Assembly (NCBI RefSeq): GCF_030815865.1
Contig: NZ_JAUSXI010000001.1
Coordinates: forward strand, 4,340,001 to 4,404,000
Length of the DNA: 64,000 nucleotides
Direction of reading: 5' to 3'
DNA from: Arthrobacter globiformis
GTDB lineage: Bacteria > Actinomycetota > Actinomycetes > Actinomycetales > Micrococcaceae
This document shows positions 1 through 64,000 of the stretch, in pieces (the first letter of the stretch is position 1; the number at the start of each line of letters is the position of its first letter). A program made the translations under genes and the position numbers. A model generated the notes under the pieces. That model was not told where the DNA came from, searched no databases, and saw nothing but the letters and a program-made list of their open reading frames with translations.

Positions 1-2059
1 CGCGGCCGGCGATGGTTGACATAGTGTTCCAGCCGCCGCCCACCCGGACGCGCGGCAGCCAGCTGCTGCGTCCGTTGCCCGGGTACAGCCAGAGGGTACC
101 GGCGCTGTCGCGGGCAAGGAGGTCTGCTCTCCGGTCGCTGTTCATGTCGCCCGCTCCCACCAGGGCGGTCATCACGTTCCAGCCGCCGCCCACCCGGACG
201 CGCGGCAGCCAGCCGCTCCGGCCGTTGCCCGGGTACAGCCACAGAGTTCCGGCCGTGTCCCTGGCGAGCACGTCGGCCTTGCCGTCACTGTTCATGTCGC
301 CCGATCCCACGAGCGAGGTCATCACGTTCCACCCGCCGCCCACCCGGACGCGCGGCAGCCAGCCGCTCCGGCCGTTGCCCGGGTACAGCCACAGAGTTCC
401 GGCCGTGTCCCTGGCGAGCACATCGGCCTTGCCGTCACTGTTCATGTCGCCCGATCCCACGAGCGAGGTCATCACGTTCCACCCGCCGCCCATGCGGACG
501 CGGGGCAGCCAGCCGCTCCGGCCGTTGCCGGGATACAGCCACAGCGTGCCGGTGCTGTCCCTCGCCACGGCGTCGGCCTTCCGGTCGCCGTTCAGGTCCC
601 CGGTGGGCACCAGCATGGTGATGCGGAGCAGCGCCGCGGCGGCATCCAGCAACCCGGCGCCGCATCCCTGCGGGCAGCCGCCGGGGATGGCCCTGGCAGT
701 GCGCTGGAGGCGTGCTACGACGGCCGCCGGTGTCGCCGTCGGGCCCATCTGGGCCATGAGAAGTGCTGCGGCAGCGGAAATGTGCGGTGCTGCTGCGGAC
801 GTCCCTTCCGCGTAGGCGTAGTTCTCGATCTCTGGCGTTGAAGGATCGTCGTGCGTCAGGGACGGGATCCCGCCTGACGGATCAGCGGACATGTCGCCCC
901 CGGGGGCGGTGATGTCGACGCCGGGCCCGAAGTTAGAGTACGGCGCCAGGGCGCCGCTGGGGCCGCTGGCGGCGACGCTGACCACGTTCCGGCAGTTGGC
1001 GGGGGTGGAATTGGAGGCCTGCGTCATCTCGTTGCCGGCTGCCGCAACCACAACGGATCCCCTGGCCGTGGCGGTATCAACCGCGTCCTGGAAGGCCTGC
1101 GGGCATGTTGGCAGCAGTCCGCCGAGGCTCAGGTTGATCACCCGGGCCGGCGTCAGGTTGGGCGGCACTCCGTCCACCGGGGCTCCAGATGCCCAGAGGA
1201 CGGCATCCGCGATGTCCGAAGTTTGCCCGCCGCAGGGTCCCAGCACGCGGACCGGCAGAATCTTCGCTTTGGGGGCGATGCCCGCGATGCCCTCGTTGTT
1301 GCCTGCGACGGCGGCGATGATGCCCGCCACGTGTGTGCCGTGCCAAGAGGACGGCATTGCGGCTGATCCGTCAGCGCACTGCCCGATGTCTGTCGAGTCG
1401 CCCATGTCCGTGGCGTCGGGGTCACGGCCGTCGTCGTTGTCGCGGGCATCTTCGGAATTGGTGATCATGTCGTAACCGGACAGCATGTTCGCGTCCAGGT
1501 CAGGATGGCTGGTCTTGCCGGTGTCGACGACGGCCACCACCTGGCCGGCACCCTGGGTGACGTCCCACGCCCGGGTGGCTCTGATGCCGGCGGTTTCCGA
1601 AAACAGGTTCCACTGGAGGGGGTAGAAGGTGTCTTGCGGGTCGGCGGCTTTCGCCTGCAGCTTGATGTCGGGTTCGGCGTAGGCGACGGCAGGGTCCGCG
1701 CGGAGCGAGGCGAGCAGTTTCTCAGCATCGCCGTCGCCCAGTTCCTTGCTGGTGCGCACCACACGCGCTCCGCCGGCCGTGGCGCGGAGGTCCTTCGCCG
1801 TGGCCCCAAGCCTGGCGGCCGCCGTGCTGAAGGACCGGGCGCGGAGCGCGGATCCGGACCGCGCCGGGTCCTTGAACTTCACGATGAACTGGTCCGTGGG
1901 CGGGGTGACAACCGAGGGCGTGCGGGGGATGGAGGGCAGCGGCGGTGTCCGGTCATCGGCCGCCGATGCAGGGGGCACGATGACGGCAGTGGCCACAAGA
2001 GCGGCGATGCCGGCAGACGTCATGAGGGCAGAAAAGCGTGTTCGGCGCATGACAAACAT
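1..2059 (-). CDS. Secreted subtilisin-like S8 serine protease with C-terminal five-repeat domain (3' end beyond window)
   Basis: Reads leftwards and runs off the left edge. ATG at 2059 is preceded by AGGATGG five bases upstream; ATG at 2068 and 2050 are alternatives. The first ~35 residues form a signal peptide ending PPASAAD. An inhibitor-like propeptide is followed by the S8 catalytic domain: Asp179 in VVDTGK, His240 in SSWHGTHVAG, Ser421 in EGTSAAAPH, and the oxyanion Asn region in AAAGNE. After the protease come 50-residue FG-GAP/VCBS-like units (DxNxDxxAD...LWLYPGNG...GGGWN), four complete and a fifth cut at position 1. Same architecture as the protease at 26091-30521, but without the Ig and 77-residue repeats. 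Probably an exported, self-processing protease carrying a binding domain; the substrate is unknown. Confidence 0.9.
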   Translation of the reverse strand, partial: MFVMRRTRFSALMTSAGIAALVATAVIVPPASAADDRTPPLPSIPRTPSVVTPPTDQFIVKFKDPARSGSALRARSFSTAAARLGATAKDLRATAGGARVVRTSKELGDGDAEKLLASLRADPAVAYAEPDIKLQAKAADPQDTFYPLQWNLFSETAGIRATRAWDVTQGAGQVVAVVDTGKTSHPDLDANMLSGYDMITNSEDARDNDDGRDPDATDMGDSTDIGQCADGSAAMPSSWHGTHVAGIIAAVAGNNEGIAGIAPKAKILPVRVLGPCGGQTSDIADAVLWASGAPVDGVPPNLTPARVINLSLGGLLPTCPQAFQDAVDTATARGSVVVAAAGNEMTQASNSTPANCRNVVSVAASGPSGALAPYSNFGPGVDITAPGGDMSADPSGGIPSLTHDDPSTPEIENYAYAEGTSAAAPHISAAAALLMAQMGPTATPAAVVARLQRTARAIPGGCPQGCGAGLLDAAAALLRITMLVPTGDLNGDRKADAVARDSTGTLWLYPGNGRSGWLPRVRMGGGWNVMTSLVGSGDMNSDGKADVLARDTAGTLWLYPGNGRSGWLPRVRVGGGWNVMTSLVGSGDMNSDGKADVLARDTAGTLWLYPGNGRSGWLPRVRVGGGWNVMTALVGAGDMNSDRRADLLARDSAGTLWLYPGNGRSSWLPRVRVGGGWNTMSTIAGR
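20..620 (-). repeat. 150-bp coding tandem repeats (four complete 50-aa units)
   Basis: The unit starting ATCACGTTCC recurs at about 20, 170, 320 and 470, a strict 150-bp period that keeps frame. The units beginning at 170 and 320 are almost identical at base level, including synonymous positions, which points to recent duplication or gene conversion. Each encodes one VCBS-like unit of the protease. Confidence 0.9.
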
Positions 2060-2259
2060 CGAGACCATCCTGTCCGGCGTCCTTCAGGCGCTGCCGCCGG
2101 GACGCAATCATGGAACGCGGCCCCCGCCGCGTTCAGGACGAGTCTACCGGGGGTGCTAGAGCGATTGCGAGGTGGGGTGCAGTTGCCAGTGAAATGGAAA
2201 ATTGGGCTGGTCAAGGCGAATTGATTCCCGAGGCAATCCTCTGCCGGTAGCCTGCGCTC

Positions 2260-2821
2260 ATGACGGGCGGCTCAGCCAGGGGAAGCAATGAATACGAGTG
2301 GCAATCGGGGCCGCCCGATTCACTTGAAGGTATGCCACCGCAACGTCAGCGCCTAGTCGCTTGGGGCCTACTTTGGTTCCTGATTTTAGGGTCAGTAGTT
2401 GGGGGCATACGTAGTTGGCTCGGCTTGTCCGAACCTTGGCGTTCTTTGCTAATCACCTTCGTTCGCGCGGCAGTCTTTATCCGACTTATCCGAGGAGCAG
2501 TGCTGGAAGGTCGGCAGCTTCGGGGCGAAGGCATCGATCTGCCGTCGCTACCGGTCAGCCGAAAATCGCTGATCGTCAACCTTGTCTTTGTGATGGTGCT
2601 GTGGACTGTTTACGTTGGCTGGGTTTCGAGCTTGAGAGAGCCGGTGTTTCCGTTGCTGGGTCGCAGCTGCCCTCATGCTTGCCTGGATTGCTGAACTAAT
2701 CGAAGGGCCGGGAGCTGGCGGCACAGCTTTGCTCGTCATGGGGGTGATTCTTGGGGCATACTACGGTGTGGGGATGAGCCGTAACGACTTAGCCCGAGTG
2801 GAACAAGCTCCCAGGACCTGA
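2260..2821 (+). pseudogene. Small membrane protein of unknown family, frameshifted near 2645-2665
   Basis: ATG at 2260 opens a frame of 144 codons with hydrophobic segments at WGLLWFLILGSVVGGI, LLITFVRAAVFI and LIVNLVFVMVLWTVYVGW, then ends in an unlikely tail (RSCPHACLDC). The +1 frame instead continues as AALMLAWIAEL and GGTALLVMGVILGAYYGVGM, a further helix, to a TGA at 2819. The natural reading is one protein of about 186 residues with four helices and one extra base around 2645-2665. Either a sequencing error or a recent pseudogene. No family recognised. Base composition is less GC-rich than its neighbours. Confidence 0.6.
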
Positions 2822-3041
2822 TTACAGGCCGGAAGCCTAATGAGCACAAGCCTACTACGGCCTTGTCACATGACGCTCTGAAGGCAAAAGCGGACCCAGA
2901 TAAAGATCGTGATCAGCCGTGACACCAATATCGACGTCTGCCACCTGGCGCGGAGGGGCTCCCTCGGTTGAATCGTCCCGCTAGCGATGGCCCTGGATCA
3001 AGCCGTCTTAGTCGTCTTGCATCACGTTGACATGCCCATGT
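2822..3041. other. Intergenic stretch, nothing recognised
   Basis: About 220 bases between converging genes. No open frame with a ribosome site, repeat or tRNA was seen. Confidence 0.5.
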
Positions 3042-4562
3042 TCAGGGCCGTCGGCCCCTGAGCCGGCCCACGACATGGGCGCTTCGACGGAGCACCGACG
3101 CCATTCTGAATGACCGCGAGGAAAAAATGGCGTCGCGTTCACGACTTAGTTCGGCGTGGCTTCGGGCAAGAGCATCGCGCTCGGACCTTACATCGTCCAG
3201 TTCGGTCCATAGGCGCCCGATGCTGCCGCTCAGGGTGCGGAACAGGGTCCGCTGCTCCCTGGCCTCCCGGGACCAGGAGCCTTTTGCGGTCAATTGGGTT
3301 ACTTCGGCCAAGCCGGCGGGAGTTTCCGTTTGCGCGCCCGTAAGCACCGCAGCCACGCCGTCCCACCACTCCTGCTGGCTTTGCACAGCGCCGGGGAGCG
3401 CCTGCGCGAGATGCTGGCGGACTTCCTCGCGTCGCAACCAAGCCTCCGATATCCCACTGTCCATTGCCCCGGATGCAAGGCTGGGGAGGGGAAGGGACCA
3501 GTCCCCCAGCCCCCAGTTCCCCATGGCTCCGTGCAAGCGGACATCTGAATAGGCATCGTTGGATACGGCGACCACTGGCACCCCTGCTGCCAGACCGAAG
3601 ACAGCCGGGTGGTAGCGGTTTGTCAGTACGAGTTGGGCCGCTTTGGTGATTGACGCCGCTTCACCCACCGGGAGCACGGGGAGAGTCGTGAGGCGGCCGC
3701 TGCGGGAATTCTCGATGAGGATTCGGTGCGAATCATGGTCGCCACCCGAGTCGTCGGACCCGAGGGGACCCATGTGGGGAAGGAGGTACACGGGGAGACC
3801 GGTCAGATCAGCGGCACGGTCGAGGATCGCGGCCAGCGCCGGGAGGTTGTTGCTTCCTTCCCGCCACGCGTCGGGGCCGAATGTAGCCGCGATGTACTGC
3901 CCATCCGGCAGTTCCGTTCGCTGCGGGCCAGTCTGCGCATCCACCTGGTCCGACGCAGGACCCATCTCAATAAAGCTTCCGTCGTCGAGAACCCTCACCA
4001 ATCTTTCAGGTTCCAGGCCAAGTTCCAGCCCCAAAGCGTGGGACGAGGGCTCGCGGGCCCCTACGAGGGTGGCGGAGACCAGCAGCTCCTGAAGAACGGT
4101 ACGGTCCTGCGGCAGCAGCGCGGGCCCGAACGTCTGGCCACTGACCACCAGTGGCTTCCCCAACTGTTTCGCGATAAGCGCGACGGCGGCACGTTCATAC
4201 AGCAGCCAGCCGAACAGGGAGTTCATGTTGCCCCCGCCGGCTATCAGCACGCCGTCGGCCTCCCCGATCGCTTCGATCACTGACCAAGTATGGTCGGCGG
4301 AAAGCAGGGCCGACCGGTCACCAGCAGCGGCCCGCCGGACCAAATCGAGATGGCGGGCCCGTTCCGCGGGCGGCCAGGGAAACTCGACGGTATGGGCAGC
4401 GCCCACCCCGTAGAGCCGCGATGTCTGTGCCGGGTCGCGGGACAGCAGGACAAACTCGGCGTCCATCCGCTTTTTCAGCTCGTCCACAGCGGCGACTGTC
4501 ATGGCCTCGTCCCCTACGTGGTACGCAGCCTGACCGAGATCCCCTTGCACAACAATCTTCAC
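3042..4562 (-). CDS. Polysaccharide pyruvyl transferase family protein
   Basis: Starts GTGAAGATTGTTGTGCAAGG, preceded by AGAGGACA. The 506-residue product has the two-domain layout of the PS_pyruv_trans family (CsaB/WcaK/ExoV): an N-terminal GD(L)GQAAYHVGDEAM loop, a central ADGVLIAGGGNMNS, and a C-terminal VLTNRYHPAVFGLAAGVPVV motif, with the conserved His typical of the family. The last ~70 residues are a charged coiled-coil (ELDDVRSERDALARSHAELS) and a basic tail, as in some cell-envelope glycosyltransferases. Likely transfers pyruvate from phosphoenolpyruvate to a wall or surface polysaccharide in the cytoplasm. It sits beside a glycosyltransferase and an SLH-domain protein; SLH domains in Bacillus and Paenibacillus bind pyruvylated wall polymer, which makes a CsaB-like role attractive but unproven. 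A hairpin (3043-3060) overlaps its stop codon. Confidence 0.85.
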   Translation of the reverse strand: MKIVVQGDLGQAAYHVGDEAMTVAAVDELKKRMDAEFVLLSRDPAQTSRLYGVGAAHTVEFPWPPAERARHLDLVRRAAAGDRSALLSADHTWSVIEAIGEADGVLIAGGGNMNSLFGWLLYERAAVALIAKQLGKPLVVSGQTFGPALLPQDRTVLQELLVSATLVGAREPSSHALGLELGLEPERLVRVLDDGSFIEMGPASDQVDAQTGPQRTELPDGQYIAATFGPDAWREGSNNLPALAAILDRAADLTGLPVYLLPHMGPLGSDDSGGDHDSHRILIENSRSGRLTTLPVLPVGEAASITKAAQLVLTNRYHPAVFGLAAGVPVVAVSNDAYSDVRLHGAMGNWGLGDWSLPLPSLASGAMDSGISEAWLRREEVRQHLAQALPGAVQSQQEWWDGVAAVLTGAQTETPAGLAEVTQLTAKGSWSREAREQRTLFRTLSGSIGRLWTELDDVRSERDALARSHAELSRERDAIFSSRSFRMASVLRRSAHVVGRLRGRRP

Positions 4563-4661
4563 TTAGATGTCCTCTTCTGGCCCGCGGCGCATGGATGGTC
4601 GACGGCAGGCTGATACACACCTGTCCCATGGACAGGGCCAATAAGATTTGAAACAGGCGAA

Positions 4662-4684
4662 GAACCGGGCACAACGCCCGGCTC
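4662..4684 (-). terminator. Hairpin terminator downstream of the GT2 gene
   Basis: GAGCCGGGC and GTGCCCGGTTC (minus strand) form a 9-bp stem with a short loop 17 bases after the glycosyltransferase stop, followed by a weak T-containing tract. Separates this gene from the pyruvyl transferase gene. Confidence 0.55.
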
Positions 4685-4700
4685 CTCAGTGGGCTGGCCC

Positions 4701-5691
4701 CTACCTCTGAAGCAGGCGGTCCTTCAGCCGGCGGTAGCGACGGCGCAGCAGACTTACGAGGCTCGCGTCGCTGATGGCCTCCTCCAGCAGGCGAAGCCGC
4801 TCCTCGGACCGGGCGGAGCGGTCGATGAGCTCCCGGAGCAGCCCCTCGGAGTAGTTTTGGCGGTTGTGGAAGTGATGCGCTTCCGTGTCCTGGTGCTTGG
4901 TGACGTACAGGAGAGCACCCAGGCCGGCCTCGGAAACGTGACTGCGCAGGTGCTTCTCGCGCACGGCGCGGTCGAAGTCCTGGTGCGCGGTGTCCGAGAC
5001 AATGACGCTGTTACCGAGGTCCCCGGTGGATTCGCGGCGCTGGTGCCAGAAAGCCAGTGGCTCGCCGTCGATGAAGCCGATCCGGTGTGACTGCAGAACC
5101 CGCAGCTGGAACTCCCAGTCGCCCACCACGTCCAGGTCCTCGTCAAAGTAGCCGACCTCGTCATGGAGCGCCCGGCGGTAAAGGAGCGAGATGGGCACGC
5201 ACCGGTTGTGCCGCAGCGTGTCGAAGAGTGTGATGGCGCGGATGTCCGCGCAGAAGATCTCGCGGCTGATCTCCTCGACGCCCGCGCCGACGATCCGCTC
5301 ATAGACGATCTCGGTGCGGACGGCGGCCCCGGCGTCATCCGTGGCGTCCAGGTGCGCCACGGTGCGGGCGAGGAAGTCCGGGTGCCACTTGTCGTCGTCA
5401 TCATGGACAGCGATGTAATCGGAGTTCGAGGCCTTGATGCCGGCGTTGGAAGCCGCTTCCATGCCCCGCCCCACCTCGTGGTGGATCACCAGTACCCGGC
5501 TCGCCAAGTTCGTCGCTGTACTTCTCGACGACGGGGTCCACTTCGCTGGTCCGGCCGCCGTCGTTGACCAGCACCAGGAGCCAGTCCGTGAAGGACTGGG
5601 CCAGCACGTCGCGGATGGCACGGTCCAGGAGCAGGGAGCGGTTCCTGGTCCGCATGACGATTGCCACACGGGCGGAGGGCGTGACTGTCAT
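4701..5691 (-). pseudogene. Family 2 glycosyltransferase, frameshifted at about 5506
   Basis: ATG at 5691 gives MTVTPSARVAIVMRTRNRS, the GT2 nucleotide-binding start, continuing to VVEKYSDEL. One extra T on the coding strand (A at 5506/5507) then breaks the frame; removing it joins directly to ASRVLVIHHEVGRGMEAASN, then the DDDDKWHPDF metal-binding region and DVVGDWEFQLRVL. With the repair it is about 330 residues, full length for a GT-A transferase, ending in a basic arginine/leucine helix. Would add a sugar to the same surface glycan as the neighbouring pyruvyl transferase. The single-base lesion could be a sequence error. Confidence 0.8.
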
Positions 5692-5851
5692 GGCTGTATT
5701 GACCTAGCGTGAGGGGGATGATGTCACTTGAGGATATCCGACGGCAAGCTGCCGCACATTCGAGGAAGAGTCCGCGACCGAATATTAACCCCAGCGCCGA
5801 ACGTCCAAGACATGTATGTCTCCGCGACACATATTCTGCATACGTAACACC

Positions 5852-5879
5852 CCGCAGAACCGGAAGGCTTCCCCTGCGG
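5852..5879 (-). terminator. Possible terminator after the SLH-RCC1 gene
   Basis: CCGCAG...CTGCGG arms enclose a second small GGAAG/CTTCC hairpin, 14 bases beyond the stop codon of the large minus-strand gene. No clear T run. Confidence 0.4.
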
Positions 5880-5892
5880 TTATTGGTCAGGA

Positions 5893-8800
5893 CTAGGGCA
5901 CGGGCTCTGTCCTCACTTGGACGGGCGAATAGGCAGCAACCGTCGTTCCGTTACCGAGCTCGCCGTAGGAATTGCCGCCCCAAGTCCACAGGTATCCACC
6001 GTCCAATATGGCGGCCCCTCCACCCGGCGCGACATCGACGCGAATCGTACCGGCCAAGCCTGGTAGCTTCCGCGGTAGGTACGAATCATCACTACCGCCC
6101 ACACCTAGTCGTCCGCCATCATTCCTGCCCCACGCCCAGACTGTGCCGTCTATGCCGACAGCAAAGGCACTCATGTCGAGAGATGCAATCTGTTGGACCA
6201 CCCCCAGACCATCCACTTTATTGGGCGTGAAGTCGCGCAAGGTTGTGGCCGGGGTAGCTCGTTGTCCCCGCTGGTTAGAACCCCACGCCCAAACTGTTCC
6301 GTCCTTGGCAAGAGCAAGGGTCCCGCTACCATCCATGACCGCATCCTCGATGGCCGGGAGCCCTTCAACGAGGCGAGGTGCTAGTTGCGTCGACTGAGTT
6401 GTTTCGAACGGCGCCATTGTACTATCCCCCCAGCACCACACCGCTCCGTCTGATCCGATAGCCGTCAATGCGCTGCCGTTGATCGCTACCTTATTGACCC
6501 CGACTGGCCCAACGACCGTGTTGGGCACTCGTGAGTCCGTCGTGGTGCCGTCGCCAAGCTGGCCGAAGTAGTTCTCCCCCCAGGCAAGGAGCGACCCGTC
6601 AGTGCGGATGGCGACGGCAACCCGACCATCGCTGGAAATGCTGCGAACGGCTGTGGCCCCCGCGACTGGTATGGGCGTGGAACGGGCAGTAACTGTTCCA
6701 TCGCCCAAGAGGCCCGTTTCGTTTTGGCCCCAGGCCCAGACCGAACCGTCAGTTCTTATTGCAAAGACCGTTTCCAGCCCGGCGACGTCGGCCACGGCGG
6801 AAAGGCCCTCGACTTTGACCGGAGTAGCTGATGACCGTCCGAGAGGGTCTGACCCCCAAAACCATAGCGATCCATCAGTTTTGATCGCATATACAGCCCG
6901 GTTGAGGACGCGCAGCAACCGGACGTCCGCGATTCCGCTAACTTGCCGTGCGAACAGCGACCCGGTTTGACTGTTGTTGGCCTGCCTCCCACCCCATTGC
7001 CAGACGGTCCCGTCGTTCTTGAGAGCAACCCGCGACATCCAGCCACCAGCGACGACTTGAGCCTCGGAGAAGGCTCCGCTGACAGCAATGGATATAGGCA
7101 AGACCGTCTGTGTCTCGGCCCCCTCGCTGTCAGCCACCGCAACGGTCACAGACCTGGTTCCTTCCGCGGTAGGAGTTCCGCTAATGGTGCCTGTTGCGGC
7201 GTCGAGTCTGAGTCCTGCCGGTAGCGTCCCCAAACTGACCCGCCAAGAGTAAGGAGCTGTTCCTCCTGTAGCGGACAGTTGGACGGAGTATGTCCTCCCT
7301 GCGGTGCCCTGAGGTAGCTGGGTATTCGTAATGGAAAGCTTGGGAGCTTCCGCGGGCAAGTCGGCACCGGGGAAGGTGGTGGCATAGTCCCATTGCCAGG
7401 TTTTGATTCTCCAGGTGTAGTTGCCACTGACGATTACTGCGTCGAGCAGTTTCTTTTCAATGATGGGAACGGTGAGTTCGACGCCGATGATGACGTCGCC
7501 TCTGATGTAAAGGGACGCGTCGACTCTGTTTCCGGTCGTGGCCATGGTGATCGATGCGGAGGCACCCGCCTGCGCACCGATTGTCAGGGTAGGCCCGGCG
7601 AAGCCGTAGATTAGGAGACTTGCCTTGAGGGTGGGTCCGAATCCGGCCTCGATCTTTCCGGTCACAGCGGCCGTGCCGTTCGGCCCGAACACCGGCGTGC
7701 TGAATTTAGTGACCGGGCCGGTGTCCACGCTTCTGAAACCGCCGTTGGATGAGTAGCGGACGCCGAAGTCCTGGCTGCGCTCAACCCCAAGATCCACCGT
7801 CAGGGACGTCGCAGCCGAAAAATTGGCTTCGAGGTAGACGGTGCCGCCCGGCCTGATCACGACAGGAATCGTGAGGACCATGAAGGTGATAGGCGCCATC
7901 TTGAGTGTGGCGAGCTCGTGTTTCATGCGGTTGTTGGTGGCGGTTTTCAAGAACGCACTCGCTGTGGCCTTTGCGCTCATCTCCGTATGCACGATCGTTG
8001 AAAATTCTTCAATTTGCACCTGGGGCCCGCCCCAACCCCAATGAAGGTTGGTCCTAAGGGTGAAGGTCAGAGTGAACCCGACTTTCGCTTCACCGCTGAG
8101 TGAGACTCCGGCTGATGAGGCGATCGTGGCCTTGGCCTTCTGAATCGTCGATTCGGGCGTCTTGCCGAACGATAGGCAGCCTTTGACGGCGTCGCAGGTA
8201 ATCGTGTCCTTCAACGCAATGTGGCTTGCGAATTGGAGGCTTTCGTCGATTGTCACCGCGAGGGGCGCTATCCCGGCAGGCCGGAGTGATTGCGCCGTCA
8301 TTCTTGCCGGCGCCGCATTGAGGGGAACAACTTCGGCATCGGTCCAGCTGGATGTGGCTGTATCGGTGTAGGTGTCCAGGGACACGTCTGACCCGGTCTC
8401 TACCGTTGCAGCGGCAATTCCTTCGTCCTGCACCGTGAGTCCCGGGGAGTTGTCGCCGTCGGCCCCTGTTTCAGCGGTGGCCAGTCCCCTGCTGCTATCC
8501 AGGGGCACCTCCTGGCTGAAATCAACCTGCAGGAACACATCAGCCAGCGTCGCCGGGGTAGTCGTTGCCACGGTGGAACTGCCCACCTGGTCAACGGCCG
8601 ATACTTGCCGCAGCAGACCGTCCGGGGCTGCGGCGCTGGGTCCTTCGACGATGATCTGGCCAACCGCCAGGTCCGGGCTGTTGGCCACCGTCACCGAGGT
8701 GGGAGTGACAGACTGCACGGGGTTCACCGCCTCGTCCAGCTGCACCGCATCAGGTGAAATGATCTGCGTGGAAACTGTCGGTAGAACGGCGTTCACCAGG

Positions 8801-10791
8801 ACGCTGGAGGAGCCGGTGTGCCCCGCCCTGTCCGTGGCGCTCACCGTGAAACTTACCTGGCCACTCTGCGGAAGGCCCGTCTCGAAAGACCAGCGGATGC
8901 CCCCCGCGGTCTGCTGCACTTTCGGTGTTCCTACCGCAGCCCCGCCCACGGTTACCAGCATTGCCGCAACGTGGGCCGTGGACGACGCCACCGTGCCTTC
9001 CAGCACGAGCTTCCCGGTCTCCCCGAGATCCACGGTGGCCGAAGACGCGGGGGAAGTAATGCTTACTTCCGGCGCCGGACCCGAGGCAGCGGGCGGCGCG
9101 GAGAGTAGGGTTCCCAACGGTAGAGCGACGGCGGCAGCAGAGCCGGCTCCAATCCTTGCCGTCGGCTGGCCCTTTCGCAAGGGAATGAAAGCCAGCTGAG
9201 GCTGGGCGCCTCGTCCGGCGTCGATCACTGCACCTCCAACCCCGGGAGTGGAACCCGGAGCGACATCGAGGACGCTGGTGGCCGCACCGGCGGATTCTGC
9301 AGAAACCAGCATCAGTGCTGCTTCGCTGCCGGCAGGGCCCTTTAGAGGAATCGGAGTGCCCGCCGACGTGGCCGTGAACTTTTGGGGTGTTGGTGCGCTA
9401 GCGGGGACAAAGCTTCCACCCACGTTCACGTTCGGCGCTTCCTGCGCGGCATCGGTGACGTACCCGCGGACGTCCATCCGCAGCGATCCCGTGCCTGTGC
9501 GCAACGAGGCACGCGCGGTGCCGGCCTCGGACGGTAGCAGCATCGTCGTAATCGACGTCACTCCAGCCCCGACGGTCAGGTCCTGATCATCGAGCCTGAG
9601 AACGTCCGGGGCTGCCAGAGTGACGGTTGCGGTAACGAACACAGCCCGCACCTCGGAGGCCGGCACTCCTCCGGTTCCTGTGAGGCCGACGTCGAAAGGG
9701 GCTGCCGAAAGCTGCGAGCCGGCGAGCTGCCGGTCCGTGTCAGCGCGCGTGACCGGCGCAGGCAGTGCGATAGTCGATCCGGGAACCGTCCCAGCCCCGT
9801 CAAACGTGGCGATGAGTTGAATCGTGACCTGTGTGTCGTTCGAAGCGGAGACGGCGACTGCCCCGTTAATCAGCGGCGCCAGGACGGTCGTGGAGGCAGA
9901 GGTTCCCGAGGGAACAGTGAGGGCGGGAGCGCCAGTCACGCTGACAGTGACGGCGTCCTTGGCATCCTTCACCGAAAGCCGCACCAGGCCGGCGTTGTGG
10001 CCGGTGGCCAGCGGGCCGAGATGCACGGTACTGGCGGTCCCGGCAGCAAATGGCCGGGCGCGCACCAGGAACCGGTACATGAACGCCGCCATCGCATCGC
10101 GGTTGACTGCCTGCAGCGGCCGGAAGGTGCCGTCCGCCCACCCGGTGGAGACCCCGGTGGAGGCAAGCCAGCCGATTTCCGTGCTGAACGCGCGGCCCGC
10201 CGGAACATCCCTGAAACGGGTTCCGGTCGAGGCGGGGGGCGCGGGTTTTCCGGCGAGGCGGTACATAAACGCGGCCATCGCGTCCCGGTTCACGGGCTGC
10301 ACCGGCCGGAAAGATCGCCGGTTACCGGGCTCCGCCCAACCGGTGGAGATGCCCTCGGCCGCCAGCCAGGTGATCTCCTTATAGAACAGGTAGCCGGGGG
10401 CCACGTCCATGAAGGGCGACACCTTCGGGGGCGTGAACGCGGGTTTTCCCGCCAGCCGGTACATAAAGGCAGCCATGGCGTCCCTGTTGACCGCGGTTAT
10501 CGGCTTGAAAGTGCCGTCCGGCCAGCCGGTCGAGACACCGGATGCGGCCAGCCAGCCAATCTCCCGGGCGAACGCTGCACTGGTTGGAACATCCTTGAAC
10601 GTTTTGCCGGCCGCACCGTCCTGAGGGTACTGCGCGTCGGAGTAGACGGCCGCCGGGGCAGCCGTGTCAACGACCGCTTCGGCCGCGAGATCAACTGCAC
10701 CGGCAGAAACCGCTCCTGACACGGCCAGAGCCACGGAAACCACGCCGGCACTGAAACCCACGAAGGCTCGCCTGAACGTCGCACGGAACAT
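5893..10791 (-). CDS. Very large SLH-domain surface protein with Ig-like and RCC1-propeller domains
   Basis: ATG at 10791 follows GGGGGAATC, a better start than the in-frame ATG at 10836. About 1632 residues. Signal peptide to ~residue 40. Three S-layer homology domains follow (each with F.DVP..FAxEIxWLAxxGxSTGW and VNRDAMAAFMYR). The long middle has beta-rich segments and a possible Ig-like stretch; a He_PIG-type putative Ig domain (LPAGLRLDAATGTISGTPT) leads into a C-terminal RCC1-like propeller with eight GxxWxWG-type strands. SLH domains would hold it non-covalently on a wall polymer; the propeller would be the outward binding part. Placed directly next to glycosyltransferase and pyruvyl transferase genes, which fits an anchoring partnership. 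Ligand unknown. Confidence 0.9.
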   Translation of the reverse strand: MFRATFRRAFVGFSAGVVSVALAVSGAVSAGAVDLAAEAVVDTAAPAAVYSDAQYPQDGAAGKTFKDVPTSAAFAREIGWLAASGVSTGWPDGTFKPITAVNRDAMAAFMYRLAGKPAFTPPKVSPFMDVAPGYLFYKEITWLAAEGISTGWAEPGNRRSFRPVQPVNRDAMAAFMYRLAGKPAPPASTGTRFRDVPAGRAFSTEIGWLASTGVSTGWADGTFRPLQAVNRDAMAAFMYRFLVRARPFAAGTASTVHLGPLATGHNAGLVRLSVKDAKDAVTVSVTGAPALTVPSGTSASTTVLAPLINGAVAVSASNDTQVTIQLIATFDGAGTVPGSTIALPAPVTRADTDRQLAGSQLSAAPFDVGLTGTGGVPASEVRAVFVTATVTLAAPDVLRLDDQDLTVGAGVTSITTMLLPSEAGTARASLRTGTGSLRMDVRGYVTDAAQEAPNVNVGGSFVPASAPTPQKFTATSAGTPIPLKGPAGSEAALMLVSAESAGAATSVLDVAPGSTPGVGGAVIDAGRGAQPQLAFIPLRKGQPTARIGAGSAAAVALPLGTLLSAPPAASGPAPEVSITSPASSATVDLGETGKLVLEGTVASSTAHVAAMLVTVGGAAVGTPKVQQTAGGIRWSFETGLPQSGQVSFTVSATDRAGHTGSSSVLVNAVLPTVSTQIISPDAVQLDEAVNPVQSVTPTSVTVANSPDLAVGQIIVEGPSAAAPDGLLRQVSAVDQVGSSTVATTTPATLADVFLQVDFSQEVPLDSSRGLATAETGADGDNSPGLTVQDEGIAAATVETGSDVSLDTYTDTATSSWTDAEVVPLNAAPARMTAQSLRPAGIAPLAVTIDESLQFASHIALKDTITCDAVKGCLSFGKTPESTIQKAKATIASSAGVSLSGEAKVGFTLTFTLRTNLHWGWGGPQVQIEEFSTIVHTEMSAKATASAFLKTATNNRMKHELATLKMAPITFMVLTIPVVIRPGGTVYLEANFSAATSLTVDLGVERSQDFGVRYSSNGGFRSVDTGPVTKFSTPVFGPNGTAAVTGKIEAGFGPTLKASLLIYGFAGPTLTIGAQAGASASITMATTGNRVDASLYIRGDVIIGVELTVPIIEKKLLDAVIVSGNYTWRIKTWQWDYATTFPGADLPAEAPKLSITNTQLPQGTAGRTYSVQLSATGGTAPYSWRVSLGTLPAGLRLDAATGTISGTPTAEGTRSVTVAVADSEGAETQTVLPISIAVSGAFSEAQVVAGGWMSRVALKNDGTVWQWGGRQANNSQTGSLFARQVSGIADVRLLRVLNRAVYAIKTDGSLWFWGSDPLGRSSATPVKVEGLSAVADVAGLETVFAIRTDGSVWAWGQNETGLLGDGTVTARSTPIPVAGATAVRSISSDGRVAVAIRTDGSLLAWGENYFGQLGDGTTTDSRVPNTVVGPVGVNKVAINGSALTAIGSDGAVWCWGDSTMAPFETTQSTQLAPRLVEGLPAIEDAVMDGSGTLALAKDGTVWAWGSNQRGQRATPATTLRDFTPNKVDGLGVVQQIASLDMSAFAVGIDGTVWAWGRNDGGRLGVGGSDDSYLPRKLPGLAGTIRVDVAPGGGAAILDGGYLWTWGGNSYGELGNGTTVAAYSPVQVRTEPVP

Positions 10792-11004
10792 GATTCCCCC
10801 AAATCGGCGCCGCTCAAGGGCGCAACAGCAATCCAAGCAGACCCTCTACCGGTCCGAAGTCCCAGGCGGGCCCGGCAACCTTGTGAAAACGGAGAAGAAT
10901 CGGGATCAGGCTACAGCTCTCACAACCACACCCATAAGCCCAAACACCGGGAATCCAAATATGACGTGAGGGCCTCCGACCCGTTAGCCGCAGTGGCGCC
11001 GGTC
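10792..11004. promoter_or_regulatory. Upstream region of the SLH gene
   Basis: About 210 bases between two minus-strand genes. Must carry the SLH gene promoter; no clear -35/-10 pair or operator was identified. Confidence 0.3.
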
Positions 11005-12108
11005 CTACTGGCCCACCAAAGTCTTCTCGGGCTCAGATGTATCCGCGACAGGGCCGCCACGTGAGCCCCTGTTCCTGAGTCTGGCCTCGACTGGGCGCTC
11101 AAAGAAGGTGTAAGCGGCGCCGGCAAGCGGTATGGACACCGCAATTGCGACGACGGCGAACATGACACGCTCGGCCAGGCTCACCGGGCCGAGTTCCAGG
11201 GCTGTCCGCAGTACGAGCTCGTGAACCAGGTAGAGCGCGAAGGACCACTCGCCCAGTTTCACCATCACAGGGGCGCTGGCGAACGTGGGGCGCCCCCCGC
11301 AGCGGTCACGGTCCGCATAGGCCGCAATCAGGAGGGCGAAGCCCGGGATGCAGAGCGCACCTGCCAGCGGCCCGGCCGTATGCCACGGCGCGATGCCGTC
11401 GACGACTTCGAGAATCAGGAAGGAACCGATGGCCGCGGCAGCACCGACGCCCACGCCGAACCTGGGCTTCCAGCCATTCCCCATGGCGATGGCCAGGCAC
11501 ACACCCACAATGAACTCCGCGATCCGGAACGCCGGGAACGTGTAGAACAAGGCTCCCCAGTCGAAACCGGGGACGACGGCCAGCAGGACGGACACGAGTG
11601 AAACAGCGGCAACGAAAACCGCGGCGCCGACGCGGAAGAGTCTCCCCGCTTCAAGGCGTGCAAGCCGCACCGCCAGGAACGGGAACACCGCATAGAAGAA
11701 CGCTTCACAGGACAGCGACCAGGACACCCCGTTATAGGCGTAAACCCACTGCTTGTCGCCGAGCCAGCCCTGTACAAGGAGAAGCGAGGTCAAAAGCTGG
11801 GGAACGGACTGGTCCCCTTGGGTGGTGAAAACCAGGAGGACGGCGGCCAGGGCCGTGAGCGCATGCAGCGGCCAGATCCGGGCGAACCGGCGCCAGTAGA
11901 ACTGCCGCTTGGAGGTGCCCGCTTTCATGGACCAGGCGAGCACGAACCCGGACAGCAGGAAGAAGAACGTCACGCCCGTCTGCCCCATGGACACAAGCGG
12001 GTACATCTCGGGCACCAGCGTCACTGACGCGTGATACAGGACCACGAGCATGGCGGCTATGAACCGCAGTCCTGTCAGTGAATCCAGCCGGGTACGCGAA
12101 ACGTTCAT
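11005..12108 (-). CDS. Acyltransferase-3 family integral membrane protein (intact copy)
   Basis: 367 residues, the usual size for OafA/YrhL-type acyltransferase 3. Begins MNVSRTRLDSLTGLRFIAA, the typical first helix with LxGLR; contains VVLYHASVTL (the family His), FFFLLSGFVLAW and RRFARIWPLHALTALAA (the R-x10-H region), and about ten hydrophobic helices, ending with FFERPVEARLR. Such proteins move acyl groups onto exported sugars or lipids. Two broken copies lie at 16075-16203 and 20863-21838, so this is probably the functional parent or sister. Its 5' end abuts the flagellar relic on the other strand. Confidence 0.9.
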   Translation of the reverse strand: MNVSRTRLDSLTGLRFIAAMLVVLYHASVTLVPEMYPLVSMGQTGVTFFFLLSGFVLAWSMKAGTSKRQFYWRRFARIWPLHALTALAAVLLVFTTQGDQSVPQLLTSLLLVQGWLGDKQWVYAYNGVSWSLSCEAFFYAVFPFLAVRLARLEAGRLFRVGAAVFVAAVSLVSVLLAVVPGFDWGALFYTFPAFRIAEFIVGVCLAIAMGNGWKPRFGVGVGAAAAIGSFLILEVVDGIAPWHTAGPLAGALCIPGFALLIAAYADRDRCGGRPTFASAPVMVKLGEWSFALYLVHELVLRTALELGPVSLAERVMFAVVAIAVSIPLAGAAYTFFERPVEARLRNRGSRGGPVADTSEPEKTLVGQ

Positions 12109-12149
12109 CCTTTACTCCATGTGTGACGGCAATGAACGGACTAGTCTAC

Positions 12150-12601
12150 CGGGGCGCCAGGTCGGCCAAACCACAGTCGGCACCACCGGCCAGCAGTTCT
12201 TCACAACGGACGGAACCGGCCGCTGGCGCTGAAAGTGCTTCCCACCGACGCGCGCGGGATCGCCGCGCGGAACCCCTCCGCCGGAGCCTTGGACGGCAGC
12301 ATCGCGGACCAAGTGGCCCAGCTTGGCAGTGGCTCCAATTCTCCGGACGCGTTCTGGACCACCGTCGTTACGGGCATCGGCGTCCAGCCCCGCGGCGCAC
12401 AGCAGCACGCAACTCTGGCCGACGCCGCGCACGCTTCCGCCGCTTCACTCCGTGCATCCGGCGCGTCCGTCAGCCTGGACGAGGAAAACATCAGCCTTCT
12501 GGCCAGCCAGCACGCCTACAAGGCCGCCGCGCGCGTTATGACGGCGGTTGACGAAGCACTGGACGTATTGATCAACCGCAACTGGACTGGTGGGACGCTA
12601 A
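12150..12601 (+). pseudogene. flgK: flgK remnant: C-terminal part of flagellar hook-associated protein 1
   Basis: Readable pieces of FlgK: TTGQQFFTTDG, a frame change near 12216, LALKVLPTDARGIAA, then SGASVSLDEENISLLASQHAYKAAARVMTAVDEALDVLINR, which is the diagnostic FlgK C-terminus. One extra base near 12579 shifts the last residues; in the corrected frame the gene ends TGLVGR-TAA at 12599-12601. The N-terminal several hundred codons are missing, replaced by the divergent acyltransferase gene. Non-functional. Confidence 0.85.
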
Positions 12602-12603
12602 CC

Positions 12604-13375
12604 ATGCTGAACCGGGTAACTAACAACACCGTGGCTATGAACTCGCAGCGCAACCTGCACTCCTCACAGTCGCGGCTTGCCGCGCTGCAGGACCAGGCCA
12701 TGACGCTGAAAAAGATCGCACGGCCCTCCGACGACCCCGCCGCCGCCGGGGCGGCGCTGCAGACGCGCGCCGAGCTGACCGCCGTCGGGCAGTACGGGCG
12801 CAATATCGATGACGGCGGCAGCTGGCTCAATGCCACGGATGCCGCCTGTCCCGGACCACGAACGTGCTCAACCGAGTCCGCGACCTCACCGTCCAGGCGG
12901 GGAACGGCGCGCTCAGCGGAGTGGCGAAGGAGGGCATCGCCGTCGAGCTTGAGAGCCTGGACAAGGAGCTCCTGTCCGCCGCTTACACCAAGCACCTGGG
13001 CCGCAGCCTTTTCGCCGGCACATCCGACGCCGCCACGGCGTTCAGCACTGCCACGCCCCCGGTATTCGCGTGTGAGGCCGGGACGGTGGAACGCAGGATC
13101 GGGCCGGACCAGACCGTGCGGGTGGACACCGACGGCGCCGCGCTCTTCGGCGACGGCGCCACGTCAGTCTTCGCAACCGTGGCCTCGATTGTTGATGACC
13201 TGCGGCAGGGCAAAGACGCTATGGCGCGGCTTGACCAGATCGACGGCGGCCTCAAAGCTACAGTGAGCGGACGTTCCGATGTTGGCGCCCGCCAGGCTTT
13301 GCTCGAGCGCGCCGGAAACACAAACACCGAACTGGAGGCATCCTTGGAAGCACGGCGATCAGATCTGGAAGTTGC
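12604..13375 (+). pseudogene. flgL: flgL remnant: flagellar hook-associated protein 3
   Basis: ATG at 12604, two bases after the flgK stop, as in intact flgKL operons. Opens MLNRVTNNTVAMNSQRNLHS and continues through KKIARPSDDPAAAGAAL and GSWLNATDAA, where a missing base near 12845 shifts frame; the next frame resumes LSRTTNVLNRVRDLTVQAGNGALSG and reads to RARQALLERAGN-like sequence ending near RRSDLEVAD. The normal FlgL C-terminus is deleted and the sequence joins fliW. Pseudogene. Confidence 0.85.
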
Positions 13376-13389
13376 CGATCGTGGCAGCG

Positions 13390-13711
13390 CCATTTTCTGC
13401 TGCGCGGCATAGACGGGGCGTACGGACTCTACGCCCTTGAGGCAGCCGCAAGGCCGGAGCTGCGCGTGTTTGTGGCCGACGCTTCCCTCTACGTTCTCGA
13501 TTACTCACCCAGCTGCCGGCCGAGTCGCTGGATGAACTGCAGCTAACCGACACCGCCCGGCGCACCACGCTGGTGGTGGTCAACCCCGCGTCTGGAAAGC
13601 CCACCGTCGACCCAGGCACCCATAGTCCTGAATGACCAAACAAACCGCTGCACGCAGGTAGTGCTCGACGGCCGGGACTATCCTCTCCGGGCGGAACTGT
13701 CCTCGGGTTAG
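13390..13711 (+). pseudogene. fliW: fliW remnant: flagellar assembly factor
   Basis: Three frames together spell FliW: GIDGAYGLYALEAAARPELR and VFVADASLYVLDYSP, then LPAESLDELQLTDTARRTTL and VVVNPASGKP, then APIVLNDQTNRCTQVVLDGR-DYPLRAELSSG-TAG at 13709. The first ~20 residues are lost in the flgL-fliW junction and there are at least two frame breaks. FliW normally binds flagellin and CsrA; here it cannot be made. Confirms that an ancestor carried a flgK-flgL-fliW order. Confidence 0.85.
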
Positions 13712-13712
13712 G

Positions 13713-14192
13713 CTACACGCAGCTCGTTTTGGTAACGGGCGCCGTTTGCGTGGCGCTGAGTGACGTCCACGTGTTGGTTGCGTTGAACGTTCGATTGGCC
13801 TTGATGACGTACGTCCAGCCGGTCGCCGCATCGCCGTTGGTGAGCACCACGGTCACCGTTCCGCCGGTGGCCGGCACGCCGGGGCCTGAGCCCTCCAGTT
13901 TTTTGTTGGGGCTGTACACGAGCAACTCATAGGACGTGGCGCCGGATGCCGAGCCGAAGGGTTTTATTGAGATGACGTTTGTGTACTTGCGGCTGCCGCC
14001 GCTTCCCGTCATGACGCATTGCGTGGTCGCATCCTGCCCGGGGACCGGAGTCCCCAGCATTGCCACGGTGCTGGTCAGGGGTGCGGCAGTACTTGAGGTA
14101 AAGGCTGCGAAAGCCATGGCAGGCACACTGACAAGGAGGGCTGCAAAGGTCACAACTGCGGCGATATATGCCGTCACTTTGTTGCCTCGCAC
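13713..14192 (-). CDS. Secreted protein with SipW-type signal peptide (cassette 1 substrate)
   Basis: 159 residues from GTG at 14192. Leader MRGNKVTAYIAAVVTFAALL then AMAFAAFTSSTAAPLTS, the AxFTSST cleavage-region motif seen in TasA/camelysin-like proteins. The rest is a small beta-rich domain with two cysteines (TTQCVMTG near the middle, KTSCV at the end), likely a disulfide. No named family recognised. Follows the SipW-like peptidase gene by 48 bases on the same strand, so it is probably its dedicated client, a minor matrix or pilus-like component. Confidence 0.75.
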   Translation of the reverse strand: MRGNKVTAYIAAVVTFAALLVSVPAMAFAAFTSSTAAPLTSTVAMLGTPVPGQDATTQCVMTGSGGSRKYTNVISIKPFGSASGATSYELLVYSPNKKLEGSGPGVPATGGTVTVVLTNGDAATGWTYVIKANRTFNATNTWTSLSATQTAPVTKTSCV

Positions 14193-14240
14193 CGTTGATC
14201 CTTTCCGTGAGTGGGCCTGTTCCTGCAGGGAGTGCAGTGG

Positions 14241-14846
14241 TTACCGCACGGCCTCGGGCTTTTCTTCCGGCTTCCGCGACCAAATGGAGGCCAGGACGCC
14301 GACCACCAGGACACCGGTGGCGCCGTAGAGGAGCACGCTGCGGGTCACGGGTTCACGGAGGGTCCGGATCACCGTGCCGAGATACGGGACGGTGGCGACG
14401 TGCCGGTAGACACGGTTCCCGGAGAGAACGGCCTTCCACGGGTCCACCCCCGGATTGGCGTCGCCCTTGGTCTGCACGGTAGCCACGCCCCCCGCCGTCG
14501 TCATCTCCACGATTCGGTGGGTCTCCACCCGGTGGTCATCCACCGGAATGCTGTAGGTGATGACGTCGCCTATGCGGAGCTCCTCCACCGGCACGGGCAC
14601 GGTGACCACCACGTCGCCGGGGTTGATGCCCGGGGACATGGATCCGGTCAGCATGGTGGAGGTCTGGTAGCCAACGAAGCGGGGGCCCACGGCCAGGAAC
14701 AGGAACGCCACGGCGGCGGTGACGAGGACCAGCGTGAAAACGGCCGAGACGACCCTGTTTCCGATGGACCGGCTCTTGCCGGCGGCCGGCGACTGCCGGG
14801 CCCGCTGCTCCGCGTCGAGGCCGTCAAGGTGCGTGATGGCGGTCAT
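14241..14846 (-). CDS. sipW: SipW-type signal peptidase I (cassette 1)
   Basis: 201 residues with an N-terminal helix (VVSAVFTLVLVTAAVAFLFL) and a C-terminal helix (VLLYGATGVLVVGVLASIW). Catalytic Ser in STMLTGSMSPGI; His instead of Lys as general base in VETHRIVEM, as in SipW/archaeal-type signal peptidases; the GDANPGVDPW box follows. Membrane enzyme that would process the flanking TasA-like and small secreted proteins. Lies 97 bases after the TasA-like gene. Confidence 0.88.
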   Translation of the reverse strand: MTAITHLDGLDAEQRARQSPAAGKSRSIGNRVVSAVFTLVLVTAAVAFLFLAVGPRFVGYQTSTMLTGSMSPGINPGDVVVTVPVPVEELRIGDVITYSIPVDDHRVETHRIVEMTTAGGVATVQTKGDANPGVDPWKAVLSGNRVYRHVATVPYLGTVIRTLREPVTRSVLLYGATGVLVVGVLASIWSRKPEEKPEAVR

Positions 14847-14896
14847 GGCCGTGTCTTCCTTCTCAGTTCTCTGTTCCTGGCCTGCATGGACATGCG

Positions 14897-14938
14897 CCCG
14901 GGTGCGGCGGCCCCCGAAGGACCGGGCCGCACCCGGGG
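14897..14938 (-). terminator. Strong hairpin between the tasA-like and sipW genes
   Basis: CCCGGGTGCGGC arms pair across a GC-rich loop just after the TasA-like stop codon. No T run. May terminate most transcripts so that the TasA-like protein is made in excess over its peptidase. Confidence 0.6.
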
Positions 14939-14943
14939 GTCTG

Positions 14944-15555
14944 CTACTTGACGGTGGTGCCGCGCTGGGTGGCGGTGAAGGTGAAGTTCACGGTGGACGT
15001 GGCGCCCTGGAACGTGTCGCCGGCGGTGGAAGGCAGTGTCTGCGTGACCAGCAGGTTGTCATTCTGGCCGCCGGTGAGGGAAGCCAGCTGCGACAATGCG
15101 ATGTTGGAGCCGATTACCGGCCGGCTGGCGAGTACGGACTTCTTGGTGCCGCCACAGGTGTAGGCGGCGCCCTGGGCGCCGGCGGTCCACGCCTGGTCGC
15201 AGGATTCGATGACGATCTGCAGGCCGTTGGCGGTGTCCGTGGTCAGCACCGAGGAGACGGTGGGGGCCGTTGTGAGCGTCAGCGCGGCCAGATCAGCGGT
15301 GCCGGAGTTGTTCAGGGTGATGAGGCGCTGGACCTTGTCGCCCGGGAGCAGGCCGGTGGCGGAGAGCTGGAGGTTGTTGGAGCCGCCGTTGGCCACCATG
15401 TCGATCTTCATCGTGGCGTTGGTGACGGTGGTGCTGGCCTCGGTGGAGGACGTAAAGGCACCGTACGTTCCCATGCCGGCAACCGCGGCGGCTGCGCCGA
15501 GGAGCGACGCGCTGGCGATGAGCTTGCCGGTGGTGGTTTTCAGGTTGAGACCCAT
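14944..15555 (-). CDS. TasA/camelysin-like secreted protein (cassette 1 major substrate)
   Basis: 203 residues. Leader LKTTTGKLIASASLLGAAAA, then GMGTYGAFTSSTEAS, the SipW recognition region. Mature part is a beta-sandwich-like domain: ATMKIDMVANGG, GLLPGDKVQRLITLNNSGTA (the LxPGDxxxRxxxxxNxG motif of TasA and M73-like proteins), and a Cys pair (ESCDQAW, YTCGGTK). In Bacillus TasA forms biofilm fibres; a fibre role here is by analogy. First gene of a three-gene cassette with sipW and the small secreted protein. Confidence 0.85.
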   Translation of the reverse strand: MGLNLKTTTGKLIASASLLGAAAAVAGMGTYGAFTSSTEASTTVTNATMKIDMVANGGSNNLQLSATGLLPGDKVQRLITLNNSGTADLAALTLTTAPTVSSVLTTDTANGLQIVIESCDQAWTAGAQGAAYTCGGTKKSVLASRPVIGSNIALSQLASLTGGQNDNLLVTQTLPSTAGDTFQGATSTVNFTFTATQRGTTVK

Positions 15556-15734
15556 GACATTTTCCGATCAGTAGCGTTGTTGTTCTCCGTGGTGCTTTGC
15601 ACCGTGAGGCTGCTTTTGCACCCTTCCGGGTTCGTATGAACAGCATGCTGCCTAAAGATCAGGTTTCCTGCCGGACGGTGTCAACGTTCGATCAAGAGTC
15701 TGTCAAGGCTGAGTCAACAGGGTTCGTCACAGGC

Positions 15735-15905
15735 AGCAAGGAGCCCAACGGCCCCCCACAAATGCCGTTGGGATCCTGCTGCCCCTAAGAGGCTAAGCCA
15801 GTCCGCTGCGGTGCGGTCATTACGTAACGGCCGACGTCGGAATATGTCACCGGAACTGGGGACATCGGAAGCTTTGTGACGGTTGCCCGCCAATTGTCGA
15901 GCGCC
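15735..15905. repeat. Degenerate repeat with hairpin (copy 1 of 2)
   Basis: Matches 30890-31075 in order over about 170 bases, with many substitutions. Contains a hairpin, CCCAACGGC...GCCGTTGGG (about 15747-15772), like a Rho-independent terminator, followed by GCTAAGCCAGTCCG and a GTCACCGGAA..TGGGGACA segment. Probably the 3' end and terminator of a lost gene duplicated at both sites. Confidence 0.6.
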
Positions 15906-16074
15906 CGCGATGCAAGGCGAACAATTGCGGCAGAAACGGCGCGCCAACAGCTTATCGCCGTCGTCCCTGGCAAAAGGGGGAAGCCACAGTGAAACAGCCG
16001 CGCGCAGCAGGAAATTCGTGCCAACCCGGCACCCGTCACCGTCGTGGGGACGGCACCCACGGTCGGTGCCCTTC

Positions 16075-16203
16075 TAGAAGCCCGACCGGGAATCTGTGCT
16101 ATGAGGAAAGCGGCGGCAACGAAAGAGCTTCCCCACGTCAAGAGGTGAAAGCCAGTACCACCAGGAATGGGACCATCCCATAGAAGAACGCTTCGCAGGA
16201 GAT
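16075..16203 (-). pseudogene. Fragment of acyltransferase-3 gene (second copy)
   Basis: Minus strand encodes SCEAFFYGMVPFLV then a stop, matching SLSCEAFFYAVFPFLAV of the intact gene at 11005-12108 and sharing runs of identical bases; a second short stretch matches its FRVGAAVFVAA region. About 130 bases survive. Confidence 0.7.
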
Positions 16204-16210
16204 CGACTGG

Positions 16211-16248
16211 TTTCAATCAGCGGCAGCAGCGAGGCTGTCGCTGATTGA
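16211..16248 (+). repeat. Short repeat of the 20.6-kb small gene's 3' end, inside a hairpin
   Basis: 22 bases (16211-16232) are identical to 20654-20675, in the frame SISGSSE, and continue to a stop at 16246. At this copy CAATCAGCG...CGCTGATTG forms a 9-bp inverted repeat (16214-16247), terminator-like. Confidence 0.55.
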
Positions 16249-16294
16249 ACGATGCAAGAGCATCTAGCCCCCTCACATAAACCTAAGCACCGGT

Positions 16295-18010
16295 TCAACC
16301 GACGCCGGCGGGCCGGAAGGCGACGGGGCCAGCCGACGCCGTGGCGAAGTAGAGCTCCGCGGCGGTGCCTACGGCGCCAACCCTGAGCGCAGAGACCTTG
16401 TATTGCCCTGCACCTGCTCTGCCGGCTTCCGCGTTCCCTGTGGGAGCGCCGGGCTGATCAGGCTGTACGTTCACCGTCAAGCTGAGGGCATTGGCTAGCG
16501 GGGCCAGCGCGGTTCCGGCCTCCGCCGCGACGGGCACGACGGCGGAGCGGATCGCGGCTTCCGCCATTGGAAGCAGCCCGCCAGCTGTGAACAGCCCCTT
16601 CTGGAGGGCGCCAGCCACCACTTCCCCAGTCCCGTCTAACAGGGCGGAAGTGACGGAACCGAGAAGGTTCAAACCCACAGTGCCCAGGACCTCCGTGGAC
16701 AAGACTGGTGCTGGTGGAGACCCGGACGCAAACGCTTCCACCGTGGCGTCATTGTGGAGGGTAACCACGGCCAGCGGGACACCGGCGAGGGTCAGCGGGA
16801 CCTTGGTGTCCACTTCAACGGAGGTTGCGTTGACTGCTTTCTTCACTTCGCCGGTCAGGGAGTCGCCCCACTTCTGCAGGAGCACCGAAGTGCGCTGGGT
16901 CAAGTCCTGTACCGCGGCGTCGTCCAGCACCAGTTCGGTGTTGGGTGCGCGTCCGTTAAGCCCTGCTGGTCCAGGCACGAGCTTGGAGAGGTCAAAGGAC
17001 ATCCGGGAGTTGGCCAAGTCCACCGTCACCACCCCATCGGTCAGGGTCTCCCCCAACAGCTGGCGGGCGGCTGTCAGATCCGGAGGGCGGAACGTGATTT
17101 TGGTGGTAACGGATCCGACGCCCAGCCCGCTGCTGTCTGGCACCAGGCCCTTCACTCCCGCCTTGATGGCTGTTGCCAGGGAACCCGTCGGTGAGGAGAG
17201 CGCGTCGAGGTCCCCGGCGGTGCTATCCAAAATTCCGGAAACGCTCGTGGTCAGTGGCTTGATTGAGTCCGCAGAGAGGTTCAGCCGGAGGCCCGCGATT
17301 CCGTAGCTGCGCGTGACCACCGGGCTCGGGTTGAGCGCGGGCCAGCCATTGTTCAGCATGCAGGCGTCAACCTCGGAGGAGCTGGCTAGAGCACCGACGT
17401 CGAGGGTCATGGCAGCCTGCGATGCCGGTATGAACGACGCCAGGTTGACGCTGGCCGCGGTCGGCGTGCTGGCGGAGCCGTTGGCAGTTCCAGTCCCGTC
17501 AATGGCGCCTGACTGGTCACTGACCAGGCCCGCGGCCCCGCCGGCCTGGCCGCTTGCCTTCGCCCGCGCCCACTGGGTGTAGGCCCCGGTGCTTCCGGCT
17601 GGCTGGTTCAGTCCCACCGCAGCTGAGAGCAACGGAGAACCGAAGGCTCCGGCCTCCAGAGCGGACGTGAATGTTACGGGATCCACGCGTGTAGCGGTTG
17701 CCGGATCCACGAAAACGGCACCGGCAGTGTTCCGAAGCGAAATGCCGTGGACTGCTGCAAGCGTGTCCAGGTCCTCGCCGCCCAGGGAGCCGGACAGCTC
17801 GCGTGCTGCCGATTGTGTCTGGAAGAGCGTGGTTGTGCTGCAGTCGCCAGCCACCATGACGCCCGCGCCCGCGCTGACGTACTCGTCGTCCGTCCACGCG
17901 GCGAGGGTTCCGGAGGTGGCAGTAAGCAGGCCCATGGTGGCGACAGAAAACACCGCGAGCGGTGCCAGTCTTCGCAGCCGACCGGCCATGGCACCCGTTT
18001 GGGCTTTCAC
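16295..18010 (-). CDS. Secreted choice-of-anchor G-like protein (cassette 2)
   Basis: GTG at 18010 forms a GTGA overlap with the stop of the upstream gene, so the longer frame to 18232 is rejected. 571 residues. Leader ends LLTATSGTLAAWTDDEYVSAG, a SipW-type AAWTDxE motif. The rest is rich in Ala, Thr, Val and resembles actinobacterial choice-of-anchor G proteins (SYGIAGLRLNLSADS, ANALSLTVNVQ, a repeated VTVDLA/LTLAG pattern). Likely an extracellular structural protein. Last gene of the second SipW cassette, translationally coupled to the LAxTG protein. Confidence 0.75.
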   Translation of the reverse strand: MKAQTGAMAGRLRRLAPLAVFSVATMGLLTATSGTLAAWTDDEYVSAGAGVMVAGDCSTTTLFQTQSAARELSGSLGGEDLDTLAAVHGISLRNTAGAVFVDPATATRVDPVTFTSALEAGAFGSPLLSAAVGLNQPAGSTGAYTQWARAKASGQAGGAAGLVSDQSGAIDGTGTANGSASTPTAASVNLASFIPASQAAMTLDVGALASSSEVDACMLNNGWPALNPSPVVTRSYGIAGLRLNLSADSIKPLTTSVSGILDSTAGDLDALSSPTGSLATAIKAGVKGLVPDSSGLGVGSVTTKITFRPPDLTAARQLLGETLTDGVVTVDLANSRMSFDLSKLVPGPAGLNGRAPNTELVLDDAAVQDLTQRTSVLLQKWGDSLTGEVKKAVNATSVEVDTKVPLTLAGVPLAVVTLHNDATVEAFASGSPPAPVLSTEVLGTVGLNLLGSVTSALLDGTGEVVAGALQKGLFTAGGLLPMAEAAIRSAVVPVAAEAGTALAPLANALSLTVNVQPDQPGAPTGNAEAGRAGAGQYKVSALRVGAVGTAAELYFATASAGPVAFRPAGVG

Positions 18011-18687
18011 TGAAACCTCCGACGGCGGCCCAGCAGTACCGCTGCACCTGCGGCAGCCAGCACGATTCCGGCGCCGAGGTAACCGAGGATCTGTGCCCCG
18101 GTAGTGGCAAGCGGCTGCGTGGATGTCTCGTCCCCGCCGGCCACAACACCGATGCCGAATTTCAAAGTTCCCGTGTCGGGGCCGGGCTCGAAGCCTGCGG
18201 AGCCTGGGCGTTCCAAGGTGAACAGCACCCACGGGGCGTCGGCGGTGGTGAAGCTGCCGAGAGGGTAACTGAACGTCCCGGCAGCGGCGAAGCTGTCTGC
18301 GGACAGGATACGGCGTTCGCCCGCCGGGCAGCTCAGCCGGGCGTTATTGCCGCTGGTTCCCTGCCACTGCATAGGGCAGGAGCGGGCGCTGACCCGGTAG
18401 GCGCCGGGCCCTGCCGCGAGGGAGCCTGCTGCCTGCAGCTGGACGGTTGCCGAGGCCGACGCCGGGCCGTCCAGAACCACGCCCACCTGCCAGCTGAACG
18501 ACTGGCCGGCGGAAAGCGCCGGAAGGTCCAGCGGGTAGACCGATGAGGTCAGACGAAGCATTCCCTCTCCCCCGGTTTCCGGCACGGGCAACACGGCGTC
18601 AGCCGCGGCGGCGGGGCCGGCACCCGCGAGCAGCATGAACAGAACGGTGCCCGTTAGCACGGCGCTACCGCAGCGCGGCCGTCCCAA
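18007..18687 (-). CDS. Wall-anchored protein with LAxTG sorting signal (cassette 2)
   Basis: 226 residues. Signal peptide MGRPRCGSAVLTGTVLFMLL ending AAADA; a beta-rich body with one likely disulfide (ARSCPMQW, LSCPAGERR); C-terminal TQPLATTGAQILGYLG, a hydrophobic helix and RRRRFQ, the layout of a sortase substrate. LATTG fits the LAxTG motif used by class E sortases of high-GC actinobacteria. Overlaps the signal peptidase gene upstream by 23 bases and the choice-of-anchor gene downstream by 4, so the four genes are one operon. No sortase gene in the window. Confidence 0.8.
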   Translation of the reverse strand: MGRPRCGSAVLTGTVLFMLLAGAGPAAAADAVLPVPETGGEGMLRLTSSVYPLDLPALSAGQSFSWQVGVVLDGPASASATVQLQAAGSLAAGPGAYRVSARSCPMQWQGTSGNNARLSCPAGERRILSADSFAAAGTFSYPLGSFTTADAPWVLFTLERPGSAGFEPGPDTGTLKFGIGVVAGGDETSTQPLATTGAQILGYLGAGIVLAAAGAAVLLGRRRRFQ

Positions 18688-19303
18688 CTGGCACCTCCCC
18701 GGCCGGTTCCGCTGCGCCGCCCTCGGAAGACCCGCCGTCGGACGTTATGAGTTCCTGCCGCGGCCAAAAGACCCAGCCCACGAGGCCAGCCAGCAGGACA
18801 GTGCTGCCGCCAATCGCCCAGGGTGAGCGCGCGCCCATCACCCAAGAGCCGAGCTCGGGAACGGCGAAGAGCATCGTGCGGGCTGACTGGACCCGGTATT
18901 CCACCGGGTCCTCCGAGGTGTTGGCGTCGCCTTTCAGGATCAGGACGGCACCGTCAGCCGACGCGGCGTCCGGCATGACGGTGACCACGCGGTGGGTGAC
19001 CGGAACGGAGCCTGCCGTCCGCTGGACGGTCGCAACGTCGCCGGGTTTGAGGGACGACGCCGGGACCTCGCGAACCGCAGCCAGCGCACCCACCGGATAC
19101 GACGGTTCCATGGAGCCGGTGCGGAACACGACGAAGCTCACCTTGAATAACACGGAGGCGAGGATACAGGCGATGCAGGCCGCGCCGAGCACGGACAAGA
19201 CGGTCAGCCCCAGGGACCCTGCACGTCCTGCGGCCCGCCTGTAGATTCCACGCCGTGAGGAGGCACCGTCGGACTCGAGGCGGTGCCTGGGACGGGTACC
19301 CAT
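18665..19303 (-). CDS. sipW: SipW-type signal peptidase I (cassette 2)
   Basis: ATG at 19303 (MGTRPRHR) lies 20 bases after the upstream stop; a longer frame would overlap it. About 212 residues: helix VLSVLGAACIACILASVLF, catalytic Ser in FVVFRTGSMEPSY, catalytic His in VPVTHRVVTVM, GDANTSEDPVEY box, C-terminal helix GGSTVLLAGLVGWVFW. Paralogous to the peptidase at 14241-14846 but clearly different in sequence. Probably dedicated to the AAWTDxE leaders of its neighbours. Confidence 0.88.
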   Translation of the reverse strand: MGTRPRHRLESDGASSRRGIYRRAAGRAGSLGLTVLSVLGAACIACILASVLFKVSFVVFRTGSMEPSYPVGALAAVREVPASSLKPGDVATVQRTAGSVPVTHRVVTVMPDAASADGAVLILKGDANTSEDPVEYRVQSARTMLFAVPELGSWVMGARSPWAIGGSTVLLAGLVGWVFWPRQELITSDGGSSEGGAAEPAGEVPVGTAALR

Positions 19304-19322
19304 GGGCAAGTAGCCGGACCGG

Positions 19323-20018
19323 CTAGAGTCCCACCGAGCTGGTGAACTTCCACAGCGGCACAACGTTCTTGCCCTGCAGTGAGGTGTCGTCTATGCCAGC
19401 TGGCAGGGTCATCGCGAAGCACAGGTTCACGGGTGCCCCGGCCTTACCGGCGTCACCTGCGGGGAGGGTAAGGGGAACGTTGCTGGTCTGGCTTAGCGGC
19501 TTGTTCGGCCCCACCAGGACCGTCCCGGCGGACTTGTCACCGCCGGCGCTGCAGTTGGCAGCGTCGAGGCCGGTCCAGGCCCGGTAAACCAATGCGTTGT
19601 ATAGCGCGGTACTGTTGGCGTTCCCGATGGCAGGGTCGGTTGCCTGAAGGGCGTCCGTCAGTTTTGCCGTCAGCGTTTCGGATCCGGCCTTGGCGCGGAG
19701 CTGGAACGGGGCGTAGACAGTGTCACCCGGCAGCATGCTTGCGGCGCTCACCGTGAAGTCGAGGCCGCCACCGTTCGGGTTCGGCTTGTGAGTCCATGAC
19801 TCCTCGGCAAACGGGGCCAGGGTGTTCTGTTCCATCGCGTAGGTCTTGGTACCGGGGGTGTCGTTGGGTCCGGCACCACCGAAGACCCACTCGTTATCGG
19901 TCCAGGCCGCGAGCGTGAATGCGGCCCCTACTCCGAGGACCAGTCCCGAGGCCAGAAGGGCGCGGACTTTTCCGGGGCGCCCAGCAGATGTCGACAGTGC
20001 GGCGGCGCGGACAGGCAT
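19323..20018 (-). CDS. SipW-dependent secreted TasA-like protein (cassette 2)
   Basis: ATG at 20018 follows GGGGGAAATC; the frame is open further up but lacks a ribosome site. 231 residues. Leader with GLVLGVGAAFTLAAWTDNEW, cleavage region AAWTDNE. Mature domain has AASMLPGDTVYAPFQLRAKA, like the LPGDT motif of TasA-type beta-sandwiches, and Cys residues in AANCSAG and NLCFAMT. First gene of the second cassette, upstream of its peptidase. Confidence 0.82.
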   Translation of the reverse strand: MPVRAAALSTSAGRPGKVRALLASGLVLGVGAAFTLAAWTDNEWVFGGAGPNDTPGTKTYAMEQNTLAPFAEESWTHKPNPNGGGLDFTVSAASMLPGDTVYAPFQLRAKAGSETLTAKLTDALQATDPAIGNANSTALYNALVYRAWTGLDAANCSAGGDKSAGTVLVGPNKPLSQTSNVPLTLPAGDAGKAGAPVNLCFAMTLPAGIDDTSLQGKNVVPLWKFTSSVGL

Positions 20019-20544
20019 GATTTCCCCCATGAACGGTTGGCTTGGACTTCCGGTGCGGAAGCTGTAACCACCGTATGGTTGCTGTGCGCAACTTTCGATC
20101 AACATCGGATCAACAAAGCCCAAGGATTGGCACAGCAAAATCTTGAGGTCAAACGATGTGGGCGTACCCGGCATGGGAGTCACTCCCGTGACTCCCGGGC
20201 GGGTGCACCTGAACCGGGCGGGCACGCTGGGCTACTCGACAGAGGGAACAGTCACCCTCGGGCGGATGCTCCAGTCGCTGCCTCAGCTTGTGGCTCCGCG
20301 AAGATACCCTTCTCGTGGGACTGAGGGGACTGAGGCGTATCGGCCACCGGGCCGCGCGCCCCCTGTTGTGGCAATGACCGCCCATTCTATCCGCGCCGAT
20401 GGGCGCCAGCGGCCAACTGTTTTCTTGCGCTAATCGTGACGAAGTCCTGCTTCCTCGCTGGGGGTAGCCGCCGCAGACCTTGATCCGGGCAACGCAGTAT
20501 TGGCTACAGACAGCCAACCAGCAGCGAAGACGAAGGAGCCGAAA
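20019..20544. other. Intergenic region upstream of cassette 2
   Basis: About 525 bases. A plus-strand open frame (20143-20433) has the short protein-like stretch GTLGYSTEGTVTLGRMLQSL but no start signal or relative in the window. The cassette 2 promoter must lie near 20020-20100. Nothing else recognised. Confidence 0.4.
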
Positions 20545-20688
20545 GTGGCAACGAAAGCAGAGAAAAAGGGTTACCGCTACTGCGATTTTTACTGCTTTAT
20601 GTCCCTGGCGGACTTCACCGCCTACATGGCCCGCGACGACGACGAGAACAGCTTTTCAATCAGCGGCAGCAGCGAACCTGCACACTAG
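20545..20688 (+). CDS. Small protein of 47 residues, unknown function
   Basis: GTG at 20545 preceded by AAGGAG with six-base spacing, a strong start. Product begins VATKAEKKGYRYCDFYCFMS, then an acidic run (ARDDDENS) and SISGSSEPAH. Contains a CxxxC pair within an aromatic stretch. No family recognised. Too polar for a membrane protein; could be a regulatory peptide or a modified-peptide precursor, but no maturation enzyme is nearby. Its last codons recur at 16211-16232. Confidence 0.55.
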   Translation: MATKAEKKGYRYCDFYCFMSLADFTAYMARDDDENSFSISGSSEPAH

Positions 20689-20707
20689 TTGGCTTTTATC
20701 CCCGGAC

Positions 20708-20820
20708 CTACCGGTAACCGGCAACAATCGCGGCAGCGATCCCCTTGGACGCACGCCGTGTCTCCGGCTTCAGGTGGTCCAGGGTCATCGTCGGCCACCC
20801 CCGTCGTGTGGCACGGCGAT
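20708..20820 (-). pseudogene. 3' fragment of the ParA/MinD-like gene
   Basis: Aligns with the last ~110 bases of the gene at 35934-37175: minus strand reads LDHLKPETRRASKGIAAAIV-AGYR-stop against LDHLKPETRRAYKEIAAAIV-DGYR. Upstream a small deletion breaks the frame around the VPHDRGVADGD segment. Marks a duplicated and decayed block. Confidence 0.8.
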
Positions 20821-20862
20821 CAGCAAGTGACCCGACCCGACTCGGACTAGTTATGCCTGGCG

Positions 20863-21838
20863 TTAATTGGCCACCAGACTATTCTCAGGCTGAGGTGTGT
20901 CCGCCGCCGGGCCGCCGTCCGAGCCCCTGTTTCGGAGCCGGGCCTCTACAGGACGCTCAAAGAAGGTGTAGGCGGCGCCGGCAAGCGGGATGGACACAGC
21001 AATTCCGGCGACGGCGAACATGACGCGCTCGGCAAGGCTCGCCGGGCCGAGTTCCAGGGCTGTCCGCAGAACGGGCTCGTGGACCAGATACAGGGCGAAG
21101 GACCATTTCCGCAGTTTCACCATGGCCGGGGAACTGGCGAACGTGGGGCGCCCTCCGCAGCGGTCACGGTCCGCATAGGCACCAACCAGGAGGGCGAAGC
21201 CCGGGATGCAGAGCGCGCCCGCCAGCGGTCCGGCCTGATGCCATGGTGCGATGCCGTCGACGACTTCGAGAATGCACGGAGCCGCTGGCGGCGGCAGCAC
21301 CCCACACCGAACCTGGGCTTCCAGCCTTTTCTCATGGCGATGGCCAGGCACACACCCACGATGAACTCTGGATCCTGAACGCGGGAAACGTGTAGAACAG
21401 GGCTCCCCAGTCAAAACCGGGGACAAGGCCAGCAGCACGGACACGAGAGCAACAGCGGCGACGAAAACCGCGGCGCCGACGCGGAAGAGTCTCCCCGCTT
21501 CAAGGCGTGAAAGCCGTACGGCCAGGAACGGGAACACCGCATAGAAAAACGCCTCACACGAGAGCGACCAGGACACCCCGTCATAGGCATAGACCCACTG
21601 CTTGTCCCCGAGCCAGCCCTGCATAAGGAGCAGCGAGGCCAGAAGCTGGGAAACCGACTGGTCCCCTTGAGTGGCGAAAACCAGGACGACGGCGGCCAAC
21701 GCCGTGAGCGCATGCAGCGGCCAGATCCGGGGTACATCTCGGGCACAGCGTCACCGACGCGTGATACAGGACCGCGAGCATGGCGGCGATGAACCGCAGT
21801 CCTGTCAGCGAATCCAGCCGGGTATGCGAAACGTTCAT
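20863..21838 (-). pseudogene. Decayed acyltransferase-3 gene (third copy)
   Basis: Begins MNVSHTRLDSLTGLRFIAAM at 21838 and ends RNRGSDGGPAADTPQPENSL-VAN at 20863, near-identical along most of its length to 11005-12108. About 190 bases encoding FFFLLSGFVLAW through RRFARI are deleted near 21735, and there are further frame breaks around 21250-21420 (small deletions before LEVVDGIAPWH). Not functional. Confidence 0.88.
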
Positions 21839-22153
21839 CCTTACTCCGAGTATGACGGCAATGAAGCGTCAAGTTCACCGGCGGAAAAATAGCACCGCAT
21901 TTCGCTCGAGCCTGAGGAATTGCGTGGGCGACAGCGCCGCAACAAATGGACCGCCGTCAGCCCGGCCAGCGGCAACATCACGGTGGTCCTGGCAGGCAGG
22001 GCCACGCTGGCCATCTTGGTTCTTGTCATGCTGCATGCAAAGGAAATGGGCGGAAGAATGCACGCACCGCGTACCGCGGAGATTACCGCTATCATTCGGA
22101 AAGTCATCAATGAATTTGTCCCGCGGAAGCCTGCGGTCATTTGGGGGATCCTA

Positions 22154-23743
22154 ATGCTAAAACGACTCGTCGCCACGTTGTTTGCCACAGCCCTGGTTGG
22201 CGCCGGGCTCGCACCCGCTGCCGTTGCAGACGCCTCGGGCTGTACCCGGAACGGAGAATTCGAGGCCATTTCGTATACATGCAGCGGACAGAACATCGAT
22301 CTGTCTCAGGTGCCCACTGATGCAACTAAGCTGCGCACCAGCGGGCACGTTCAAGACTGGACCGCTCTTGGAAATCTGACGTCCCTAAAAAGTCTCAGTA
22401 TCGAAGGGGCCATGAACGATGACGTCGCAGCCATCCATAACGCTGCTCCTTCTGTTGATGGGATCAGCCTGGAGGGGCCTGCGATCACGGACCTCTCCCC
22501 TCTCTCCGCTCCGGCAATGTCGTGCTCCGATTCGAAGCCTTGCGTGTCCGGGATCAAGCTAGTGATCCCGGGCGTGAAGGACATCTCCCCGCTGTCGAAT
22601 CTGAATTCCGGGGGATGTCTGCCTGTGGATTGCGTGCGCTTTCTCACAATCGATGCACCTGCCGTTACCGATTTCTCACCATTGGGTTCCATCCAGAATC
22701 TCAGCTCACTGACTGTGAGCGCTTCCTCGGACGCTCGTGAGCAGCACGTCATTTTGTCGGCGTTCCCATTGCCGAACTACAAGGGGCTCAACGGTTCGCA
22801 GCTGATGGCAGCCCACGATCCCGGCTGGCCTTATCCGCAGCACACCCTCCAAGGCTCGACAGCTCGCGCAACCTATTACGCAGAGGGGTGGGTCGATTAC
22901 TTCGTCTGGCCTCTCGCGCAGTCAACCGGTTCCACGACCCTTGAGACCTACGGCACCAAGGTGGAGGCCTCGGTCTCACGAACCTACACTGTCACCAAGC
23001 CCGCCAGAGGTGACTTCAACGGTGATGGCAGGTCGGACCTTCTAGCGAAGGATTCCACGGGGGTCCTATGGCTCTATCACGGAACCAACAAGGCCACCCT
23101 GCCAACGAGAACGCGCTTGGGCGCGGGCTGGAACTCGATGACCATGATCGCGAGTCCCGGAGACTTCAACGGGGACAGCAGGGCAGACGTTCTGGCGAGG
23201 GACACCGCGGGTGTTCTTTGGCTGTACCCCGGGAACGGCAAATCCGGGTGGGGCACGAGAGTTAGGTTGGGGGCCGGATGGAACGTCATGACCGCCCTCG
23301 TCGGCGCCGGGGACTCCAACGCTGATGGCAAGGTCGATCTGCTGGCGCGCGATTCTGCCGGAGTTCTCTGGCGCTATCCAGGCAACGGCAAGGGCGCACT
23401 GCTTCCGAGGATCAGGATCGGCGCGGGCTGGAACACGATGAATTCCATTGTTGGTGGAGACTCCATGGGAATCGACCACATCGCCGACGTGATCGCGAGG
23501 GACTCAACTGGAACCCTGTGGTTCTACCGCGGCAACGGCCAAGGTGGGTTCCTTCCCCGCAGCAGGCTGTACACCGGGTGGAAGGGCATGACCGCCATAG
23601 CGAGCCCAGGTGACTTGGGCGGCGACGAAGACTCCGACCTCTTGGCCCGCGATGCCAGCGGAGTTCTGTGGCTGTACCGCAATCCTGGCCTGCCAGCTGT
23701 CCGCATCGGGGGCGGCTGGGCTGGCATGAAGGCCATCGTCTGA
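22154..23743 (+). CDS. Secreted leucine-rich-like protein with C-terminal five-repeat domain
   Basis: ATG at 22154 follows GGGGGATCC; the frame is open to 21920 but that part lacks a leader. 529 residues. Signal peptide MLKRLVATLFATALVGAGLA, cleaved after AVADA. Residues ~35-250 hold irregular leucine-rich-like turns (LTSLKSLSIEGAMN, ITDLSPLS, VKDISPLSNL, VTDFSPLGSIQNLSSLTVS) reminiscent of internalin-type repeats. Then exactly five ~50-residue FG-GAP/VCBS-like units with DFNGDGRSDLLAKD and GAGWNSMT motifs. Likely an exported adhesion or recognition protein. Only plus-strand member among the four five-repeat proteins here. Confidence 0.82.
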   Translation: MLKRLVATLFATALVGAGLAPAAVADASGCTRNGEFEAISYTCSGQNIDLSQVPTDATKLRTSGHVQDWTALGNLTSLKSLSIEGAMNDDVAAIHNAAPSVDGISLEGPAITDLSPLSAPAMSCSDSKPCVSGIKLVIPGVKDISPLSNLNSGGCLPVDCVRFLTIDAPAVTDFSPLGSIQNLSSLTVSASSDAREQHVILSAFPLPNYKGLNGSQLMAAHDPGWPYPQHTLQGSTARATYYAEGWVDYFVWPLAQSTGSTTLETYGTKVEASVSRTYTVTKPARGDFNGDGRSDLLAKDSTGVLWLYHGTNKATLPTRTRLGAGWNSMTMIASPGDFNGDSRADVLARDTAGVLWLYPGNGKSGWGTRVRLGAGWNVMTALVGAGDSNADGKVDLLARDSAGVLWRYPGNGKGALLPRIRIGAGWNTMNSIVGGDSMGIDHIADVIARDSTGTLWFYRGNGQGGFLPRSRLYTGWKGMTAIASPGDLGGDEDSDLLARDASGVLWLYRNPGLPAVRIGGGWAGMKAIV

Positions 23744-23749
23744 TTACAG

Positions 23750-23800
23750 GAGGGCTTACGGGGCTCTGCCCCGGTCTGCACAGCAGACAGACCTTAACTC
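23750..23800. terminator. Terminator region between converging genes
   Basis: GGGGCTCTGCCCC followed by GGTCTG...CAGACAGACC, two small hairpins between the stops of the converging genes at 23743 and 23809. Confidence 0.45.
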
Positions 23801-23808
23801 CTGCATCA

Positions 23809-25928
23809 TCAGCTGATCGAGGTCATCACGTTCCAGCCGGCACCGATCCTCGTTCGCGGCCCGTATTCGCCCCGGCCGTTTCCAGGGTAGAACCACAACA
23901 CACCGCTGCTGTCCCTGGCCACCACGTCGGCCCAGCCGTCACCGATCCAGCCGGAGTTTCGCAGCCTTTCGCTGTTGAAGTCTCCGGTGCCGACAACCGC
24001 CGTCATGGCATTCCAACCCGCACCCACCCGCAGCGGATAACGCAAGCCGCCTGCGCCATCCCCTGGGTAGAACCACAGCACGCCGTTCCGGTCCCGGGCC
24101 AGCAGGTCAGCCCTGCCGTCCCGCATGCGGTCCTCAGCTGGCGTGATGGCAGTCATGGGGTTCCAGCCGCTGGTGACCTTCATCCGGGTGGGAAAGGCGC
24201 CGTCGCCGTTGCCCCGGTATGACCACAGCGCACCCCCGCCGTCCCGTGCCAGCAGGTCCGCTTTGCCGTCGTCGTCAAAGTCTTCGGTGGCGGCGAGGGC
24301 CGTCATGACGTTCCAGCCGCCGCCAATCCGCGCCCGGGTCCCGAACGTGCCTTTGCCATTGCCCGGATAGAACCACAGCACGCCGCTGCTGTCCCTCGCC
24401 AAGGCGTCAGCCTTGCCGTCGGTGTTCAGGTCCCCGGCGCCGGCGATCACGGTCATGACATTCCAGCCGCCGCCCACCCTCGTGCGCGTCAGAAAGGCGC
24501 CCTTGCCGTTGCCCGGTAGAGCCAGAGCACACCGCTGCCGTCCCTGGCCAACACATCGGTCCGGTCGTCGCCGTTGAAGTCATTCCGCATAGCGGGATAA
24601 CCGAAGGCCGGTCCCCGGCCCAAGTCATATCGGGCCCAGCCGTACAGTCCCGACGGCGCTGGCTTGACGGGTCCCATCCAAAGTGGTTGATCCAGCCCGT
24701 TGCAACCAGGTCCCCGTCAGGTGCCAATACCGCACCAGCCACGTACGCACCCCCTTCGGAGAAAGCCGACATGACCACCCCGCCTGTGCCGAAGGTTCTG
24801 TCCAGAGTCCGGTCTGCATCCAGCCGCATCACTGCGAAGGAAGTCACTCCGTGCAGCGTCTGGTTTCCTGTGGCCAGCACTCTGCCGGCTCCGTCGATCT
24901 GGAGGCTGACGATCTGCATATCCAGGGGAGGCGAAGATGTCTGAAACTTCCCGTCGGCACCGTACCCGCTGATCCGCCAGTCCTGGGCCACAACGGTCCT
25001 TCCGTCCGGAGAGACCGCCACCTCGTAACCTGTGGAGGCAAGGGGAACTGAGCCGGCCAGGCCGAAGGTAGCATCCAGCCGTCCGTCGGGCAGGAAGCGA
25101 AGCAGGCGCCCCTGGAAGCCGCCAACTCCTCCCGCCACGACCACTCGTCCGGCACCGTCGACTGCCATGTCTTCTGCAGCCCAGCGGATGTCGGGGTTTC
25201 CAGGATCCGCCGGGAACTGGTCGAAGCTGGATGCCAGGACCCCTTCGGCCGTGTAGCGCCAACCTGCTATTTTTTGTCTCAAGGTGTCACCGTCGGACAT
25301 CTGCACGGCCCCGGCCACCGCTATGGTTCCATCCGCAGCAATGCCGACGTGGCTGAATATAGGTTCTTGCCAGGGATTGTTGTCGTTGCTGCCGCCAGGA
25401 ACTGCAACTCCGGACGCGCCAAAGGTCTCTTCCAGAGCACCTCGCTCGTCCAGGCGCATCATCTGATGGCGGCTCAGCACCAGTACTTTGCCGTCGTCCT
25501 GGACTTCTACGTCCAAGACGTCCGGGGGTACAGACATCGTCCCGTCATCCTGGAATCCGTCGTCCGACACGTCCGGGAGGGACGTAAACATCACCACGCC
25601 GCCTTCGCCGAAAGCCGGATCCAGTTCCCCGTTCGGAAGCAGACGGATCACCAGGACAGGGGGCAAGGACAGGTCCTGGAGCAACCCAACGGTCACAGTA
25701 CGCCCGTGCGGATCTACGTCGGCAGCAACGGCCCCCACGCCTCCGCCGCCCAGATCGAGCACGGCTCTTCCCCGCTCGCCAAAGGAATCGTCCAAGTAAG
25801 GCGTATCTGCGGCTACGGCCGCGGGCGGAGCAACAAGACCCGCCACCGCAAGCGCTCCTGCGCACAGCAGTGCGAGAAGGCCGTTCCTCAGCGAGTGAAC
25901 CGGCGCCGATAGGTCAGAAGCGAACATG
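23809..25928 (-). pseudogene. Secreted delta-60-repeat protein with five-repeat domain, two frameshifts
   Basis: ATG at 25928 follows GGGGGACAGC. Signal peptide ends PPAAVAADTPYL. The first ~420 codons carry delta-60 repeats (LDPAFGEGGVV, LEETFGASGVAV, LDATFGLAGSV, LDRTFGTGGVV). One base is missing near 24680, after GWINHFGW, and another near 24515, where CCCGG should be CCCGGG within LWLYPGNG; with both restored the protein runs into five ~50-residue VCBS-like units (DFNGDDRTDVLARD to GAGWNVMTSIS). Both lesions are single bases, one in a homopolymer, so sequence error is possible. If real, the binding domain is lost. Confidence 0.8.
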
Positions 25929-26040
25929 CTGTCCCCCAAAGCATCCGCGGGCTGTTATCAACGAACAGTAACAACGGCGCGGCCCGGCAACCAACGCACT
26001 TCGGCAGGAGTGCAAACTAATACCCACAACTTAACGCGAA

Positions 26041-26070
26041 CGGCCCCTGCGCGGTGTCGCGCAGGGGCCG
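26041..26070 (-). terminator. Strong terminator of the second S8 protease gene
   Basis: CGGCCCCTGCGC and GCGCAGGGGCCG pair perfectly across a six-base loop, 20 bases after the protease stop codon. Confidence 0.75.
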
Positions 26071-26090
26071 TCACGATCTGACGCTGGCGG

Positions 26091-29000
26091 TCAGTTCCAG
26101 CCGGCGCCCATGGATGACCGGCCCAGCCAGTTTCCGGCACCGTTGCCCTTGTACAGCCAGAGCACGCCGGCAGCATCGATTGCCAGGGCATCGGTCCTGC
26201 CGTCGCTGTTGAAGTCGCCGCGGCCTGCGATGGTGCCCATGGCATTCCAGCCACCACCGGTGCTGGTCCGCGACGCGAAAGCGCCCCGCCCGTTGCCGCG
26301 GTAGACCCACAGGATTCCGCTCCGGTCGCGAGCCACAATGTCAGCCTTGCCGTCACCAGTCAGGTCACCGGGACCGACGACGGCGGTCATCACGTTCCAG
26401 CCGCCCCCCACCCGGCTCCTGGTCAGCCAGCCGCCACGCCCGTTCCCCGGGTACACCCACAACGTGCCAGCCGTGTCCCGGGCCAGAACGTCCGACTTTC
26501 CGTCACCGTTCACATCACCCGGCCCGACAATCGAGTTCATGACATTCCAGCCGCCACCCACCCGGATCCTGGCCAGCCAACCGCCGCGCCCGTTACCCGG
26601 GTACACCCACAGCGTCCCGGCAGAGTCACGGGCGAGCACATCGGCCTTGCGGTCCCCGTTCAGGTCGCCTGCTCCGACGAGCGAGTTCATGACGTTCCAG
26701 CCGCCGCCCAGCTTTGTGCGTGCGAGCCATCCCCCGCGCCCGTTGCCCGGATACAGCCACAAAGTTCCGGCGCTGTCGCGGGCGATCAGGTCGGCCTTCC
26801 CGTCGCTGTTCAGGTCACCCGCGGGTACAACCAAGGTCATGCGGAACACGGCCTTGAACGTCGCGGACCAGGATGCAACCGCGCCGGCCTTCAGGACGTA
26901 GTCCGTCTTAGCTTTCGCGGTGACGCTGACCGTTCCTGCCCCGGCATAAGTCCCGGCAGCAACCGCCTTGCCGCCGACCAGATACTCGACACCCTCCATG
27001 ACGGGCACCGTGTAGGTGTCCTGAGCGGTACCGTCCTTGTCGGTGAATACAACGGCAGCCGGTGTCACTTCGAATGGGGTCGCCTTGAACGTCGCCGTCC
27101 ACTCAGTGACCGCACCGGAATTGACGACGTGATCGGTCTTCGCCCGTGCCGTCACAGTTACGGTGCCGGCGCCCCGGTAGGAGCCCGCTTCGACGACCTT
27201 CTCCCCGACCAGGTACTCCACACCCTCAGTCTCGGGAACGGTGTAGGTGTCCTCCGCGGTGCCGTCCTTATCTGTGAACACCACCGCAGCCGGTGTCACC
27301 TCAAACGGGGTCGCCTTGAACGTCGCAGACCACTCCGTCACAGCACCGGCCTTCAGGACGTAATCCGTCTTCGCCCGCGCACTCACCGTCACCGTACCGC
27401 TACCCGGGTGGGCGCCGGCTTCGACGACCTTGTCCCCGACCAGGTACTCGCTGCCCTCAACGGCCGGGATCACGAAGGCATCCCGTGCCGTGCCGTCCTC
27501 GTCCGTGAACACCACGGCCGCCGGGACCACCTCAAACGGGGTCGCCTTGAACGTCGCCGTCCACTCAGCGACCGCACCGGCCTTGACAACGTAGTCCGTC
27601 TTCGCCCGCGCCGTCACCGTCACCGTACCGCTGCCCGGATGGGCGCCGGCTTCAACGACCTTCTCCCCGAGCAGGTACTCCACACCCTCAGTCTCAGGGA
27701 CGGTGTAGGTGTCCTCCGCTGTGCCGTCCTTGTCGGTGAACACCACCGCCGCCGGGACCACCTCGAACGGGGTGGCCTTGAACGTCGCGGACCACTCTGT
27801 GACAGCACCGGCCTTCAGGACGTAATCGGCCTTCGCCCGCGCACTCACCGTCACCGCACCGCTACCCGGGTGGGCGCCGGCTTCAACGACCTTCTCCCCG
27901 ACCAGGTACTCCACACCCTCAGTCTCGGGAACGGTGTAGGTGTCCTCCGCGGTGCCGTCCATATCCGTGAACACCACCGCAGCCGGTGTCACCTCAAACG
28001 GGGTCGCCTTGAACGTCGCCGACCACTCCGTCACAGCACCAGCCTTGACCACGTAATCGGCCTTCGCCCGCGCACTCACCGTCACCGCACCGGAGGCCGG
28101 GTACGTTCCGGCTTCGACGACCTTGTCCCCGACCAAGTACTCCACACCATCCGTGGACGGGACCGTGTAGGTGTCCTCAGCGGTTCCATCCTTGTCCGTG
28201 AACACAATGGTTTGAGGCTCCACGTCCTGCAGGATAGTGGATGTGGCCGCACTGGTGCGTGTCTCACTGCGATAGCCGAGTTTGGTGCCGGTGATAGTTA
28301 CATGCAAGTTGTGCCCGCGATCTTCGGTGCCAACCTCGTATGTGGCGTTTGTTGCACCTTTGATGGCAGATTGTGAGTGGAACCACTGGAATGTGTGTGT
28401 CACAGGCGAAGGCGTCCAGTCGCCTAGCTCCGCTATCAGAACGCGCCCGACGCGAGGCGTGCCAGTAACGACAGGCACAGGAGAACCCGTGAGCAGGCCA
28501 GGCGCTACTGCGCTCGTTGACGGTGAAGTAGCAGATACGCTGTCGGCCTTGGCACTGCTGCCGGTGACCGTGACTGCCAAAACAGCACCTAAGTCTGACG
28601 GCGGAACGCTGTAGGTTACCTCGGTAGCGCCTTGAATTTCGACGCCGTTCTTGGTCCATTGGTAGGCGAATGCAACGTCCTCGGGTACCCATTGCCCTGT
28701 CTCAGCTGTCACAGTATTGCCCACAGCTGCGCCACCCGTAACCGTTGGTTCACCGGGTGAAATCGAAAAAGACTCGATTGGTCCAACGGGGGCTGAAATC
28801 CGGGAAGCCGTAACGTACCGGCTCTTCGTACCCGTGACCTTCACGCTGATCAACTTGCCGAGTTCAGAGGCACCGGGGGTGAACGACGCGCCTATCTCAT
28901 TCGGCAGAGGATCCCCGTCCGCTAACCACTGATAGCCAAGCGTGACCGGCGCCGGTCCCCAGGTCCCCGGCTCCACCGTCAAGGTACGGTTGACTGCCAC

Positions 29001-30521
29001 AACGCCAGTCACGGAGGGCGAGCCAGCAGTCAATTCCGGATCAGGCCGAACTGCGGCTCCGGCGTTGACGATGGGAAGGGATGGCGGGCAGACGGTCCCG
29101 ATGATGCAGGGGGAGCCAGAGAAGCGGACGGTCGCTTTTAGTCTTTCTTCAATGTAGGACGGGGTCGCCTTCTCACCGAGATTGGCCACCAACATGGCAG
29201 CAACGCCTGCCACGTGCGGGGCCGCCATAGACGTGCCTTGCGAGAAGTAGTACGCCTCCGCTCCCGGCGATGTCACGCCTTCGTTCAGAGTGGACGCGAT
29301 ACCGTTTGATGCACTCCAGCTCATGTCCCCGCCGGGGGCCATGACGTCAACTTCTGGTCCGTAATTCGAATACGGGGCGCGCTGGGCGTTGCGCGTGCTG
29401 GCGCCAACGGTAATTACGTTTTGGCAATTCGCGGGGCTAGATTCAGCTGCCGGACGGTTCTCGTTACCAGCGGCGACTACCACTGATGCCCCGCGCGAAA
29501 CGGCGAAATCTATGGCGGCCTGGTAGGTCTCAGAGCACGTGCCGCTGCCGCCAAGACTGAGATTGATGACTTGGGCGGGGTTAATGTTTGCGGCGGTCCC
29601 TTCAACCAAACCTCCTGCCGCCCAAATGATGGCGTCAGCAATGTCAGAGGTGTATCCGCCGCAGGCTCCCAAGGCCCGTATCGGCAGAATTTTTGCCTCC
29701 GGCGCGACGCCGGCTACGCCACTGTTGTTGTCTGTCACCGCCGCGATAGTTCCGGCAACATGAGTACCGTGCCAAGAAGACTGCCCGGCTACAGAGCCGT
29801 CATAGCACTGGCCAGCCCCTTTCCAGTCGCCCGGATCGCGAGGATCCGCGTCCCGCCCATCGCCGTCCCGCGTCAGGAACGGATTCCAGATCATGTCGTA
29901 ACCCGGCAGAACGTTCGCATTCAGGTCGCTGTGGTTCGTGATGCCAGTATCAACGACGGCTACGACGACGCCTTCGCCTTTGCTGACCGTCCACGCTTCC
30001 GGCACTCGCATGCCACCTTGCGATTCAAAGAAATCCCATTGAAGCGGAAAAAAGGTGTCATTGGAGGTCTCGATGGACATAGGCCTCATGACCAGGTCGG
30101 GTTCTGCGTATTCCACATCCGGGTCAGCCCGAAGAGCACCAAGAAGTGCTCGGACCTGATCAGTGGACAGCTTCCGGTCGGCCCGAAGTACACGCGCTCC
30201 GGACGGTGTCGCACGCAGATCCTTCAGCGCAGCGCCGACCTTTGATCCTGCGGCAGCATAGGAACGGCCACGCTCAACCGCACTTATTCGTGCTTTATCC
30301 TTGTACCTGACGATAATCTGCTCCGTCGGTACATCCGCTGACTGGGGAGACATCGGTATGGCGGGCAGTGTTGGCTCGTCGGCCACGGCTGGAGGGGCGA
30401 ACAGTCCGCCGCCGATGAGAGCGCCAACGGCGGCCAAAGTTAAGTGCGGGAAAAACCGTGCTCGCGGCAGGCCAATCAATAGAACCGTCCTAAGGTCGTG
30501 CGTCGACCACAGACGAGTCAC
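26091..30521 (-). CDS. Giant secreted S8 serine protease with Ig-like, six 77-aa and five 50-aa repeats
   Basis: 1476 residues from GTG at 30521; a TTG at 30479 with AGGACGG upstream is an equally good start. Leader ends LFAPPAVADEP. I9-like propeptide, then the S8 domain: Asp191 (VVDTGIT), His251 (SSWHGTHVAG), Ser431 (QGTSMAAPH). Next, three Ig-like modules (GTWGPAPVTLGYQWLADGD type, about residues 510-770), six ~77-residue tandem repeats (VFTDxDGTAEDTYTVP..., residues ~770-1230) and five 50-residue VCBS-like units to the C-terminus. Beads-on-a-string architecture of an extracellular protease projecting from the cell. Same protease-plus-five-repeat plan as at 1-2059. Confidence 0.92.
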   Translation of the reverse strand: MTRLWSTHDLRTVLLIGLPRARFFPHLTLAAVGALIGGGLFAPPAVADEPTLPAIPMSPQSADVPTEQIIVRYKDKARISAVERGRSYAAAGSKVGAALKDLRATPSGARVLRADRKLSTDQVRALLGALRADPDVEYAEPDLVMRPMSIETSNDTFFPLQWDFFESQGGMRVPEAWTVSKGEGVVVAVVDTGITNHSDLNANVLPGYDMIWNPFLTRDGDGRDADPRDPGDWKGAGQCYDGSVAGQSSWHGTHVAGTIAAVTDNNSGVAGVAPEAKILPIRALGACGGYTSDIADAIIWAAGGLVEGTAANINPAQVINLSLGGSGTCSETYQAAIDFAVSRGASVVVAAGNENRPAAESSPANCQNVITVGASTRNAQRAPYSNYGPEVDVMAPGGDMSWSASNGIASTLNEGVTSPGAEAYYFSQGTSMAAPHVAGVAAMLVANLGEKATPSYIEERLKATVRFSGSPCIIGTVCPPSLPIVNAGAAVRPDPELTAGSPSVTGVVAVNRTLTVEPGTWGPAPVTLGYQWLADGDPLPNEIGASFTPGASELGKLISVKVTGTKSRYVTASRISAPVGPIESFSISPGEPTVTGGAAVGNTVTAETGQWVPEDVAFAYQWTKNGVEIQGATEVTYSVPPSDLGAVLAVTVTGSSAKADSVSATSPSTSAVAPGLLTGSPVPVVTGTPRVGRVLIAELGDWTPSPVTHTFQWFHSQSAIKGATNATYEVGTEDRGHNLHVTITGTKLGYRSETRTSAATSTILQDVEPQTIVFTDKDGTAEDTYTVPSTDGVEYLVGDKVVEAGTYPASGAVTVSARAKADYVVKAGAVTEWSATFKATPFEVTPAAVVFTDMDGTAEDTYTVPETEGVEYLVGEKVVEAGAHPGSGAVTVSARAKADYVLKAGAVTEWSATFKATPFEVVPAAVVFTDKDGTAEDTYTVPETEGVEYLLGEKVVEAGAHPGSGTVTVTARAKTDYVVKAGAVAEWTATFKATPFEVVPAAVVFTDEDGTARDAFVIPAVEGSEYLVGDKVVEAGAHPGSGTVTVSARAKTDYVLKAGAVTEWSATFKATPFEVTPAAVVFTDKDGTAEDTYTVPETEGVEYLVGEKVVEAGSYRGAGTVTVTARAKTDHVVNSGAVTEWTATFKATPFEVTPAAVVFTDKDGTAQDTYTVPVMEGVEYLVGGKAVAAGTYAGAGTVSVTAKAKTDYVLKAGAVASWSATFKAVFRMTLVVPAGDLNSDGKADLIARDSAGTLWLYPGNGRGGWLARTKLGGGWNVMNSLVGAGDLNGDRKADVLARDSAGTLWVYPGNGRGGWLARIRVGGGWNVMNSIVGPGDVNGDGKSDVLARDTAGTLWVYPGNGRGGWLTRSRVGGGWNVMTAVVGPGDLTGDGKADIVARDRSGILWVYRGNGRGAFASRTSTGGGWNAMGTIAGRGDFNSDGRTDALAIDAAGVLWLYKGNGAGNWLGRSSMGAGWN
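26100..26840 (-). repeat. Five 150-bp coding repeats (50-aa VCBS-like units)
   Basis: Same 150-bp period and unit as at 20-620, seen on the plus strand as TTCCAGCCGCC(G/A)CCCA recurring about every 150 bases. Encodes the last five units of the protease. Confidence 0.85.
26850..28240 (-). repeat. Six 231-bp tandem coding repeats (77-aa units)
   Basis: AACGACC-TTCTCCCCG and neighbouring sequence recur with a 231-base period (e.g. 27653 and 27884). Units differ in a few codons (TAEDTYTVP, TARDAFVIP, TAQDTYTVP), and several neighbours are nearly identical at third positions, so expansion is recent or homogenised. Confidence 0.88.
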
Positions 30522-30680
30522 TACGCGGGATGGGGGCCGCGTCCCCCGCGTCCATGTTGAATTGTAGCTATAACTTCAAGCTTCAATTTCCATGCAACAA
30601 CCCCATGCGCCCTCTGTGGCCGGGCGGGTTAGCCGTTGCCGTCAGTGAGCACTGGTCCCCCAAGTAGTGCGGGACGCTAT

Positions 30681-30785
30681 TTAGTGGCTGGATCTGGACC
30701 TGATGATCACGGCGGAGAGGCCACTTGCAGCGGCCAACGATCCGAGCATTACTGCTAGTGCCCATGCGTATTCAAAGATAGACAT
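30681..30785 (-). CDS. 34-residue single-helix membrane peptide
   Basis: ATG at 30785 with AAAGGG seven bases upstream. MSIFEYAWALAVMLGSLAAA then SGLSAVIIRSRSSH: one transmembrane helix with a short basic C-terminal tail. No family recognised. Stands alone between the protease gene and a repeat-borne terminator. Confidence 0.55.
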   Translation of the reverse strand: MSIFEYAWALAVMLGSLAAASGLSAVIIRSRSSH

Positions 30786-30889
30786 TGCCACACCCTTTCA
30801 GTTGTGATGCGGCGACACTACCGGCGCGAATCGGCGCCCCCTGAGAATGAGCACAGCGTGCTGGATCAAAATTTGGCCACGAGGTCTGC

Positions 30890-31075
30890 CCGGACGCGGC
30901 GGCAAGGAGCCCAACGGCCCCCCCCATATAGCCCGTTGGAATCCTTGCGCCTGCTGAGAGGCTAGCCAGTCCGCCGTGGCTCGGTCAGTACCGTACCCGG
31001 CTGATGGCGGAAGTTGTCACCGGAAGTGGGGACAGCGGTGAGCTTCGTGACGGCTGCCGGCAATCCCCCGTCGCC
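30890..31075. repeat. Degenerate repeat with hairpin (copy 2 of 2)
   Basis: Counterpart of 15735-15905: GGCAAGGAGCCCAACGGCCCCCC, a CCAACGG...CCGTTGG hairpin (about 30912-30938), GAGAGGCTAGCCAGTCCGCC and GTCACCGGAAGTGGGGACA in the same order. Confidence 0.6.
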
Positions 31076-31099
31076 GGTGGGCAAAAGGTGGTCGCCGCA

Positions 31100-31475
31100 T
31101 CCGTTTCGCGTCCGACGGCGGCACTCACGTTCCGGAGATGACGGTCACCTCCGATTCGCCTGAGCAATGCTTCTGCCGGGCGGCGTCGTCCGTGCGGTTG
31201 TCGAGGCAGCCTCCGAAGCGGTCACCACCTCCCGCCGCACTCCGGGCGGGCCGCTGCGACGTCTACCTCGCCGGGCGCCGCAGCGGGCGGACCGCGTGCG
31301 TCACAGTCACCGTCCGTGACACTGGGAACGGCTTTGACCCCAGAATGGTTTCCGACCGCCGGCTGGGGATCCGGGCATCCATCGCCGGCCGCATGGAGGC
31401 CGAGGGCGGATCCGCAACCATCACGTCCGCCCCGGATGCAGGCACGGAAGTACGGCTGGAATGGGAAGGGACGCG
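31100..31475 (+). pseudogene. Remnant of a two-component sensor histidine kinase (ATPase domain)
   Basis: Frame-shifted pieces: LLPGGVVRAVVEAASEAVTT (N-box helix), then VTVTVRDTGNGFDPRMVSDR, RRLGIRASIAGRMEAEGGSA and TSAPDAGTEVRLEW, the G1-G2 region of a NarL-type partner kinase. The N-terminal half with the phospho-accepting His is absent and no receiver gene is next to it. Confidence 0.7.
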
Positions 31476-31479
31476 GCCT

Positions 31480-32460
31480 GATCCGGAAGATTTCCACCCG
31501 GATAAGGATCGTCCTGTGCTCTGTGTTCGTTGCCGTCCACATCTGCCTTGGGCTGCTGAGCCTCGATTTGGTGACCGCCGGCTGGCCGGTGCTGCTGGCC
31601 ATGGCCATCTACGTAGCGGCCGTCGTGGTGCTCCTGGTCCCCCGACCGGGCCGGCTTCCGCTGGGCGCTGTGGTCACGGCCCTGGCCGCGGTGGGCGCCA
31701 TCGTTCTCCTCGTTGGCAGTGCACTCCCCCGCAGCACCTGGCGGGGTATGCGGCCTGGCACCTGTCGGCCAGCTACACGGTGCTGGTGGTGGTCAACATC
31801 CGCGGCCGGGTTCTGCTCTCGCGGATCGGCGTGCTGCTGTCCGCCGCGTTGGTTACGGTGTGGGCGTCGGGGACCAAGATGGGGCTGGTGGGCGGGCCGA
31901 TGCTGAACATCGCCACCGTGGACTGGGTGCTGGTAAGCGCCGACATCGTGCATCTGCTGCGCACGAACGACCGCAAACTGACCCAGTACCGCAGCGACGC
32001 CCGTGCCGCTGCCGATTGGCACGCCGCCGAACAGGCCCTGAACGTTGCCCGGACCCAGTGGCTGGAGCACGTGCGGAAGGTCGCAGGGCCGGCGCTGGCC
32101 CGGATTTCAGACCCTGCTCACACGATCACCGAGGACGAGCACCGGGAACTGTAGCTCATCGAGGCCCGCTTCAGGGACGAAATCCGCGGGCGGATTCTTG
32201 CCCCCGGGGAGGTTCTGGAGGCGGCCTGCAAGCGCGGGAACGCGGCGTAACGGTACAGATTCTGGATGATCGCCGGCGGGACCTTGAAGCGCGGACGCTT
32301 GCGGCCGTTTCCGCGAAGGTGGCAAGTGTCCTCGACGAGGCTCGATCCGGCACGGTCACGGCGAGGGCCAAGCCGCACGGGGCCCCTTGGCTGTGACGAT
32401 CTTCGCGGCCAGCGAGGAGGCGCCGGATGAGCCCACGGTCGTCGAGTTCCCGGAGCGGTC
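31480..32460 (+). pseudogene. Remnant of a membrane signalling protein, multiple frame breaks and a stop
   Basis: Five consecutive pieces in three frames: IVLCSVFVAVHICLGLLSL and further helices; YAAWHLSASYTVLVVVNIRG with more helices; QWLEHVRKVAGPALARISD to HREL then TGA at 32152; VTVQILDDRRRDLEARTLAA; VTIFAASEEAPDEPTVVEFP. Together they resemble one ~330-residue membrane protein with a cytoplasmic helical domain, of the kind found next to LuxR-type regulators. Exact family not identified. Confidence 0.6.
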
Positions 32461-32503
32461 ACCATACTCCGGGTTCGCATCGCGTTCCAGTGGGCAGGTG
32501 CCG

Positions 32504-32638
32504 TCAGCGTGTAAGTGCCATCCAAACGACGGCAGCCGTCACCGCGGCCAGGGTTCCCAGCCCCGCGTGGGAAAGGGCCTGCAGTCGGCGCTTCTGTGCC
32601 CGGCACCGCTGAAAGCGGTCACGATTCGGGTTCCCCAT
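32504..32638 (-). CDS. 44-residue basic single-helix membrane peptide
   Basis: ATG at 32638. MGNPNRDRFQRCRAQKRRLQ, then ALSHAGLGTLAAVTAAVVWM and ALTR. Same plan and local similarity as the 47-residue peptide at 37790-37933 (RRLQALS..GL..LA..TA.VV versus RQLRALS..GLA.LA..TA.VV). No ribosome site; TAGCGT ends six bases before the ATG, as expected for a leaderless transcript. Both members face neighbouring genes without sharing an operon. Confidence 0.5.
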   Translation of the reverse strand: MGNPNRDRFQRCRAQKRRLQALSHAGLGTLAAVTAAVVWMALTR

Positions 32639-32820
32639 GTCCCGACGCTAGGTGGGAGTCCTTGGATTTACCTTGCGGCGAAAGGATGAGCAGTTAATTG
32701 CCAATGGAAGTGCCCGAATTCATGGGCAGAGCACACAAAACCGGACAATAGGAGGAAGAATGGAACGAGGGGGTACTTGTCAAGACCCGACGTCGCAGGC
32801 GCTGGTACGGGACCACGAGC

Positions 32821-33951
32821 ATGTCGGCGATTATCGCTCCCGTCCCATCGTGCCCGGCTGCCGGCGCCATTCGTCCAAGGACGATTCGGTTAGCGGGTAG
32901 GTATACCGGCCCTCCTTCGGGGCCGAACCTGGCAGTTACTGCCACGATTGCAACGGGGGTTGCGGCAACCGGGATTCCGTCACAGAAGGACGCCGGGGAC
33001 ACGTTCAAGGGCGTGACGCAGCGTCTCAACTTCGGGGACACCGCAGCCGCCAAGGGCTCTGTCGTCAACGTGAACCACTATGGCGACGGCACCGGGAACA
33101 CCGCGTCTCCGGGGCAGACGTATGGACTGGACATTCACAACTACCCAGGTTCACAGTCCGCCCTTGTGATCCATCAGTATTCATCCCTGGCGCGGGCGAT
33201 TGCCCTGGACAACACTGGCACACAGCCGATGGTGGAGATCCACAACACACAGAACCTCGTCCTGAATCCCGGCTCTGACGGAACAGGCGACTTCATCCTG
33301 CTCCGCGACCACGGCACTGCCGTGTTCCGCATCGACAAAGACCTTGTGTTCCGGCTCGGCGGCACGAAGGTGCCCACGTTCCTGCACACGGCGGCTAAGG
33401 CGCTCAGCGTCCAGACTGCCAGCGGCTACAACGGCGACACGATGGACATCACCAAGGCCGGGACGGGGAGCGGGAACGGGCTCAAGGTCAACAACTCCGG
33501 GACCGGGATCGGTGTCTACATCGCACAGACCGGCGCGGGGAAGGCCCTGCAGATCGACGCGAACACCGCATCTAACGCGGGCGTGTTCACCAGCCTCATC
33601 CAGGGCTACGACTACGGACCCAGCTTCTCGACCGCCGCAGACAGTGGCGTCACCCTCACCGTCACCAAGAACGGAACGGGCGCGGGCGCGGTCCAGCAGA
33701 TCGTCAACAAGGGCACCGGCGATTCCCTGCAACTCCGTGACGCGTCGGCGCAGAAGTTCACCGTCTCCGCAGTCGGTGGAATCACCGTCATCAACGGCGT
33801 ATCTGTCAACATCATCGCCGGCACCGGCTCGCCCGAAGGCGCACGTTCGGCTCCGGTGGGATCCGTGTACCTCCGCTCGGACGGCGGCGCAGCGACCTCG
33901 CTCTACATCAAGGAAACCGGTACCGGCAACACAGGATGGGTGGCTAAGTAG
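32821..33951 (+). CDS. Phage tail-fibre-like protein (paralogue 1)
   Basis: 376 residues by the ATG at 32821, but the N-terminus is doubtful: a strong AGGAGGAAGA-ATG at 32761 lies in another frame with a stop at 32900. The body has GQTYGLDIHNYPGS, MVEIHNTQNLVLNPGSDGTG and ILLRDHGTAVFRI, shared with the protein at 34281-35165, followed by a beta-helix-like region rich in Gly/Thr/Asn (GTGSGNGLKVNNSGTGIGVY) and the ending YLRSDGGAATSLYIKETGTG, a common end of phage tail-fibre or receptor-binding proteins. Two tiny phage-like genes follow immediately. Likely a prophage relic. Confidence 0.65.
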   Translation: MSAIIAPVPSCPAAGAIRPRTIRLAGRYTGPPSGPNLAVTATIATGVAATGIPSQKDAGDTFKGVTQRLNFGDTAAAKGSVVNVNHYGDGTGNTASPGQTYGLDIHNYPGSQSALVIHQYSSLARAIALDNTGTQPMVEIHNTQNLVLNPGSDGTGDFILLRDHGTAVFRIDKDLVFRLGGTKVPTFLHTAAKALSVQTASGYNGDTMDITKAGTGSGNGLKVNNSGTGIGVYIAQTGAGKALQIDANTASNAGVFTSLIQGYDYGPSFSTAADSGVTLTVTKNGTGAGAVQQIVNKGTGDSLQLRDASAQKFTVSAVGGITVINGVSVNIIAGTGSPEGARSAPVGSVYLRSDGGAATSLYIKETGTGNTGWVAK

Positions 33952-34107
33952 GTGGATTTGGAAATCGAGAACGGTCACGGAGAAATCAGCTTCAGGCTGG
34001 ACGGGTACTTCGGTGAATCTGGATTAACGATCGACAACGTGCCAAAGCCCCGCGATGGGATCATGATCAGCACCGACAAGGACGGGAACATATACAAATG
34101 CAAGTAA
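33952..34107 (+). CDS. 51-residue phage-like small protein
   Basis: GTG at 33952 directly follows the TAG of the tail-fibre-like gene. MDLEIENGHGEISFRLDGYF then GESGLTIDNVPKPRDGIMIS and TDKDGNIYKCK. Overlaps the next small gene by ten bases. The string of tightly packed tiny genes after a fibre gene is typical of phage tail modules. Function unknown. Confidence 0.6.
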   Translation: MDLEIENGHGEISFRLDGYFGESGLTIDNVPKPRDGIMISTDKDGNIYKCK

Positions 34108-34217
34108 CCCTTGAAGAAGCCTACGCAGAAGCCTGCCGGGTCATCGGAGAGCAGATCGTCACTCAACGACTCATTGCTAAGCAGTCGGAAAGCGACGACA
34201 GCACGGCCGAGCATTAA
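34098..34217 (+). CDS. 39-residue phage-like small protein
   Basis: ATG at 34098 inside the end of the previous gene. MQVTLEEAYAEACRVIGEQI then VTQRLIAKQSESDDSTAEH: an amphipathic helix with an acidic tail, as in small proteins coded after tail fibres in actinobacteriophages. Function unknown. Confidence 0.6.
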   Translation: MQVTLEEAYAEACRVIGEQIVTQRLIAKQSESDDSTAEH

Positions 34218-34280
34218 TTGTTCCGGCGCAGTTAACTGTTGGTACAGTCTGGTTAATTTTGTGACCAGACTGGGGGACCA

Positions 34281-35165
34281 ATGTCAGTGCATGGGGACGC
34301 GCATGATGCGCAAATAGATATGGGCAATGAGCCTGGTACAGGCCGGCGGGGGCTCGTCCGGATGGGCATGGCGGCGGCAGTAGCTGCCGCCATCTCCGCG
34401 CTTGCGATGCCTCAAAAAGCCGCAGCAGCGGACACGCCGGACACGTACGTCCTAGCCAACCGGGACGCTGCTGACAGCTATCAGATCGTGTGGCGGCGCA
34501 TCAACTTCAGCGACACCAAAGACGCCAAGGGGTCCGTGTTCAACATCGACCACTGGGGAACGGGCGCGGGAAACACCAAATCGCCAGGACAAACCTACGG
34601 CTTGGACATCCATAACTTCCCCGGCGCGGAACGTGCCCTAGTCATCCACCAGTATTCGAGTGTTGGCCCAGCGGTTCACCTCGATAACACCGGGAGTAAA
34701 CCCATGGTGGAAATCCACAACACGCAAAACAACGTGATCAACCCCGGCTCCGATGGGACCGGGGATTACTTCTTGCTGCGGGACCACGGCACCGCTACCC
34801 TGCGGGTAACCAAGGATCTTCAGTTTCGCACGGAAGGCGCTCCGCCGTCCGGCGCGAAGGGCATCCTCATCTATAACGCGGTCACCAAACCGCTGTCAGT
34901 CCAGACGCCGGCCAACACAGTAGGGCTGGAAGTCGTCAAGACAGGCCCGGCAGGCGGCGAAGTCCTCCGCGTGGACAACCGCGGTACAGGGAAGACCGCT
35001 TCCTTCAAGAACGCGACTGGCGAAGTGTCCGGCATCAACCCCAACGGCGAGTACGAGAACAACGTTCCCGGGCAAGGCCTAATCCTCAAATCACCCAACG
35101 GCACCCGCTTCCGGATCACGGTCGCTGACGACGGAACATTGAGCGCCACGCCGGCCACCCCATAG
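34281..35165 (+). CDS. Tail-fibre-like protein with Tat-type leader (paralogue 2)
   Basis: ATG at 34281 with GGGGGACCA upstream. 294 residues. Near residue 21 a twin-arginine start (GRRGLVRMGMAAAVAAAISA) leads to an Ala-rich helix ending PQKAAAADT, a credible Tat signal peptide. The mature part repeats the paralogue's motifs (INFSDTKDAKGSVFNIDHWG, GQTYGLDIHNFPGAERALVI, MVEIHNTQNN). C-terminal half differs. Suggests a fibre domain now used as a secreted cell protein. Confidence 0.65.
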   Translation: MSVHGDAHDAQIDMGNEPGTGRRGLVRMGMAAAVAAAISALAMPQKAAAADTPDTYVLANRDAADSYQIVWRRINFSDTKDAKGSVFNIDHWGTGAGNTKSPGQTYGLDIHNFPGAERALVIHQYSSVGPAVHLDNTGSKPMVEIHNTQNNVINPGSDGTGDYFLLRDHGTATLRVTKDLQFRTEGAPPSGAKGILIYNAVTKPLSVQTPANTVGLEVVKTGPAGGEVLRVDNRGTGKTASFKNATGEVSGINPNGEYENNVPGQGLILKSPNGTRFRITVADDGTLSATPATP

Positions 35166-35176
35166 GGGTCAGACAG

Positions 35177-35797
35177 CTAGTAGTGGGAGGCCCCGCACTT
35201 TTCGCAGATGCGGGGCTCTCTCCCCTTTTGAAAGGCAGGCCGCTTTTGCTGGCGGACTACCGCTGCCAGGCTGAGTGCGGCGAAGTTAGGCCAGCTAGGC
35301 CCGCCGCCCTGCTTGTCCCTGTGCGCGATGAAGTGCCGGGCGTGAGGACGTGCCCTGACCAAGGCCGGGCCCCATTCGTCCAATACCCAGTCCTTGAACA
35401 CGTATCTCTTGCTGACATAGAGCCCGAGGACGTCGTACAAGGCCAGGGCCCGGTTGATCTTGTCGTATTTCGTTGCATCCTCACGCATTAGACGTGCGGG
35501 GTCGTCCTCGTTTTCGATCTCGTTGTGCAGCAGGCGCCGGCCCTCCTGCACCTCGACGTCGACCAGCTTGTCGTGGATATTCAGGAAGTTTTCTTGCTTG
35601 GCTTTCAGCCAATTGAAGAACAGGGCGCCGGACGCAATAAGGACGGCAGCGATCGACAGTGAGGCTGTCAGCCAGTCCTTGACCAGCAGTGAGGAATCAG
35701 GGTGCGCAGCGGCACCCACGAAGGCTTGGATTAGGTAGCAGAGGAGGAAGCCGACAGCGACGGCCGTGAGGATGGTGATCGTCCAGATTATTCGCAC
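35177..35797 (-). CDS. Two-helix membrane protein of unknown function
   Basis: 206 residues. Helices MRIIWTITILTAVAVGFLLC and LTASLSIAAVLIASGALFF, then a cytoplasmic helical domain (FNWLKAKQENFLNIHDKLVD ... LALYDVLGLYVSKRYVFKDW) and a C-terminal tail with CEKCGASHY, a possible half zinc ribbon. The layout is like DUF4760-type proteins. Lies 136 bases beyond the ParA-like gene on the same strand; the two may be co-transcribed. Confidence 0.65.
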   Translation of the reverse strand: MRIIWTITILTAVAVGFLLCYLIQAFVGAAAHPDSSLLVKDWLTASLSIAAVLIASGALFFNWLKAKQENFLNIHDKLVDVEVQEGRRLLHNEIENEDDPARLMREDATKYDKINRALALYDVLGLYVSKRYVFKDWVLDEWGPALVRARPHARHFIAHRDKQGGGPSWPNFAALSLAAVVRQQKRPAFQKGREPRICEKCGASHY

Positions 35798-35933
35798 CGA
35801 TGAAGTTTACGGGCCAAAGAAGCTGCCGGGACTGTCGTCTAGCAGAGGGTCGGATAAATCCGGTTATGCTCCCTCATCGTTCTTGGGGGCGGGGTCACAC
35901 CTCAGGAGCCATTGGCTTTCGCGTGAGACCGAC

Positions 35934-37175
35934 CTACCGATACCCATCCACGATCGCAGCAGCGATCTCCTTATAAGCCCGCCGCGTCTCCGGCTTCAGG
36001 TGATCGAGGGTCACCAGGTCGCCGTCAGCCACTCCCCTGTCGTGCGGCACGGCGATGAGCTCGCGGCACATCCCGGCGAGGTGCTCTTCGATCGCGTCCT
36101 TGTCCACCCGGTTGGACACCTCGTCCTTGTCCGTGATCACCACGATTGCGTTGCGCGCCAGGTCCTCATAGCCGTGGCCGGCCAGCCACTGCAGGGTGCT
36201 GCGTGCGCGCTTCGCACCACTCACCGCGTAGCCGGCGGCGATGATCAAGTTATCTGCGGACTGCAGGATCCCACTCATCGCATTGTGCGTCACGCCGGTG
36301 CCGCAGTCCGTCAGCGCCACGGAGTAGTAGCTGGAGATGAGCTTGCGGATCCTCAAGTATTCCTCGGCGGTCAGCGAGTCAGACACCTCGGGGTCCTGCT
36401 CACCAGCGATGAGGTGCAGCCGACCGGAGTGGTGCATGTAGCGCGACAACTCAGTCAACGAGTCGACCGAGTCGATGTTCTTGAGTAGGTCCGTAATCGT
36501 CCGGGGCGTGGCCTTCTGGTAGATGCCCTCCCCGAGGGCGCGCTCCACGAGGTCGCCGGAGTCCGGGTTCGCGTCGATGGCGCAAGGCGGGTCCCCACGG
36601 AACTCGGCCAAAGTGAGGCCGACCCCAACAGTGGTGGACGTCTTGCCGATCCCACCCTTCAGGCTGAGCACAGCGGTGTTGAAACTGCCCTGCAGCTGCC
36701 GAGAGATCCGGCGGGCCACCTCATCTTCCTCGCGTTCCAGAGCGCTCGGGCCGAGGTTCCAGGCGCCGCCGGTCGCCCGGTACAGGAAGCCCCGGAAGCC
36801 CTTCTTCGGGCGCGGCTTCTGCTGGCGGACAAACGACGTCGGCAATGCGGTGGCGTCCGCAACCGGCACCTCAGGCTCCGGGAGGCTTTCCGGTACGTTC
36901 GACGGCGGTGCTCCCGCAGGCTGGCGGGCCGGCGTCGGCGGAGCCGTCGGGGCGGGAGGGGTGTCGGAGAGAGCGTCGGCTGCCGCGGCAGCTTCCGCCC
37001 AAGAGGAACTGCGGACAGGACGGGGTGGTGCGGTGGGCTCAGGTGTCACGGCGGGAAAGGTTCCTGTCCAGGCGTCGGAGCCGTCGTCATTGCGGCGGCG
37101 GAAGCGGCGGCGGAGCTCGGGCTGCTCCTCGTCGGGGCTGGCCTCGGCTAATCGGTTGTCCGCTGGCTTGGGCAT
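35934..37175 (-). CDS. ParA/MinD-like ATPase with long disordered N-terminus
   Basis: ATG at 37175 follows GGGGGGAACGACC; an upstream TTG at 37235 is less likely. 413 residues. The first ~150 are Pro/Ala-rich and charged, probably disordered, with a basic patch RPKKGFRGFLYRATGG before the ATPase. Deviant Walker A KGGIGKTS at about 173-180 (signature Lys first), Walker B region SVALTDCGTGVT, and a C-terminal DLVTLDHLKPETRRAYKEIA. Resembles EspI-type or FlhG-type ATPases seen with type VII secretion loci in actinobacteria, but no other such genes are here. A 3' fragment is duplicated at 20708-20820. Confidence 0.8.
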   Translation of the reverse strand: MPKPADNRLAEASPDEEQPELRRRFRRRNDDGSDAWTGTFPAVTPEPTAPPRPVRSSSWAEAAAAADALSDTPPAPTAPPTPARQPAGAPPSNVPESLPEPEVPVADATALPTSFVRQQKPRPKKGFRGFLYRATGGAWNLGPSALEREEDEVARRISRQLQGSFNTAVLSLKGGIGKTSTTVGVGLTLAEFRGDPPCAIDANPDSGDLVERALGEGIYQKATPRTITDLLKNIDSVDSLTELSRYMHHSGRLHLIAGEQDPEVSDSLTAEEYLRIRKLISSYYSVALTDCGTGVTHNAMSGILQSADNLIIAAGYAVSGAKRARSTLQWLAGHGYEDLARNAIVVITDKDEVSNRVDKDAIEEHLAGMCRELIAVPHDRGVADGDLVTLDHLKPETRRAYKEIAAAIVDGYR

Positions 37176-37319
37176 GGTCGTTCCCCCCGGGCTCGCAGCG
37201 GCGTCCCGCTGCGGTGGTCGATTGGTCTCGTTCAAATAGCCATTCTAGGCGCTGGCAAAGTACCTATTGATCAGCGACCTAGCTAGGGCGTTCGTCGCGG
37301 CGCCAGAAGACACGGTTTC

Positions 37320-37439
37320 TCAGCTGTGAATGAGGGCTGCCACAACAACAGCGGCAGTGATCGTTAGCAGAATGCCCAACGCCAGGTAGCCCCACCATTT
37401 GGGTCGACTGCGGTGCGGGTTGATGTCGACGTACGGCAC
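37320..37439 (-). CDS. 39-residue single-helix membrane peptide
   Basis: GTG at 37439, two bases after the stop of the small gene upstream, with GGGCGGA in the end of that gene as ribosome site. MPYVDINPHRSRPKWWGYLA then LGILLTITAAVVVAALIHS. Coupled to 37442-37594. Confidence 0.55.
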   Translation of the reverse strand: MPYVDINPHRSRPKWWGYLALGILLTITAAVVVAALIHS

Positions 37440-37441
37440 GG

Positions 37442-37594
37442 CTATTTCCGCCCACCCGGAACGGAAGAGGCTGCCGCCGGGGCAACGGCAACTGCCCTGC
37501 GCTTGAGCCGGAGCATCCAGTAGAGCCCGGCGAACGGAATCAACAGGCTGCCCAGCAAGCCGGACAGCGCGAGAACGAAATCGGTGACAGCCAC
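37442..37594 (-). CDS. 50-residue single-helix membrane peptide
   Basis: GTG at 37594 preceded by GGAGGTCTCAACC, a full Shine-Dalgarno. MAVTDFVLALSGLLGSLLIP, FAGLYWMLRLKRRAVAVAPA and ASSVPGGRK: one or two helices and a basic tail. Forms a two-gene unit with 37320-37439. An upstream in-frame GTG at 37630 is less likely. Confidence 0.55.
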   Translation of the reverse strand: MAVTDFVLALSGLLGSLLIPFAGLYWMLRLKRRAVAVAPAAASSVPGGRK

Positions 37595-37719
37595 GGTTGA
37601 GACCTCCGTAAGCGGCAGCTCCTTCGACACAACCAGAGCGACCAGGCTCAGGGTGCGACAAAGTGGCTGGGAATGGACCCCCCATTTTCGGGTCGTTCGC
37701 CAGCCTACTTAGCACTTAA

Positions 37720-37744
37720 GGGCGCTGTCCAATTGGACACGCCC
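37720..37744. promoter_or_regulatory. Perfect palindrome, operator-like
   Basis: TGTCCAATTGGACA (37726-37739) is a perfect 14-base palindrome, extended by GGGCG on the left and CGCCC on the right. Lies upstream of the two small membrane-peptide genes and beyond the 3' end of the 37790 gene, so it may be an operator or a bidirectional terminator; without a T run an operator is slightly favoured. Confidence 0.45.
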
Positions 37745-37789
37745 ATTGGTGCAACCACTATTCATCTATTGCGCTTCATGCCTCTGCCC

Positions 37790-37933
37790 CTAGCGCCGGA
37801 GGGCCAGCGTCACCACCACCGCAGTCGCCACTGCCAGAACCGCCAGCCCGACGAATGACAGTGCGCGAAGCTGACGGCGGCGTACTTCGCGCCGCGATTC
37901 CCGACCGTGTCGGCCTCCCCCACGGAATCCCAT
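37790..37933 (-). CDS. 47-residue basic single-helix membrane peptide
   Basis: ATG at 37933. MGFRGGGRHGRESRREVRRR then QLRALSFVGLAVLAVATAVV and VTLALRR. Arginine-rich head, one helix, short basic end. Related in plan and sequence to 32504-32638. TAGCGT ends seven bases before the ATG and there is no Shine-Dalgarno, consistent with leaderless expression. Confidence 0.5.
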   Translation of the reverse strand: MGFRGGGRHGRESRREVRRRQLRALSFVGLAVLAVATAVVVTLALRR

Positions 37934-38021
37934 GGCAGAGACGCTACGGACGGAAACTCAAGGAAAGCGCAAGCAAAGATCAAGGTTTGATCAAGATGTA
38001 GTGCTTCCCACCTAAATAGGC

Positions 38022-38285
38022 CTAGATGCCGTCGCCGCCATCAGTGGCTGCGTTGTGGTGGTGCAATCTCCGCCGCAGCCGCTGCGGGCGCCGGCCCTGC
38101 CCCGAGTGACGCCCGGGAAGCGGCGACAGCGGCTCTACGGGCAGACCGGACACTGCGACCCTAGTGGGCTCCTGCGCACGCGGCATGTCCTGCAGGTCGA
38201 GCCAGGAACGCTCGGGGAACGGGTCATCGGCCACGATGTGTGTATCAATGAAACGGCCGATGACCGCGCTGATTCCGGTATTCAT
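38022..38285 (-). CDS. Small hypothetical protein of 87 residues
   Basis: MNTGISAVIGRFIDTHIVAD then DPFPERSWLDLQDMPRAQEP followed by a basic, His/Arg-rich tail. The N-terminal half looks like a genuine protein; the tail composition (RRPQRLRRRLHHHNAA) is unusual and could reflect a frame break. No family recognised and only a weak ribosome site. Confidence 0.4.
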   Translation of the reverse strand: MNTGISAVIGRFIDTHIVADDPFPERSWLDLQDMPRAQEPTRVAVSGLPVEPLSPLPGRHSGQGRRPQRLRRRLHHHNAATDGGDGI

Positions 38286-38379
38286 GACCCAAACCTAAAG
38301 TGGCGCAGGTCACACTCCCAGCGTAGTAAATACCTGTGTTTCCCTGCGTCCGATACCCGGACAGCAGCGAGTACTTGGT

Positions 38380-39195
38380 TCAATGCTGCGAGCGGGTTTC
38401 TTGTAACCGTTTGATGAACCAGCGCGACTGCTCCGGGCCGTACGGCAGCACGGGGATGGCCTTGGTGGCATCAGCGGGCGTGTCACGGATCGACTGCCGG
38501 GCCTGACGCACAGCGGTGGTCATCGTGTCGGCCATGGTCTTGACGAACCGGTCGCTGCAGGGTTCGCCGTGCCCCGGGACTAGGAACTCGTAGCGGTGCC
38601 GGAGAGCCGAGAGGTGCCGGAGCGCGTCGGCCCACTCCTCCGGGTACGAAGCTTCGAAGGACGGGTGCGAGCCCTGTTCCACGAGGTCGCCGGCGAACAG
38701 GGTGGTGGTGGTACCCACCAGGAGGTCACCGTCTGTATGGCCGCGGCCCAGGTGGAACAGCGTTACAGTCTGACCACCAAGGTCCACGAGTACGGGCTGG
38801 TCGCGAACAATCGCATTGGGGACCACGATCTCCACGTTCTCACCGACGCCGACGGCCATTTCCGGTTCGGTCTCGGTGACCTCGCTGCGTTGGGCGTCGC
38901 CGTCTTCACCGATCTCCTCGGCGCAGTTCTCGTGCGCCCAGAACTCCTCGACGCCAGCCTCGGCGAAGACCGCGTTGCCGAAGAAGTGGTCGTAGTGTGC
39001 GTGGGTGTTTACCACCACGAGCGGCAGCGGGGTCTTCTCCCGCACGGCGTCCAAGATCTCCTTGCCTTGCCTCGGTCCGCATCCGGTGTCGATCACCATA
39101 GCCCGTTCGGTTCCTACGATCAGGCCAGTGTTGAGCTTTGAACCTTCAGTCACCAGCACATAGTTGTCCGCGCCGACGTCGAGCCATCGTGACAT
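38380..39195 (-). CDS. MBL-fold metallo-hydrolase
   Basis: 271 residues. Metal ligands in VVVNTHAHYDHFFGN (HxHxDH), GRGHTDGDLLV, LFAGDLVEQ and LVPGHGEPC, the full metallo-beta-lactamase set; probably a dinuclear zinc hydrolase such as a glyoxalase II or lactonase-like enzyme. Substrate cannot be read from the sequence. Monocistronic, upstream of nothing obvious; its promoter is within 39196-39300. Confidence 0.88.
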   Translation of the reverse strand: MSRWLDVGADNYVLVTEGSKLNTGLIVGTERAMVIDTGCGPRQGKEILDAVREKTPLPLVVVNTHAHYDHFFGNAVFAEAGVEEFWAHENCAEEIGEDGDAQRSEVTETEPEMAVGVGENVEIVVPNAIVRDQPVLVDLGGQTVTLFHLGRGHTDGDLLVGTTTTLFAGDLVEQGSHPSFEASYPEEWADALRHLSALRHRYEFLVPGHGEPCSDRFVKTMADTMTTAVRQARQSIRDTPADATKAIPVLPYGPEQSRWFIKRLQETRSQH

Positions 39196-39356
39196 TGTTT
39201 CTCCAAAAATCTGCGGAGCATCTGCGATCTTCTGGCCTCGATTGTACTCATCTAGCTTGGGATTATCAGGGAAGCGCTATAGCGCCAGACCAGAGGGACC
39301 CAGCGCGTGGCCGCAAATTCACTCATTCGAAACACCGAGCTAGGTATGATCTGGCC

Positions 39357-39506
39357 ATGGGGACTAAACAACAGAAGCACTTCTGCGAGACCTGCAACAC
39401 GATCACCAACCACGTCACGTCATACAAGGATGACGGAAGGGCACGAGGCTCTCGTAAGGTGCAGCGACCACTCAGACACAACGCTGTGAGACGCGTGGTC
39501 ACCTGA
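39357..39506 (+). CDS. Small zinc-ribbon-like protein, possibly frameshifted
   Basis: ATG at 39357: MGTKQQKHFCETCNTITNHV then TSYKDDGRARGSRKVQRPLR and HNAVRRVVT. CxxC is present but no second pair. The frame one base away reads EALVRCSDHSDTTL and stops at 39487, giving the missing CxxH. The likely ancestral product is a ~43-residue CxxC...CxxH zinc finger, broken near 39450-39460. Confidence 0.45.
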   Translation: MGTKQQKHFCETCNTITNHVTSYKDDGRARGSRKVQRPLRHNAVRRVVT

Positions 39507-39524
39507 ATGCCGACGCATTCCATG

Positions 39525-41057
39525 CTACAAATCGGCCAGTAGTGAAGTTGGGGACTCGATCGCATCCGCAACATAACGAAGGAATCCGGCGGCCGTACCG
39601 CCATCGCAGACCCGGTGGTCAAAGGTCAGCGTCAGCTCAGTGACTTTGCGAACGGCAAGTTCGCCTTCGACGACCCACGGCTTGTCGATAATCCTGCCAA
39701 TGCCGAGGATAGCCACCTCCGGATAATTAATGATTGCCGCAGAACCATCCACGCCAAACACGCCATAGTTATTAAGCGTGAAGGTTCCGCTGCCCAGTTC
39801 GGTTGGGGTCGCCTTGCCCTCGCGCACGACGGCGGTCAGCCGCTTAATTTCTTCGTCGAGTTTGCTGGCACTCAGTTTCTCAGCGTTGCGGATCGAAGGG
39901 ACCACCAACCCCCGGTCCGTTTGAGCGGCGAACCCTAGGTTCACCCCATCAAACGCCAGGATCTCCTGGGACTCCCCGCCGGAGGCGTCCTCCCTGCTGA
40001 CGAAGCGCGTGTTCAGCTCCGGATACTTCTTCAAACCTGCTGTAACAAAGCGGGCGAAGAAGGCGAGCAACCCTGGGGTGTGGTGCGGGTCGGCCTTCTT
40101 GAGTCCCGCGCGCAGGTCGATCAGGGCCGTGGCGTCGACGTCTACCCAGACCGTAGCTTCTGGGATCTCGGAGCGACTGCGCGACATGTTCGCCGCCACC
40201 GCTTTGCGGACACCCCGGACGGGCGTCCAGCTGATGATCCCCAGCCCAGTGCGGGGATCGACGTTCGCGCTGGTCGAGCTTGTCGAGACCGTGTCGACGG
40301 GCTCAACCAGCGCACGCAGTTCGGTCTCGGGAGGCTGCGCTTCGACAGGCTCAACCACCGGGGACTTTATGGCGGCTTCGACGTCGCGGCGCATAATTAG
40401 GCCGCTCTCTCCAGACCCCTGCATGTGGCCGAGGTCCACACCATGCTCCTTAGCCATCCGGCGGACGAGTGGAGAAATAACAGCACCGAGCTTGCCGGGG
40501 ACTCGAGTGCGCAGGAGGAAGGCATCGTCTGCGGGAGTTGTCAGTTTGGTTTCGGCCTCGTTCTTGGCTTCGACAGACTTGGTTTCGACAGGCTGGGTCT
40601 CGACAAGCTCGACCGGCGGAGTGGACCGCCGCGGACGGGTCCGGCGGACGGTTGCAGTGACACCCGGCGTTCCATACCCAATGAGGAGGTTGCCGGAGCC
40701 TGCCCTTTCTTCGGTGCGGTAGGTTTCGGCTGCTGTCCTTTTGGTTTCGTCAGGCTCAACAAGCGGGTTTTCGGTTTCCGCGATATTGATTTCGACAGGT
40801 TCAACCAGCGATGCCAGCGGAGAAACTGAGATGAGTGGCTTGCCGACGTCCAGGGTCTGGCCCGGCGCGCCATGCAGTTCAGCGACCGTGCCGGCGTATG
40901 GGGACGGGACTTCCACTACCGATTTGGCAGTCTCCACCTCGGCGATCGGCTGGTCTACACGGATCTCGTCACCTACGGCCACGAGCCAGTTAACGAGCTC
41001 GGCTTCGGTCAGGCCTTCGCCCAAATCCGGCAGGAGAAATACTTTCGTTTCCGTCAT
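39525..41057 (-). CDS. bkdC: Branched-chain 2-oxoacid dehydrogenase E2 (dihydrolipoyl acyltransferase)
   Basis: 510 residues. Lipoyl domain at 5-80 with Lys45 in VETAKSVVEV; peripheral-subunit-binding domain (ISPLVRRMAKEHGVDL...GLIMRRDVEAAI) at about 195-235; acyltransferase domain with His481 and Asp485 in DHRVCDGG. Transfers the acyl group from E1 to CoA in leucine/isoleucine/valine catabolism and branched fatty-acid priming. Starts three bases after the E1beta stop. Odd: both linkers contain LVEPVE/VELVET/STSSTS strings encoded by copies of a palindromic repeat, making it longer than usual. Confidence 0.92.
   Translation of the reverse strand: MTETKVFLLPDLGEGLTEAELVNWLVAVGDEIRVDQPIAEVETAKSVVEVPSPYAGTVAELHGAPGQTLDVGKPLISVSPLASLVEPVEINIAETENPLVEPDETKRTAAETYRTEERAGSGNLLIGYGTPGVTATVRRTRPRRSTPPVELVETQPVETKSVEAKNEAETKLTTPADDAFLLRTRVPGKLGAVISPLVRRMAKEHGVDLGHMQGSGESGLIMRRDVEAAIKSPVVEPVEAQPPETELRALVEPVDTVSTSSTSANVDPRTGLGIISWTPVRGVRKAVAANMSRSRSEIPEATVWVDVDATALIDLRAGLKKADPHHTPGLLAFFARFVTAGLKKYPELNTRFVSREDASGGESQEILAFDGVNLGFAAQTDRGLVVPSIRNAEKLSASKLDEEIKRLTAVVREGKATPTELGSGTFTLNNYGVFGVDGSAAIINYPEVAILGIGRIIDKPWVVEGELAVRKVTELTLTFDHRVCDGGTAAGFLRYVADAIESPTSLLADL
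40271..40808. repeat. REP-like palindromic repeats inside the E2 coding sequence
   Basis: The motif TTCGACAGGCTCAACC, or its variants and inverse, occurs at 40272-40310 (as an inverted pair, CTGGTCGAGCTTGTCGA...TCGACGGGCTCAACCAG), 40341-40357, 40568-40610 (several), 40744-40765 and 40790-40808. All keep the E2 frame open. Confidence 0.75.
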
Positions 41058-41060
41058 CGA

Positions 41061-42173
41061 TCAGTCTTCCCACTGGAGGTTGTCAACGGCCTCGAGGATG
41101 CGGTCCACGCCGGGCAGGTAGTAGTGCTCGAGCTTCGGTGCCGGGTACGGAACGTCGAAGCCCGTGACGCGGCGGATCGGTGCGGCAAGGTAGTGGAAGC
41201 AGCGCTCCTGAATGCGGGCCACGATCTCCGAGGACACGGACGCAAAGCCGTGTGCCTCCGCGATGACAACAGCTCGGCCGGTCTTCCGGACGGACGCGGA
41301 GACGGTCTCGTCGTCGAACGGCACGATGGTGCGGATGTCGATGACTTCTAGCGAGCGTCCCTCCTCGGCGGCTGCGGCGGCCGCGGCGAGGGCCGTCGGG
41401 ACGCAGGGACCGTAGGCGATCAGCGTCGCGTCCGTGCCGGAGCGGGCGATGGCGGCGTGGCCCTCGGTGGCGTTAGACCCGACGGCCTTTGCGTCGTACT
41501 CCTCGCGCAGTGCGTCGAGGTCCACCAGGTCCTTGGACCAGTAAAGCTTCTTGGGCTCCATGAACATCACGGGGTCATCCGAGTCGATGGCTTCCCGGAG
41601 CATGCGGTAGGCGTCGGCCACCGTGGCTGGCGTGTAGACCTTCAGCCCGGCAGTGTGGGCATAGTAGGACTCGGAGGAGTCGCAGTGGTGTTCCACCCCC
41701 CCGATGCCTCCGGCGTAGGGAATACGAATAACCATCGGCAGCTTCACCCGGCCCTTGGTGCGATTGTGCATCTTGGCCACGTGGCTGACGATCTGCTCGA
41801 AAGCCGGGTACGCAAAGGCGTCGAACTGCATCTCGATGACCGGCCGCATGCCATTGATGGCCATCCCCACGGCCATGCCCACGATGCCCGACTCAGCCAG
41901 GGGCGTGTCGAAGCAGCGCTGTTCACCGAAGCTCTTCACGAGCCCGTCGGTGATGCGGAAGACACCACCCAGCATGCCGACATCCTCACCGAAGACCAGG
42001 ACGGAGTCCTCGGCGCGCATGGCGTCCACCATCGCAGTGTTCAGCGCCTTGGCCATGGTGACCGGCTGCGGTCCGGCATCCTCGGCGCTTGCCGCAGCGG
42101 AAGCAGCAGCCCGCGCGGTGGCCGCGCTTACGTTGCCGTTGGCCTCGGAGGAAGTGGTGATAGTAGGGCTCAT
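41061..42173 (-). CDS. bkdB: Branched-chain 2-oxoacid dehydrogenase E1 beta subunit
   Basis: 370 residues. ATGA overlap with E1alpha. Typical transketolase pyrimidine-binding and C-terminal domains: MVDAMRAEDSVLVFGEDVGM, FDTPLAESGIVGMAVGMAIN, EMQFDAFAYPAFEQIVSHVA, IPYAGGIGGVEHHCDSSESY and EVIDIRTIVPFDDETVSASV. Forms the alpha2beta2 decarboxylase with the next gene. The first ~35 residues are an Ala-rich extension. Confidence 0.93.
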   Translation of the reverse strand: MSPTITTSSEANGNVSAATARAAASAAASAEDAGPQPVTMAKALNTAMVDAMRAEDSVLVFGEDVGMLGGVFRITDGLVKSFGEQRCFDTPLAESGIVGMAVGMAINGMRPVIEMQFDAFAYPAFEQIVSHVAKMHNRTKGRVKLPMVIRIPYAGGIGGVEHHCDSSESYYAHTAGLKVYTPATVADAYRMLREAIDSDDPVMFMEPKKLYWSKDLVDLDALREEYDAKAVGSNATEGHAAIARSGTDATLIAYGPCVPTALAAAAAAAEEGRSLEVIDIRTIVPFDDETVSASVRKTGRAVVIAEAHGFASVSSEIVARIQERCFHYLAAPIRRVTGFDVPYPAPKLEHYYLPGVDRILEAVDNLQWED

Positions 42174-43444
42174 TTCTTGGCCTCCTCTTCGGAAATTGCG
42201 CCGGCAGCATCACGGGCCAGCTCGTCGGCGAGCAGGGCAGACTGCTGAACGAGCTGCGGCGTCCGCGTCGCGAAGACATATTTGAACAGGTCCTGGGGAT
42301 CGACGGGGACGTCCTCGCCGAGGCCGGTACGGAGCTGCGCGGCAACTGCCTCTGCCTTTTCGGCAATCCGGGCGTCGCCGCCGTCGTCCAGCAGACCCTT
42401 GTCAGTGAGGTACTTTCTCATCCTCGTGAGCGGATCTCGGGCGACCCACTGGGCAACCTCACTGTCCTGACGATAGCGGGTCGCGTCGTCGGCGTTGGTA
42501 TGGGCCTGCATGCGGTACGTGTGCGCCTCGACCAGGAGCGGGCCCGACCCTTCGCGGGCAAGCTTGACGGCGCGGTCAAGCACGGCGAGGAGGGCGACGA
42601 CGTCGTTGCCGTCCACACGTTCGCCGGCCATGCCGTAGCCGACGGCCTTGTGCGCGAGCGACGGAGCGACGGACTGGTGGGCCAGCGGCACGGAGATGGC
42701 GTACTGGTTGTTTTGCACGAAGAAGACGACAGGCAAGTGGAAGACTGCGGCGAAGTTCAGTGCCTCGTGGAAGTCGCCCTCGCTGGTGGCGCCGTCACCG
42801 CACATGGCCAGGACCACCGTGTCTTCGCCGCGCAGTTTGGCTGCGTGCGCGACGCCGACTGCGTGAAGCAGCTGGGTGGTGAGTGGTGTGCACTGGATGC
42901 CGACCTTGTGCTTGAGAGGGTCGTATCCCCCGTGCCAGTCGCCGCGGAAGATCGTCATGGCCTCGATGGGGTCCACACCGCGGGCCATGACGGCGACAGC
43001 GTCGCGGTAGGTGGGGAACATCCAGTCGCCCCCAGCGAGGCAGAGTGCGGCGGCCACCTGACACGCCTCCTGGCCGTGGCTAGAGGGGTAGACAGCCATG
43101 CGGCCCTGACGGACCAACGCAGAGTTCTGGTCATTGACCCGCCGGCCGACAACGAGCTGTTGATAGGCGGCCAGCAGTTCCTCGTCGCCAGGGAGCGGAT
43201 ACTCGTGGCCCGGTTCGGCGCCCTGCTCGGAGTTGTGTTTCAGGTTGCCGTCCTGGTCCACCATCTGGATCTGGTGGCGGGCCGGAAGCATGTAGTCCTC
43301 TGCCGTGATGCCAAACTTGCGCAGGGCCTCTGCCGCGGCGCCGGCCAGCCGTAGATCCTCGGCGTCGTCCTGCCCGGGCTGGCTCTGCGTCGTGTAGCTC
43401 GGAGTCTCTTGTTGAGGTGCCGTGTGGTCTGCGGAGATCGTCAT
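42170..43444 (-). CDS. bkdA: Branched-chain 2-oxoacid dehydrogenase E1 alpha subunit
   Basis: 424 residues; AAAGGA seven bases before the ATG. Thiamine diphosphate site in CGDGATSEGDFHEALNFAAV and FFVQNNQYAISVP (GDG...NN), active-site His region in SSHGQEACQVA and phospho-loop MQAHTNADDATRYR. First gene of the bkdABC operon, divergent from the Lrp regulator. An extended N-terminus (~60 residues) precedes the family domain. Confidence 0.93.
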   Translation of the reverse strand: MTISADHTAPQQETPSYTTQSQPGQDDAEDLRLAGAAAEALRKFGITAEDYMLPARHQIQMVDQDGNLKHNSEQGAEPGHEYPLPGDEELLAAYQQLVVGRRVNDQNSALVRQGRMAVYPSSHGQEACQVAAALCLAGGDWMFPTYRDAVAVMARGVDPIEAMTIFRGDWHGGYDPLKHKVGIQCTPLTTQLLHAVGVAHAAKLRGEDTVVLAMCGDGATSEGDFHEALNFAAVFHLPVVFFVQNNQYAISVPLAHQSVAPSLAHKAVGYGMAGERVDGNDVVALLAVLDRAVKLAREGSGPLLVEAHTYRMQAHTNADDATRYRQDSEVAQWVARDPLTRMRKYLTDKGLLDDGGDARIAEKAEAVAAQLRTGLGEDVPVDPQDLFKYVFATRTPQLVQQSALLADELARDAAGAISEEEAKK

Positions 43445-43604
43445 TGGCCCATCCTTTTCTAGCCACTATTCGCTTTCAGTATGGTCCGGAATGATGTTTC
43501 GTATCCAGCATCAGCAAAAACCATGGAGAAACACGTCCTCCTCCCCTATTCTGAAAGACAAATCGTCAGTGTGAGCAAGATAACCGGCGGGGGTCGTAGA
43601 CAAA
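43445..43604. promoter_or_regulatory. Divergent bkd/Lrp promoter region
   Basis: 160 bases between divergent starts. CTTTCAG (about 43471) and CTGAAAG (about 43551) form an inverted pair about 80 bases apart, a possible Lrp-type operator pair; no exact promoter boxes claimed. Confidence 0.4.
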
Positions 43605-44069
43605 ATGGCGGAAATCAATGCGGAGCACGCCACTGTGCCGTTGGACGATGTGGACCGAAGCATCATTGCGGAGCTGACAAAGGACGGCAGGATGTCGGTG
43701 ACGCAAGTGGCGGAGAATGTGCACATCTCGCGCGCGCATGCCTACACGAGGATTACTCGGCTGACCGGCGAAGGCGTACTGACGAAGTTCACGGCGCTGG
43801 TTGACCCGATCAAGGCCGGGTTTAAGTCGTCGGCTTACGTGACGCTGAAAGTGCGGCAGCATTCGTGGCGGGAACTGCGAGAACAGTTGCGGGCTATCCC
43901 GGAGGTCTATCACATTGCCTTGGTGGGCGGGGACTTTGACGTCATCCTGCTCGTTCGGGCCATTGACAACGTGGACCTCCGGCGAGTGATCTTCGATCAG
44001 CTGCAGTCCATGCCCGGAGTATTGGATACGCAGACTTTTTTGGTGTTTGAGGATATGGACACACGCTGA
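43605..44069 (+). CDS. bkdR: Lrp/AsnC family transcriptional regulator
   Basis: 154 residues. N-terminal winged helix (LDDVDRSIIAELTKDGRMSV, TQVAENVHISRAHAYTRITR) and C-terminal RAM ligand domain (SSAYVTLKVRQHSW, IPEVYHIALVGGDFDVILLV). Divergent from bkdABC, so probably its regulator, sensing branched-chain amino or oxo acids as BkdR does in other bacteria. Gene symbol rests on this position. Confidence 0.88.
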   Translation: MAEINAEHATVPLDDVDRSIIAELTKDGRMSVTQVAENVHISRAHAYTRITRLTGEGVLTKFTALVDPIKAGFKSSAYVTLKVRQHSWRELREQLRAIPEVYHIALVGGDFDVILLVRAIDNVDLRRVIFDQLQSMPGVLDTQTFLVFEDMDTR

Positions 44070-44380
44070 GAGCAACCAATAAGAGCATGTGAATGCACCG
44101 GTCCCACCGCAAACCCATAGAACCCGGACCGGCGTAAGCACCTTCCGCCCTGTCAAGGGTGATCCGTTCACATTTCGGGAACTCACCGCGATAGAAGGCT
44201 CAGGGCCGTGCGCGTCCGATCCTCTCGGCACCATTCAGGATCGGCAGGCCCCAGCACGATACGTCCCGGACTGCAGCCTTCTCGTTCACGCTCACTGCCG
44301 AATCATTCACAATGGCTCAGTTGCGACACCGCGTTGGTAAACTTGGCGATTGGTAGACACGAGCAGCCCAGGGGGAAAAC
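44070..44380. other. Boundary between bkd and polysaccharide loci
   Basis: About 310 bases with no supported gene. Contains the wecB promoter; base composition begins to drop here. Confidence 0.4.
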
Positions 44381-45529
44381 ATGCTAACAATTATGCCTAT
44401 TTATGGCACCCGGCCAGAAGCCATCAAGATGGCGCCGATTGTCAGTGCGCTGCAGTCGACCGCCGACTTCAATTGTGTCGTTGCCGTCACAGGCCAACAC
44501 CGAGCGATGCTCGATCAAGTAAACAAACTTTTCGGAATTATACCTGACGTTGACTTGAACATACACCAGCGGAATCAGTCGTTGAACGGCATCATGGCGC
44601 GAACGCTAGAAGGCATGGAGCAAGTTCTCGCACTTCATCGGCCAGATGCCGTTGTCGTTCAGGGCGACACTACAACTTCGACTGCCGGCGCCATCGCAGC
44701 CTTCAATAACGGCATTCCGGTCATACATGCGGAAGCCGGCCTTCGGAGCGGGGACTTATTGTCTCCATATCCGGAAGAGGGCAACAGGAAGCTGACCTCG
44801 CAGATTGCAAAACTGCACCTAGCTCCCACAACAATCAGTCGAGCCAACCTTCTTCGTGAAGGTATTCATGCTTCAGACATCGTGGTGACTGGCAACACTG
44901 TCATCGATGCCCTTCTAGCCACGCGAACTAAGAATGTCAGCTTCGACGACCCCCGGCTTGAAGAACTGTCAGAGTCAGGGCGAAGAGTACTCCTCGTAAC
45001 CACTCACCGACGTGAGAACCAAGGCGAGGCTATGAGAGGCGTCGGGCGCGCAATTGCGGAAATCGCAAAGACGGAACCCGAAGTTTCTGTCGTTCTACCG
45101 GTCCACAAGAACCCGGTTGTTCGAGAAGCTGTACTGCCTCCGTTGGAGGGGCTGGGCAATGTCATTGTCACAGAGCCGCTCAGTTACGGGGAATTTACGC
45201 GCTTGATGTCTCTGTCCACCGTAGTCCTCACGGACTCAGGAGGAGTGCAGGAAGAGGCCCCGAGCCTCGGAAAACCCGTGCTCGTCATGCGCGAAAACAC
45301 CGAACGCCCCGAGGCTGTGACTGCTGGCACTGTAAAGCTTGTCGGGACTGAGACAGCAAGAATAGTTGAGGAAGTACGGCGTCTACTAAACGATCCAGCG
45401 GCCTATGCACTCATGGCGAACGCCGTCAATCCTTACGGGGATGGACTCGCCGCAGATCGTACCGTTGCCGCCATCTCCCAGCTATTCGGATTCGGTAAAC
45501 GCATGTCAGATTTTGAGGAAGCCATCTAA
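44381..45529 (+). CDS. wecB: UDP-N-acetylglucosamine 2-epimerase (non-hydrolysing)
   Basis: 382 residues, ATG after AGGGGGAAAAC. GTRPEAIKMAPIVSAL at the N-terminus, VVVQGDTTTSTAGAIAAF, IPVIHAEAGLRSGD, TTHRRENQGEAM and LTDSGGVQEEAPSLGKP are the family signatures. Makes UDP-ManNAc from UDP-GlcNAc. Followed by wecC after 64 bases, so the pair supplies UDP-ManNAcA for the surface polysaccharide. Confidence 0.95.
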   Translation: MLTIMPIYGTRPEAIKMAPIVSALQSTADFNCVVAVTGQHRAMLDQVNKLFGIIPDVDLNIHQRNQSLNGIMARTLEGMEQVLALHRPDAVVVQGDTTTSTAGAIAAFNNGIPVIHAEAGLRSGDLLSPYPEEGNRKLTSQIAKLHLAPTTISRANLLREGIHASDIVVTGNTVIDALLATRTKNVSFDDPRLEELSESGRRVLLVTTHRRENQGEAMRGVGRAIAEIAKTEPEVSVVLPVHKNPVVREAVLPPLEGLGNVIVTEPLSYGEFTRLMSLSTVVLTDSGGVQEEAPSLGKPVLVMRENTERPEAVTAGTVKLVGTETARIVEEVRRLLNDPAAYALMANAVNPYGDGLAADRTVAAISQLFGFGKRMSDFEEAI

Positions 45530-45593
45530 TGTTCCACCGCTTCTGCCCGAATCGAGCGAAAAACACACAGATCTCGAGAAAGAGACTTAAAGA

Positions 45594-46838
45594 ATGACTA
45601 CAATTCAATCAGTAGCAGTGGTTGGCCTGGGGTATATAGGTCTACCCACGGCAGCGATTCTCGCAACCCACGGACTTGACGTCACTGGCATCGACGTTAA
45701 TGCAGACACGATAGACGCCGTAAACCGCGGTGACGTTCCGTTTGTGGAACCAGATTTAGAAGTTCACGTGGCGGGCGCGGTTCAACAGGGAAGACTCCGG
45801 GCCACTACCGAAGCGCCGTCCGCAGATGCCTTCATTGTGGCCGTTCCCACGCCGTTCGGCGAAGACCTTCAAGCTGACCTGACGTATGTCAGAGCAGCAG
45901 CTAGAGCCATTGCGCCCAAGCTCAGCGGTGGAGAACTGATTGTTCTCGAGTCCACCTCACCGCCGGGAACGACGCAGATGATGGGCGAATTGATCATCAG
46001 CCTGCGGCCGGACCTGACGTTGAACGCGGACCTAACAAATTCAATCTACGTGGCCCACTGCCCGGAGCGAGTCCTACCGGGTCGAATAATGATAGAGATG
46101 GTGACCAACGACAGAATTGTTGGCGGACTCACTCCCGAAGCGGCAGAAAAGGCCAAAGAACTCTACGCTCGGTTCTGCCAGGGAGACATCCACTTAACGG
46201 ATGCCATCACAGCGGAGATGGCGAAGCTCGTTGAAAATTCCTACAGGGATGTCAACATTGCTTTTGCCAACGAACTCTCCATGATTTCGGATGAACTCAA
46301 CATCGATGTCTGGAAGCTTATCGAACTTGCCAACCACCATCCGCGGGTCAATATCCTTCAGCCAGGACCAGGCGTAGGAGGACACTGCATTGCCGTCGAC
46401 CCATGGTTTATTGTTGCCGCAGCGCCTAAGAGTGCGAACCTCATTCGAGTCGCGAGAAATGTGAATGATGCTAAGCCGGCTTACGTCACTCGGCGTGTTC
46501 TTGAAAAAGCGGAACGTTTTCATGAGCCACGCATCGCCCTTTTGGGCCTGGCCTTCAAATCGGATATTGACGACCTGCGCGAATCCCCTGCCCGCAAGAT
46601 TGTCTACGACCTAGCCCTGAAACTTCCATCTGCGTCGATATTTGCAGTTGAACCACACGTAAACGAATTGCCCATAGAACTCGACGAACTCTCCAATGTG
46701 GAGCTTCGGGATATTCACTCAGGTATTCGTGATGCTGACATAGTCGTCCTGTTGGTCGACCATAGCGAAACCAAGCGGTTTCCCAGAGGCCTACTGAACG
46801 AAAAGATAGTCATCGACACAAAAGGTGTGTGGAGGTAG
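45594..46838 (+). CDS. wecC: UDP-N-acetyl-D-mannosamine dehydrogenase
   Basis: 414 residues. NAD-binding VAVVGLGYIGLPTAAILATH, FIVAVPTPFG, YVAHCPERVLPGRIM, Lys/Asn region MAKLVENSYRDVNIAFANEL, catalytic Cys in GPGVGGHCIAVDPWF, and LLGLAFKSDIDDLRESPA. Oxidises UDP-ManNAc to UDP-ManNAcA. Last gene before the IS island, whose insertions may have removed further plus-strand genes. Confidence 0.95.
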   Translation: MTTIQSVAVVGLGYIGLPTAAILATHGLDVTGIDVNADTIDAVNRGDVPFVEPDLEVHVAGAVQQGRLRATTEAPSADAFIVAVPTPFGEDLQADLTYVRAAARAIAPKLSGGELIVLESTSPPGTTQMMGELIISLRPDLTLNADLTNSIYVAHCPERVLPGRIMIEMVTNDRIVGGLTPEAAEKAKELYARFCQGDIHLTDAITAEMAKLVENSYRDVNIAFANELSMISDELNIDVWKLIELANHHPRVNILQPGPGVGGHCIAVDPWFIVAAAPKSANLIRVARNVNDAKPAYVTRRVLEKAERFHEPRIALLGLAFKSDIDDLRESPARKIVYDLALKLPSASIFAVEPHVNELPIELDELSNVELRDIHSGIRDADIVVLLVDHSETKRFPRGLLNEKIVIDTKGVWR

Positions 46839-46939
46839 CTTGTAGCTGCTCAGACTCTCAGGCACGTGGTGAATCTGGTTCGCGACTCGAAGCCTCAGGG
46901 CCTTGCCGTTGACGTACAGTATTGACTGACGACGATAGC

Positions 46940-47410
46940 AGGGAGTCGGTGGGCCTAGGCCTTGTCAACGGCCCGGCCACGTCAGCCCTTGACCTGCTGG
47001 GACAGGTTCTGCCGGGTCTCGGTCATGGCGTGGTTGGCCAGGAAGATCAGGTGGAAGTGCTCGAGCGCGGCAGCGGTGCGGAGAGCCACATGCTTAAAGC
47101 ATTGCGGAGCGCCGCAGTGGGGTCGATCGCGATGACCTGCACGGCCAGCCAGCAGCGCAAGGGCCGGGGCGAATAGCCGGTCTCCGCGCCTGTGTGATCC
47201 CGTCCGTCAACGACGACCAAGAACTCGCCGGCGTCAAGGTCCACGATCCTTGGCTCTCACTGCTCAAAATCGCGTCCAGGTTGATAATTCAGGCTCTTGG
47301 AAGTAGCCACGGACCGGAACCGGTGTTCATCGAGGCCCAGCATCCGTGGCCTGAGTTTGTCCATGTCAGGCAGCCGCAGCAGGCAGGCCTCGCGTAGTGC
47401 AGCCCGGACC
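46940..47410 (-). pseudogene. ISL3-family transposase remnant
   Basis: Minus strand reads VRAALREACLLRLPDMDKLR, PRMLGLDEHRFRSVA, a stop near 47268, then RIVDLDAGEFLVVVDGRDHT and LAVQVIAIDPTAALRNALSM. This is the start of the DDE domain of an ISL3 transposase, related to the copy at 50882-54297. Both ends missing. Confidence 0.8.
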
Positions 47411-47473
47411 ATTCACTAAGGCACGGCGTGTCGGTGACGTCGAAAACTGAGCCATTGTGACGGCTTGGCGTCT

Positions 47474-48756
47474 AGCGGTGGTTGCAACACCTGAGCGATT
47501 AGGAGTTGCTGGGAGAGATGAAAAGACCACGAAAGTCCCGGGGCGCTCCTCCAAAGAACGCTGCACGGGCTCACTATGATCAGCTGATGAAACAGGGAAT
47601 AGGCAATTCCGAAGCGTGCCGGATCGTAGGAATCAGCCGTAGTTCCGGCACTCGATGGCGGCACGGCCACACGGTCGTTCTGAAGTCCGGAGACATCAAG
47701 AAGTACGCTCCCATCTCTCATCAGAGGCCAGCCGTGATCTCCGCCCGATTTCTCTCCGAGTCGGAACGGATCACGATCGCGGACCTGCTGCATGCCCGGC
47801 GGAGCATCCGTGCCATTGCCATGGAGCTCGGGCGCAGTCCATCAACCGTGAGCCGGGAAATTCGACGCAACATTCACAAACCCTCTGGCAACTACCGTCC
47901 GAGGACGGCCCAGCGCAGCGCGGAACGCAGAAGGAGCCGCCAGCGAAGCGGGAAGATCGCCGGCAACCCGGAGCTGCAGGACTTCGTCCGCGAGCACCTC
48001 GAACAACGCTGGAGCCCCCGCCAGATCAGCAACCGGCTGCGCGCTGTCTTCCCGGAACAACCGGAAATGCACGTCGTGCCTGAGACCGTCTACCAGGCCC
48101 TGTACGGGCGCGGACGCTTGGATCTGGCGGTGAATCCAGCCGTCTCACTGCGGACCGGTCGGACCGGTCGCCGGCCACGCCGCCGGAAGGAACACCGGAC
48201 CAAACGCTTCCCCGACATGGTCATGATCCGTGACAGGCCCGCAGAAGTGACCAGCAGATTAGTACCCGGGCATTGGGAAGGCGATTTAATAATTGGAAAA
48301 GGCAGCCGCTCGGCCATTGCCACACTGGTCGAACGGACCACCCGCTTCATCATCCTCGTGCATCTGGCAGGCAACCGCGGAGCAGAGAATCTGCGCGACC
48401 GGCTGGCAGAAACGATGAGCGCCCTCCCGGCCCATCTACGTCGTTCCCTGACCTGGGATCAGGGCACTGAAATGGCCTGCCACCAGGACTTCACGCAGCG
48501 GACTCTCATGCCGGTCTACTTCTGCGATCCCGCCAGCCCCTGGCAACGCGGCTCGAACGAGAACACTAATGGCCTGCTCCGCCAGTACTTTCCCAAGGGA
48601 ACCGATCTGGGCGTCCACACCGCCGAACACCTTGCCTCAGTCGCGAATCAACTCAATCGACGGCCGCGTGAAGTTCTAGGCTGGGAGAGCCCCCTCGAGC
48701 GCCTGACTACACTGGGTTCACCACTGACAGACTCATAAACCGTTGCAACGACCGCT
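47474..48756 (+). mobile_element. IS30-family insertion sequence, complete
   Basis: Terminal inverted repeats AGCGGTGGTTGCAACACC (47474-47491) and the complement of 48739-48756 (AGCGGTCGTTGCAACGGT on the other strand) enclose a single intact transposase gene. About 1283 bases. No certain target duplication could be seen, but IS30 duplications are only 2-4 bases. Confidence 0.82.
47518..48738 (+). CDS. IS30-family transposase
   Basis: 406 residues from ATG at 47518 (a TTG at 47506 is also possible). N-terminal helix-turn-helix regions (IGNSEACRIVGISRSSGTRW; RSIRAIAMELGRSPSTVSRE), then the DDE domain: VPGHWEGDLIIGKGSRSA (Asp), LTWDQGTEMACHQDF (Asp), WQRGSNENTNGLLRQYFPKG (Glu). All catalytic residues present, so it may be active. 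Confidence 0.93.
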   Translation: MKRPRKSRGAPPKNAARAHYDQLMKQGIGNSEACRIVGISRSSGTRWRHGHTVVLKSGDIKKYAPISHQRPAVISARFLSESERITIADLLHARRSIRAIAMELGRSPSTVSREIRRNIHKPSGNYRPRTAQRSAERRRSRQRSGKIAGNPELQDFVREHLEQRWSPRQISNRLRAVFPEQPEMHVVPETVYQALYGRGRLDLAVNPAVSLRTGRTGRRPRRRKEHRTKRFPDMVMIRDRPAEVTSRLVPGHWEGDLIIGKGSRSAIATLVERTTRFIILVHLAGNRGAENLRDRLAETMSALPAHLRRSLTWDQGTEMACHQDFTQRTLMPVYFCDPASPWQRGSNENTNGLLRQYFPKGTDLGVHTAEHLASVANQLNRRPREVLGWESPLERLTTLGSPLTDS

Positions 48757-48814
48757 GACTTCCGCCCGGTTGAAGACTGAGCCACCCGTTCCAAACGATT
48801 GGGTGGTGATACCA

Positions 48815-49334
48815 GTGGACGATTGGGCGCTTATTCGGCGGTTGCATCTCGCCGAGGGTGAATCGATGGGTCGATAGCAGCGCGGCTGGGTATTTCCCGG
48901 AACACACCGTTGCGAAAGCTGTCAGCGCCGACTGCCCACCAACATATGCGCGGACGCCGCAGGAGTCGGGGACCAAGGACCGAGCTGGTATGTCGAGCGC
49001 CGTTGAAGGACAACCTGCGGATGCCGGCGACGGTGTTGGCCGAGCGGGGGCTGGTCAGGCTTCGGGCGTGGTTTCGGGAGAACGTGGCGCGGATCCGGCC
49101 GGAGTAGGCCTTGGCGGATCCTGCCGATCAGATCAGCCACGAACCCGGCGACCAGGCGCAGTGCGACCTGTGGTTCCCGGAGACCCTGATACCCGTCGGC
49201 GCCCGCAAAGCCAGGGTGCTGCCGGTGCAGGTGATGGTCCCCTCGCATTCGCGGTTCATCATGCCCAGGCTGATCCCGTCGCGGATGACCGGGGACCTGC
49301 TGGCCGGAATGTGGGAACTGCTCGGTGGATTGGG
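48815..49334 (+). pseudogene. IS21-family istA, 5' part (outermost relic)
   Basis: GTG at 48815 gives VDDWALIRRLHLAEGESMGR then stop; later pieces LKDNLRMPATVLAERGLVRL, RAWFRENVARIRPE, stop, and PGDQAQCDLWFPETLIPVGA to GDLLAGMWELLGG match the IstA at 51455-52687. The gene is cut at position 49334 by ISL3 insertions; its continuation is at 54345-54560. Confidence 0.8.
49327..49334. repeat. Left target duplication of ISL3 copy B
   Basis: GGATTGGG, repeated exactly at 50758-50765. Eight bases, the length expected for ISL3-family elements. Confidence 0.8.
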
Positions 49335-50757
49335 GGCTCATCGCATTTGAGGGTGTAGCCGTCGTCTGAATCCGCCGGTCTCGAGGAGCGATCGGGCGAT
49401 GTAGTTGGCCAGGTTCCGAAAGCCGAGGGCGGAACCTCGGAGGTGTTCGAGCCGGCCATTGAGCGCTTCAGTGGGACTGTTGCTGGTGCCGGGCCGGTCG
49501 AAGTACGCAAGCACGTCCCCTGCACGGCGTTTCAGCGTCCGGCCGAGCGTAATGACTTCGGTCAGCGCACCGGGAACGCCGGTGCTGACCGCGTCGATCA
49601 GTGCTTGCATGAGCTGTTTCCCGTGGGTGCCGTCAGGTTCGCGGTAAGCGGCGATGACGCGCTGATAGATGCCCCAGGTCGCTTCGACTTCGGCATGGCC
49701 GTCCGCAATGAACAGGGCCTCCAGCCTGTCCTTCTGCTTGTCGGTCAGCAGATCATGTCCGGTGTGCAGGGTCCGGCGGGCTGCGTACAGCGGGTCCCCG
49801 GACCGTCCGCGGTGACCAATGGTCTGCTGCTGAACGCGCTGGCGGCACCTGTCCAGGGCATCGCCGGCAAGCCGAACGACGTGAAACGGGTCCATGACCT
49901 CAACCGCATCCGGGAGCTCCTCGGCTGCTGCGGTCTTGAACCCGGTGAACCCGTCCATCGCAACGACCTCGATCCCGTCCCGCCAAGCCTTCGGCCGCCG
50001 GCAAGCCAAGCTTTGAAGACCTGTTTCGAACGGCCCTCGACCATGTCCAGCAACCGTGCCGGGCCGGTTCTGTCACGGACTGGGGTGAGGTCGATGATCA
50101 CGGTGACATACTTGTCCCCGCGCCGGGTGTGCCGCCACACATGCTCATCGACCCCAATCACGGCGACCCCGTTGAACCGTGTCGGATCTTCAATCAACAC
50201 CCGCTTGCCCTCAGCAAGGATCGCGCTGTTCGCGGTGTGCCAAGACACGCCTAAGCCCTCGGCAACGCGGGCGACGGTCAGGTGCTGACACACGATGCCC
50301 TCCAGTGCCCAGCGCAGCCCGCCGCGGGAGATCTTTGCCCGTGGCTGGGCGGCTTTGGAGATGTCCTGCCGCCACACGCGACCGCACCCTGTGCACTTGT
50401 AACGCCGGACCCGCACCAGCAGCGTCGTGGGCCCCCAGCCCAACGGTTCGTGCGCGAGAGGCCGTGTGACCGTGCCGCGGGCGATGCCCTGCGCACCACA
50501 CGAACGGCACCAGTCATCCGGATCAACGGCACGGCATTCCAACACCGCCCGGCCAGGGGCGAGAAGCTGCCCGGCAGCTTCGAGCCCAAGCTCATCGAGC
50601 CGGCAGAACGTAGTCAGGTCAGGAGGCAGGAAGGTAGCGTGGGACACGTCGAGGTCTTCCGGATGGGCAGTGTAGGAACTTCCATCATCGGAAGACCTCG
50701 ACCCCTACCCGGGAACCGACGCGCCCACCCCGGCTACACCCTCAAATGCGATGAGCC
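49335..50757 (-). mobile_element. ISL3-family element copy B with perfect 27-bp ends and target duplication
   Basis: Inverted repeats of 27 bases, 49335-49361 and 50731-50757, are perfect complements (GGCTCATCGCATTTGAGGGT at the start). Flanked by GGATTGGG on both sides. Length 1423 bases. The intact ends and exact duplication mark it as the youngest ISL3 insertion in the island. Confidence 0.9.
49338..50647 (-). pseudogene. ISL3-family transposase of copy B, one frameshift
   Basis: GTG at 50647. N-terminal zinc-binding region (DDWCRSCGAQG, YKCTGCGRVWRQD), helix-turn-helix (LTVARVAEGLGVSWHTANSA), VAVIGVDEHVWRHTRRGDKY with the first Asp, then a frame break near 49995 after RSKQVFKAWLA. The other frame continues WRDGIEVVAMDGFTGFKTAA, VMDPFHVVRLAGDALDRC and ends RSLLETGGFRRRLHPQMR. 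Repaired length is usual for ISL3 (~430). Needs one base to be functional. Confidence 0.88.
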
Positions 50758-50765
50758 GGATTGGG
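50758..50765. repeat. Right target duplication of ISL3 copy B
   Basis: GGATTGGG, identical to 49327-49334. Confidence 0.8.
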
Positions 50766-50881
50766 GGGGGCTCTTCGTGGTTGATGGTGAAACAGGTTCC
50801 GTGTCTTGAAAGCTGAAGGGCTCGTAGCCCTGCTGTGATGGATGTTCTCTACGCATTCATCAAAGTCAGGAGCTACGAGCC

Positions 50882-51390
50882 TTGGTCGAGCCTACTTCCC
50901 CACGCCCGGATGCTGCCACCGCCATCTTCAACCTGCCCGACTACCGAGTCATCGATACTGAGGTCCTCGCCTTCGGGCAGCGAAGGGTCAGCGTCAATGC
51001 CACCGCCGAGGCCGGCCATTCCCGGCGGCCTCAACGACTGCGTGACATACCTGTCGCCGGGCCGATCGAAGTGGTCTGGGCCAAGCGGAGATTCTTCTGC
51101 GATGAGTACCTGTGCCCGCGCCGCACATTCACCGAGGAAACCGCCCAGGTCCCGCGCCGGCCACGGTACACCCGCCGGCTCCGTGAGGCCTTTGTGGCTG
51201 CCGTAATCGGATCCGGAAGAGCCACCGCTGAGGCGGCCTCCTCGTTCGGCGTTTCGTGGTGGCTGGTGCAGCGAGCCTTGGACTCCGCGGCAGTGACACT
51301 GCCCGATGTAGATGCCCCTGGCACCGCGGATGCTCGGCATCGATGAACACCGCTACCGGTCCGTGCCGTTTTCCGCGATCCGGTGTTGAA
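50882..51390 (+). pseudogene. ISL3 copy A transposase, 5' part
   Basis: TTG at 50882 with AGGAG upstream. LVEPTSPRPDAATAIFNLPD, helix-turn-helix region GRATAEAASSFGVSWWLVQR, and after a frame break near 51325 MLGIDEHRYRSV...RDPVLK, where the IS21 element begins. The first zinc-binding region is only partly recognisable (RRFFCDEYLCPRRTF). Continuation at 53505-54297. Confidence 0.82.
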
Positions 51391-51454
51391 GACGCCAACC
51401 GAGAATAGGGCCAAGAACGCCAACTGAAAATGAGGCCACTGACCATTATGGAAG

Positions 51455-52687
51455 GTGATCACATTGGATGTTTGGGCGCAGATACGCCACCGATACGCGA
51501 CGGAGAAGATCTCCAAGAGAGAGCTGGCAAGACAGCTTGGTGTTTCCCGTGGGACGGTGGACCGGGCGTTGGAGGCGGACCGTCCGCCAAAGTATGAGCG
51601 GAAGCCCGCCGGCTCCAGCTTCGATGCGTACGCGCAGAGAGTCCGGGCGCTGCTGGTGCAGACACCGACGATGCCGGCCTCGGTGTTGGCCGAACGTGTC
51701 GGCTGGACGGGTGCCGCCTCACTGTTTCGGGACAAGGTCCGTGCCATCCGGCCCGAGTATTTACCCGCTGATCCGGTGGACCGTCTGGTCCATGAACCAG
51801 GCAAGGCAATGCAGTGCGACCTGTGGTTTCCGCACGAGCCGCTGCCGCTTGGCCACGGGCAGGAAGGCAAGCCACCGGTACTGGTGATGACGAGCGCCTT
51901 CTCCGGATATGTTCAGGCCAGGATGCTGCCGACCCGCACGACCTTTGATCTGCTGGGCGGGATGTGGTCACTGCTGCAGGAAACCCAGGCGGTTCCAAAG
52001 CAGCTCTGGGACAACGAGTCAGGAATCGGCCAGGGACGGCTGACCGAACCTGCCGCGGCATTCGCCGGAGTGCTGGGCTGCGAGATCCGGCAGCTGCCAC
52101 CACGGGATCCGGAATCCAAGGGCATGGTGGAGCGGATGAACCGATACTTCCGCCAGGGCTTCATGCCCGGACGGCGCTTCGCGTCGCCAGCAGACTTCAA
52201 CGATCAGCTGGTGGACTGGCTGCCGTGCGCCAACGCCCGTTACTCCCGATCCCGGCACGGCAGGCCGGCCGAGCTCTTCGACAGGGACCGGGAAGCGATG
52301 CGGCCCTTGTCGCCGGTGGCGCCTCAGAGCGCGTTCCGCAGCAGCGTCCGGCTGCCACGGGACTACTACGTGCGGGTCTTCTCGAATGACTATTCTGTGG
52401 ATCCGGGCGCCATCGGACGGATCGTGGACATTGTCGCGGACCTGGAAACGGTCACCGTGAGCATTGACGGCCGGCCGCTGGCCAGGCACGAGCGCCGCTG
52501 GGCCCGGCACCAGATCTTCACCGATCCCGAGCACGTGAACAAGGCCGCCTCCCTTCGGCAGCTCCACCGCACGGTCAAAGCCGGACGGGCCACGATCGTG
52601 GAGGAACGGGACCTGTCGGTTTACGACGAGCTGTTCGGTGTCTGCATCCCAGATGACGCCCTCGAACTCTCCGCGGCCGGACGGTGA
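51455..52687 (+). CDS. istA: IS21-family transposase IstA
   Basis: 410 residues from GTG at 51455. Helix-turn-helix YATEKISKRELARQLGVSRG, then the DDE core: GKAMQCDLWFPHEPLPLG (Asp), PKQLWDNESGIGQGRLTEPA (Asp), PESKGMVERMNRYFRQGFMP (Glu). Complete and presumably active. Stop codon overlaps the start of istB as GTGA, as usual for IS21. Confidence 0.93.
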   Translation: MITLDVWAQIRHRYATEKISKRELARQLGVSRGTVDRALEADRPPKYERKPAGSSFDAYAQRVRALLVQTPTMPASVLAERVGWTGAASLFRDKVRAIRPEYLPADPVDRLVHEPGKAMQCDLWFPHEPLPLGHGQEGKPPVLVMTSAFSGYVQARMLPTRTTFDLLGGMWSLLQETQAVPKQLWDNESGIGQGRLTEPAAAFAGVLGCEIRQLPPRDPESKGMVERMNRYFRQGFMPGRRFASPADFNDQLVDWLPCANARYSRSRHGRPAELFDRDREAMRPLSPVAPQSAFRSSVRLPRDYYVRVFSNDYSVDPGAIGRIVDIVADLETVTVSIDGRPLARHERRWARHQIFTDPEHVNKAASLRQLHRTVKAGRATIVEERDLSVYDELFGVCIPDDALELSAAGR

Positions 52688-53442
52688 GCACGGGGATGAA
52701 GGACATCGACTACTACGCCCGGGCGCTGCGCGCGCCACGGATCGCCGACGGCTACCGCTCCCTCGGGGACCGGGCACGGGAAGCAGGCTGGTCCCACGAG
52801 GAATACCTCGCCGCGGTCCTCTCCCGCGAGGTCGCCGAACGCGAAGCCTCCGGCGCAGCGCTGCGGATCAGTGCCGCCCGATTCCCCGGGCACAAGCTGC
52901 TGGAGGAATTTAACTTCGACCACCAGCCCGCCGCGGACCGGAACCTCATCGCGCACCTGGGCACCGGGGTGTTCCTCGAGGAAGCCAAGAACGTGGTCCT
53001 GCTTGGCCCACCGGGCACCGGAAAAACCCATCTGGCCGTCGGCATCGGCATCCGCGCCGCGCGCGCCGGGCACCGCGTCCTGTTCGATACCGCGACCGGG
53101 TGGGTCTCTCGCCTGGCCGAGGCCCACGACCGCGGCCGGCTGCCGCAGGAACTGGCCAAGCTACGCCGCTACAAACTGCTCATCGTCGACGAAGTCGGCT
53201 ACATTCCGTTCGACCAGGACTCAGCCAACCTGTTCTTCCAGCTGGTCTCCTCCCGCTATGAACACGCCTCCCTGGTGCTCACCAGCAACCTGGCCTTCAG
53301 CCGCTGGGGCGAGGTCTTCAGCCATGCGACCGTGGCCTCAGCCATGATCGACAGGATCGTCCACCACACGGAAGTCCTGAACCTCACTGGAAGCAGCTAC
53401 CGGCTCCGAAACAAGACGAAAACCCAACTTCAGGCACAATAG
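52684..53442 (+). CDS. istB: IS21-family helper ATPase IstB
   Basis: 252 residues, GTG start in the GTGA overlap. AAA+ ATPase: Walker A LLGPPGTGKTHLAVGIG, Walker B KLLIVDEVGYIPFDQDSANL, sensor region LVLTSNLAFSRWGEVF and DRIVHHTEVLNLTGSSYRLR at the end. Directs IstA to its target DNA. Confidence 0.94.
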   Translation: MSTGMKDIDYYARALRAPRIADGYRSLGDRAREAGWSHEEYLAAVLSREVAEREASGAALRISAARFPGHKLLEEFNFDHQPAADRNLIAHLGTGVFLEEAKNVVLLGPPGTGKTHLAVGIGIRAARAGHRVLFDTATGWVSRLAEAHDRGRLPQELAKLRRYKLLIVDEVGYIPFDQDSANLFFQLVSSRYEHASLVLTSNLAFSRWGEVFSHATVASAMIDRIVHHTEVLNLTGSSYRLRNKTKTQLQAQ

Positions 53443-53504
53443 AACAGCAAACCCGTGGCCCTATTTTCAGTTGGCAAAACTGGCCCCATATTCGGTTGGC
53501 GTTA

Positions 53505-54297
53505 ACATCCGGCCACTAAGGCCTGGAAACGATACGAACCTTGGATGACCACCATTGTCGATCTGGACACCGGTCAGGTCCTGGGGATCGTCGACGGCCG
53601 TGACAGTGAAGGCGTCGGGACCGGCTGTTCGCCCGGCCCCTCGAGTGGCGCCTGGGCGTGCAGGTCGCTGCCATCGATCCGTCAGCGGCGTTCCGCAAGG
53701 CTCTGCGGATGTGGCTGCCGCGCACCGCTGTCTCGGTCGACGCGTTTCATCTGGTCAAGCTGGGCAACGACATGCTCACCGAAGTCCGGCAACGGCTCAC
53801 GCAGCAGGTTCATGGCCGGCGGGGGCGCTCCATCGACCCTGTCTGGGCGAACCGGCGGCTGCTCCTGCGCGCCGGGGACACACTCTCGGACCGGCCCGGG
53901 ACAGGCTCAGCACCGTGTTCGCCACAGATGATGCCACGGGGAAGCCGCAGGCCGCGTGGCTGGTCAAGGAACAGCTCCGGGCTCTGCCCCGAGACCCTCC
54001 AGTTTGGCTAGCGGGTATCTGACCACCGGGTCTCTCGCCGACGCTGCCGCCGCGAAAGACCGGCTGCAGGCCTTGGTACTTCAAGCCGCGCAGCCGGAAA
54101 CGAACCGGCACTGGCGCACGGTCTGCAGGTGGTGGAAAGCGATCGAAGTCCTCATTGTCACCGGAGCGACAACTGCCAAAGTGGAAGCCAACAACACCGC
54201 GATCAAGCACATAAAAAGAACAGGCCGGGGATTCACCAACGCACGGAACTACAAAACGCGTATCCTGTTGCGCAGTGCCGCCAGAACAGCGGCATGA
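53505..54297 (+). pseudogene. ISL3 copy A transposase, 3' part
   Basis: Three frames in turn: WMTTIVDLDTGQVLGIVDGR (first Asp region), VQVAAIDPSAAFRKALRMWL with VSVDAFHLVKLGNDML, LSTVFATDDATGKPQAAWLV, and AIEVLIVTGATTAKVEANNT to RGFTNARNYKTRILLRSAAR. At least two frame breaks besides the IS21 insertion. Dead gene. Confidence 0.83.
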
Positions 54298-54344
54298 ACA
54301 TTCATCGCGGCAGAACATTCACCACGAACCGTGAAGAGCCGACT

Positions 54345-54560
54345 TGGGGGCTGTTCCGCGGCGGCTGATCTGGGACAACGAAACCGGCATCGGCCGCCGA
54401 AACAGCTACGCCACCCGCATGGCCGCGTCCGTCGGTGTCCTGGCCACGCGGATCGTTCAGGTCAAACCCTTCGACCCGGAAACCCAGGGCGTAGTTGAGC
54501 GGGCCAACCGATTGCTGGAGACAACCTTCCTACCCGGCCGGGTCTTCACTTTGAGCCCCT
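54345..54560 (+). pseudogene. IS21-family istA, 3' part (outermost relic)
   Basis: GAVPRRLIWDNETGIGRRNS continues exactly where MWELLGG stops at 49334, with QVKPFDPETQGVVERANRLL and ETTFLPGRVF following. Joined, the two halves line up residue for residue with the intact IstA. No istB relic remains; the gene ends against the glycosyltransferase gene. Confidence 0.82.
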
Positions 54561-54586
54561 AACGTCTTATGGACACCAATGGAGAA

Positions 54587-55765
54587 TCATTTCCGATATT
54601 CATCCACCAATTTGAGGTAGCGTTCAAGAACGCGGCCCCAATCATATTCAGCCGCTGCATCGGCGGACCTAGCGCTTATTCTGTCGATCTGCGCCTGGCG
54701 CTCGTCAGAGGTCCACAAACGCAGAGCTCCGGCCAGGCCATGGGCCGTAGGTTCGCAAACAAGCTCAGAATGAACGTCTGACACGATTTCAGGCGACGCC
54801 CCGGCTGAAGTAACGATTGGCACCAGGCCAAGTGCCATCGCTTCGATAGTAGCCAAACCAAATCCCTCGAAAGCCCTTGTCGGGAGTACGAAGAGTTGCG
54901 CTCGCGAAAGAAGCGCAGACTTTGCTTCTTCGGAAACCAGACCATGAAACGTTACCTTCTTGTCGATTCCTAGCTCCACAGCCTTCAGTTTCAATTCGGC
55001 AGTCAACGAGCCCGTTCCCACGACGTCCAACTCCCAGCCGTCACTTGCGATACCGGACCCGGCAAAACCTTCAAGCAGGAGGTCGACGCCAGTTCGCCAT
55101 TCCAACCGACGGAGCGCGATTAGCCGCTTCGCCGATTCCCGAGTTCGCGGCGCAATCTCAATGCCCGATACTTTCGAGCCTCCGGGAATTACATGCACAT
55201 TCTCGCGCCTCATCCACGAGTACTGTTGGAGTAGAAGTTGTTTTGAAAAGTCGCTCAGAACCACGACGCAGTCGGCTTTCTTCAAACACGAGGCTTCTAG
55301 ATACCCTAGAATGCCTACGCGCAACCGTGTACCCATGTTAAACGATAACGATTGTTTCGCCTGCGTGGCTAGCTCCAGCGCGGGGCTTGCATGAAAAACA
55401 TAAACCTGCAGTGCTTTGCTCCGCCTAGAAAAGAATAGGTTGCCCAAAATCGAAGTATGCGCAACACGAACGCTGCCGCGTAACCGGGCGTGCATCGGAA
55501 ACGAAACAAGAGAAAGAGCGGTCAGTAAAAGCCCTCTCAACTTGCCTCGCACGTTGGGCAGCAGCTGGACAACTTTAGCGTCTGGCACGATTTCAGAGAT
55601 GGAAGCAGCGCCAGAAGGAGACCACATGCGCGTCCAGATCCGCGTCGATCGTCCGCTGTCGGCGACCACCTGAGCGAATTCACTCGCGTAGCGTTGCAGG
55701 CCTCCGACCCAGTCGGGGTGGAACGCATCACTAATAAAATCCCACTCTTCGTCACGCCGTACCAA
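54587..55765 (-). CDS. Family 4 glycosyltransferase
   Basis: 392 residues. N-terminal domain DAFHPDWVGGLQRYASEFAQ (GG loop), HVIPGGSKV hinge, C-terminal domain with LRRLEWRTGVDLLLEGFAGS, VTFHGLVSEEAKSALLSRAQ and FVLPTRAFEGFGLATIEAMA (E-x7-E). GT-B fold retaining enzyme using a nucleotide sugar. TTG start overlaps the flippase gene by 14 bases; last gene of the minus-strand polysaccharide operon. Confidence 0.88.
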   Translation of the reverse strand: MVRRDEEWDFISDAFHPDWVGGLQRYASEFAQVVADSGRSTRIWTRMWSPSGAASISEIVPDAKVVQLLPNVRGKLRGLLLTALSLVSFPMHARLRGSVRVAHTSILGNLFFSRRSKALQVYVFHASPALELATQAKQSLSFNMGTRLRVGILGYLEASCLKKADCVVVLSDFSKQLLLQQYSWMRRENVHVIPGGSKVSGIEIAPRTRESAKRLIALRRLEWRTGVDLLLEGFAGSGIASDGWELDVVGTGSLTAELKLKAVELGIDKKVTFHGLVSEEAKSALLSRAQLFVLPTRAFEGFGLATIEAMALGLVPIVTSAGASPEIVSDVHSELVCEPTAHGLAGALRLWTSDERQAQIDRISARSADAAAEYDWGRVLERYLKLVDEYRK

Positions 55766-56966
55766 GTAGAAAACCTCCCATTAGGACAATGTAGCCCAGG
55801 TTGTACAAAGTTGTGGTGCCACTACGACGCACCCAGCCCAATAATGCCGCTTGTACCAGCTGAACAGTCAGAGTAGACAGGGCTATTCCTAGAACCCCAA
55901 ATTCCAGAATGAACAACCAGTTGCCGACCACATTCAGCAGCAGTAAGCCGGCAGCAAGGCCGACCATCGACTTAACTTTGGCAGTGCGATTCCAGAGCCG
56001 CATGTGTATCTGATTCAGAACAGCCGAAGGAGTCGCCAAAGCGTAGACAAGGCACAGGGACAACAGGACACGAGCGCTGCCTGTACCGTAGTTTCCGCCT
56101 CCCAAGACCACTTGCACAAATACCGGGGAAAGGGCTAGGAAGACTAACCCGACTAAAATCGGCACACCGGCCAAAGCAAAAGCTGGAAACTCACGCTCTT
56201 GAACGCTCGCTCGACTGACAGCCGCGTTTCCCATTGCGATACCGATAGAGGATACGGCTCCAGTGTAAAGAATCGCACCCAAGTTGAGCAAGACAAGGTT
56301 TTCAGCCCCGAATCCGTTGGCAAAAAAACGATCAACAACAGGAGTGGCAATATTTATCGCGGAAATACCCGAAATGGCGAGACCTTGGGCTACTACTCCC
56401 TTTAGAGATGCATTTGAAGAAATTCCGGCGAGCGCGTGGGCGCACCTCCAGGTAATGAAACACATGAGAGCGGACCCAACCAAGTTTCCCCACGCAGCAC
56501 GTTCCACTAATGAACCCGACGGCAGGACCAAAAAGACAAGACTGATCAACGGCGGCAGCGCCGACGTAAGCATGCCCAGGAAACTATTGCCGGCACGAAG
56601 AAGTCGTCCGTTGGCCACGCCGTATACTGCGTAGAATGGAACGGCAAGCGCAAATATAATGAAAAGTAGGCCACGACTCGCATCGCTCAGTAGATAGTAT
56701 GCGCCGGCAAGCACCAGCGGCAGAATACCCGAGATGAGACCGAATATCGTGACGTACTTATCTGATCCTGAACGCCTTATTACAAGAGCAGACGCAACGC
56801 CCGAAACGAGGCCTGCGACTGCTAGAAGTATGGTCGATGCAAGTACGTAGTTGGACATCTCCTCTGTAGGACCGACTTCATGAGCCAGGAAGAACTCCCT
56901 TGCAGCCCCGAAAACCCGCCCCAACACGAGCACGAGCGCACCGCCAATTGATGCACGCCAAAGCAT
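55752..56966 (-). CDS. Polysaccharide flippase (Wzx/MVF-like)
   Basis: 404 residues with about twelve helices, e.g. LASTILLAVAGLVSGVASAL, GLLFIIFALAVPFYAVYGVA, VLLSLCLVYALATPSAVLNQ. MOP-superfamily look, with Arg/Asp residues in helices (RRSGSDKY, VVDRFFANGF). Would flip the lipid-linked repeat unit across the membrane. Start overlaps the polymerase stop as TAATG. Confidence 0.82.
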   Translation of the reverse strand: MLWRASIGGALVLVLGRVFGAAREFFLAHEVGPTEEMSNYVLASTILLAVAGLVSGVASALVIRRSGSDKYVTIFGLISGILPLVLAGAYYLLSDASRGLLFIIFALAVPFYAVYGVANGRLLRAGNSFLGMLTSALPPLISLVFLVLPSGSLVERAAWGNLVGSALMCFITWRCAHALAGISSNASLKGVVAQGLAISGISAINIATPVVDRFFANGFGAENLVLLNLGAILYTGAVSSIGIAMGNAAVSRASVQEREFPAFALAGVPILVGLVFLALSPVFVQVVLGGGNYGTGSARVLLSLCLVYALATPSAVLNQIHMRLWNRTAKVKSMVGLAAGLLLLNVVGNWLFILEFGVLGIALSTLTVQLVQAALLGWVRRSGTTTLYNLGYIVLMGGFLLGTA

Positions 56967-58312
56967 TAGTGGACCAATCTCTGCGAGCCGCCAATTGCTG
57001 GCGTTTCCATGCTGCTCGTACTACCTGGTCCTCTGGATGTCTGGGAGAAGGCCAAGCAGCACCAAAGTGGAATAATCACCCACGCGCCGTACCAGCCATT
57101 CCAAAAGTAAAGGCTCGCATACAAGGCCAGAAGCGCCACAGACTCCCACTGCCTCCAGTTCTTGACCAGCTTCAAGATGACGGCGAAACCAATTAGAAAA
57201 ACGACCACGACCCCTACGTCTGATGCCATCGCAAGCCATGACGACTCGATACCGAACCGATCGCCGTTCTGAACAGGACTATGGATTCTCTTTGCGGTAA
57301 GCACACTGCCCAGCGGGACTCCACCGAAAGGTCTCTCTCTAAGAGAGTTCAATACAAACTCGGTTGTAAACGCCCGGTCCGGGTCTGCATCCCGCAGGTT
57401 TTCAAAAACCGAGAACCTTAGTGCCAACGAGGCTGCGGCCGAGGGCAGTGCCGTAACGAACAGAAAAAAAGCCACTACGGAACCCGTAATCAGGGCTACT
57501 GATCGGCGTATACCCAAGGAGTACATCGCGACCAACAATCCGACGACGAGTCCAATGAGTGCGCTCTTCGAGCCGGTCATTATAAGAGCAACTATGAAAA
57601 TCGATCGCATAACATTGGCATAACGCAAATCCTTTGGAATCGCGAATATCGCGACAAGTAGGATCGCACTGCTGAAAAGTGGGTTACCCGCGGGGCCAAG
57701 AGCCCGAGTACTGCGAAGGTAGTCACGGACGCCGGGCACGTCAGCGAGCAGGTTGTTGGAGCTTAGATCAGTGACGTATTCAATTATTATCAACACCGCA
57801 TATACGCAACCCACGAGAAAGAGGTGTCGTCGCATCAACTCAGAGTCAGGCGGGCGGACCAGAAAGCTGATCCCGATCGACACGCAAGGAACTACCCAGA
57901 CAAGCAGGCTCGACTCTGCAGCGCCCCACAGTAACGAAGTTACAACATATGCTACCGCGGGTAGGAACACCAAAATGGACACCATCCATTTTGACACCGG
58001 AGGTTGCTCGCCTTTTCTTGAGAACAACCGCAGGACAGCCAACCATATCCAAGGATTGAAAATCATACTGGCATTTATGAACGGTAAAAACTGCCACGGA
58101 ATCAGAAAAAGCCACACAAATGACCTATCAAATCCCAAAAGGATTAGTAATCCGGTACCGGCCAGAAGCCCCAGAATAGCGATGCCGAACTTTGGAAAGA
58201 AGCCAATGAGAACACACACGACAACGATGGCCGTAATCGTCGACGCCACGAGCACGTGAGACTGGGAAATCGCGAAACGATGCTTCCCTTCCCATATCGG
58301 GTTACTTCTCAT
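56966..58312 (-). CDS. O-antigen polymerase/ligase-like membrane protein (Wzy)
   Basis: About 448 residues, ATG at 58312 (a TTG lies one codon upstream). Ten or more helices and a large loop before the last ones containing RERPFGGVPLGSVLTAKRIH, as in Wzy/WaaL proteins. Would polymerise repeat units outside the membrane. Coupled to the flippase gene. Confidence 0.8.
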   Translation of the reverse strand: MRSNPIWEGKHRFAISQSHVLVASTITAIVVVCVLIGFFPKFGIAILGLLAGTGLLILLGFDRSFVWLFLIPWQFLPFINASMIFNPWIWLAVLRLFSRKGEQPPVSKWMVSILVFLPAVAYVVTSLLWGAAESSLLVWVVPCVSIGISFLVRPPDSELMRRHLFLVGCVYAVLIIIEYVTDLSSNNLLADVPGVRDYLRSTRALGPAGNPLFSSAILLVAIFAIPKDLRYANVMRSIFIVALIMTGSKSALIGLVVGLLVAMYSLGIRRSVALITGSVVAFFLFVTALPSAAASLALRFSVFENLRDADPDRAFTTEFVLNSLRERPFGGVPLGSVLTAKRIHSPVQNGDRFGIESSWLAMASDVGVVVVFLIGFAVILKLVKNWRQWESVALLALYASLYFWNGWYGAWVIIPLWCCLAFSQTSRGPGSTSSMETPAIGGSQRLVH

Positions 58313-58338
58313 CAAGGACTCTTTTCAATTGCCGTTTG

Positions 58339-58764
58339 TCAAGCATCGCCACGAGGAGGCAACATGCGCGCAGCAGGGGCCACGACCCTGCCACCCGCCG
58401 GAACATCCGCAACGACGACGGCGTTTGCTCCAATAACGGCGTTGTTCCCAATGACGACGCTCCCCAAAATCGCCGCGCCAGGAAAAATCTTCACGTCATC
58501 GCCTATCGTCGGCAACACGGGACTCCCACCGCGCCCACCAATAACGACTCCCGGCGAGATCGTACAACCGTGGCCAATGGTTGCGTTCGGATGGATCACA
58601 ACGCCAGAGCCCCCATAAGCAACCTTGCATTGTCTCCCTATGCTGCATTCCGAGGGTATGTGCGCCCCAAATAGCAGCCTCCCCAATAGCGTGCAGACGC
58701 GCGGAAGAACTGGAATGTGATGAACATGGAAGTAGTGGCCGACTCGATAAAATATTAAGCTCAT
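58339..58764 (-). CDS. Hexapeptide-repeat O-acetyltransferase (serine acetyltransferase-like)
   Basis: 141 residues. Short helical N-terminus, then left-handed beta-helix repeats: VVIHPNATIGHGCTISPGVV, IGDDVKIFPGAAILGSVVIG and NNAVIGANAVVVADVPAGGR. Catalytic His probably that in GSGVVIHPNA, as in WcaB/CysE-like sugar acetyltransferases. Likely acetylates the repeat unit. ATGA overlap with the upstream wecG-like gene. Confidence 0.85.
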   Translation of the reverse strand: MSLIFYRVGHYFHVHHIPVLPRVCTLLGRLLFGAHIPSECSIGRQCKVAYGGSGVVIHPNATIGHGCTISPGVVIGGRGGSPVLPTIGDDVKIFPGAAILGSVVIGNNAVIGANAVVVADVPAGGRVVAPAARMLPPRGDA

Positions 58765-59516
58765 TTAGAAAACGTCCGTCTTTTCATAGTGACAAATTCT
58801 CGGACGACATAATAGATAAAGCGAGAGTTTCCAACCAGGTATCTCATAAACATGCGTCGTGGCTCCTGCAAAAGCCGATGCAACCATTCCAGTCCAAAGG
58901 TCTGCATCCACTTCGGCGCACGAGACGTTACACCTGCCATCACGTCGAAGCTGCCTCCGACCCCAATAGAAAGTCGAGCATTCATTCGTTGCAATTGATC
59001 CCTGAGGAAATTTTCCTTGAACGGCGAGGGTAGAGCGACAAAGACTAAGTCTGCTTGTGTGTCGCATATTATTGACGCCATTTCTTCATCGCTCATGTCT
59101 TTGCGCCAGAACCCATCATGGAAACCAACGACCGACACGCCCATGTCCCTCACTTTTTCAGCCACAGCAGACACAACGTCCGCGGAAGCCCCAAGGAGGT
59201 ATACGCTTAGAGACTTAGCAGCAGCAGCCCGGAGCATCTGATCCATGAAGTCTATGCCCGCAACACGTTCAGGGAGTCCCTGCCCCAGTAATCTGCTGGC
59301 CCAAACTATTGACTGTCCGTCGGCGTTAACCATTGCACAATCGGAAATGGTCCGCTTCAAGGAATCATCATGCATGGCACTGACAATCTTTGCGGCATTT
59401 ACAACGACGTGTTGATGGGTTCCGCCCCCTTTAACTAAATCTAAGGCTTTAGACACAGATTCCGCCATGGTTAGCGAATCGATCTCAATACCGAGAAAAT
59501 TAATCTTCCGTGCCAT
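58761..59516 (-). CDS. WecG/TagA/CpsF family glycosyltransferase
   Basis: ATG at 59516 (MARKINFLGIEIDSLTMAES); ATG at 59525 also possible; the open frame further up overlaps the previous gene and is rejected. 251 residues: VVNAAKIVSAMHDDSLKRTI, CAMVNADGQSIVWASRLLGQ (ADGxxxV motif), RVAGIDFMDQML, VYLLGASADVV, and LVFVALPSPFKENFL. Family members transfer ManNAc or ManNAcA to a lipid-linked acceptor, which fits wecB/wecC upstream. C-terminal basic tail for membrane contact. Confidence 0.9.
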   Translation of the reverse strand: MARKINFLGIEIDSLTMAESVSKALDLVKGGGTHQHVVVNAAKIVSAMHDDSLKRTISDCAMVNADGQSIVWASRLLGQGLPERVAGIDFMDQMLRAAAAKSLSVYLLGASADVVSAVAEKVRDMGVSVVGFHDGFWRKDMSDEEMASIICDTQADLVFVALPSPFKENFLRDQLQRMNARLSIGVGGSFDVMAGVTSRAPKWMQTFGLEWLHRLLQEPRRMFMRYLVGNSRFIYYVVREFVTMKRRTFSK

Positions 59517-60573
59517 TTGAGCCATTTCCGTCCGTAACCATAACTTTTGCAAGAGCACAGAATGCGTGAGCCTGATTCCACCGCATATACGGTACGCTGC
59601 CGGGCTTGTCCCGGAAACCCCCGTCGGGCCCCTGATGCGACAGTAACAACTGCACTGTGGGATGAGCATGACCAGGAACGGCGAGCGGATCCTTAAATTT
59701 CGAAAGACCGCCGACAACCGTTGCGATGTTATGAACGTCTGTACTGGGGCTTCTATCGCCAGCGTAATAGAAGGGGAGACGATCTTGGCTCAGCAAGGAT
59801 TTATGCCAGTAGTCAATGCCTGACTTGAGCTGATCACGAGAGCCGATCTCATAGTCCGCCAGTCGGGACAATGATTCGAGTACGTAAACCGTGTGAAAGT
59901 TGTCGATCCAACTGAGATTGCTGCCCTCGCCATAGGCCCACGACCCATCAGAGCTCTGATGCTGCAGAGTGATCTCCGCGGCTGCACGGACTGCTCCCAG
60001 GTCTCCCCCCATCCGTGCAACTGTCTCCGCCGCGAGGAGGTTTCCGTTGTGAATCAAGGCGCTAGACGCCGGTGTGTAGTGGAAATATCCGCGCGGATCG
60101 ATTAGCGAATAAAGCCACTCAAGAACCTCCGGATTTACCTCATCCAACCTCTTCTGGACCGCAAGTGCCCGTATCACAAAAGCGGTCGCGATAACGTTGG
60201 GTGTGCCGGCCCGATAGTGCGCCCACCTGGTTTGAACGTCAAACTCATACCCCCAAGGCCCGCCTGCCTGGCTGGCCAGCAGCCGGTCTCCGAGGAGTCT
60301 CGCCTCATCTTGTCGCCCTAGCAGCCAAAGCCCCTCCGCAAACAATGCTGTTGCCTTGGCCATGCGAACAGGTCGGATGCCGGTCATAGCTCGAATCGTT
60401 AGGTTGGAACGCTTAATGACCTGCTGCCAGGCTTGCCTTGGTAACCGTCCAACGAGCAGCTTGGCTAGTGGCGACGTCAAGCCGTCATAGGGGTCCGCAC
60501 CTGCGAAGTCATGTCGCTTCGCAAAGTCCAGAGCATGGAGAGCGGATGCCCGTACCTTCAAATCGTCATTCAT
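59500..60573 (-). CDS. Alpha/alpha-toroid protein in polysaccharide locus, function unknown
   Basis: 357 residues, mostly helical repeats with the pattern of prenyltransferase/terpene-cyclase or polysaccharide-modifying toroids: AKATALFAEGLWLLGRQDEA, AGTPNVIATAFVIRALAVQK, LQHQSSDGSWAYGEGSNLSW (QxxxGSW), DNFHTVYVLESLSRLADYEI, LLSHQGPDGGFRDKPGSVPY. No signal peptide, so cytoplasmic. ATGA overlap with the upstream glycosyltransferase; its own 3' end overlaps the wecG-like gene. May be an epimerase- or lyase-like modifier; not assigned. Confidence 0.7.
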   Translation of the reverse strand: MNDDLKVRASALHALDFAKRHDFAGADPYDGLTSPLAKLLVGRLPRQAWQQVIKRSNLTIRAMTGIRPVRMAKATALFAEGLWLLGRQDEARLLGDRLLASQAGGPWGYEFDVQTRWAHYRAGTPNVIATAFVIRALAVQKRLDEVNPEVLEWLYSLIDPRGYFHYTPASSALIHNGNLLAAETVARMGGDLGAVRAAAEITLQHQSSDGSWAYGEGSNLSWIDNFHTVYVLESLSRLADYEIGSRDQLKSGIDYWHKSLLSQDRLPFYYAGDRSPSTDVHNIATVVGGLSKFKDPLAVPGHAHPTVQLLLSHQGPDGGFRDKPGSVPYMRWNQAHAFCALAKVMVTDGNGSNGTED

Positions 60574-61619
60574 CGTTTTGTCCTTGGATAATCAGAGGCG
60601 ACCGCATATTCGAACTCGAGCCTCGAGCGATACGAAGATATATCAAAGTTCTGCTCCCAACTGCGACGAGCCTCATTTCCAAGCCTCACCCGGAGTTCTG
60701 GATCCTCGACCAATCGCTGCATGGCCTGCCTGAGTCCGTCGACATCTCCCACGCTTACAACAAGCCCGTTGACGCCATCCACAATGACGTCACCGATAGA
60801 TCCCACCGCCGTCACTATCGGTGCGAGTCCCCATGCCATCGAGTCGAGAAGAGCTAGCGGAAGTCCTTCCGCATGCGAGGGCAAGACGAAAATAGATGCT
60901 CTGTTCAGAAGGATGGCGAGTGCGTCCTGCTCAATCCAACCGGTATATTCGACGAGATCGGAGGAAGCCAGCATTTCGCTCATTGATACGCTGTCTGCAT
61001 CGCCCGCAAGCGTCATAGTCCAGGGGCTGCCGGTCTCCAGACCTTCTAAAGCAGTCAGAATTTCGGGAACACCCTTACGCGAGCCGGATCTGCCAATGAA
61101 GATCATCGAGACCGGGTCATCGCTGGATGTCGGAGGCGCCTGCGGTCCGGGCACTGCATTTTGCAGAACAGCTACTTTCGAGCCAGGAAGGCCGATCTCC
61201 TCCGTCACAAAGCTTTTCCATGCCGAACCAAGCACCAGCACTCGCGCTGATCTTTTGAACATCGATCGCACGAGACGTTTGACTATGCTGTGGCTACTCG
61301 AGTAAAACTCACGGTACGATGCCCCATGCAAGTGCAGGACATACTTTTTCCGTTTCCTCCAGAGCACAGCAGCTATCACTAGCTTCCTGTATGTGCTCCC
61401 GCGTGAGGCTAGGTTCAGATGAAAGATCGCATCATCTTCGCAGACGCGCAGGACGGTCCATAGCGCTTTTGCAAATGTAAGCAAACGCCTCTGGGTTGTG
61501 CCACTGTCTACGAATTGGTAGTCGCTTTTGGCGTCGAGTGTCCCAGACAGGTGTTCCATCATTATGCCAATGCCGCCTGGAGATCCTGGCGGGGGGCCGA
61601 TCACGATAACCCTGGTCAT
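60570..61619 (-). CDS. Family 4 glycosyltransferase
   Basis: 349 residues. VIVIGPPPGSPGGIGIMMEH (glycine loop), FHLNLASRG, YVLHLHGASYREFY, MIFIGRSGSRKGVPEILTAL and FVLPSHAEGLPLALLDSMAW (E-x7-D/E). GT-B transferase acting on the lipid-linked intermediate. ATG follows the stop of the CapK-like gene with no gap. Confidence 0.88.
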   Translation of the reverse strand: MTRVIVIGPPPGSPGGIGIMMEHLSGTLDAKSDYQFVDSGTTQRRLLTFAKALWTVLRVCEDDAIFHLNLASRGSTYRKLVIAAVLWRKRKKYVLHLHGASYREFYSSSHSIVKRLVRSMFKRSARVLVLGSAWKSFVTEEIGLPGSKVAVLQNAVPGPQAPPTSSDDPVSMIFIGRSGSRKGVPEILTALEGLETGSPWTMTLAGDADSVSMSEMLASSDLVEYTGWIEQDALAILLNRASIFVLPSHAEGLPLALLDSMAWGLAPIVTAVGSIGDVIVDGVNGLVVSVGDVDGLRQAMQRLVEDPELRVRLGNEARRSWEQNFDISSYRSRLEFEYAVASDYPRTKR

Positions 61620-63131
61620 TTAGAGTTGCCTCGTTGCATCCGATATCCGAAGGTCGACGAGCTTCTGCTTTCCATTGATAGTATTCGGCAGAGTGTTGAC
61701 AACAGTCGACTTGAAGACGATGCGGTCCCCGCAGTTCTTTTGCAGCTCCGATGCGAAGACCTCGGCATCTCTTGCCGATGCGTTTTCTTTCAAAACAACA
61801 AGGACTTCAGTGAAACCCATTTGAGTTTGAACAAAGCGAAAGGCAAACACAGAGGCATAGGCAGCGGAGTGGACGTTCAGAGCCGATGTAGAAATTGGTG
61901 CGCCAGTTAACGTATACAGGTGCTCTTGAACGCGCTTGCCCCTAATTTCGCTAACGATCGGTGAACCGCAATCCCCATATCCTTCTAGCGTCGCCATGTC
62001 CCCGGTGTCATATCTCAAGAGCGGCATTCCGGTAAGTCGGAGCCCCGTGGCCACCACCCGGCCCTGCTCGCCCGGGGCAACCGGGACGCCATTGTCGTTC
62101 AATATCTCGACGAATCCATAGAGAGAGTTGAACCGGTAATTCATCGATTTCTGGTCGAACTCAGCGAAAGCAACCCGTTCACTCAGGCCATAAAAAGGAG
62201 TGACCATTGCTTCCGGAAATGCTTCTGCAAGCGTTCTTTGCTGCTCTACCGTTAGCGGCTCGGAGACTGGAAAGATCCCTTTGATCAACCTGCGATTTAG
62301 GCGCGTGCCTGTCGTCAATGCTGCCTCGGCGACGGCAGCTAGCGCAGAAGGGTACCCGTGAATGTAGCGTATCTTCCGCTTGAGTATCAAACGCCAGTAG
62401 TCTTCGACGGATGCAGGCGAGAGATCGAACGGAGAAAGATAAAGTTCCCTCGTGGAGCGTGACAACAAATATCTCTGACCCGAGGCGCCCAAGTTTTGCC
62501 CCCTGAGAACAGCACGCCAGTCGTTCACTTTGTATCCCGCGTTCCTCCAGGCATCACAAACGTAAGCCCATTCACTCGCCCCCCTGACCTTGTCCAAGTA
62601 AAAAGCTGCTGGTTTACCTGAGGACCCACTCGTTGTGACCAAATCGACTTTCGATCGAGGCACCGTCAGCATTTGATCACGGAACTCTGAAAGGTCCTCA
62701 CGGGTTAGAACCGGAAAGCCGGACAAAGCTTCATAAATGTCACCGCTAGCGCAATCAGAATAGGAGCTGTGACCGGAGTAATAGGGGCTTGTACGTGCTT
62801 TGGCTACGACATACTCCAGACGTCTGCGCTGCTCCCGCGCCGCCCATTGAGGATCTTGCCTGCGCTTTTCAAGCAAGGCAGTTGTAGACGAGAAATCGGC
62901 TCCAAGCCGCACCCGAGCTGGCATCCAGTAAGAAAGTCGACCGAATAATTCACGAACTGCGGGGCTGCTGTGAGCAAGACTCTCCCGAATTGTACCCAAC
63001 ATTGTTGATCCGTTCTCATCTAGACTCTGCGCCGAATATGGCGTCTTATGCTGAGGAGATAGCAAGGTCTGGCCCCATCCAACCTGGACGTGCCGATTCA
63101 TCGCGTTCGCGGCCTGCGCCGGCATGATCAT
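61620..63131 (-). CDS. CapK/phenylacetate-CoA ligase-like adenylate-forming protein
   Basis: 503 residues from ATG at 63131, or 460 from ATG at 63002 (MLGTIRESLAHSSPAV), which matches the family start better. P-loop-like VTTSGSSGKPAAFYLDKVRG, IHGYPSALAAVAEA, FPEAMVTPFYGLSERVAFAE, LTGMPLLRYDTGDMATLEGY, and the C-terminal hinge with LPNTINGKQKLVDLR. CapK-like proteins are common in capsule loci but their substrates are mostly unknown. First gene of the minus-strand operon. Confidence 0.85.
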   Translation of the reverse strand: MIMPAQAANAMNRHVQVGWGQTLLSPQHKTPYSAQSLDENGSTMLGTIRESLAHSSPAVRELFGRLSYWMPARVRLGADFSSTTALLEKRRQDPQWAAREQRRRLEYVVAKARTSPYYSGHSSYSDCASGDIYEALSGFPVLTREDLSEFRDQMLTVPRSKVDLVTTSGSSGKPAAFYLDKVRGASEWAYVCDAWRNAGYKVNDWRAVLRGQNLGASGQRYLLSRSTRELYLSPFDLSPASVEDYWRLILKRKIRYIHGYPSALAAVAEAALTTGTRLNRRLIKGIFPVSEPLTVEQQRTLAEAFPEAMVTPFYGLSERVAFAEFDQKSMNYRFNSLYGFVEILNDNGVPVAPGEQGRVVATGLRLTGMPLLRYDTGDMATLEGYGDCGSPIVSEIRGKRVQEHLYTLTGAPISTSALNVHSAAYASVFAFRFVQTQMGFTEVLVVLKENASARDAEVFASELQKNCGDRIVFKSTVVNTLPNTINGKQKLVDLRISDATRQL

Positions 63132-63562
63132 CTTGGACGAATCGACCGACGCCTAGCGATGCCAGCGCAGAGGTCGTAGATGTGTCCGCCGCTCGCGCTA
63201 CCCCCAGTTGAAATTTTCTTCGAGGACACGGCGAAATATTATCAGACAAGATCCAGACCCTGCTCGAACGACGACGCCTGCCCAGGTGCTGTCTCGTGGC
63301 CGCGAAGGCGCGGCCACGAGAAGCCAGTTTCTTCCTTTCCGAGCGGTTGTCTCGTTGCCGACCACGCCACTCAGGTGACGGAAATCGAGGTAAACGGTTC
63401 GGTGCGAAGAAGATGAACATAGGCAGAATTCCGGTGCCGCAAGCCCTACATGACCGAGGTCAAGCCTGCGTGACGTCTGTACGGAGTTACTTCGCTCGCA
63501 AGATAGACTGTGCGGACTTGTGTCTCCTAAGGCATGACAACAGTGGCTAGAAAGGTCCCATT
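63132..63562. promoter_or_regulatory. Divergent promoter region of the polysaccharide locus
   Basis: 430 bases between divergent starts, the likely control point for both directions. No convincing open frame, and no specific operator identified. Confidence 0.4.
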
Positions 63563-64000
63563 TTGGAGTTAAGCGACTACCTCCGCGTTTTGCGGCGTAC
63601 CTGGCCCACAATCGTCGCCTGTACTTTGCTTGGCCTCCTTGTAGCAGCCGCAACGTCGATGATTGTGAAGCCGACTTATACAGCCCAGACCAAGTTGTTC
63701 GTGGCCATCCAAAGTTCAGGATCGGTTTCCGATCTGCAGCAGGGCAATACGTTTAGCCAAGCGCGCGTGCAGTCCTACGTGGAGACCGTCGGAACCCCCG
63801 CAGTTTTGCAACCGGTCATTGATAGCCTCGGACTCGACACCTCACCTGAGGAACTCAGCAAGAACGTTGAAGCCCGTTCGGATTCCAACACGGTAATCAT
63901 CTCGATTGAAGCCATCGACTCTTCTCCCGTCCAGGCAGCAGCAATAGCGCAAGCCGTGGGCAATAGCCTCATCTCGGCCATTGACGAGATCGAAAGCCCC
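63563..64000 (+). CDS. Wzz-type polysaccharide chain-length/export regulator (5' part)
   Basis: TTG at 63563 with AAAGG upstream; runs off the right edge. LELSDYLRVLRRTWPTIVAC then LLGLLVAAATSMIVKPTYTA, the first helix followed by YTAQTKLFV, and QQGNTFSQARVQSYVETVGT and GLDTSPEELSKNVEARSDSN: the Wzz/YveK domain, often fused in actinobacteria to a BY-kinase. Whether a kinase domain follows cannot be seen. Confidence 0.88.
   Translation, partial: MELSDYLRVLRRTWPTIVACTLLGLLVAAATSMIVKPTYTAQTKLFVAIQSSGSVSDLQQGNTFSQARVQSYVETVGTPAVLQPVIDSLGLDTSPEELSKNVEARSDSNTVIISIEAIDSSPVQAAAIAQAVGNSLISAIDEIESP

Follow-up and report, generated by a model that had tools for sequence, protein, structure and literature searches.

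A unit of about 50 residues, with the consensus DxNxDGxxDLLARDxxGxLWLYPGNGxGGxxxRxRVGxGWNxMTxI, is present in five copies at the C-terminus of each of four proteins encoded in the window, by which we mean the whole 64,000-nucleotide stretch analysed here (G000:C1:4340001-4404000), part of a single-contig Arthrobacter genome of 5.11 Mb. By sequence the unit belongs to the VCBS/FG-GAP_3 family, passing the Pfam cut-off for PF13517, and it very probably represents a four-stranded blade of a β-propeller of that type, five of which would close into a C-terminal ring. The four proteins are laid out as follows.

2-2068, minus strand: P1, an S8 front end and a five-copy array, cut by the window edge
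653-1552, minus strand: peptidase S8 domain of P1, residues 173-472 (PF00082, E 9.7e-55)
1-616, minus strand: P1 propeller, copies 1-4 whole and the start of copy 5 (HMM anchors)
21920-23743, plus strand: P2, a leucine-rich-like (weak) front end and a five-copy array
21920-22993, plus strand: P2 front end, leucine-rich-like (weak; NCBIfam internalin model, E 0.005)
22994-23740, plus strand: P2 propeller, five copies (HMM anchors; AlphaFold2 model)
23809-25939, minus strand: P3, a delta-60 front end and a five-copy array
24601-25939, minus strand: P3 front end, delta-60/DUF5122 repeats, mostly in a third frame
23812-24600, minus strand: P3 propeller, five copies, the first of which changes frame near 24510 (HMM anchors)
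26091-30521, minus strand: P4, an S8 front end and a five-copy array
29127-29978, minus strand: peptidase S8 domain of P4, residues 182-465 (PF00082, E 2e-59)
26094-26834, minus strand: P4 propeller, five copies (HMM anchors)

The four arrays match FG-GAP_3 with 70.8-101.4 bits against a cut-off of 26.9, scores so far over it that chance can be set aside, and five family proteins encoded outside the window reach 112.5-155.9 bits. An earlier note on this DNA had proposed that a common unit closes these four proteins, with five copies in each complete array. All four arrays were recovered in the places it had given, and P2, P3 and P4 have five copies each, spaced by 50 residues except at the last step in P3, whose copy 5 carries an insertion of about 10 residues. 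The P1 anchors fall at residues 491, 541, 591, 641 and 691 of the complete protein (L047), and because the neighbouring genome sequence supplies the rest of copy 5 and then a stop, some 130 bases to the left of position 1, this array also has five copies.

The front ends proposed for P1, P4 and P3 were borne out, by the Pfam matches to both S8 domains and by delta-60 repeats over their cut-off in P3 (TIGR02608 E 9e-31, 105.5 bits, cut-off 76.5; PF17164 E 1.3e-11). The leucine-rich-like label for P2 survives as a faint resemblance, with 15.5 bits against the internalin model, far under its cut-off of 1050; the open frame of P2 begins at 21893 and its true start codon is uncertain. By eye, the translations show signal-peptide-like N-termini. 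The P3 gene occupies three frames, one for its front end, another for the opening part of copy 1 and another for the remainder (24410-25939 and 23809-24600, minus strand), with one frame change near 24510, inside copy 1, and another upstream of the array, so either the gene is broken or the sequence contains errors. Intact relatives of P3 seem to exist; P0109, for example, has DUF5122 and FG-GAP_3 in one protein. Between the S8 part and the propeller of P4 (about 26860-28090, minus strand) lie some six repeats of roughly 70-80 residues (VFTDKDGTAEDTYTVP...), as read by eye.

Among the other genes of the window, 5893-10836 (minus strand) encodes a large protein with SLH domains, He_PIG and RCC1 repeats (Pfam), probably a second kind of propeller on a surface protein. 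Adjoining it are genes for a polysaccharide pyruvyl transferase and a family 2 glycosyltransferase (3042-5669, minus strand); SLH domains bind pyruvylated wall polymers. Two related Acyl_transf_3 genes (11005-12108 and 20863-21699, minus strand), the second shorter, score 94.5 and 34.9 bits against a cut-off of 31. At 12235-13412 (plus strand), a frame with both Flg_bbr_C and Flagellin_N matches (12235-13263) overlaps an open frame at 12864-13412, an arrangement that looks like broken flagellar genes. A cluster at 13713-20225 (minus strand), which we take to resemble matrix-fibre loci, includes a camelysin-family protein (PF12389) and a signal peptidase S26-like protein with 22.6 bits, just under the cut-off of 22.9.

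A search of the genome with a profile built from 28 of its own units finds nine proteins with the unit, all in multiples of five: eight have 5 copies and one (L051) has 10. The front ends of the proteins outside the window are the following.

L048: without a Pfam match; TIM-barrel-like by eye
L049: haem peroxidase, RTX repeats and fn3 (Pfam)
L050 and L052: Ig-like domains (Pfam)
L051: weak reprolysin-like metallopeptidase (Pfam)

The array is thus shared among S8, delta-60, haem peroxidase, Ig-like and other front ends identified with Pfam and NCBIfam models, which upholds the idea of a common module on unrelated proteins. Mean within-protein DNA identity of the blades over 36 codons ranges from 0.56 in P2 (divergent) to 0.95 in L050 (near-identical), which suggests that some arrays were re-amplified recently while the number is five. 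L050 (G000:C1:1560500-1566500), with its five near-identical blades, is apparently a very recent amplification having five copies. For 35 blades of seven of the nine proteins, the nearest blade lies in the same protein in 20 cases, at the same position of another protein in 4 and elsewhere in 11; blade orthology by position was rejected, given the 4 of 35. Blade similarity within L051 gives no 5+5 signal (identity 0.36 at lag 5 versus 0.34-0.38 at lags 1-4).

Copy numbers in relatives were taken from three protein searches with different length limits, using a counting profile retrained on relatives, partly the very sets then counted. The following proportions are not population estimates, because the sets overlap partly and search lists favour high-scoring proteins: set 1 (best 120 of 4277, P1 region) has 14 proteins with 5 copies, 100 with 10, 1 with 15, 3 with 9 and 1 each with 11 and 14; set 2 (best 120 of 808, P2 domain alone, with length limits that leave room for 3 to 8 copies) has 101 with 5, 2 with 3, 12 with 4, 3 with 6 and 1 each with 7 and 8; and set 3 (80 new proteins from the best 120 of 2948, P4 region, leaving out 40 counted earlier) has 35 with 5, 41 with 10, 3 with 15 and 1 with 20. 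The set 3 count took only clusters of at least 3 hits and includes the L049 protein of the genome itself (as P0289). In 53 actinobacterial loci of our genome collection the copy number is 5 in 41, 10 in 2, 9 in 6, 4 in 2, and 3 and 1 in one each, and three genomes of the genus, with one or two contigs each, contain 25 arrays of 5, 3 of 10 and 2 of 4 (n = 30).

Where longer arrays have long gaps, these fall mostly between fives. Every inter-copy gap of at least 62 residues (47 of 47) in the 100 ten-copy proteins of sets 1 and 2 follows copy 5, as do 8 of 9 long gaps in the 41 ten-copy proteins of set 3. Longer spacings follow copies 5 and 10 in the 15-copy P0004, and copies 5, 10 and 15 in the 20-copy P0241.

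The earlier note would have given up its proposal if related proteins proved variable in copy number; it does vary, but not freely, and the exceptions have 9, 11 or 14 copies, and 1, 3, 4, 6, 7, 8 or 9 in set 2 and the loci. Ten of the 17 listed set 2 exceptions are without an initial Met and may be fragments. Read by eye, L148 and L073 come to 5 and 10 copies, one in each being degenerate and overlooked by the HMM; the four copies of L062 are almost identical, so that assembly collapse is possible; P0055 has eleven copies, including a nearly identical pair; P0123 has four; and the fourth copy of P0198 seems to run out of frame. One exception locus includes a masked stretch that prevents a count. 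The four-copy protein of L156 (G039:C1:80000-87500, a two-contig genome) is genuine-looking, and looks like a five-copy type that lost one blade.

As a control, 37 open frames from 35 non-actinobacterial loci, which are weak matches to the P4 domain and not a random sample, were counted with a profile retrained on them. Run lengths (occurrences in brackets) were 5 (5), 6 (4), 7 (15), 8 (4), 9 (1), 10 (2), 12 (3), 13 (4), 14 (5), 21 (1) and 28 (2), mostly sevens or near-multiples of seven, and thus the counting method is able to see sevens. Many of these arrays are spaced at 49-50 residues and others at 51-62. The period of about 50 residues, which the earlier note had used as an argument for five blades, therefore does not tell five from seven and had to be abandoned as evidence.

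The distribution of the five-copy domain is patchy across genus and phylum. Of 79 loci in the genome collection, 44 are actinobacterial, and 37 of those are from Arthrobacter or Streptomyces. The P4 domain is matched in 36 of 41 genomes of the genus, its own included (E 1e-10), where 18 of the 36 have one weak match each (E about 4e-18 to 6e-12) that may be another FG-GAP protein; the P2 domain is matched in 3 of 60 genomes of the phylum (E 1e-20), namely its own, one of the genus and one of the class. Two records, L120 (a Verrucomicrobia MAG) and L112 (Candidatus Cyanaurora vandensis), have five-copy arrays at 50-51-residue spacing, for which transfer, mis-binning and independent fives are alternatives.

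How the ring would close can be read from the ends of the arrays. An AlphaFold2 model of P2 (22970-23740) is a closed ring whose 20 strands can be read as five blades of four, in which the predicted closing strand is the C-terminal one. In P1 and P4 the chain stops directly after the last GW, and an N-terminal strand, for instance MLVPTG or LVVPAG, precedes copy 1; since the chain of P4 ends there, we read its ring as closed by the N-terminal strand. P2, L049, L050 and L052 are without this strand and their chains continue, for example to MRVIS or MNALSS. Across 153 five-copy arrays, 25 have only the N-terminal strand motif, 124 only a C-terminal tail, 0 both and 4 neither, where the motif was written after seeing a first closure test, the 36 of 189 arrays without a last-blade GW were dropped and P3 was left out; the Fisher p of 7e-25 treats related rows as independent. 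That first test, with a score threshold (n = 157), was untidy, with 21 N-only, 79 C-only, 42 both and 15 neither. The two closure modes, like count, spacing and conserved loops, are direct observations on the sequences. Complementary termini argue for a closed ring, as a ring needs exactly five such strands and an open array has no such need.

The counts in fives, the linkers after copy 5, the complementary termini and the one AlphaFold2 model all agree with the closed five-bladed propeller that the earlier note envisaged. The contrary reading takes the array as seven-bladed or open, with five a chance count in the window; it draws on the Pfam FG-GAP_3 assignment and on the relatives in other phyla, which have mostly sevens or near-multiples of seven. 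Multiples of five in 9 of 9 proteins of the genome and in most relatives, the linkers after copy 5 and the AlphaFold2 ring of five strongly disfavour this reading, and we regard it as highly improbable. The arrays do not show the seven blades of a PVL- or integrin-type propeller: the counts run in fives, and the single model, that of P2, is five-bladed and not open.

Two loops of the blade are strongly conserved. Among 992 unique blades, the Asp loop keeps D7 in 89%, D11 in 89%, G12 in 74% and D15 in 92%, with N (45%) or D (21%) at its middle position, and the GW loop keeps G45 in 90% and W46 in 95%. Relatives use a loop of the DxNxDG kind to bind Ca2+, and the one in each blade may do so here; the GW loop, which leads into the next blade, would be the candidate sugar site, as it is in relatives. 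In the fungal lectin AAL2, GlcNAc specificity involves two positions of the connecting segment, W-8, an Asn or Asp, and W+5, a His (PMC4483166). When mapped by profile alignment, which leaves W-8 uncertain by about one residue, N or D is found at W-8 in 5% of 39 blades from this genome, 2% of 527 five-copy and 6% of 847 ten-copy blades, and the His is absent or rare (0 to 1.2% of the same three sets). These contacts are nearly absent, and thus lectin function is not transferable residue by residue.

Two basic residues at W-7 and W-5, before GWN, form a rim motif (RxR-GW) in 32 of 39 own five-copy blades, a count in which one misplaced P1 blade was scored as a miss. The motif is present in 26 of 41 blades from nine other Arthrobacter loci, 34 of 96 from 17 Streptomyces loci, 42 of 166 in five-copy proteins of set 3 and, in sets 1 and 2, 32% of 527 five-copy and 5% of 847 ten-copy blades. 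The excess may be partly due to the close relatedness of the genome's own proteins, and as a pointer to a common ligand, such as the one surface glycan that the earlier note had raised as a possibility, the motif is only suggestive. From such sequence features we infer that the eight five-copy proteins of the genome may share one, perhaps acidic, ligand; the net charge computed for eight of the genome's propellers, 0 to +6, is close to neutral and gives little support for an acidic one.

We think it likely that the arrays, taken as a whole, are five-bladed lectin tails that dock secreted proteins. The ring would act as a multivalent lectin that holds unrelated front ends (two subtilases, a haem peroxidase, a metalloprotease-like protein, one that is TIM-barrel-like by eye, and others) on a cell-surface polysaccharide. 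By analogy with its relatives, the ring probably binds sugar, and the chance that docking takes place on the surface of the producer or of its neighbours is about even. Tentative, and on balance unlikely, is the wider proposal that the ring is a non-covalent sorting tag addressing nine unrelated secreted proteins, of which the eight with five copies have the rim motif in common, to one, perhaps acidic, wall polymer, and that ring size is set by subfamily, five here and mostly seven in relatives elsewhere.

A closed five-bladed ring might instead bind proteins, or merely stabilize or space the front end, as the presence of protein-binding integrin propellers among the PDB matches and the lack of conserved AAL2 GlcNAc contacts would allow. 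We consider this improbable, because the best sequence matches (8w20, PAL, PVL and AAL2) and most top structure matches of the model are lectins or predicted lectins, and because the GW motif of the sugar pocket ranks with the best-conserved features (W46 95%). That the best PDB sequence match is an UmbA chain could also mean that these proteins are UmbA-type targeting subunits of umbrella toxin particles. The Pfam-detected front ends of the nine proteins speak against it, as they are not trypsin-like; a Pfam search of the front ends found no trypsin domain among the nine, and we give this reading very little weight. The ALF repeats of UmbC (PF03752) have no match in the genome, but none in any control genome either.

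If the five-bladed reading is correct, VCBS-type rings of five occur not only in umbrella-toxin subunits but also in the general secretome of soil actinobacteria, and many proteins annotated only as 'FG-GAP repeat' or 'hypothetical' become readable as a front end followed by a single ring of five or by several. The contrast with other phyla, where sevens prevail at near-equal unit length, offers a natural system for what sets blade number, and the idea that the common tail is a tag for docking on the wall lends itself to direct tests.

Profile matches in the PDB are led by UmbA (8w20/8w22, E 2.5e-27), followed by PAL, PVL, AAL2, BP39L and integrins; the BP39L lectin (6gxr) and the integrins are weak sequence matches only. 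The P2 model superposes on the 8w20 chain at 2.8 Å over 163 residues. The earlier note had set a tachylectin-2-like ring against the FG-GAP fold, a contrast that did not hold by sequence, as the array is VCBS/FG-GAP_3 and tachylectin-2 is absent from the 40 PDB matches at E up to 1. Neither the counting rule nor these Arthrobacter proteins were found in titles and abstracts of the literature, subscription papers and supplements aside.

Five-bladed rings of this type are already published from Streptomyces (PMC13274773), where UmbA lectins comprise 12 five-bladed (5BP1-5BP12), 4 six-bladed and 7 seven-bladed families, and thus five is no rule for all actinobacterial propeller lectins. The UmbA5 lectin is five-bladed, and teichuronic acid is the ligand of the six-bladed UmbA4 (PMC11062931, PMC13274773). 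UmbA lectins resemble our arrays in their C-terminal position, VCBS-like units and five-bladed families, but their front end is trypsin-like, without a full catalytic triad, and binds UmbB, whereas here it is a subtilase or another domain. Repetitive VCBS propellers have variable blade numbers, with a median of 6 (PMC9218822).

VCBS, integrin-like and tachylectin propellers have been placed in one supercluster, in which uncharacterized actinobacterial 'VCBS actinolectins' were named (PMC8023676, Pereira and Lupas 2021). Like our arrays, these belong to the VCBS supercluster, with its connection to tachylectins; they are described there as actinobacterial and secreted, and as single propellers or a TIM barrel plus propeller, whereas the arrays here also follow subtilase, delta-60, peroxidase and other front ends. 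The TIM-barrel form has a counterpart in GH25 (PF01183) relatives. Tachylectin-2, whose evolution has been studied (PDB 5c2m; PMC4735018), has the five-bladed fold that is predicted for our arrays, but tachylectin-like propellers are without the Asp-rich AB loop (PMC8023676), whose Asp positions our blades keep in about nine of ten. The fungal GlcNAc lectins PVL, PAL and AAL2 share the VCBS unit with its Asp loop and GW loop; AAL2 has seven blades of about 56 residues (PMC4483166), against five of about 50 here, and its Asn/Asp and His contacts are not kept in our blades, whereas the GW in loop DA' is. We file the window arrays, at most putative actinolectins in the strict sense, as five-bladed VCBS-type rings distinct from UmbA.
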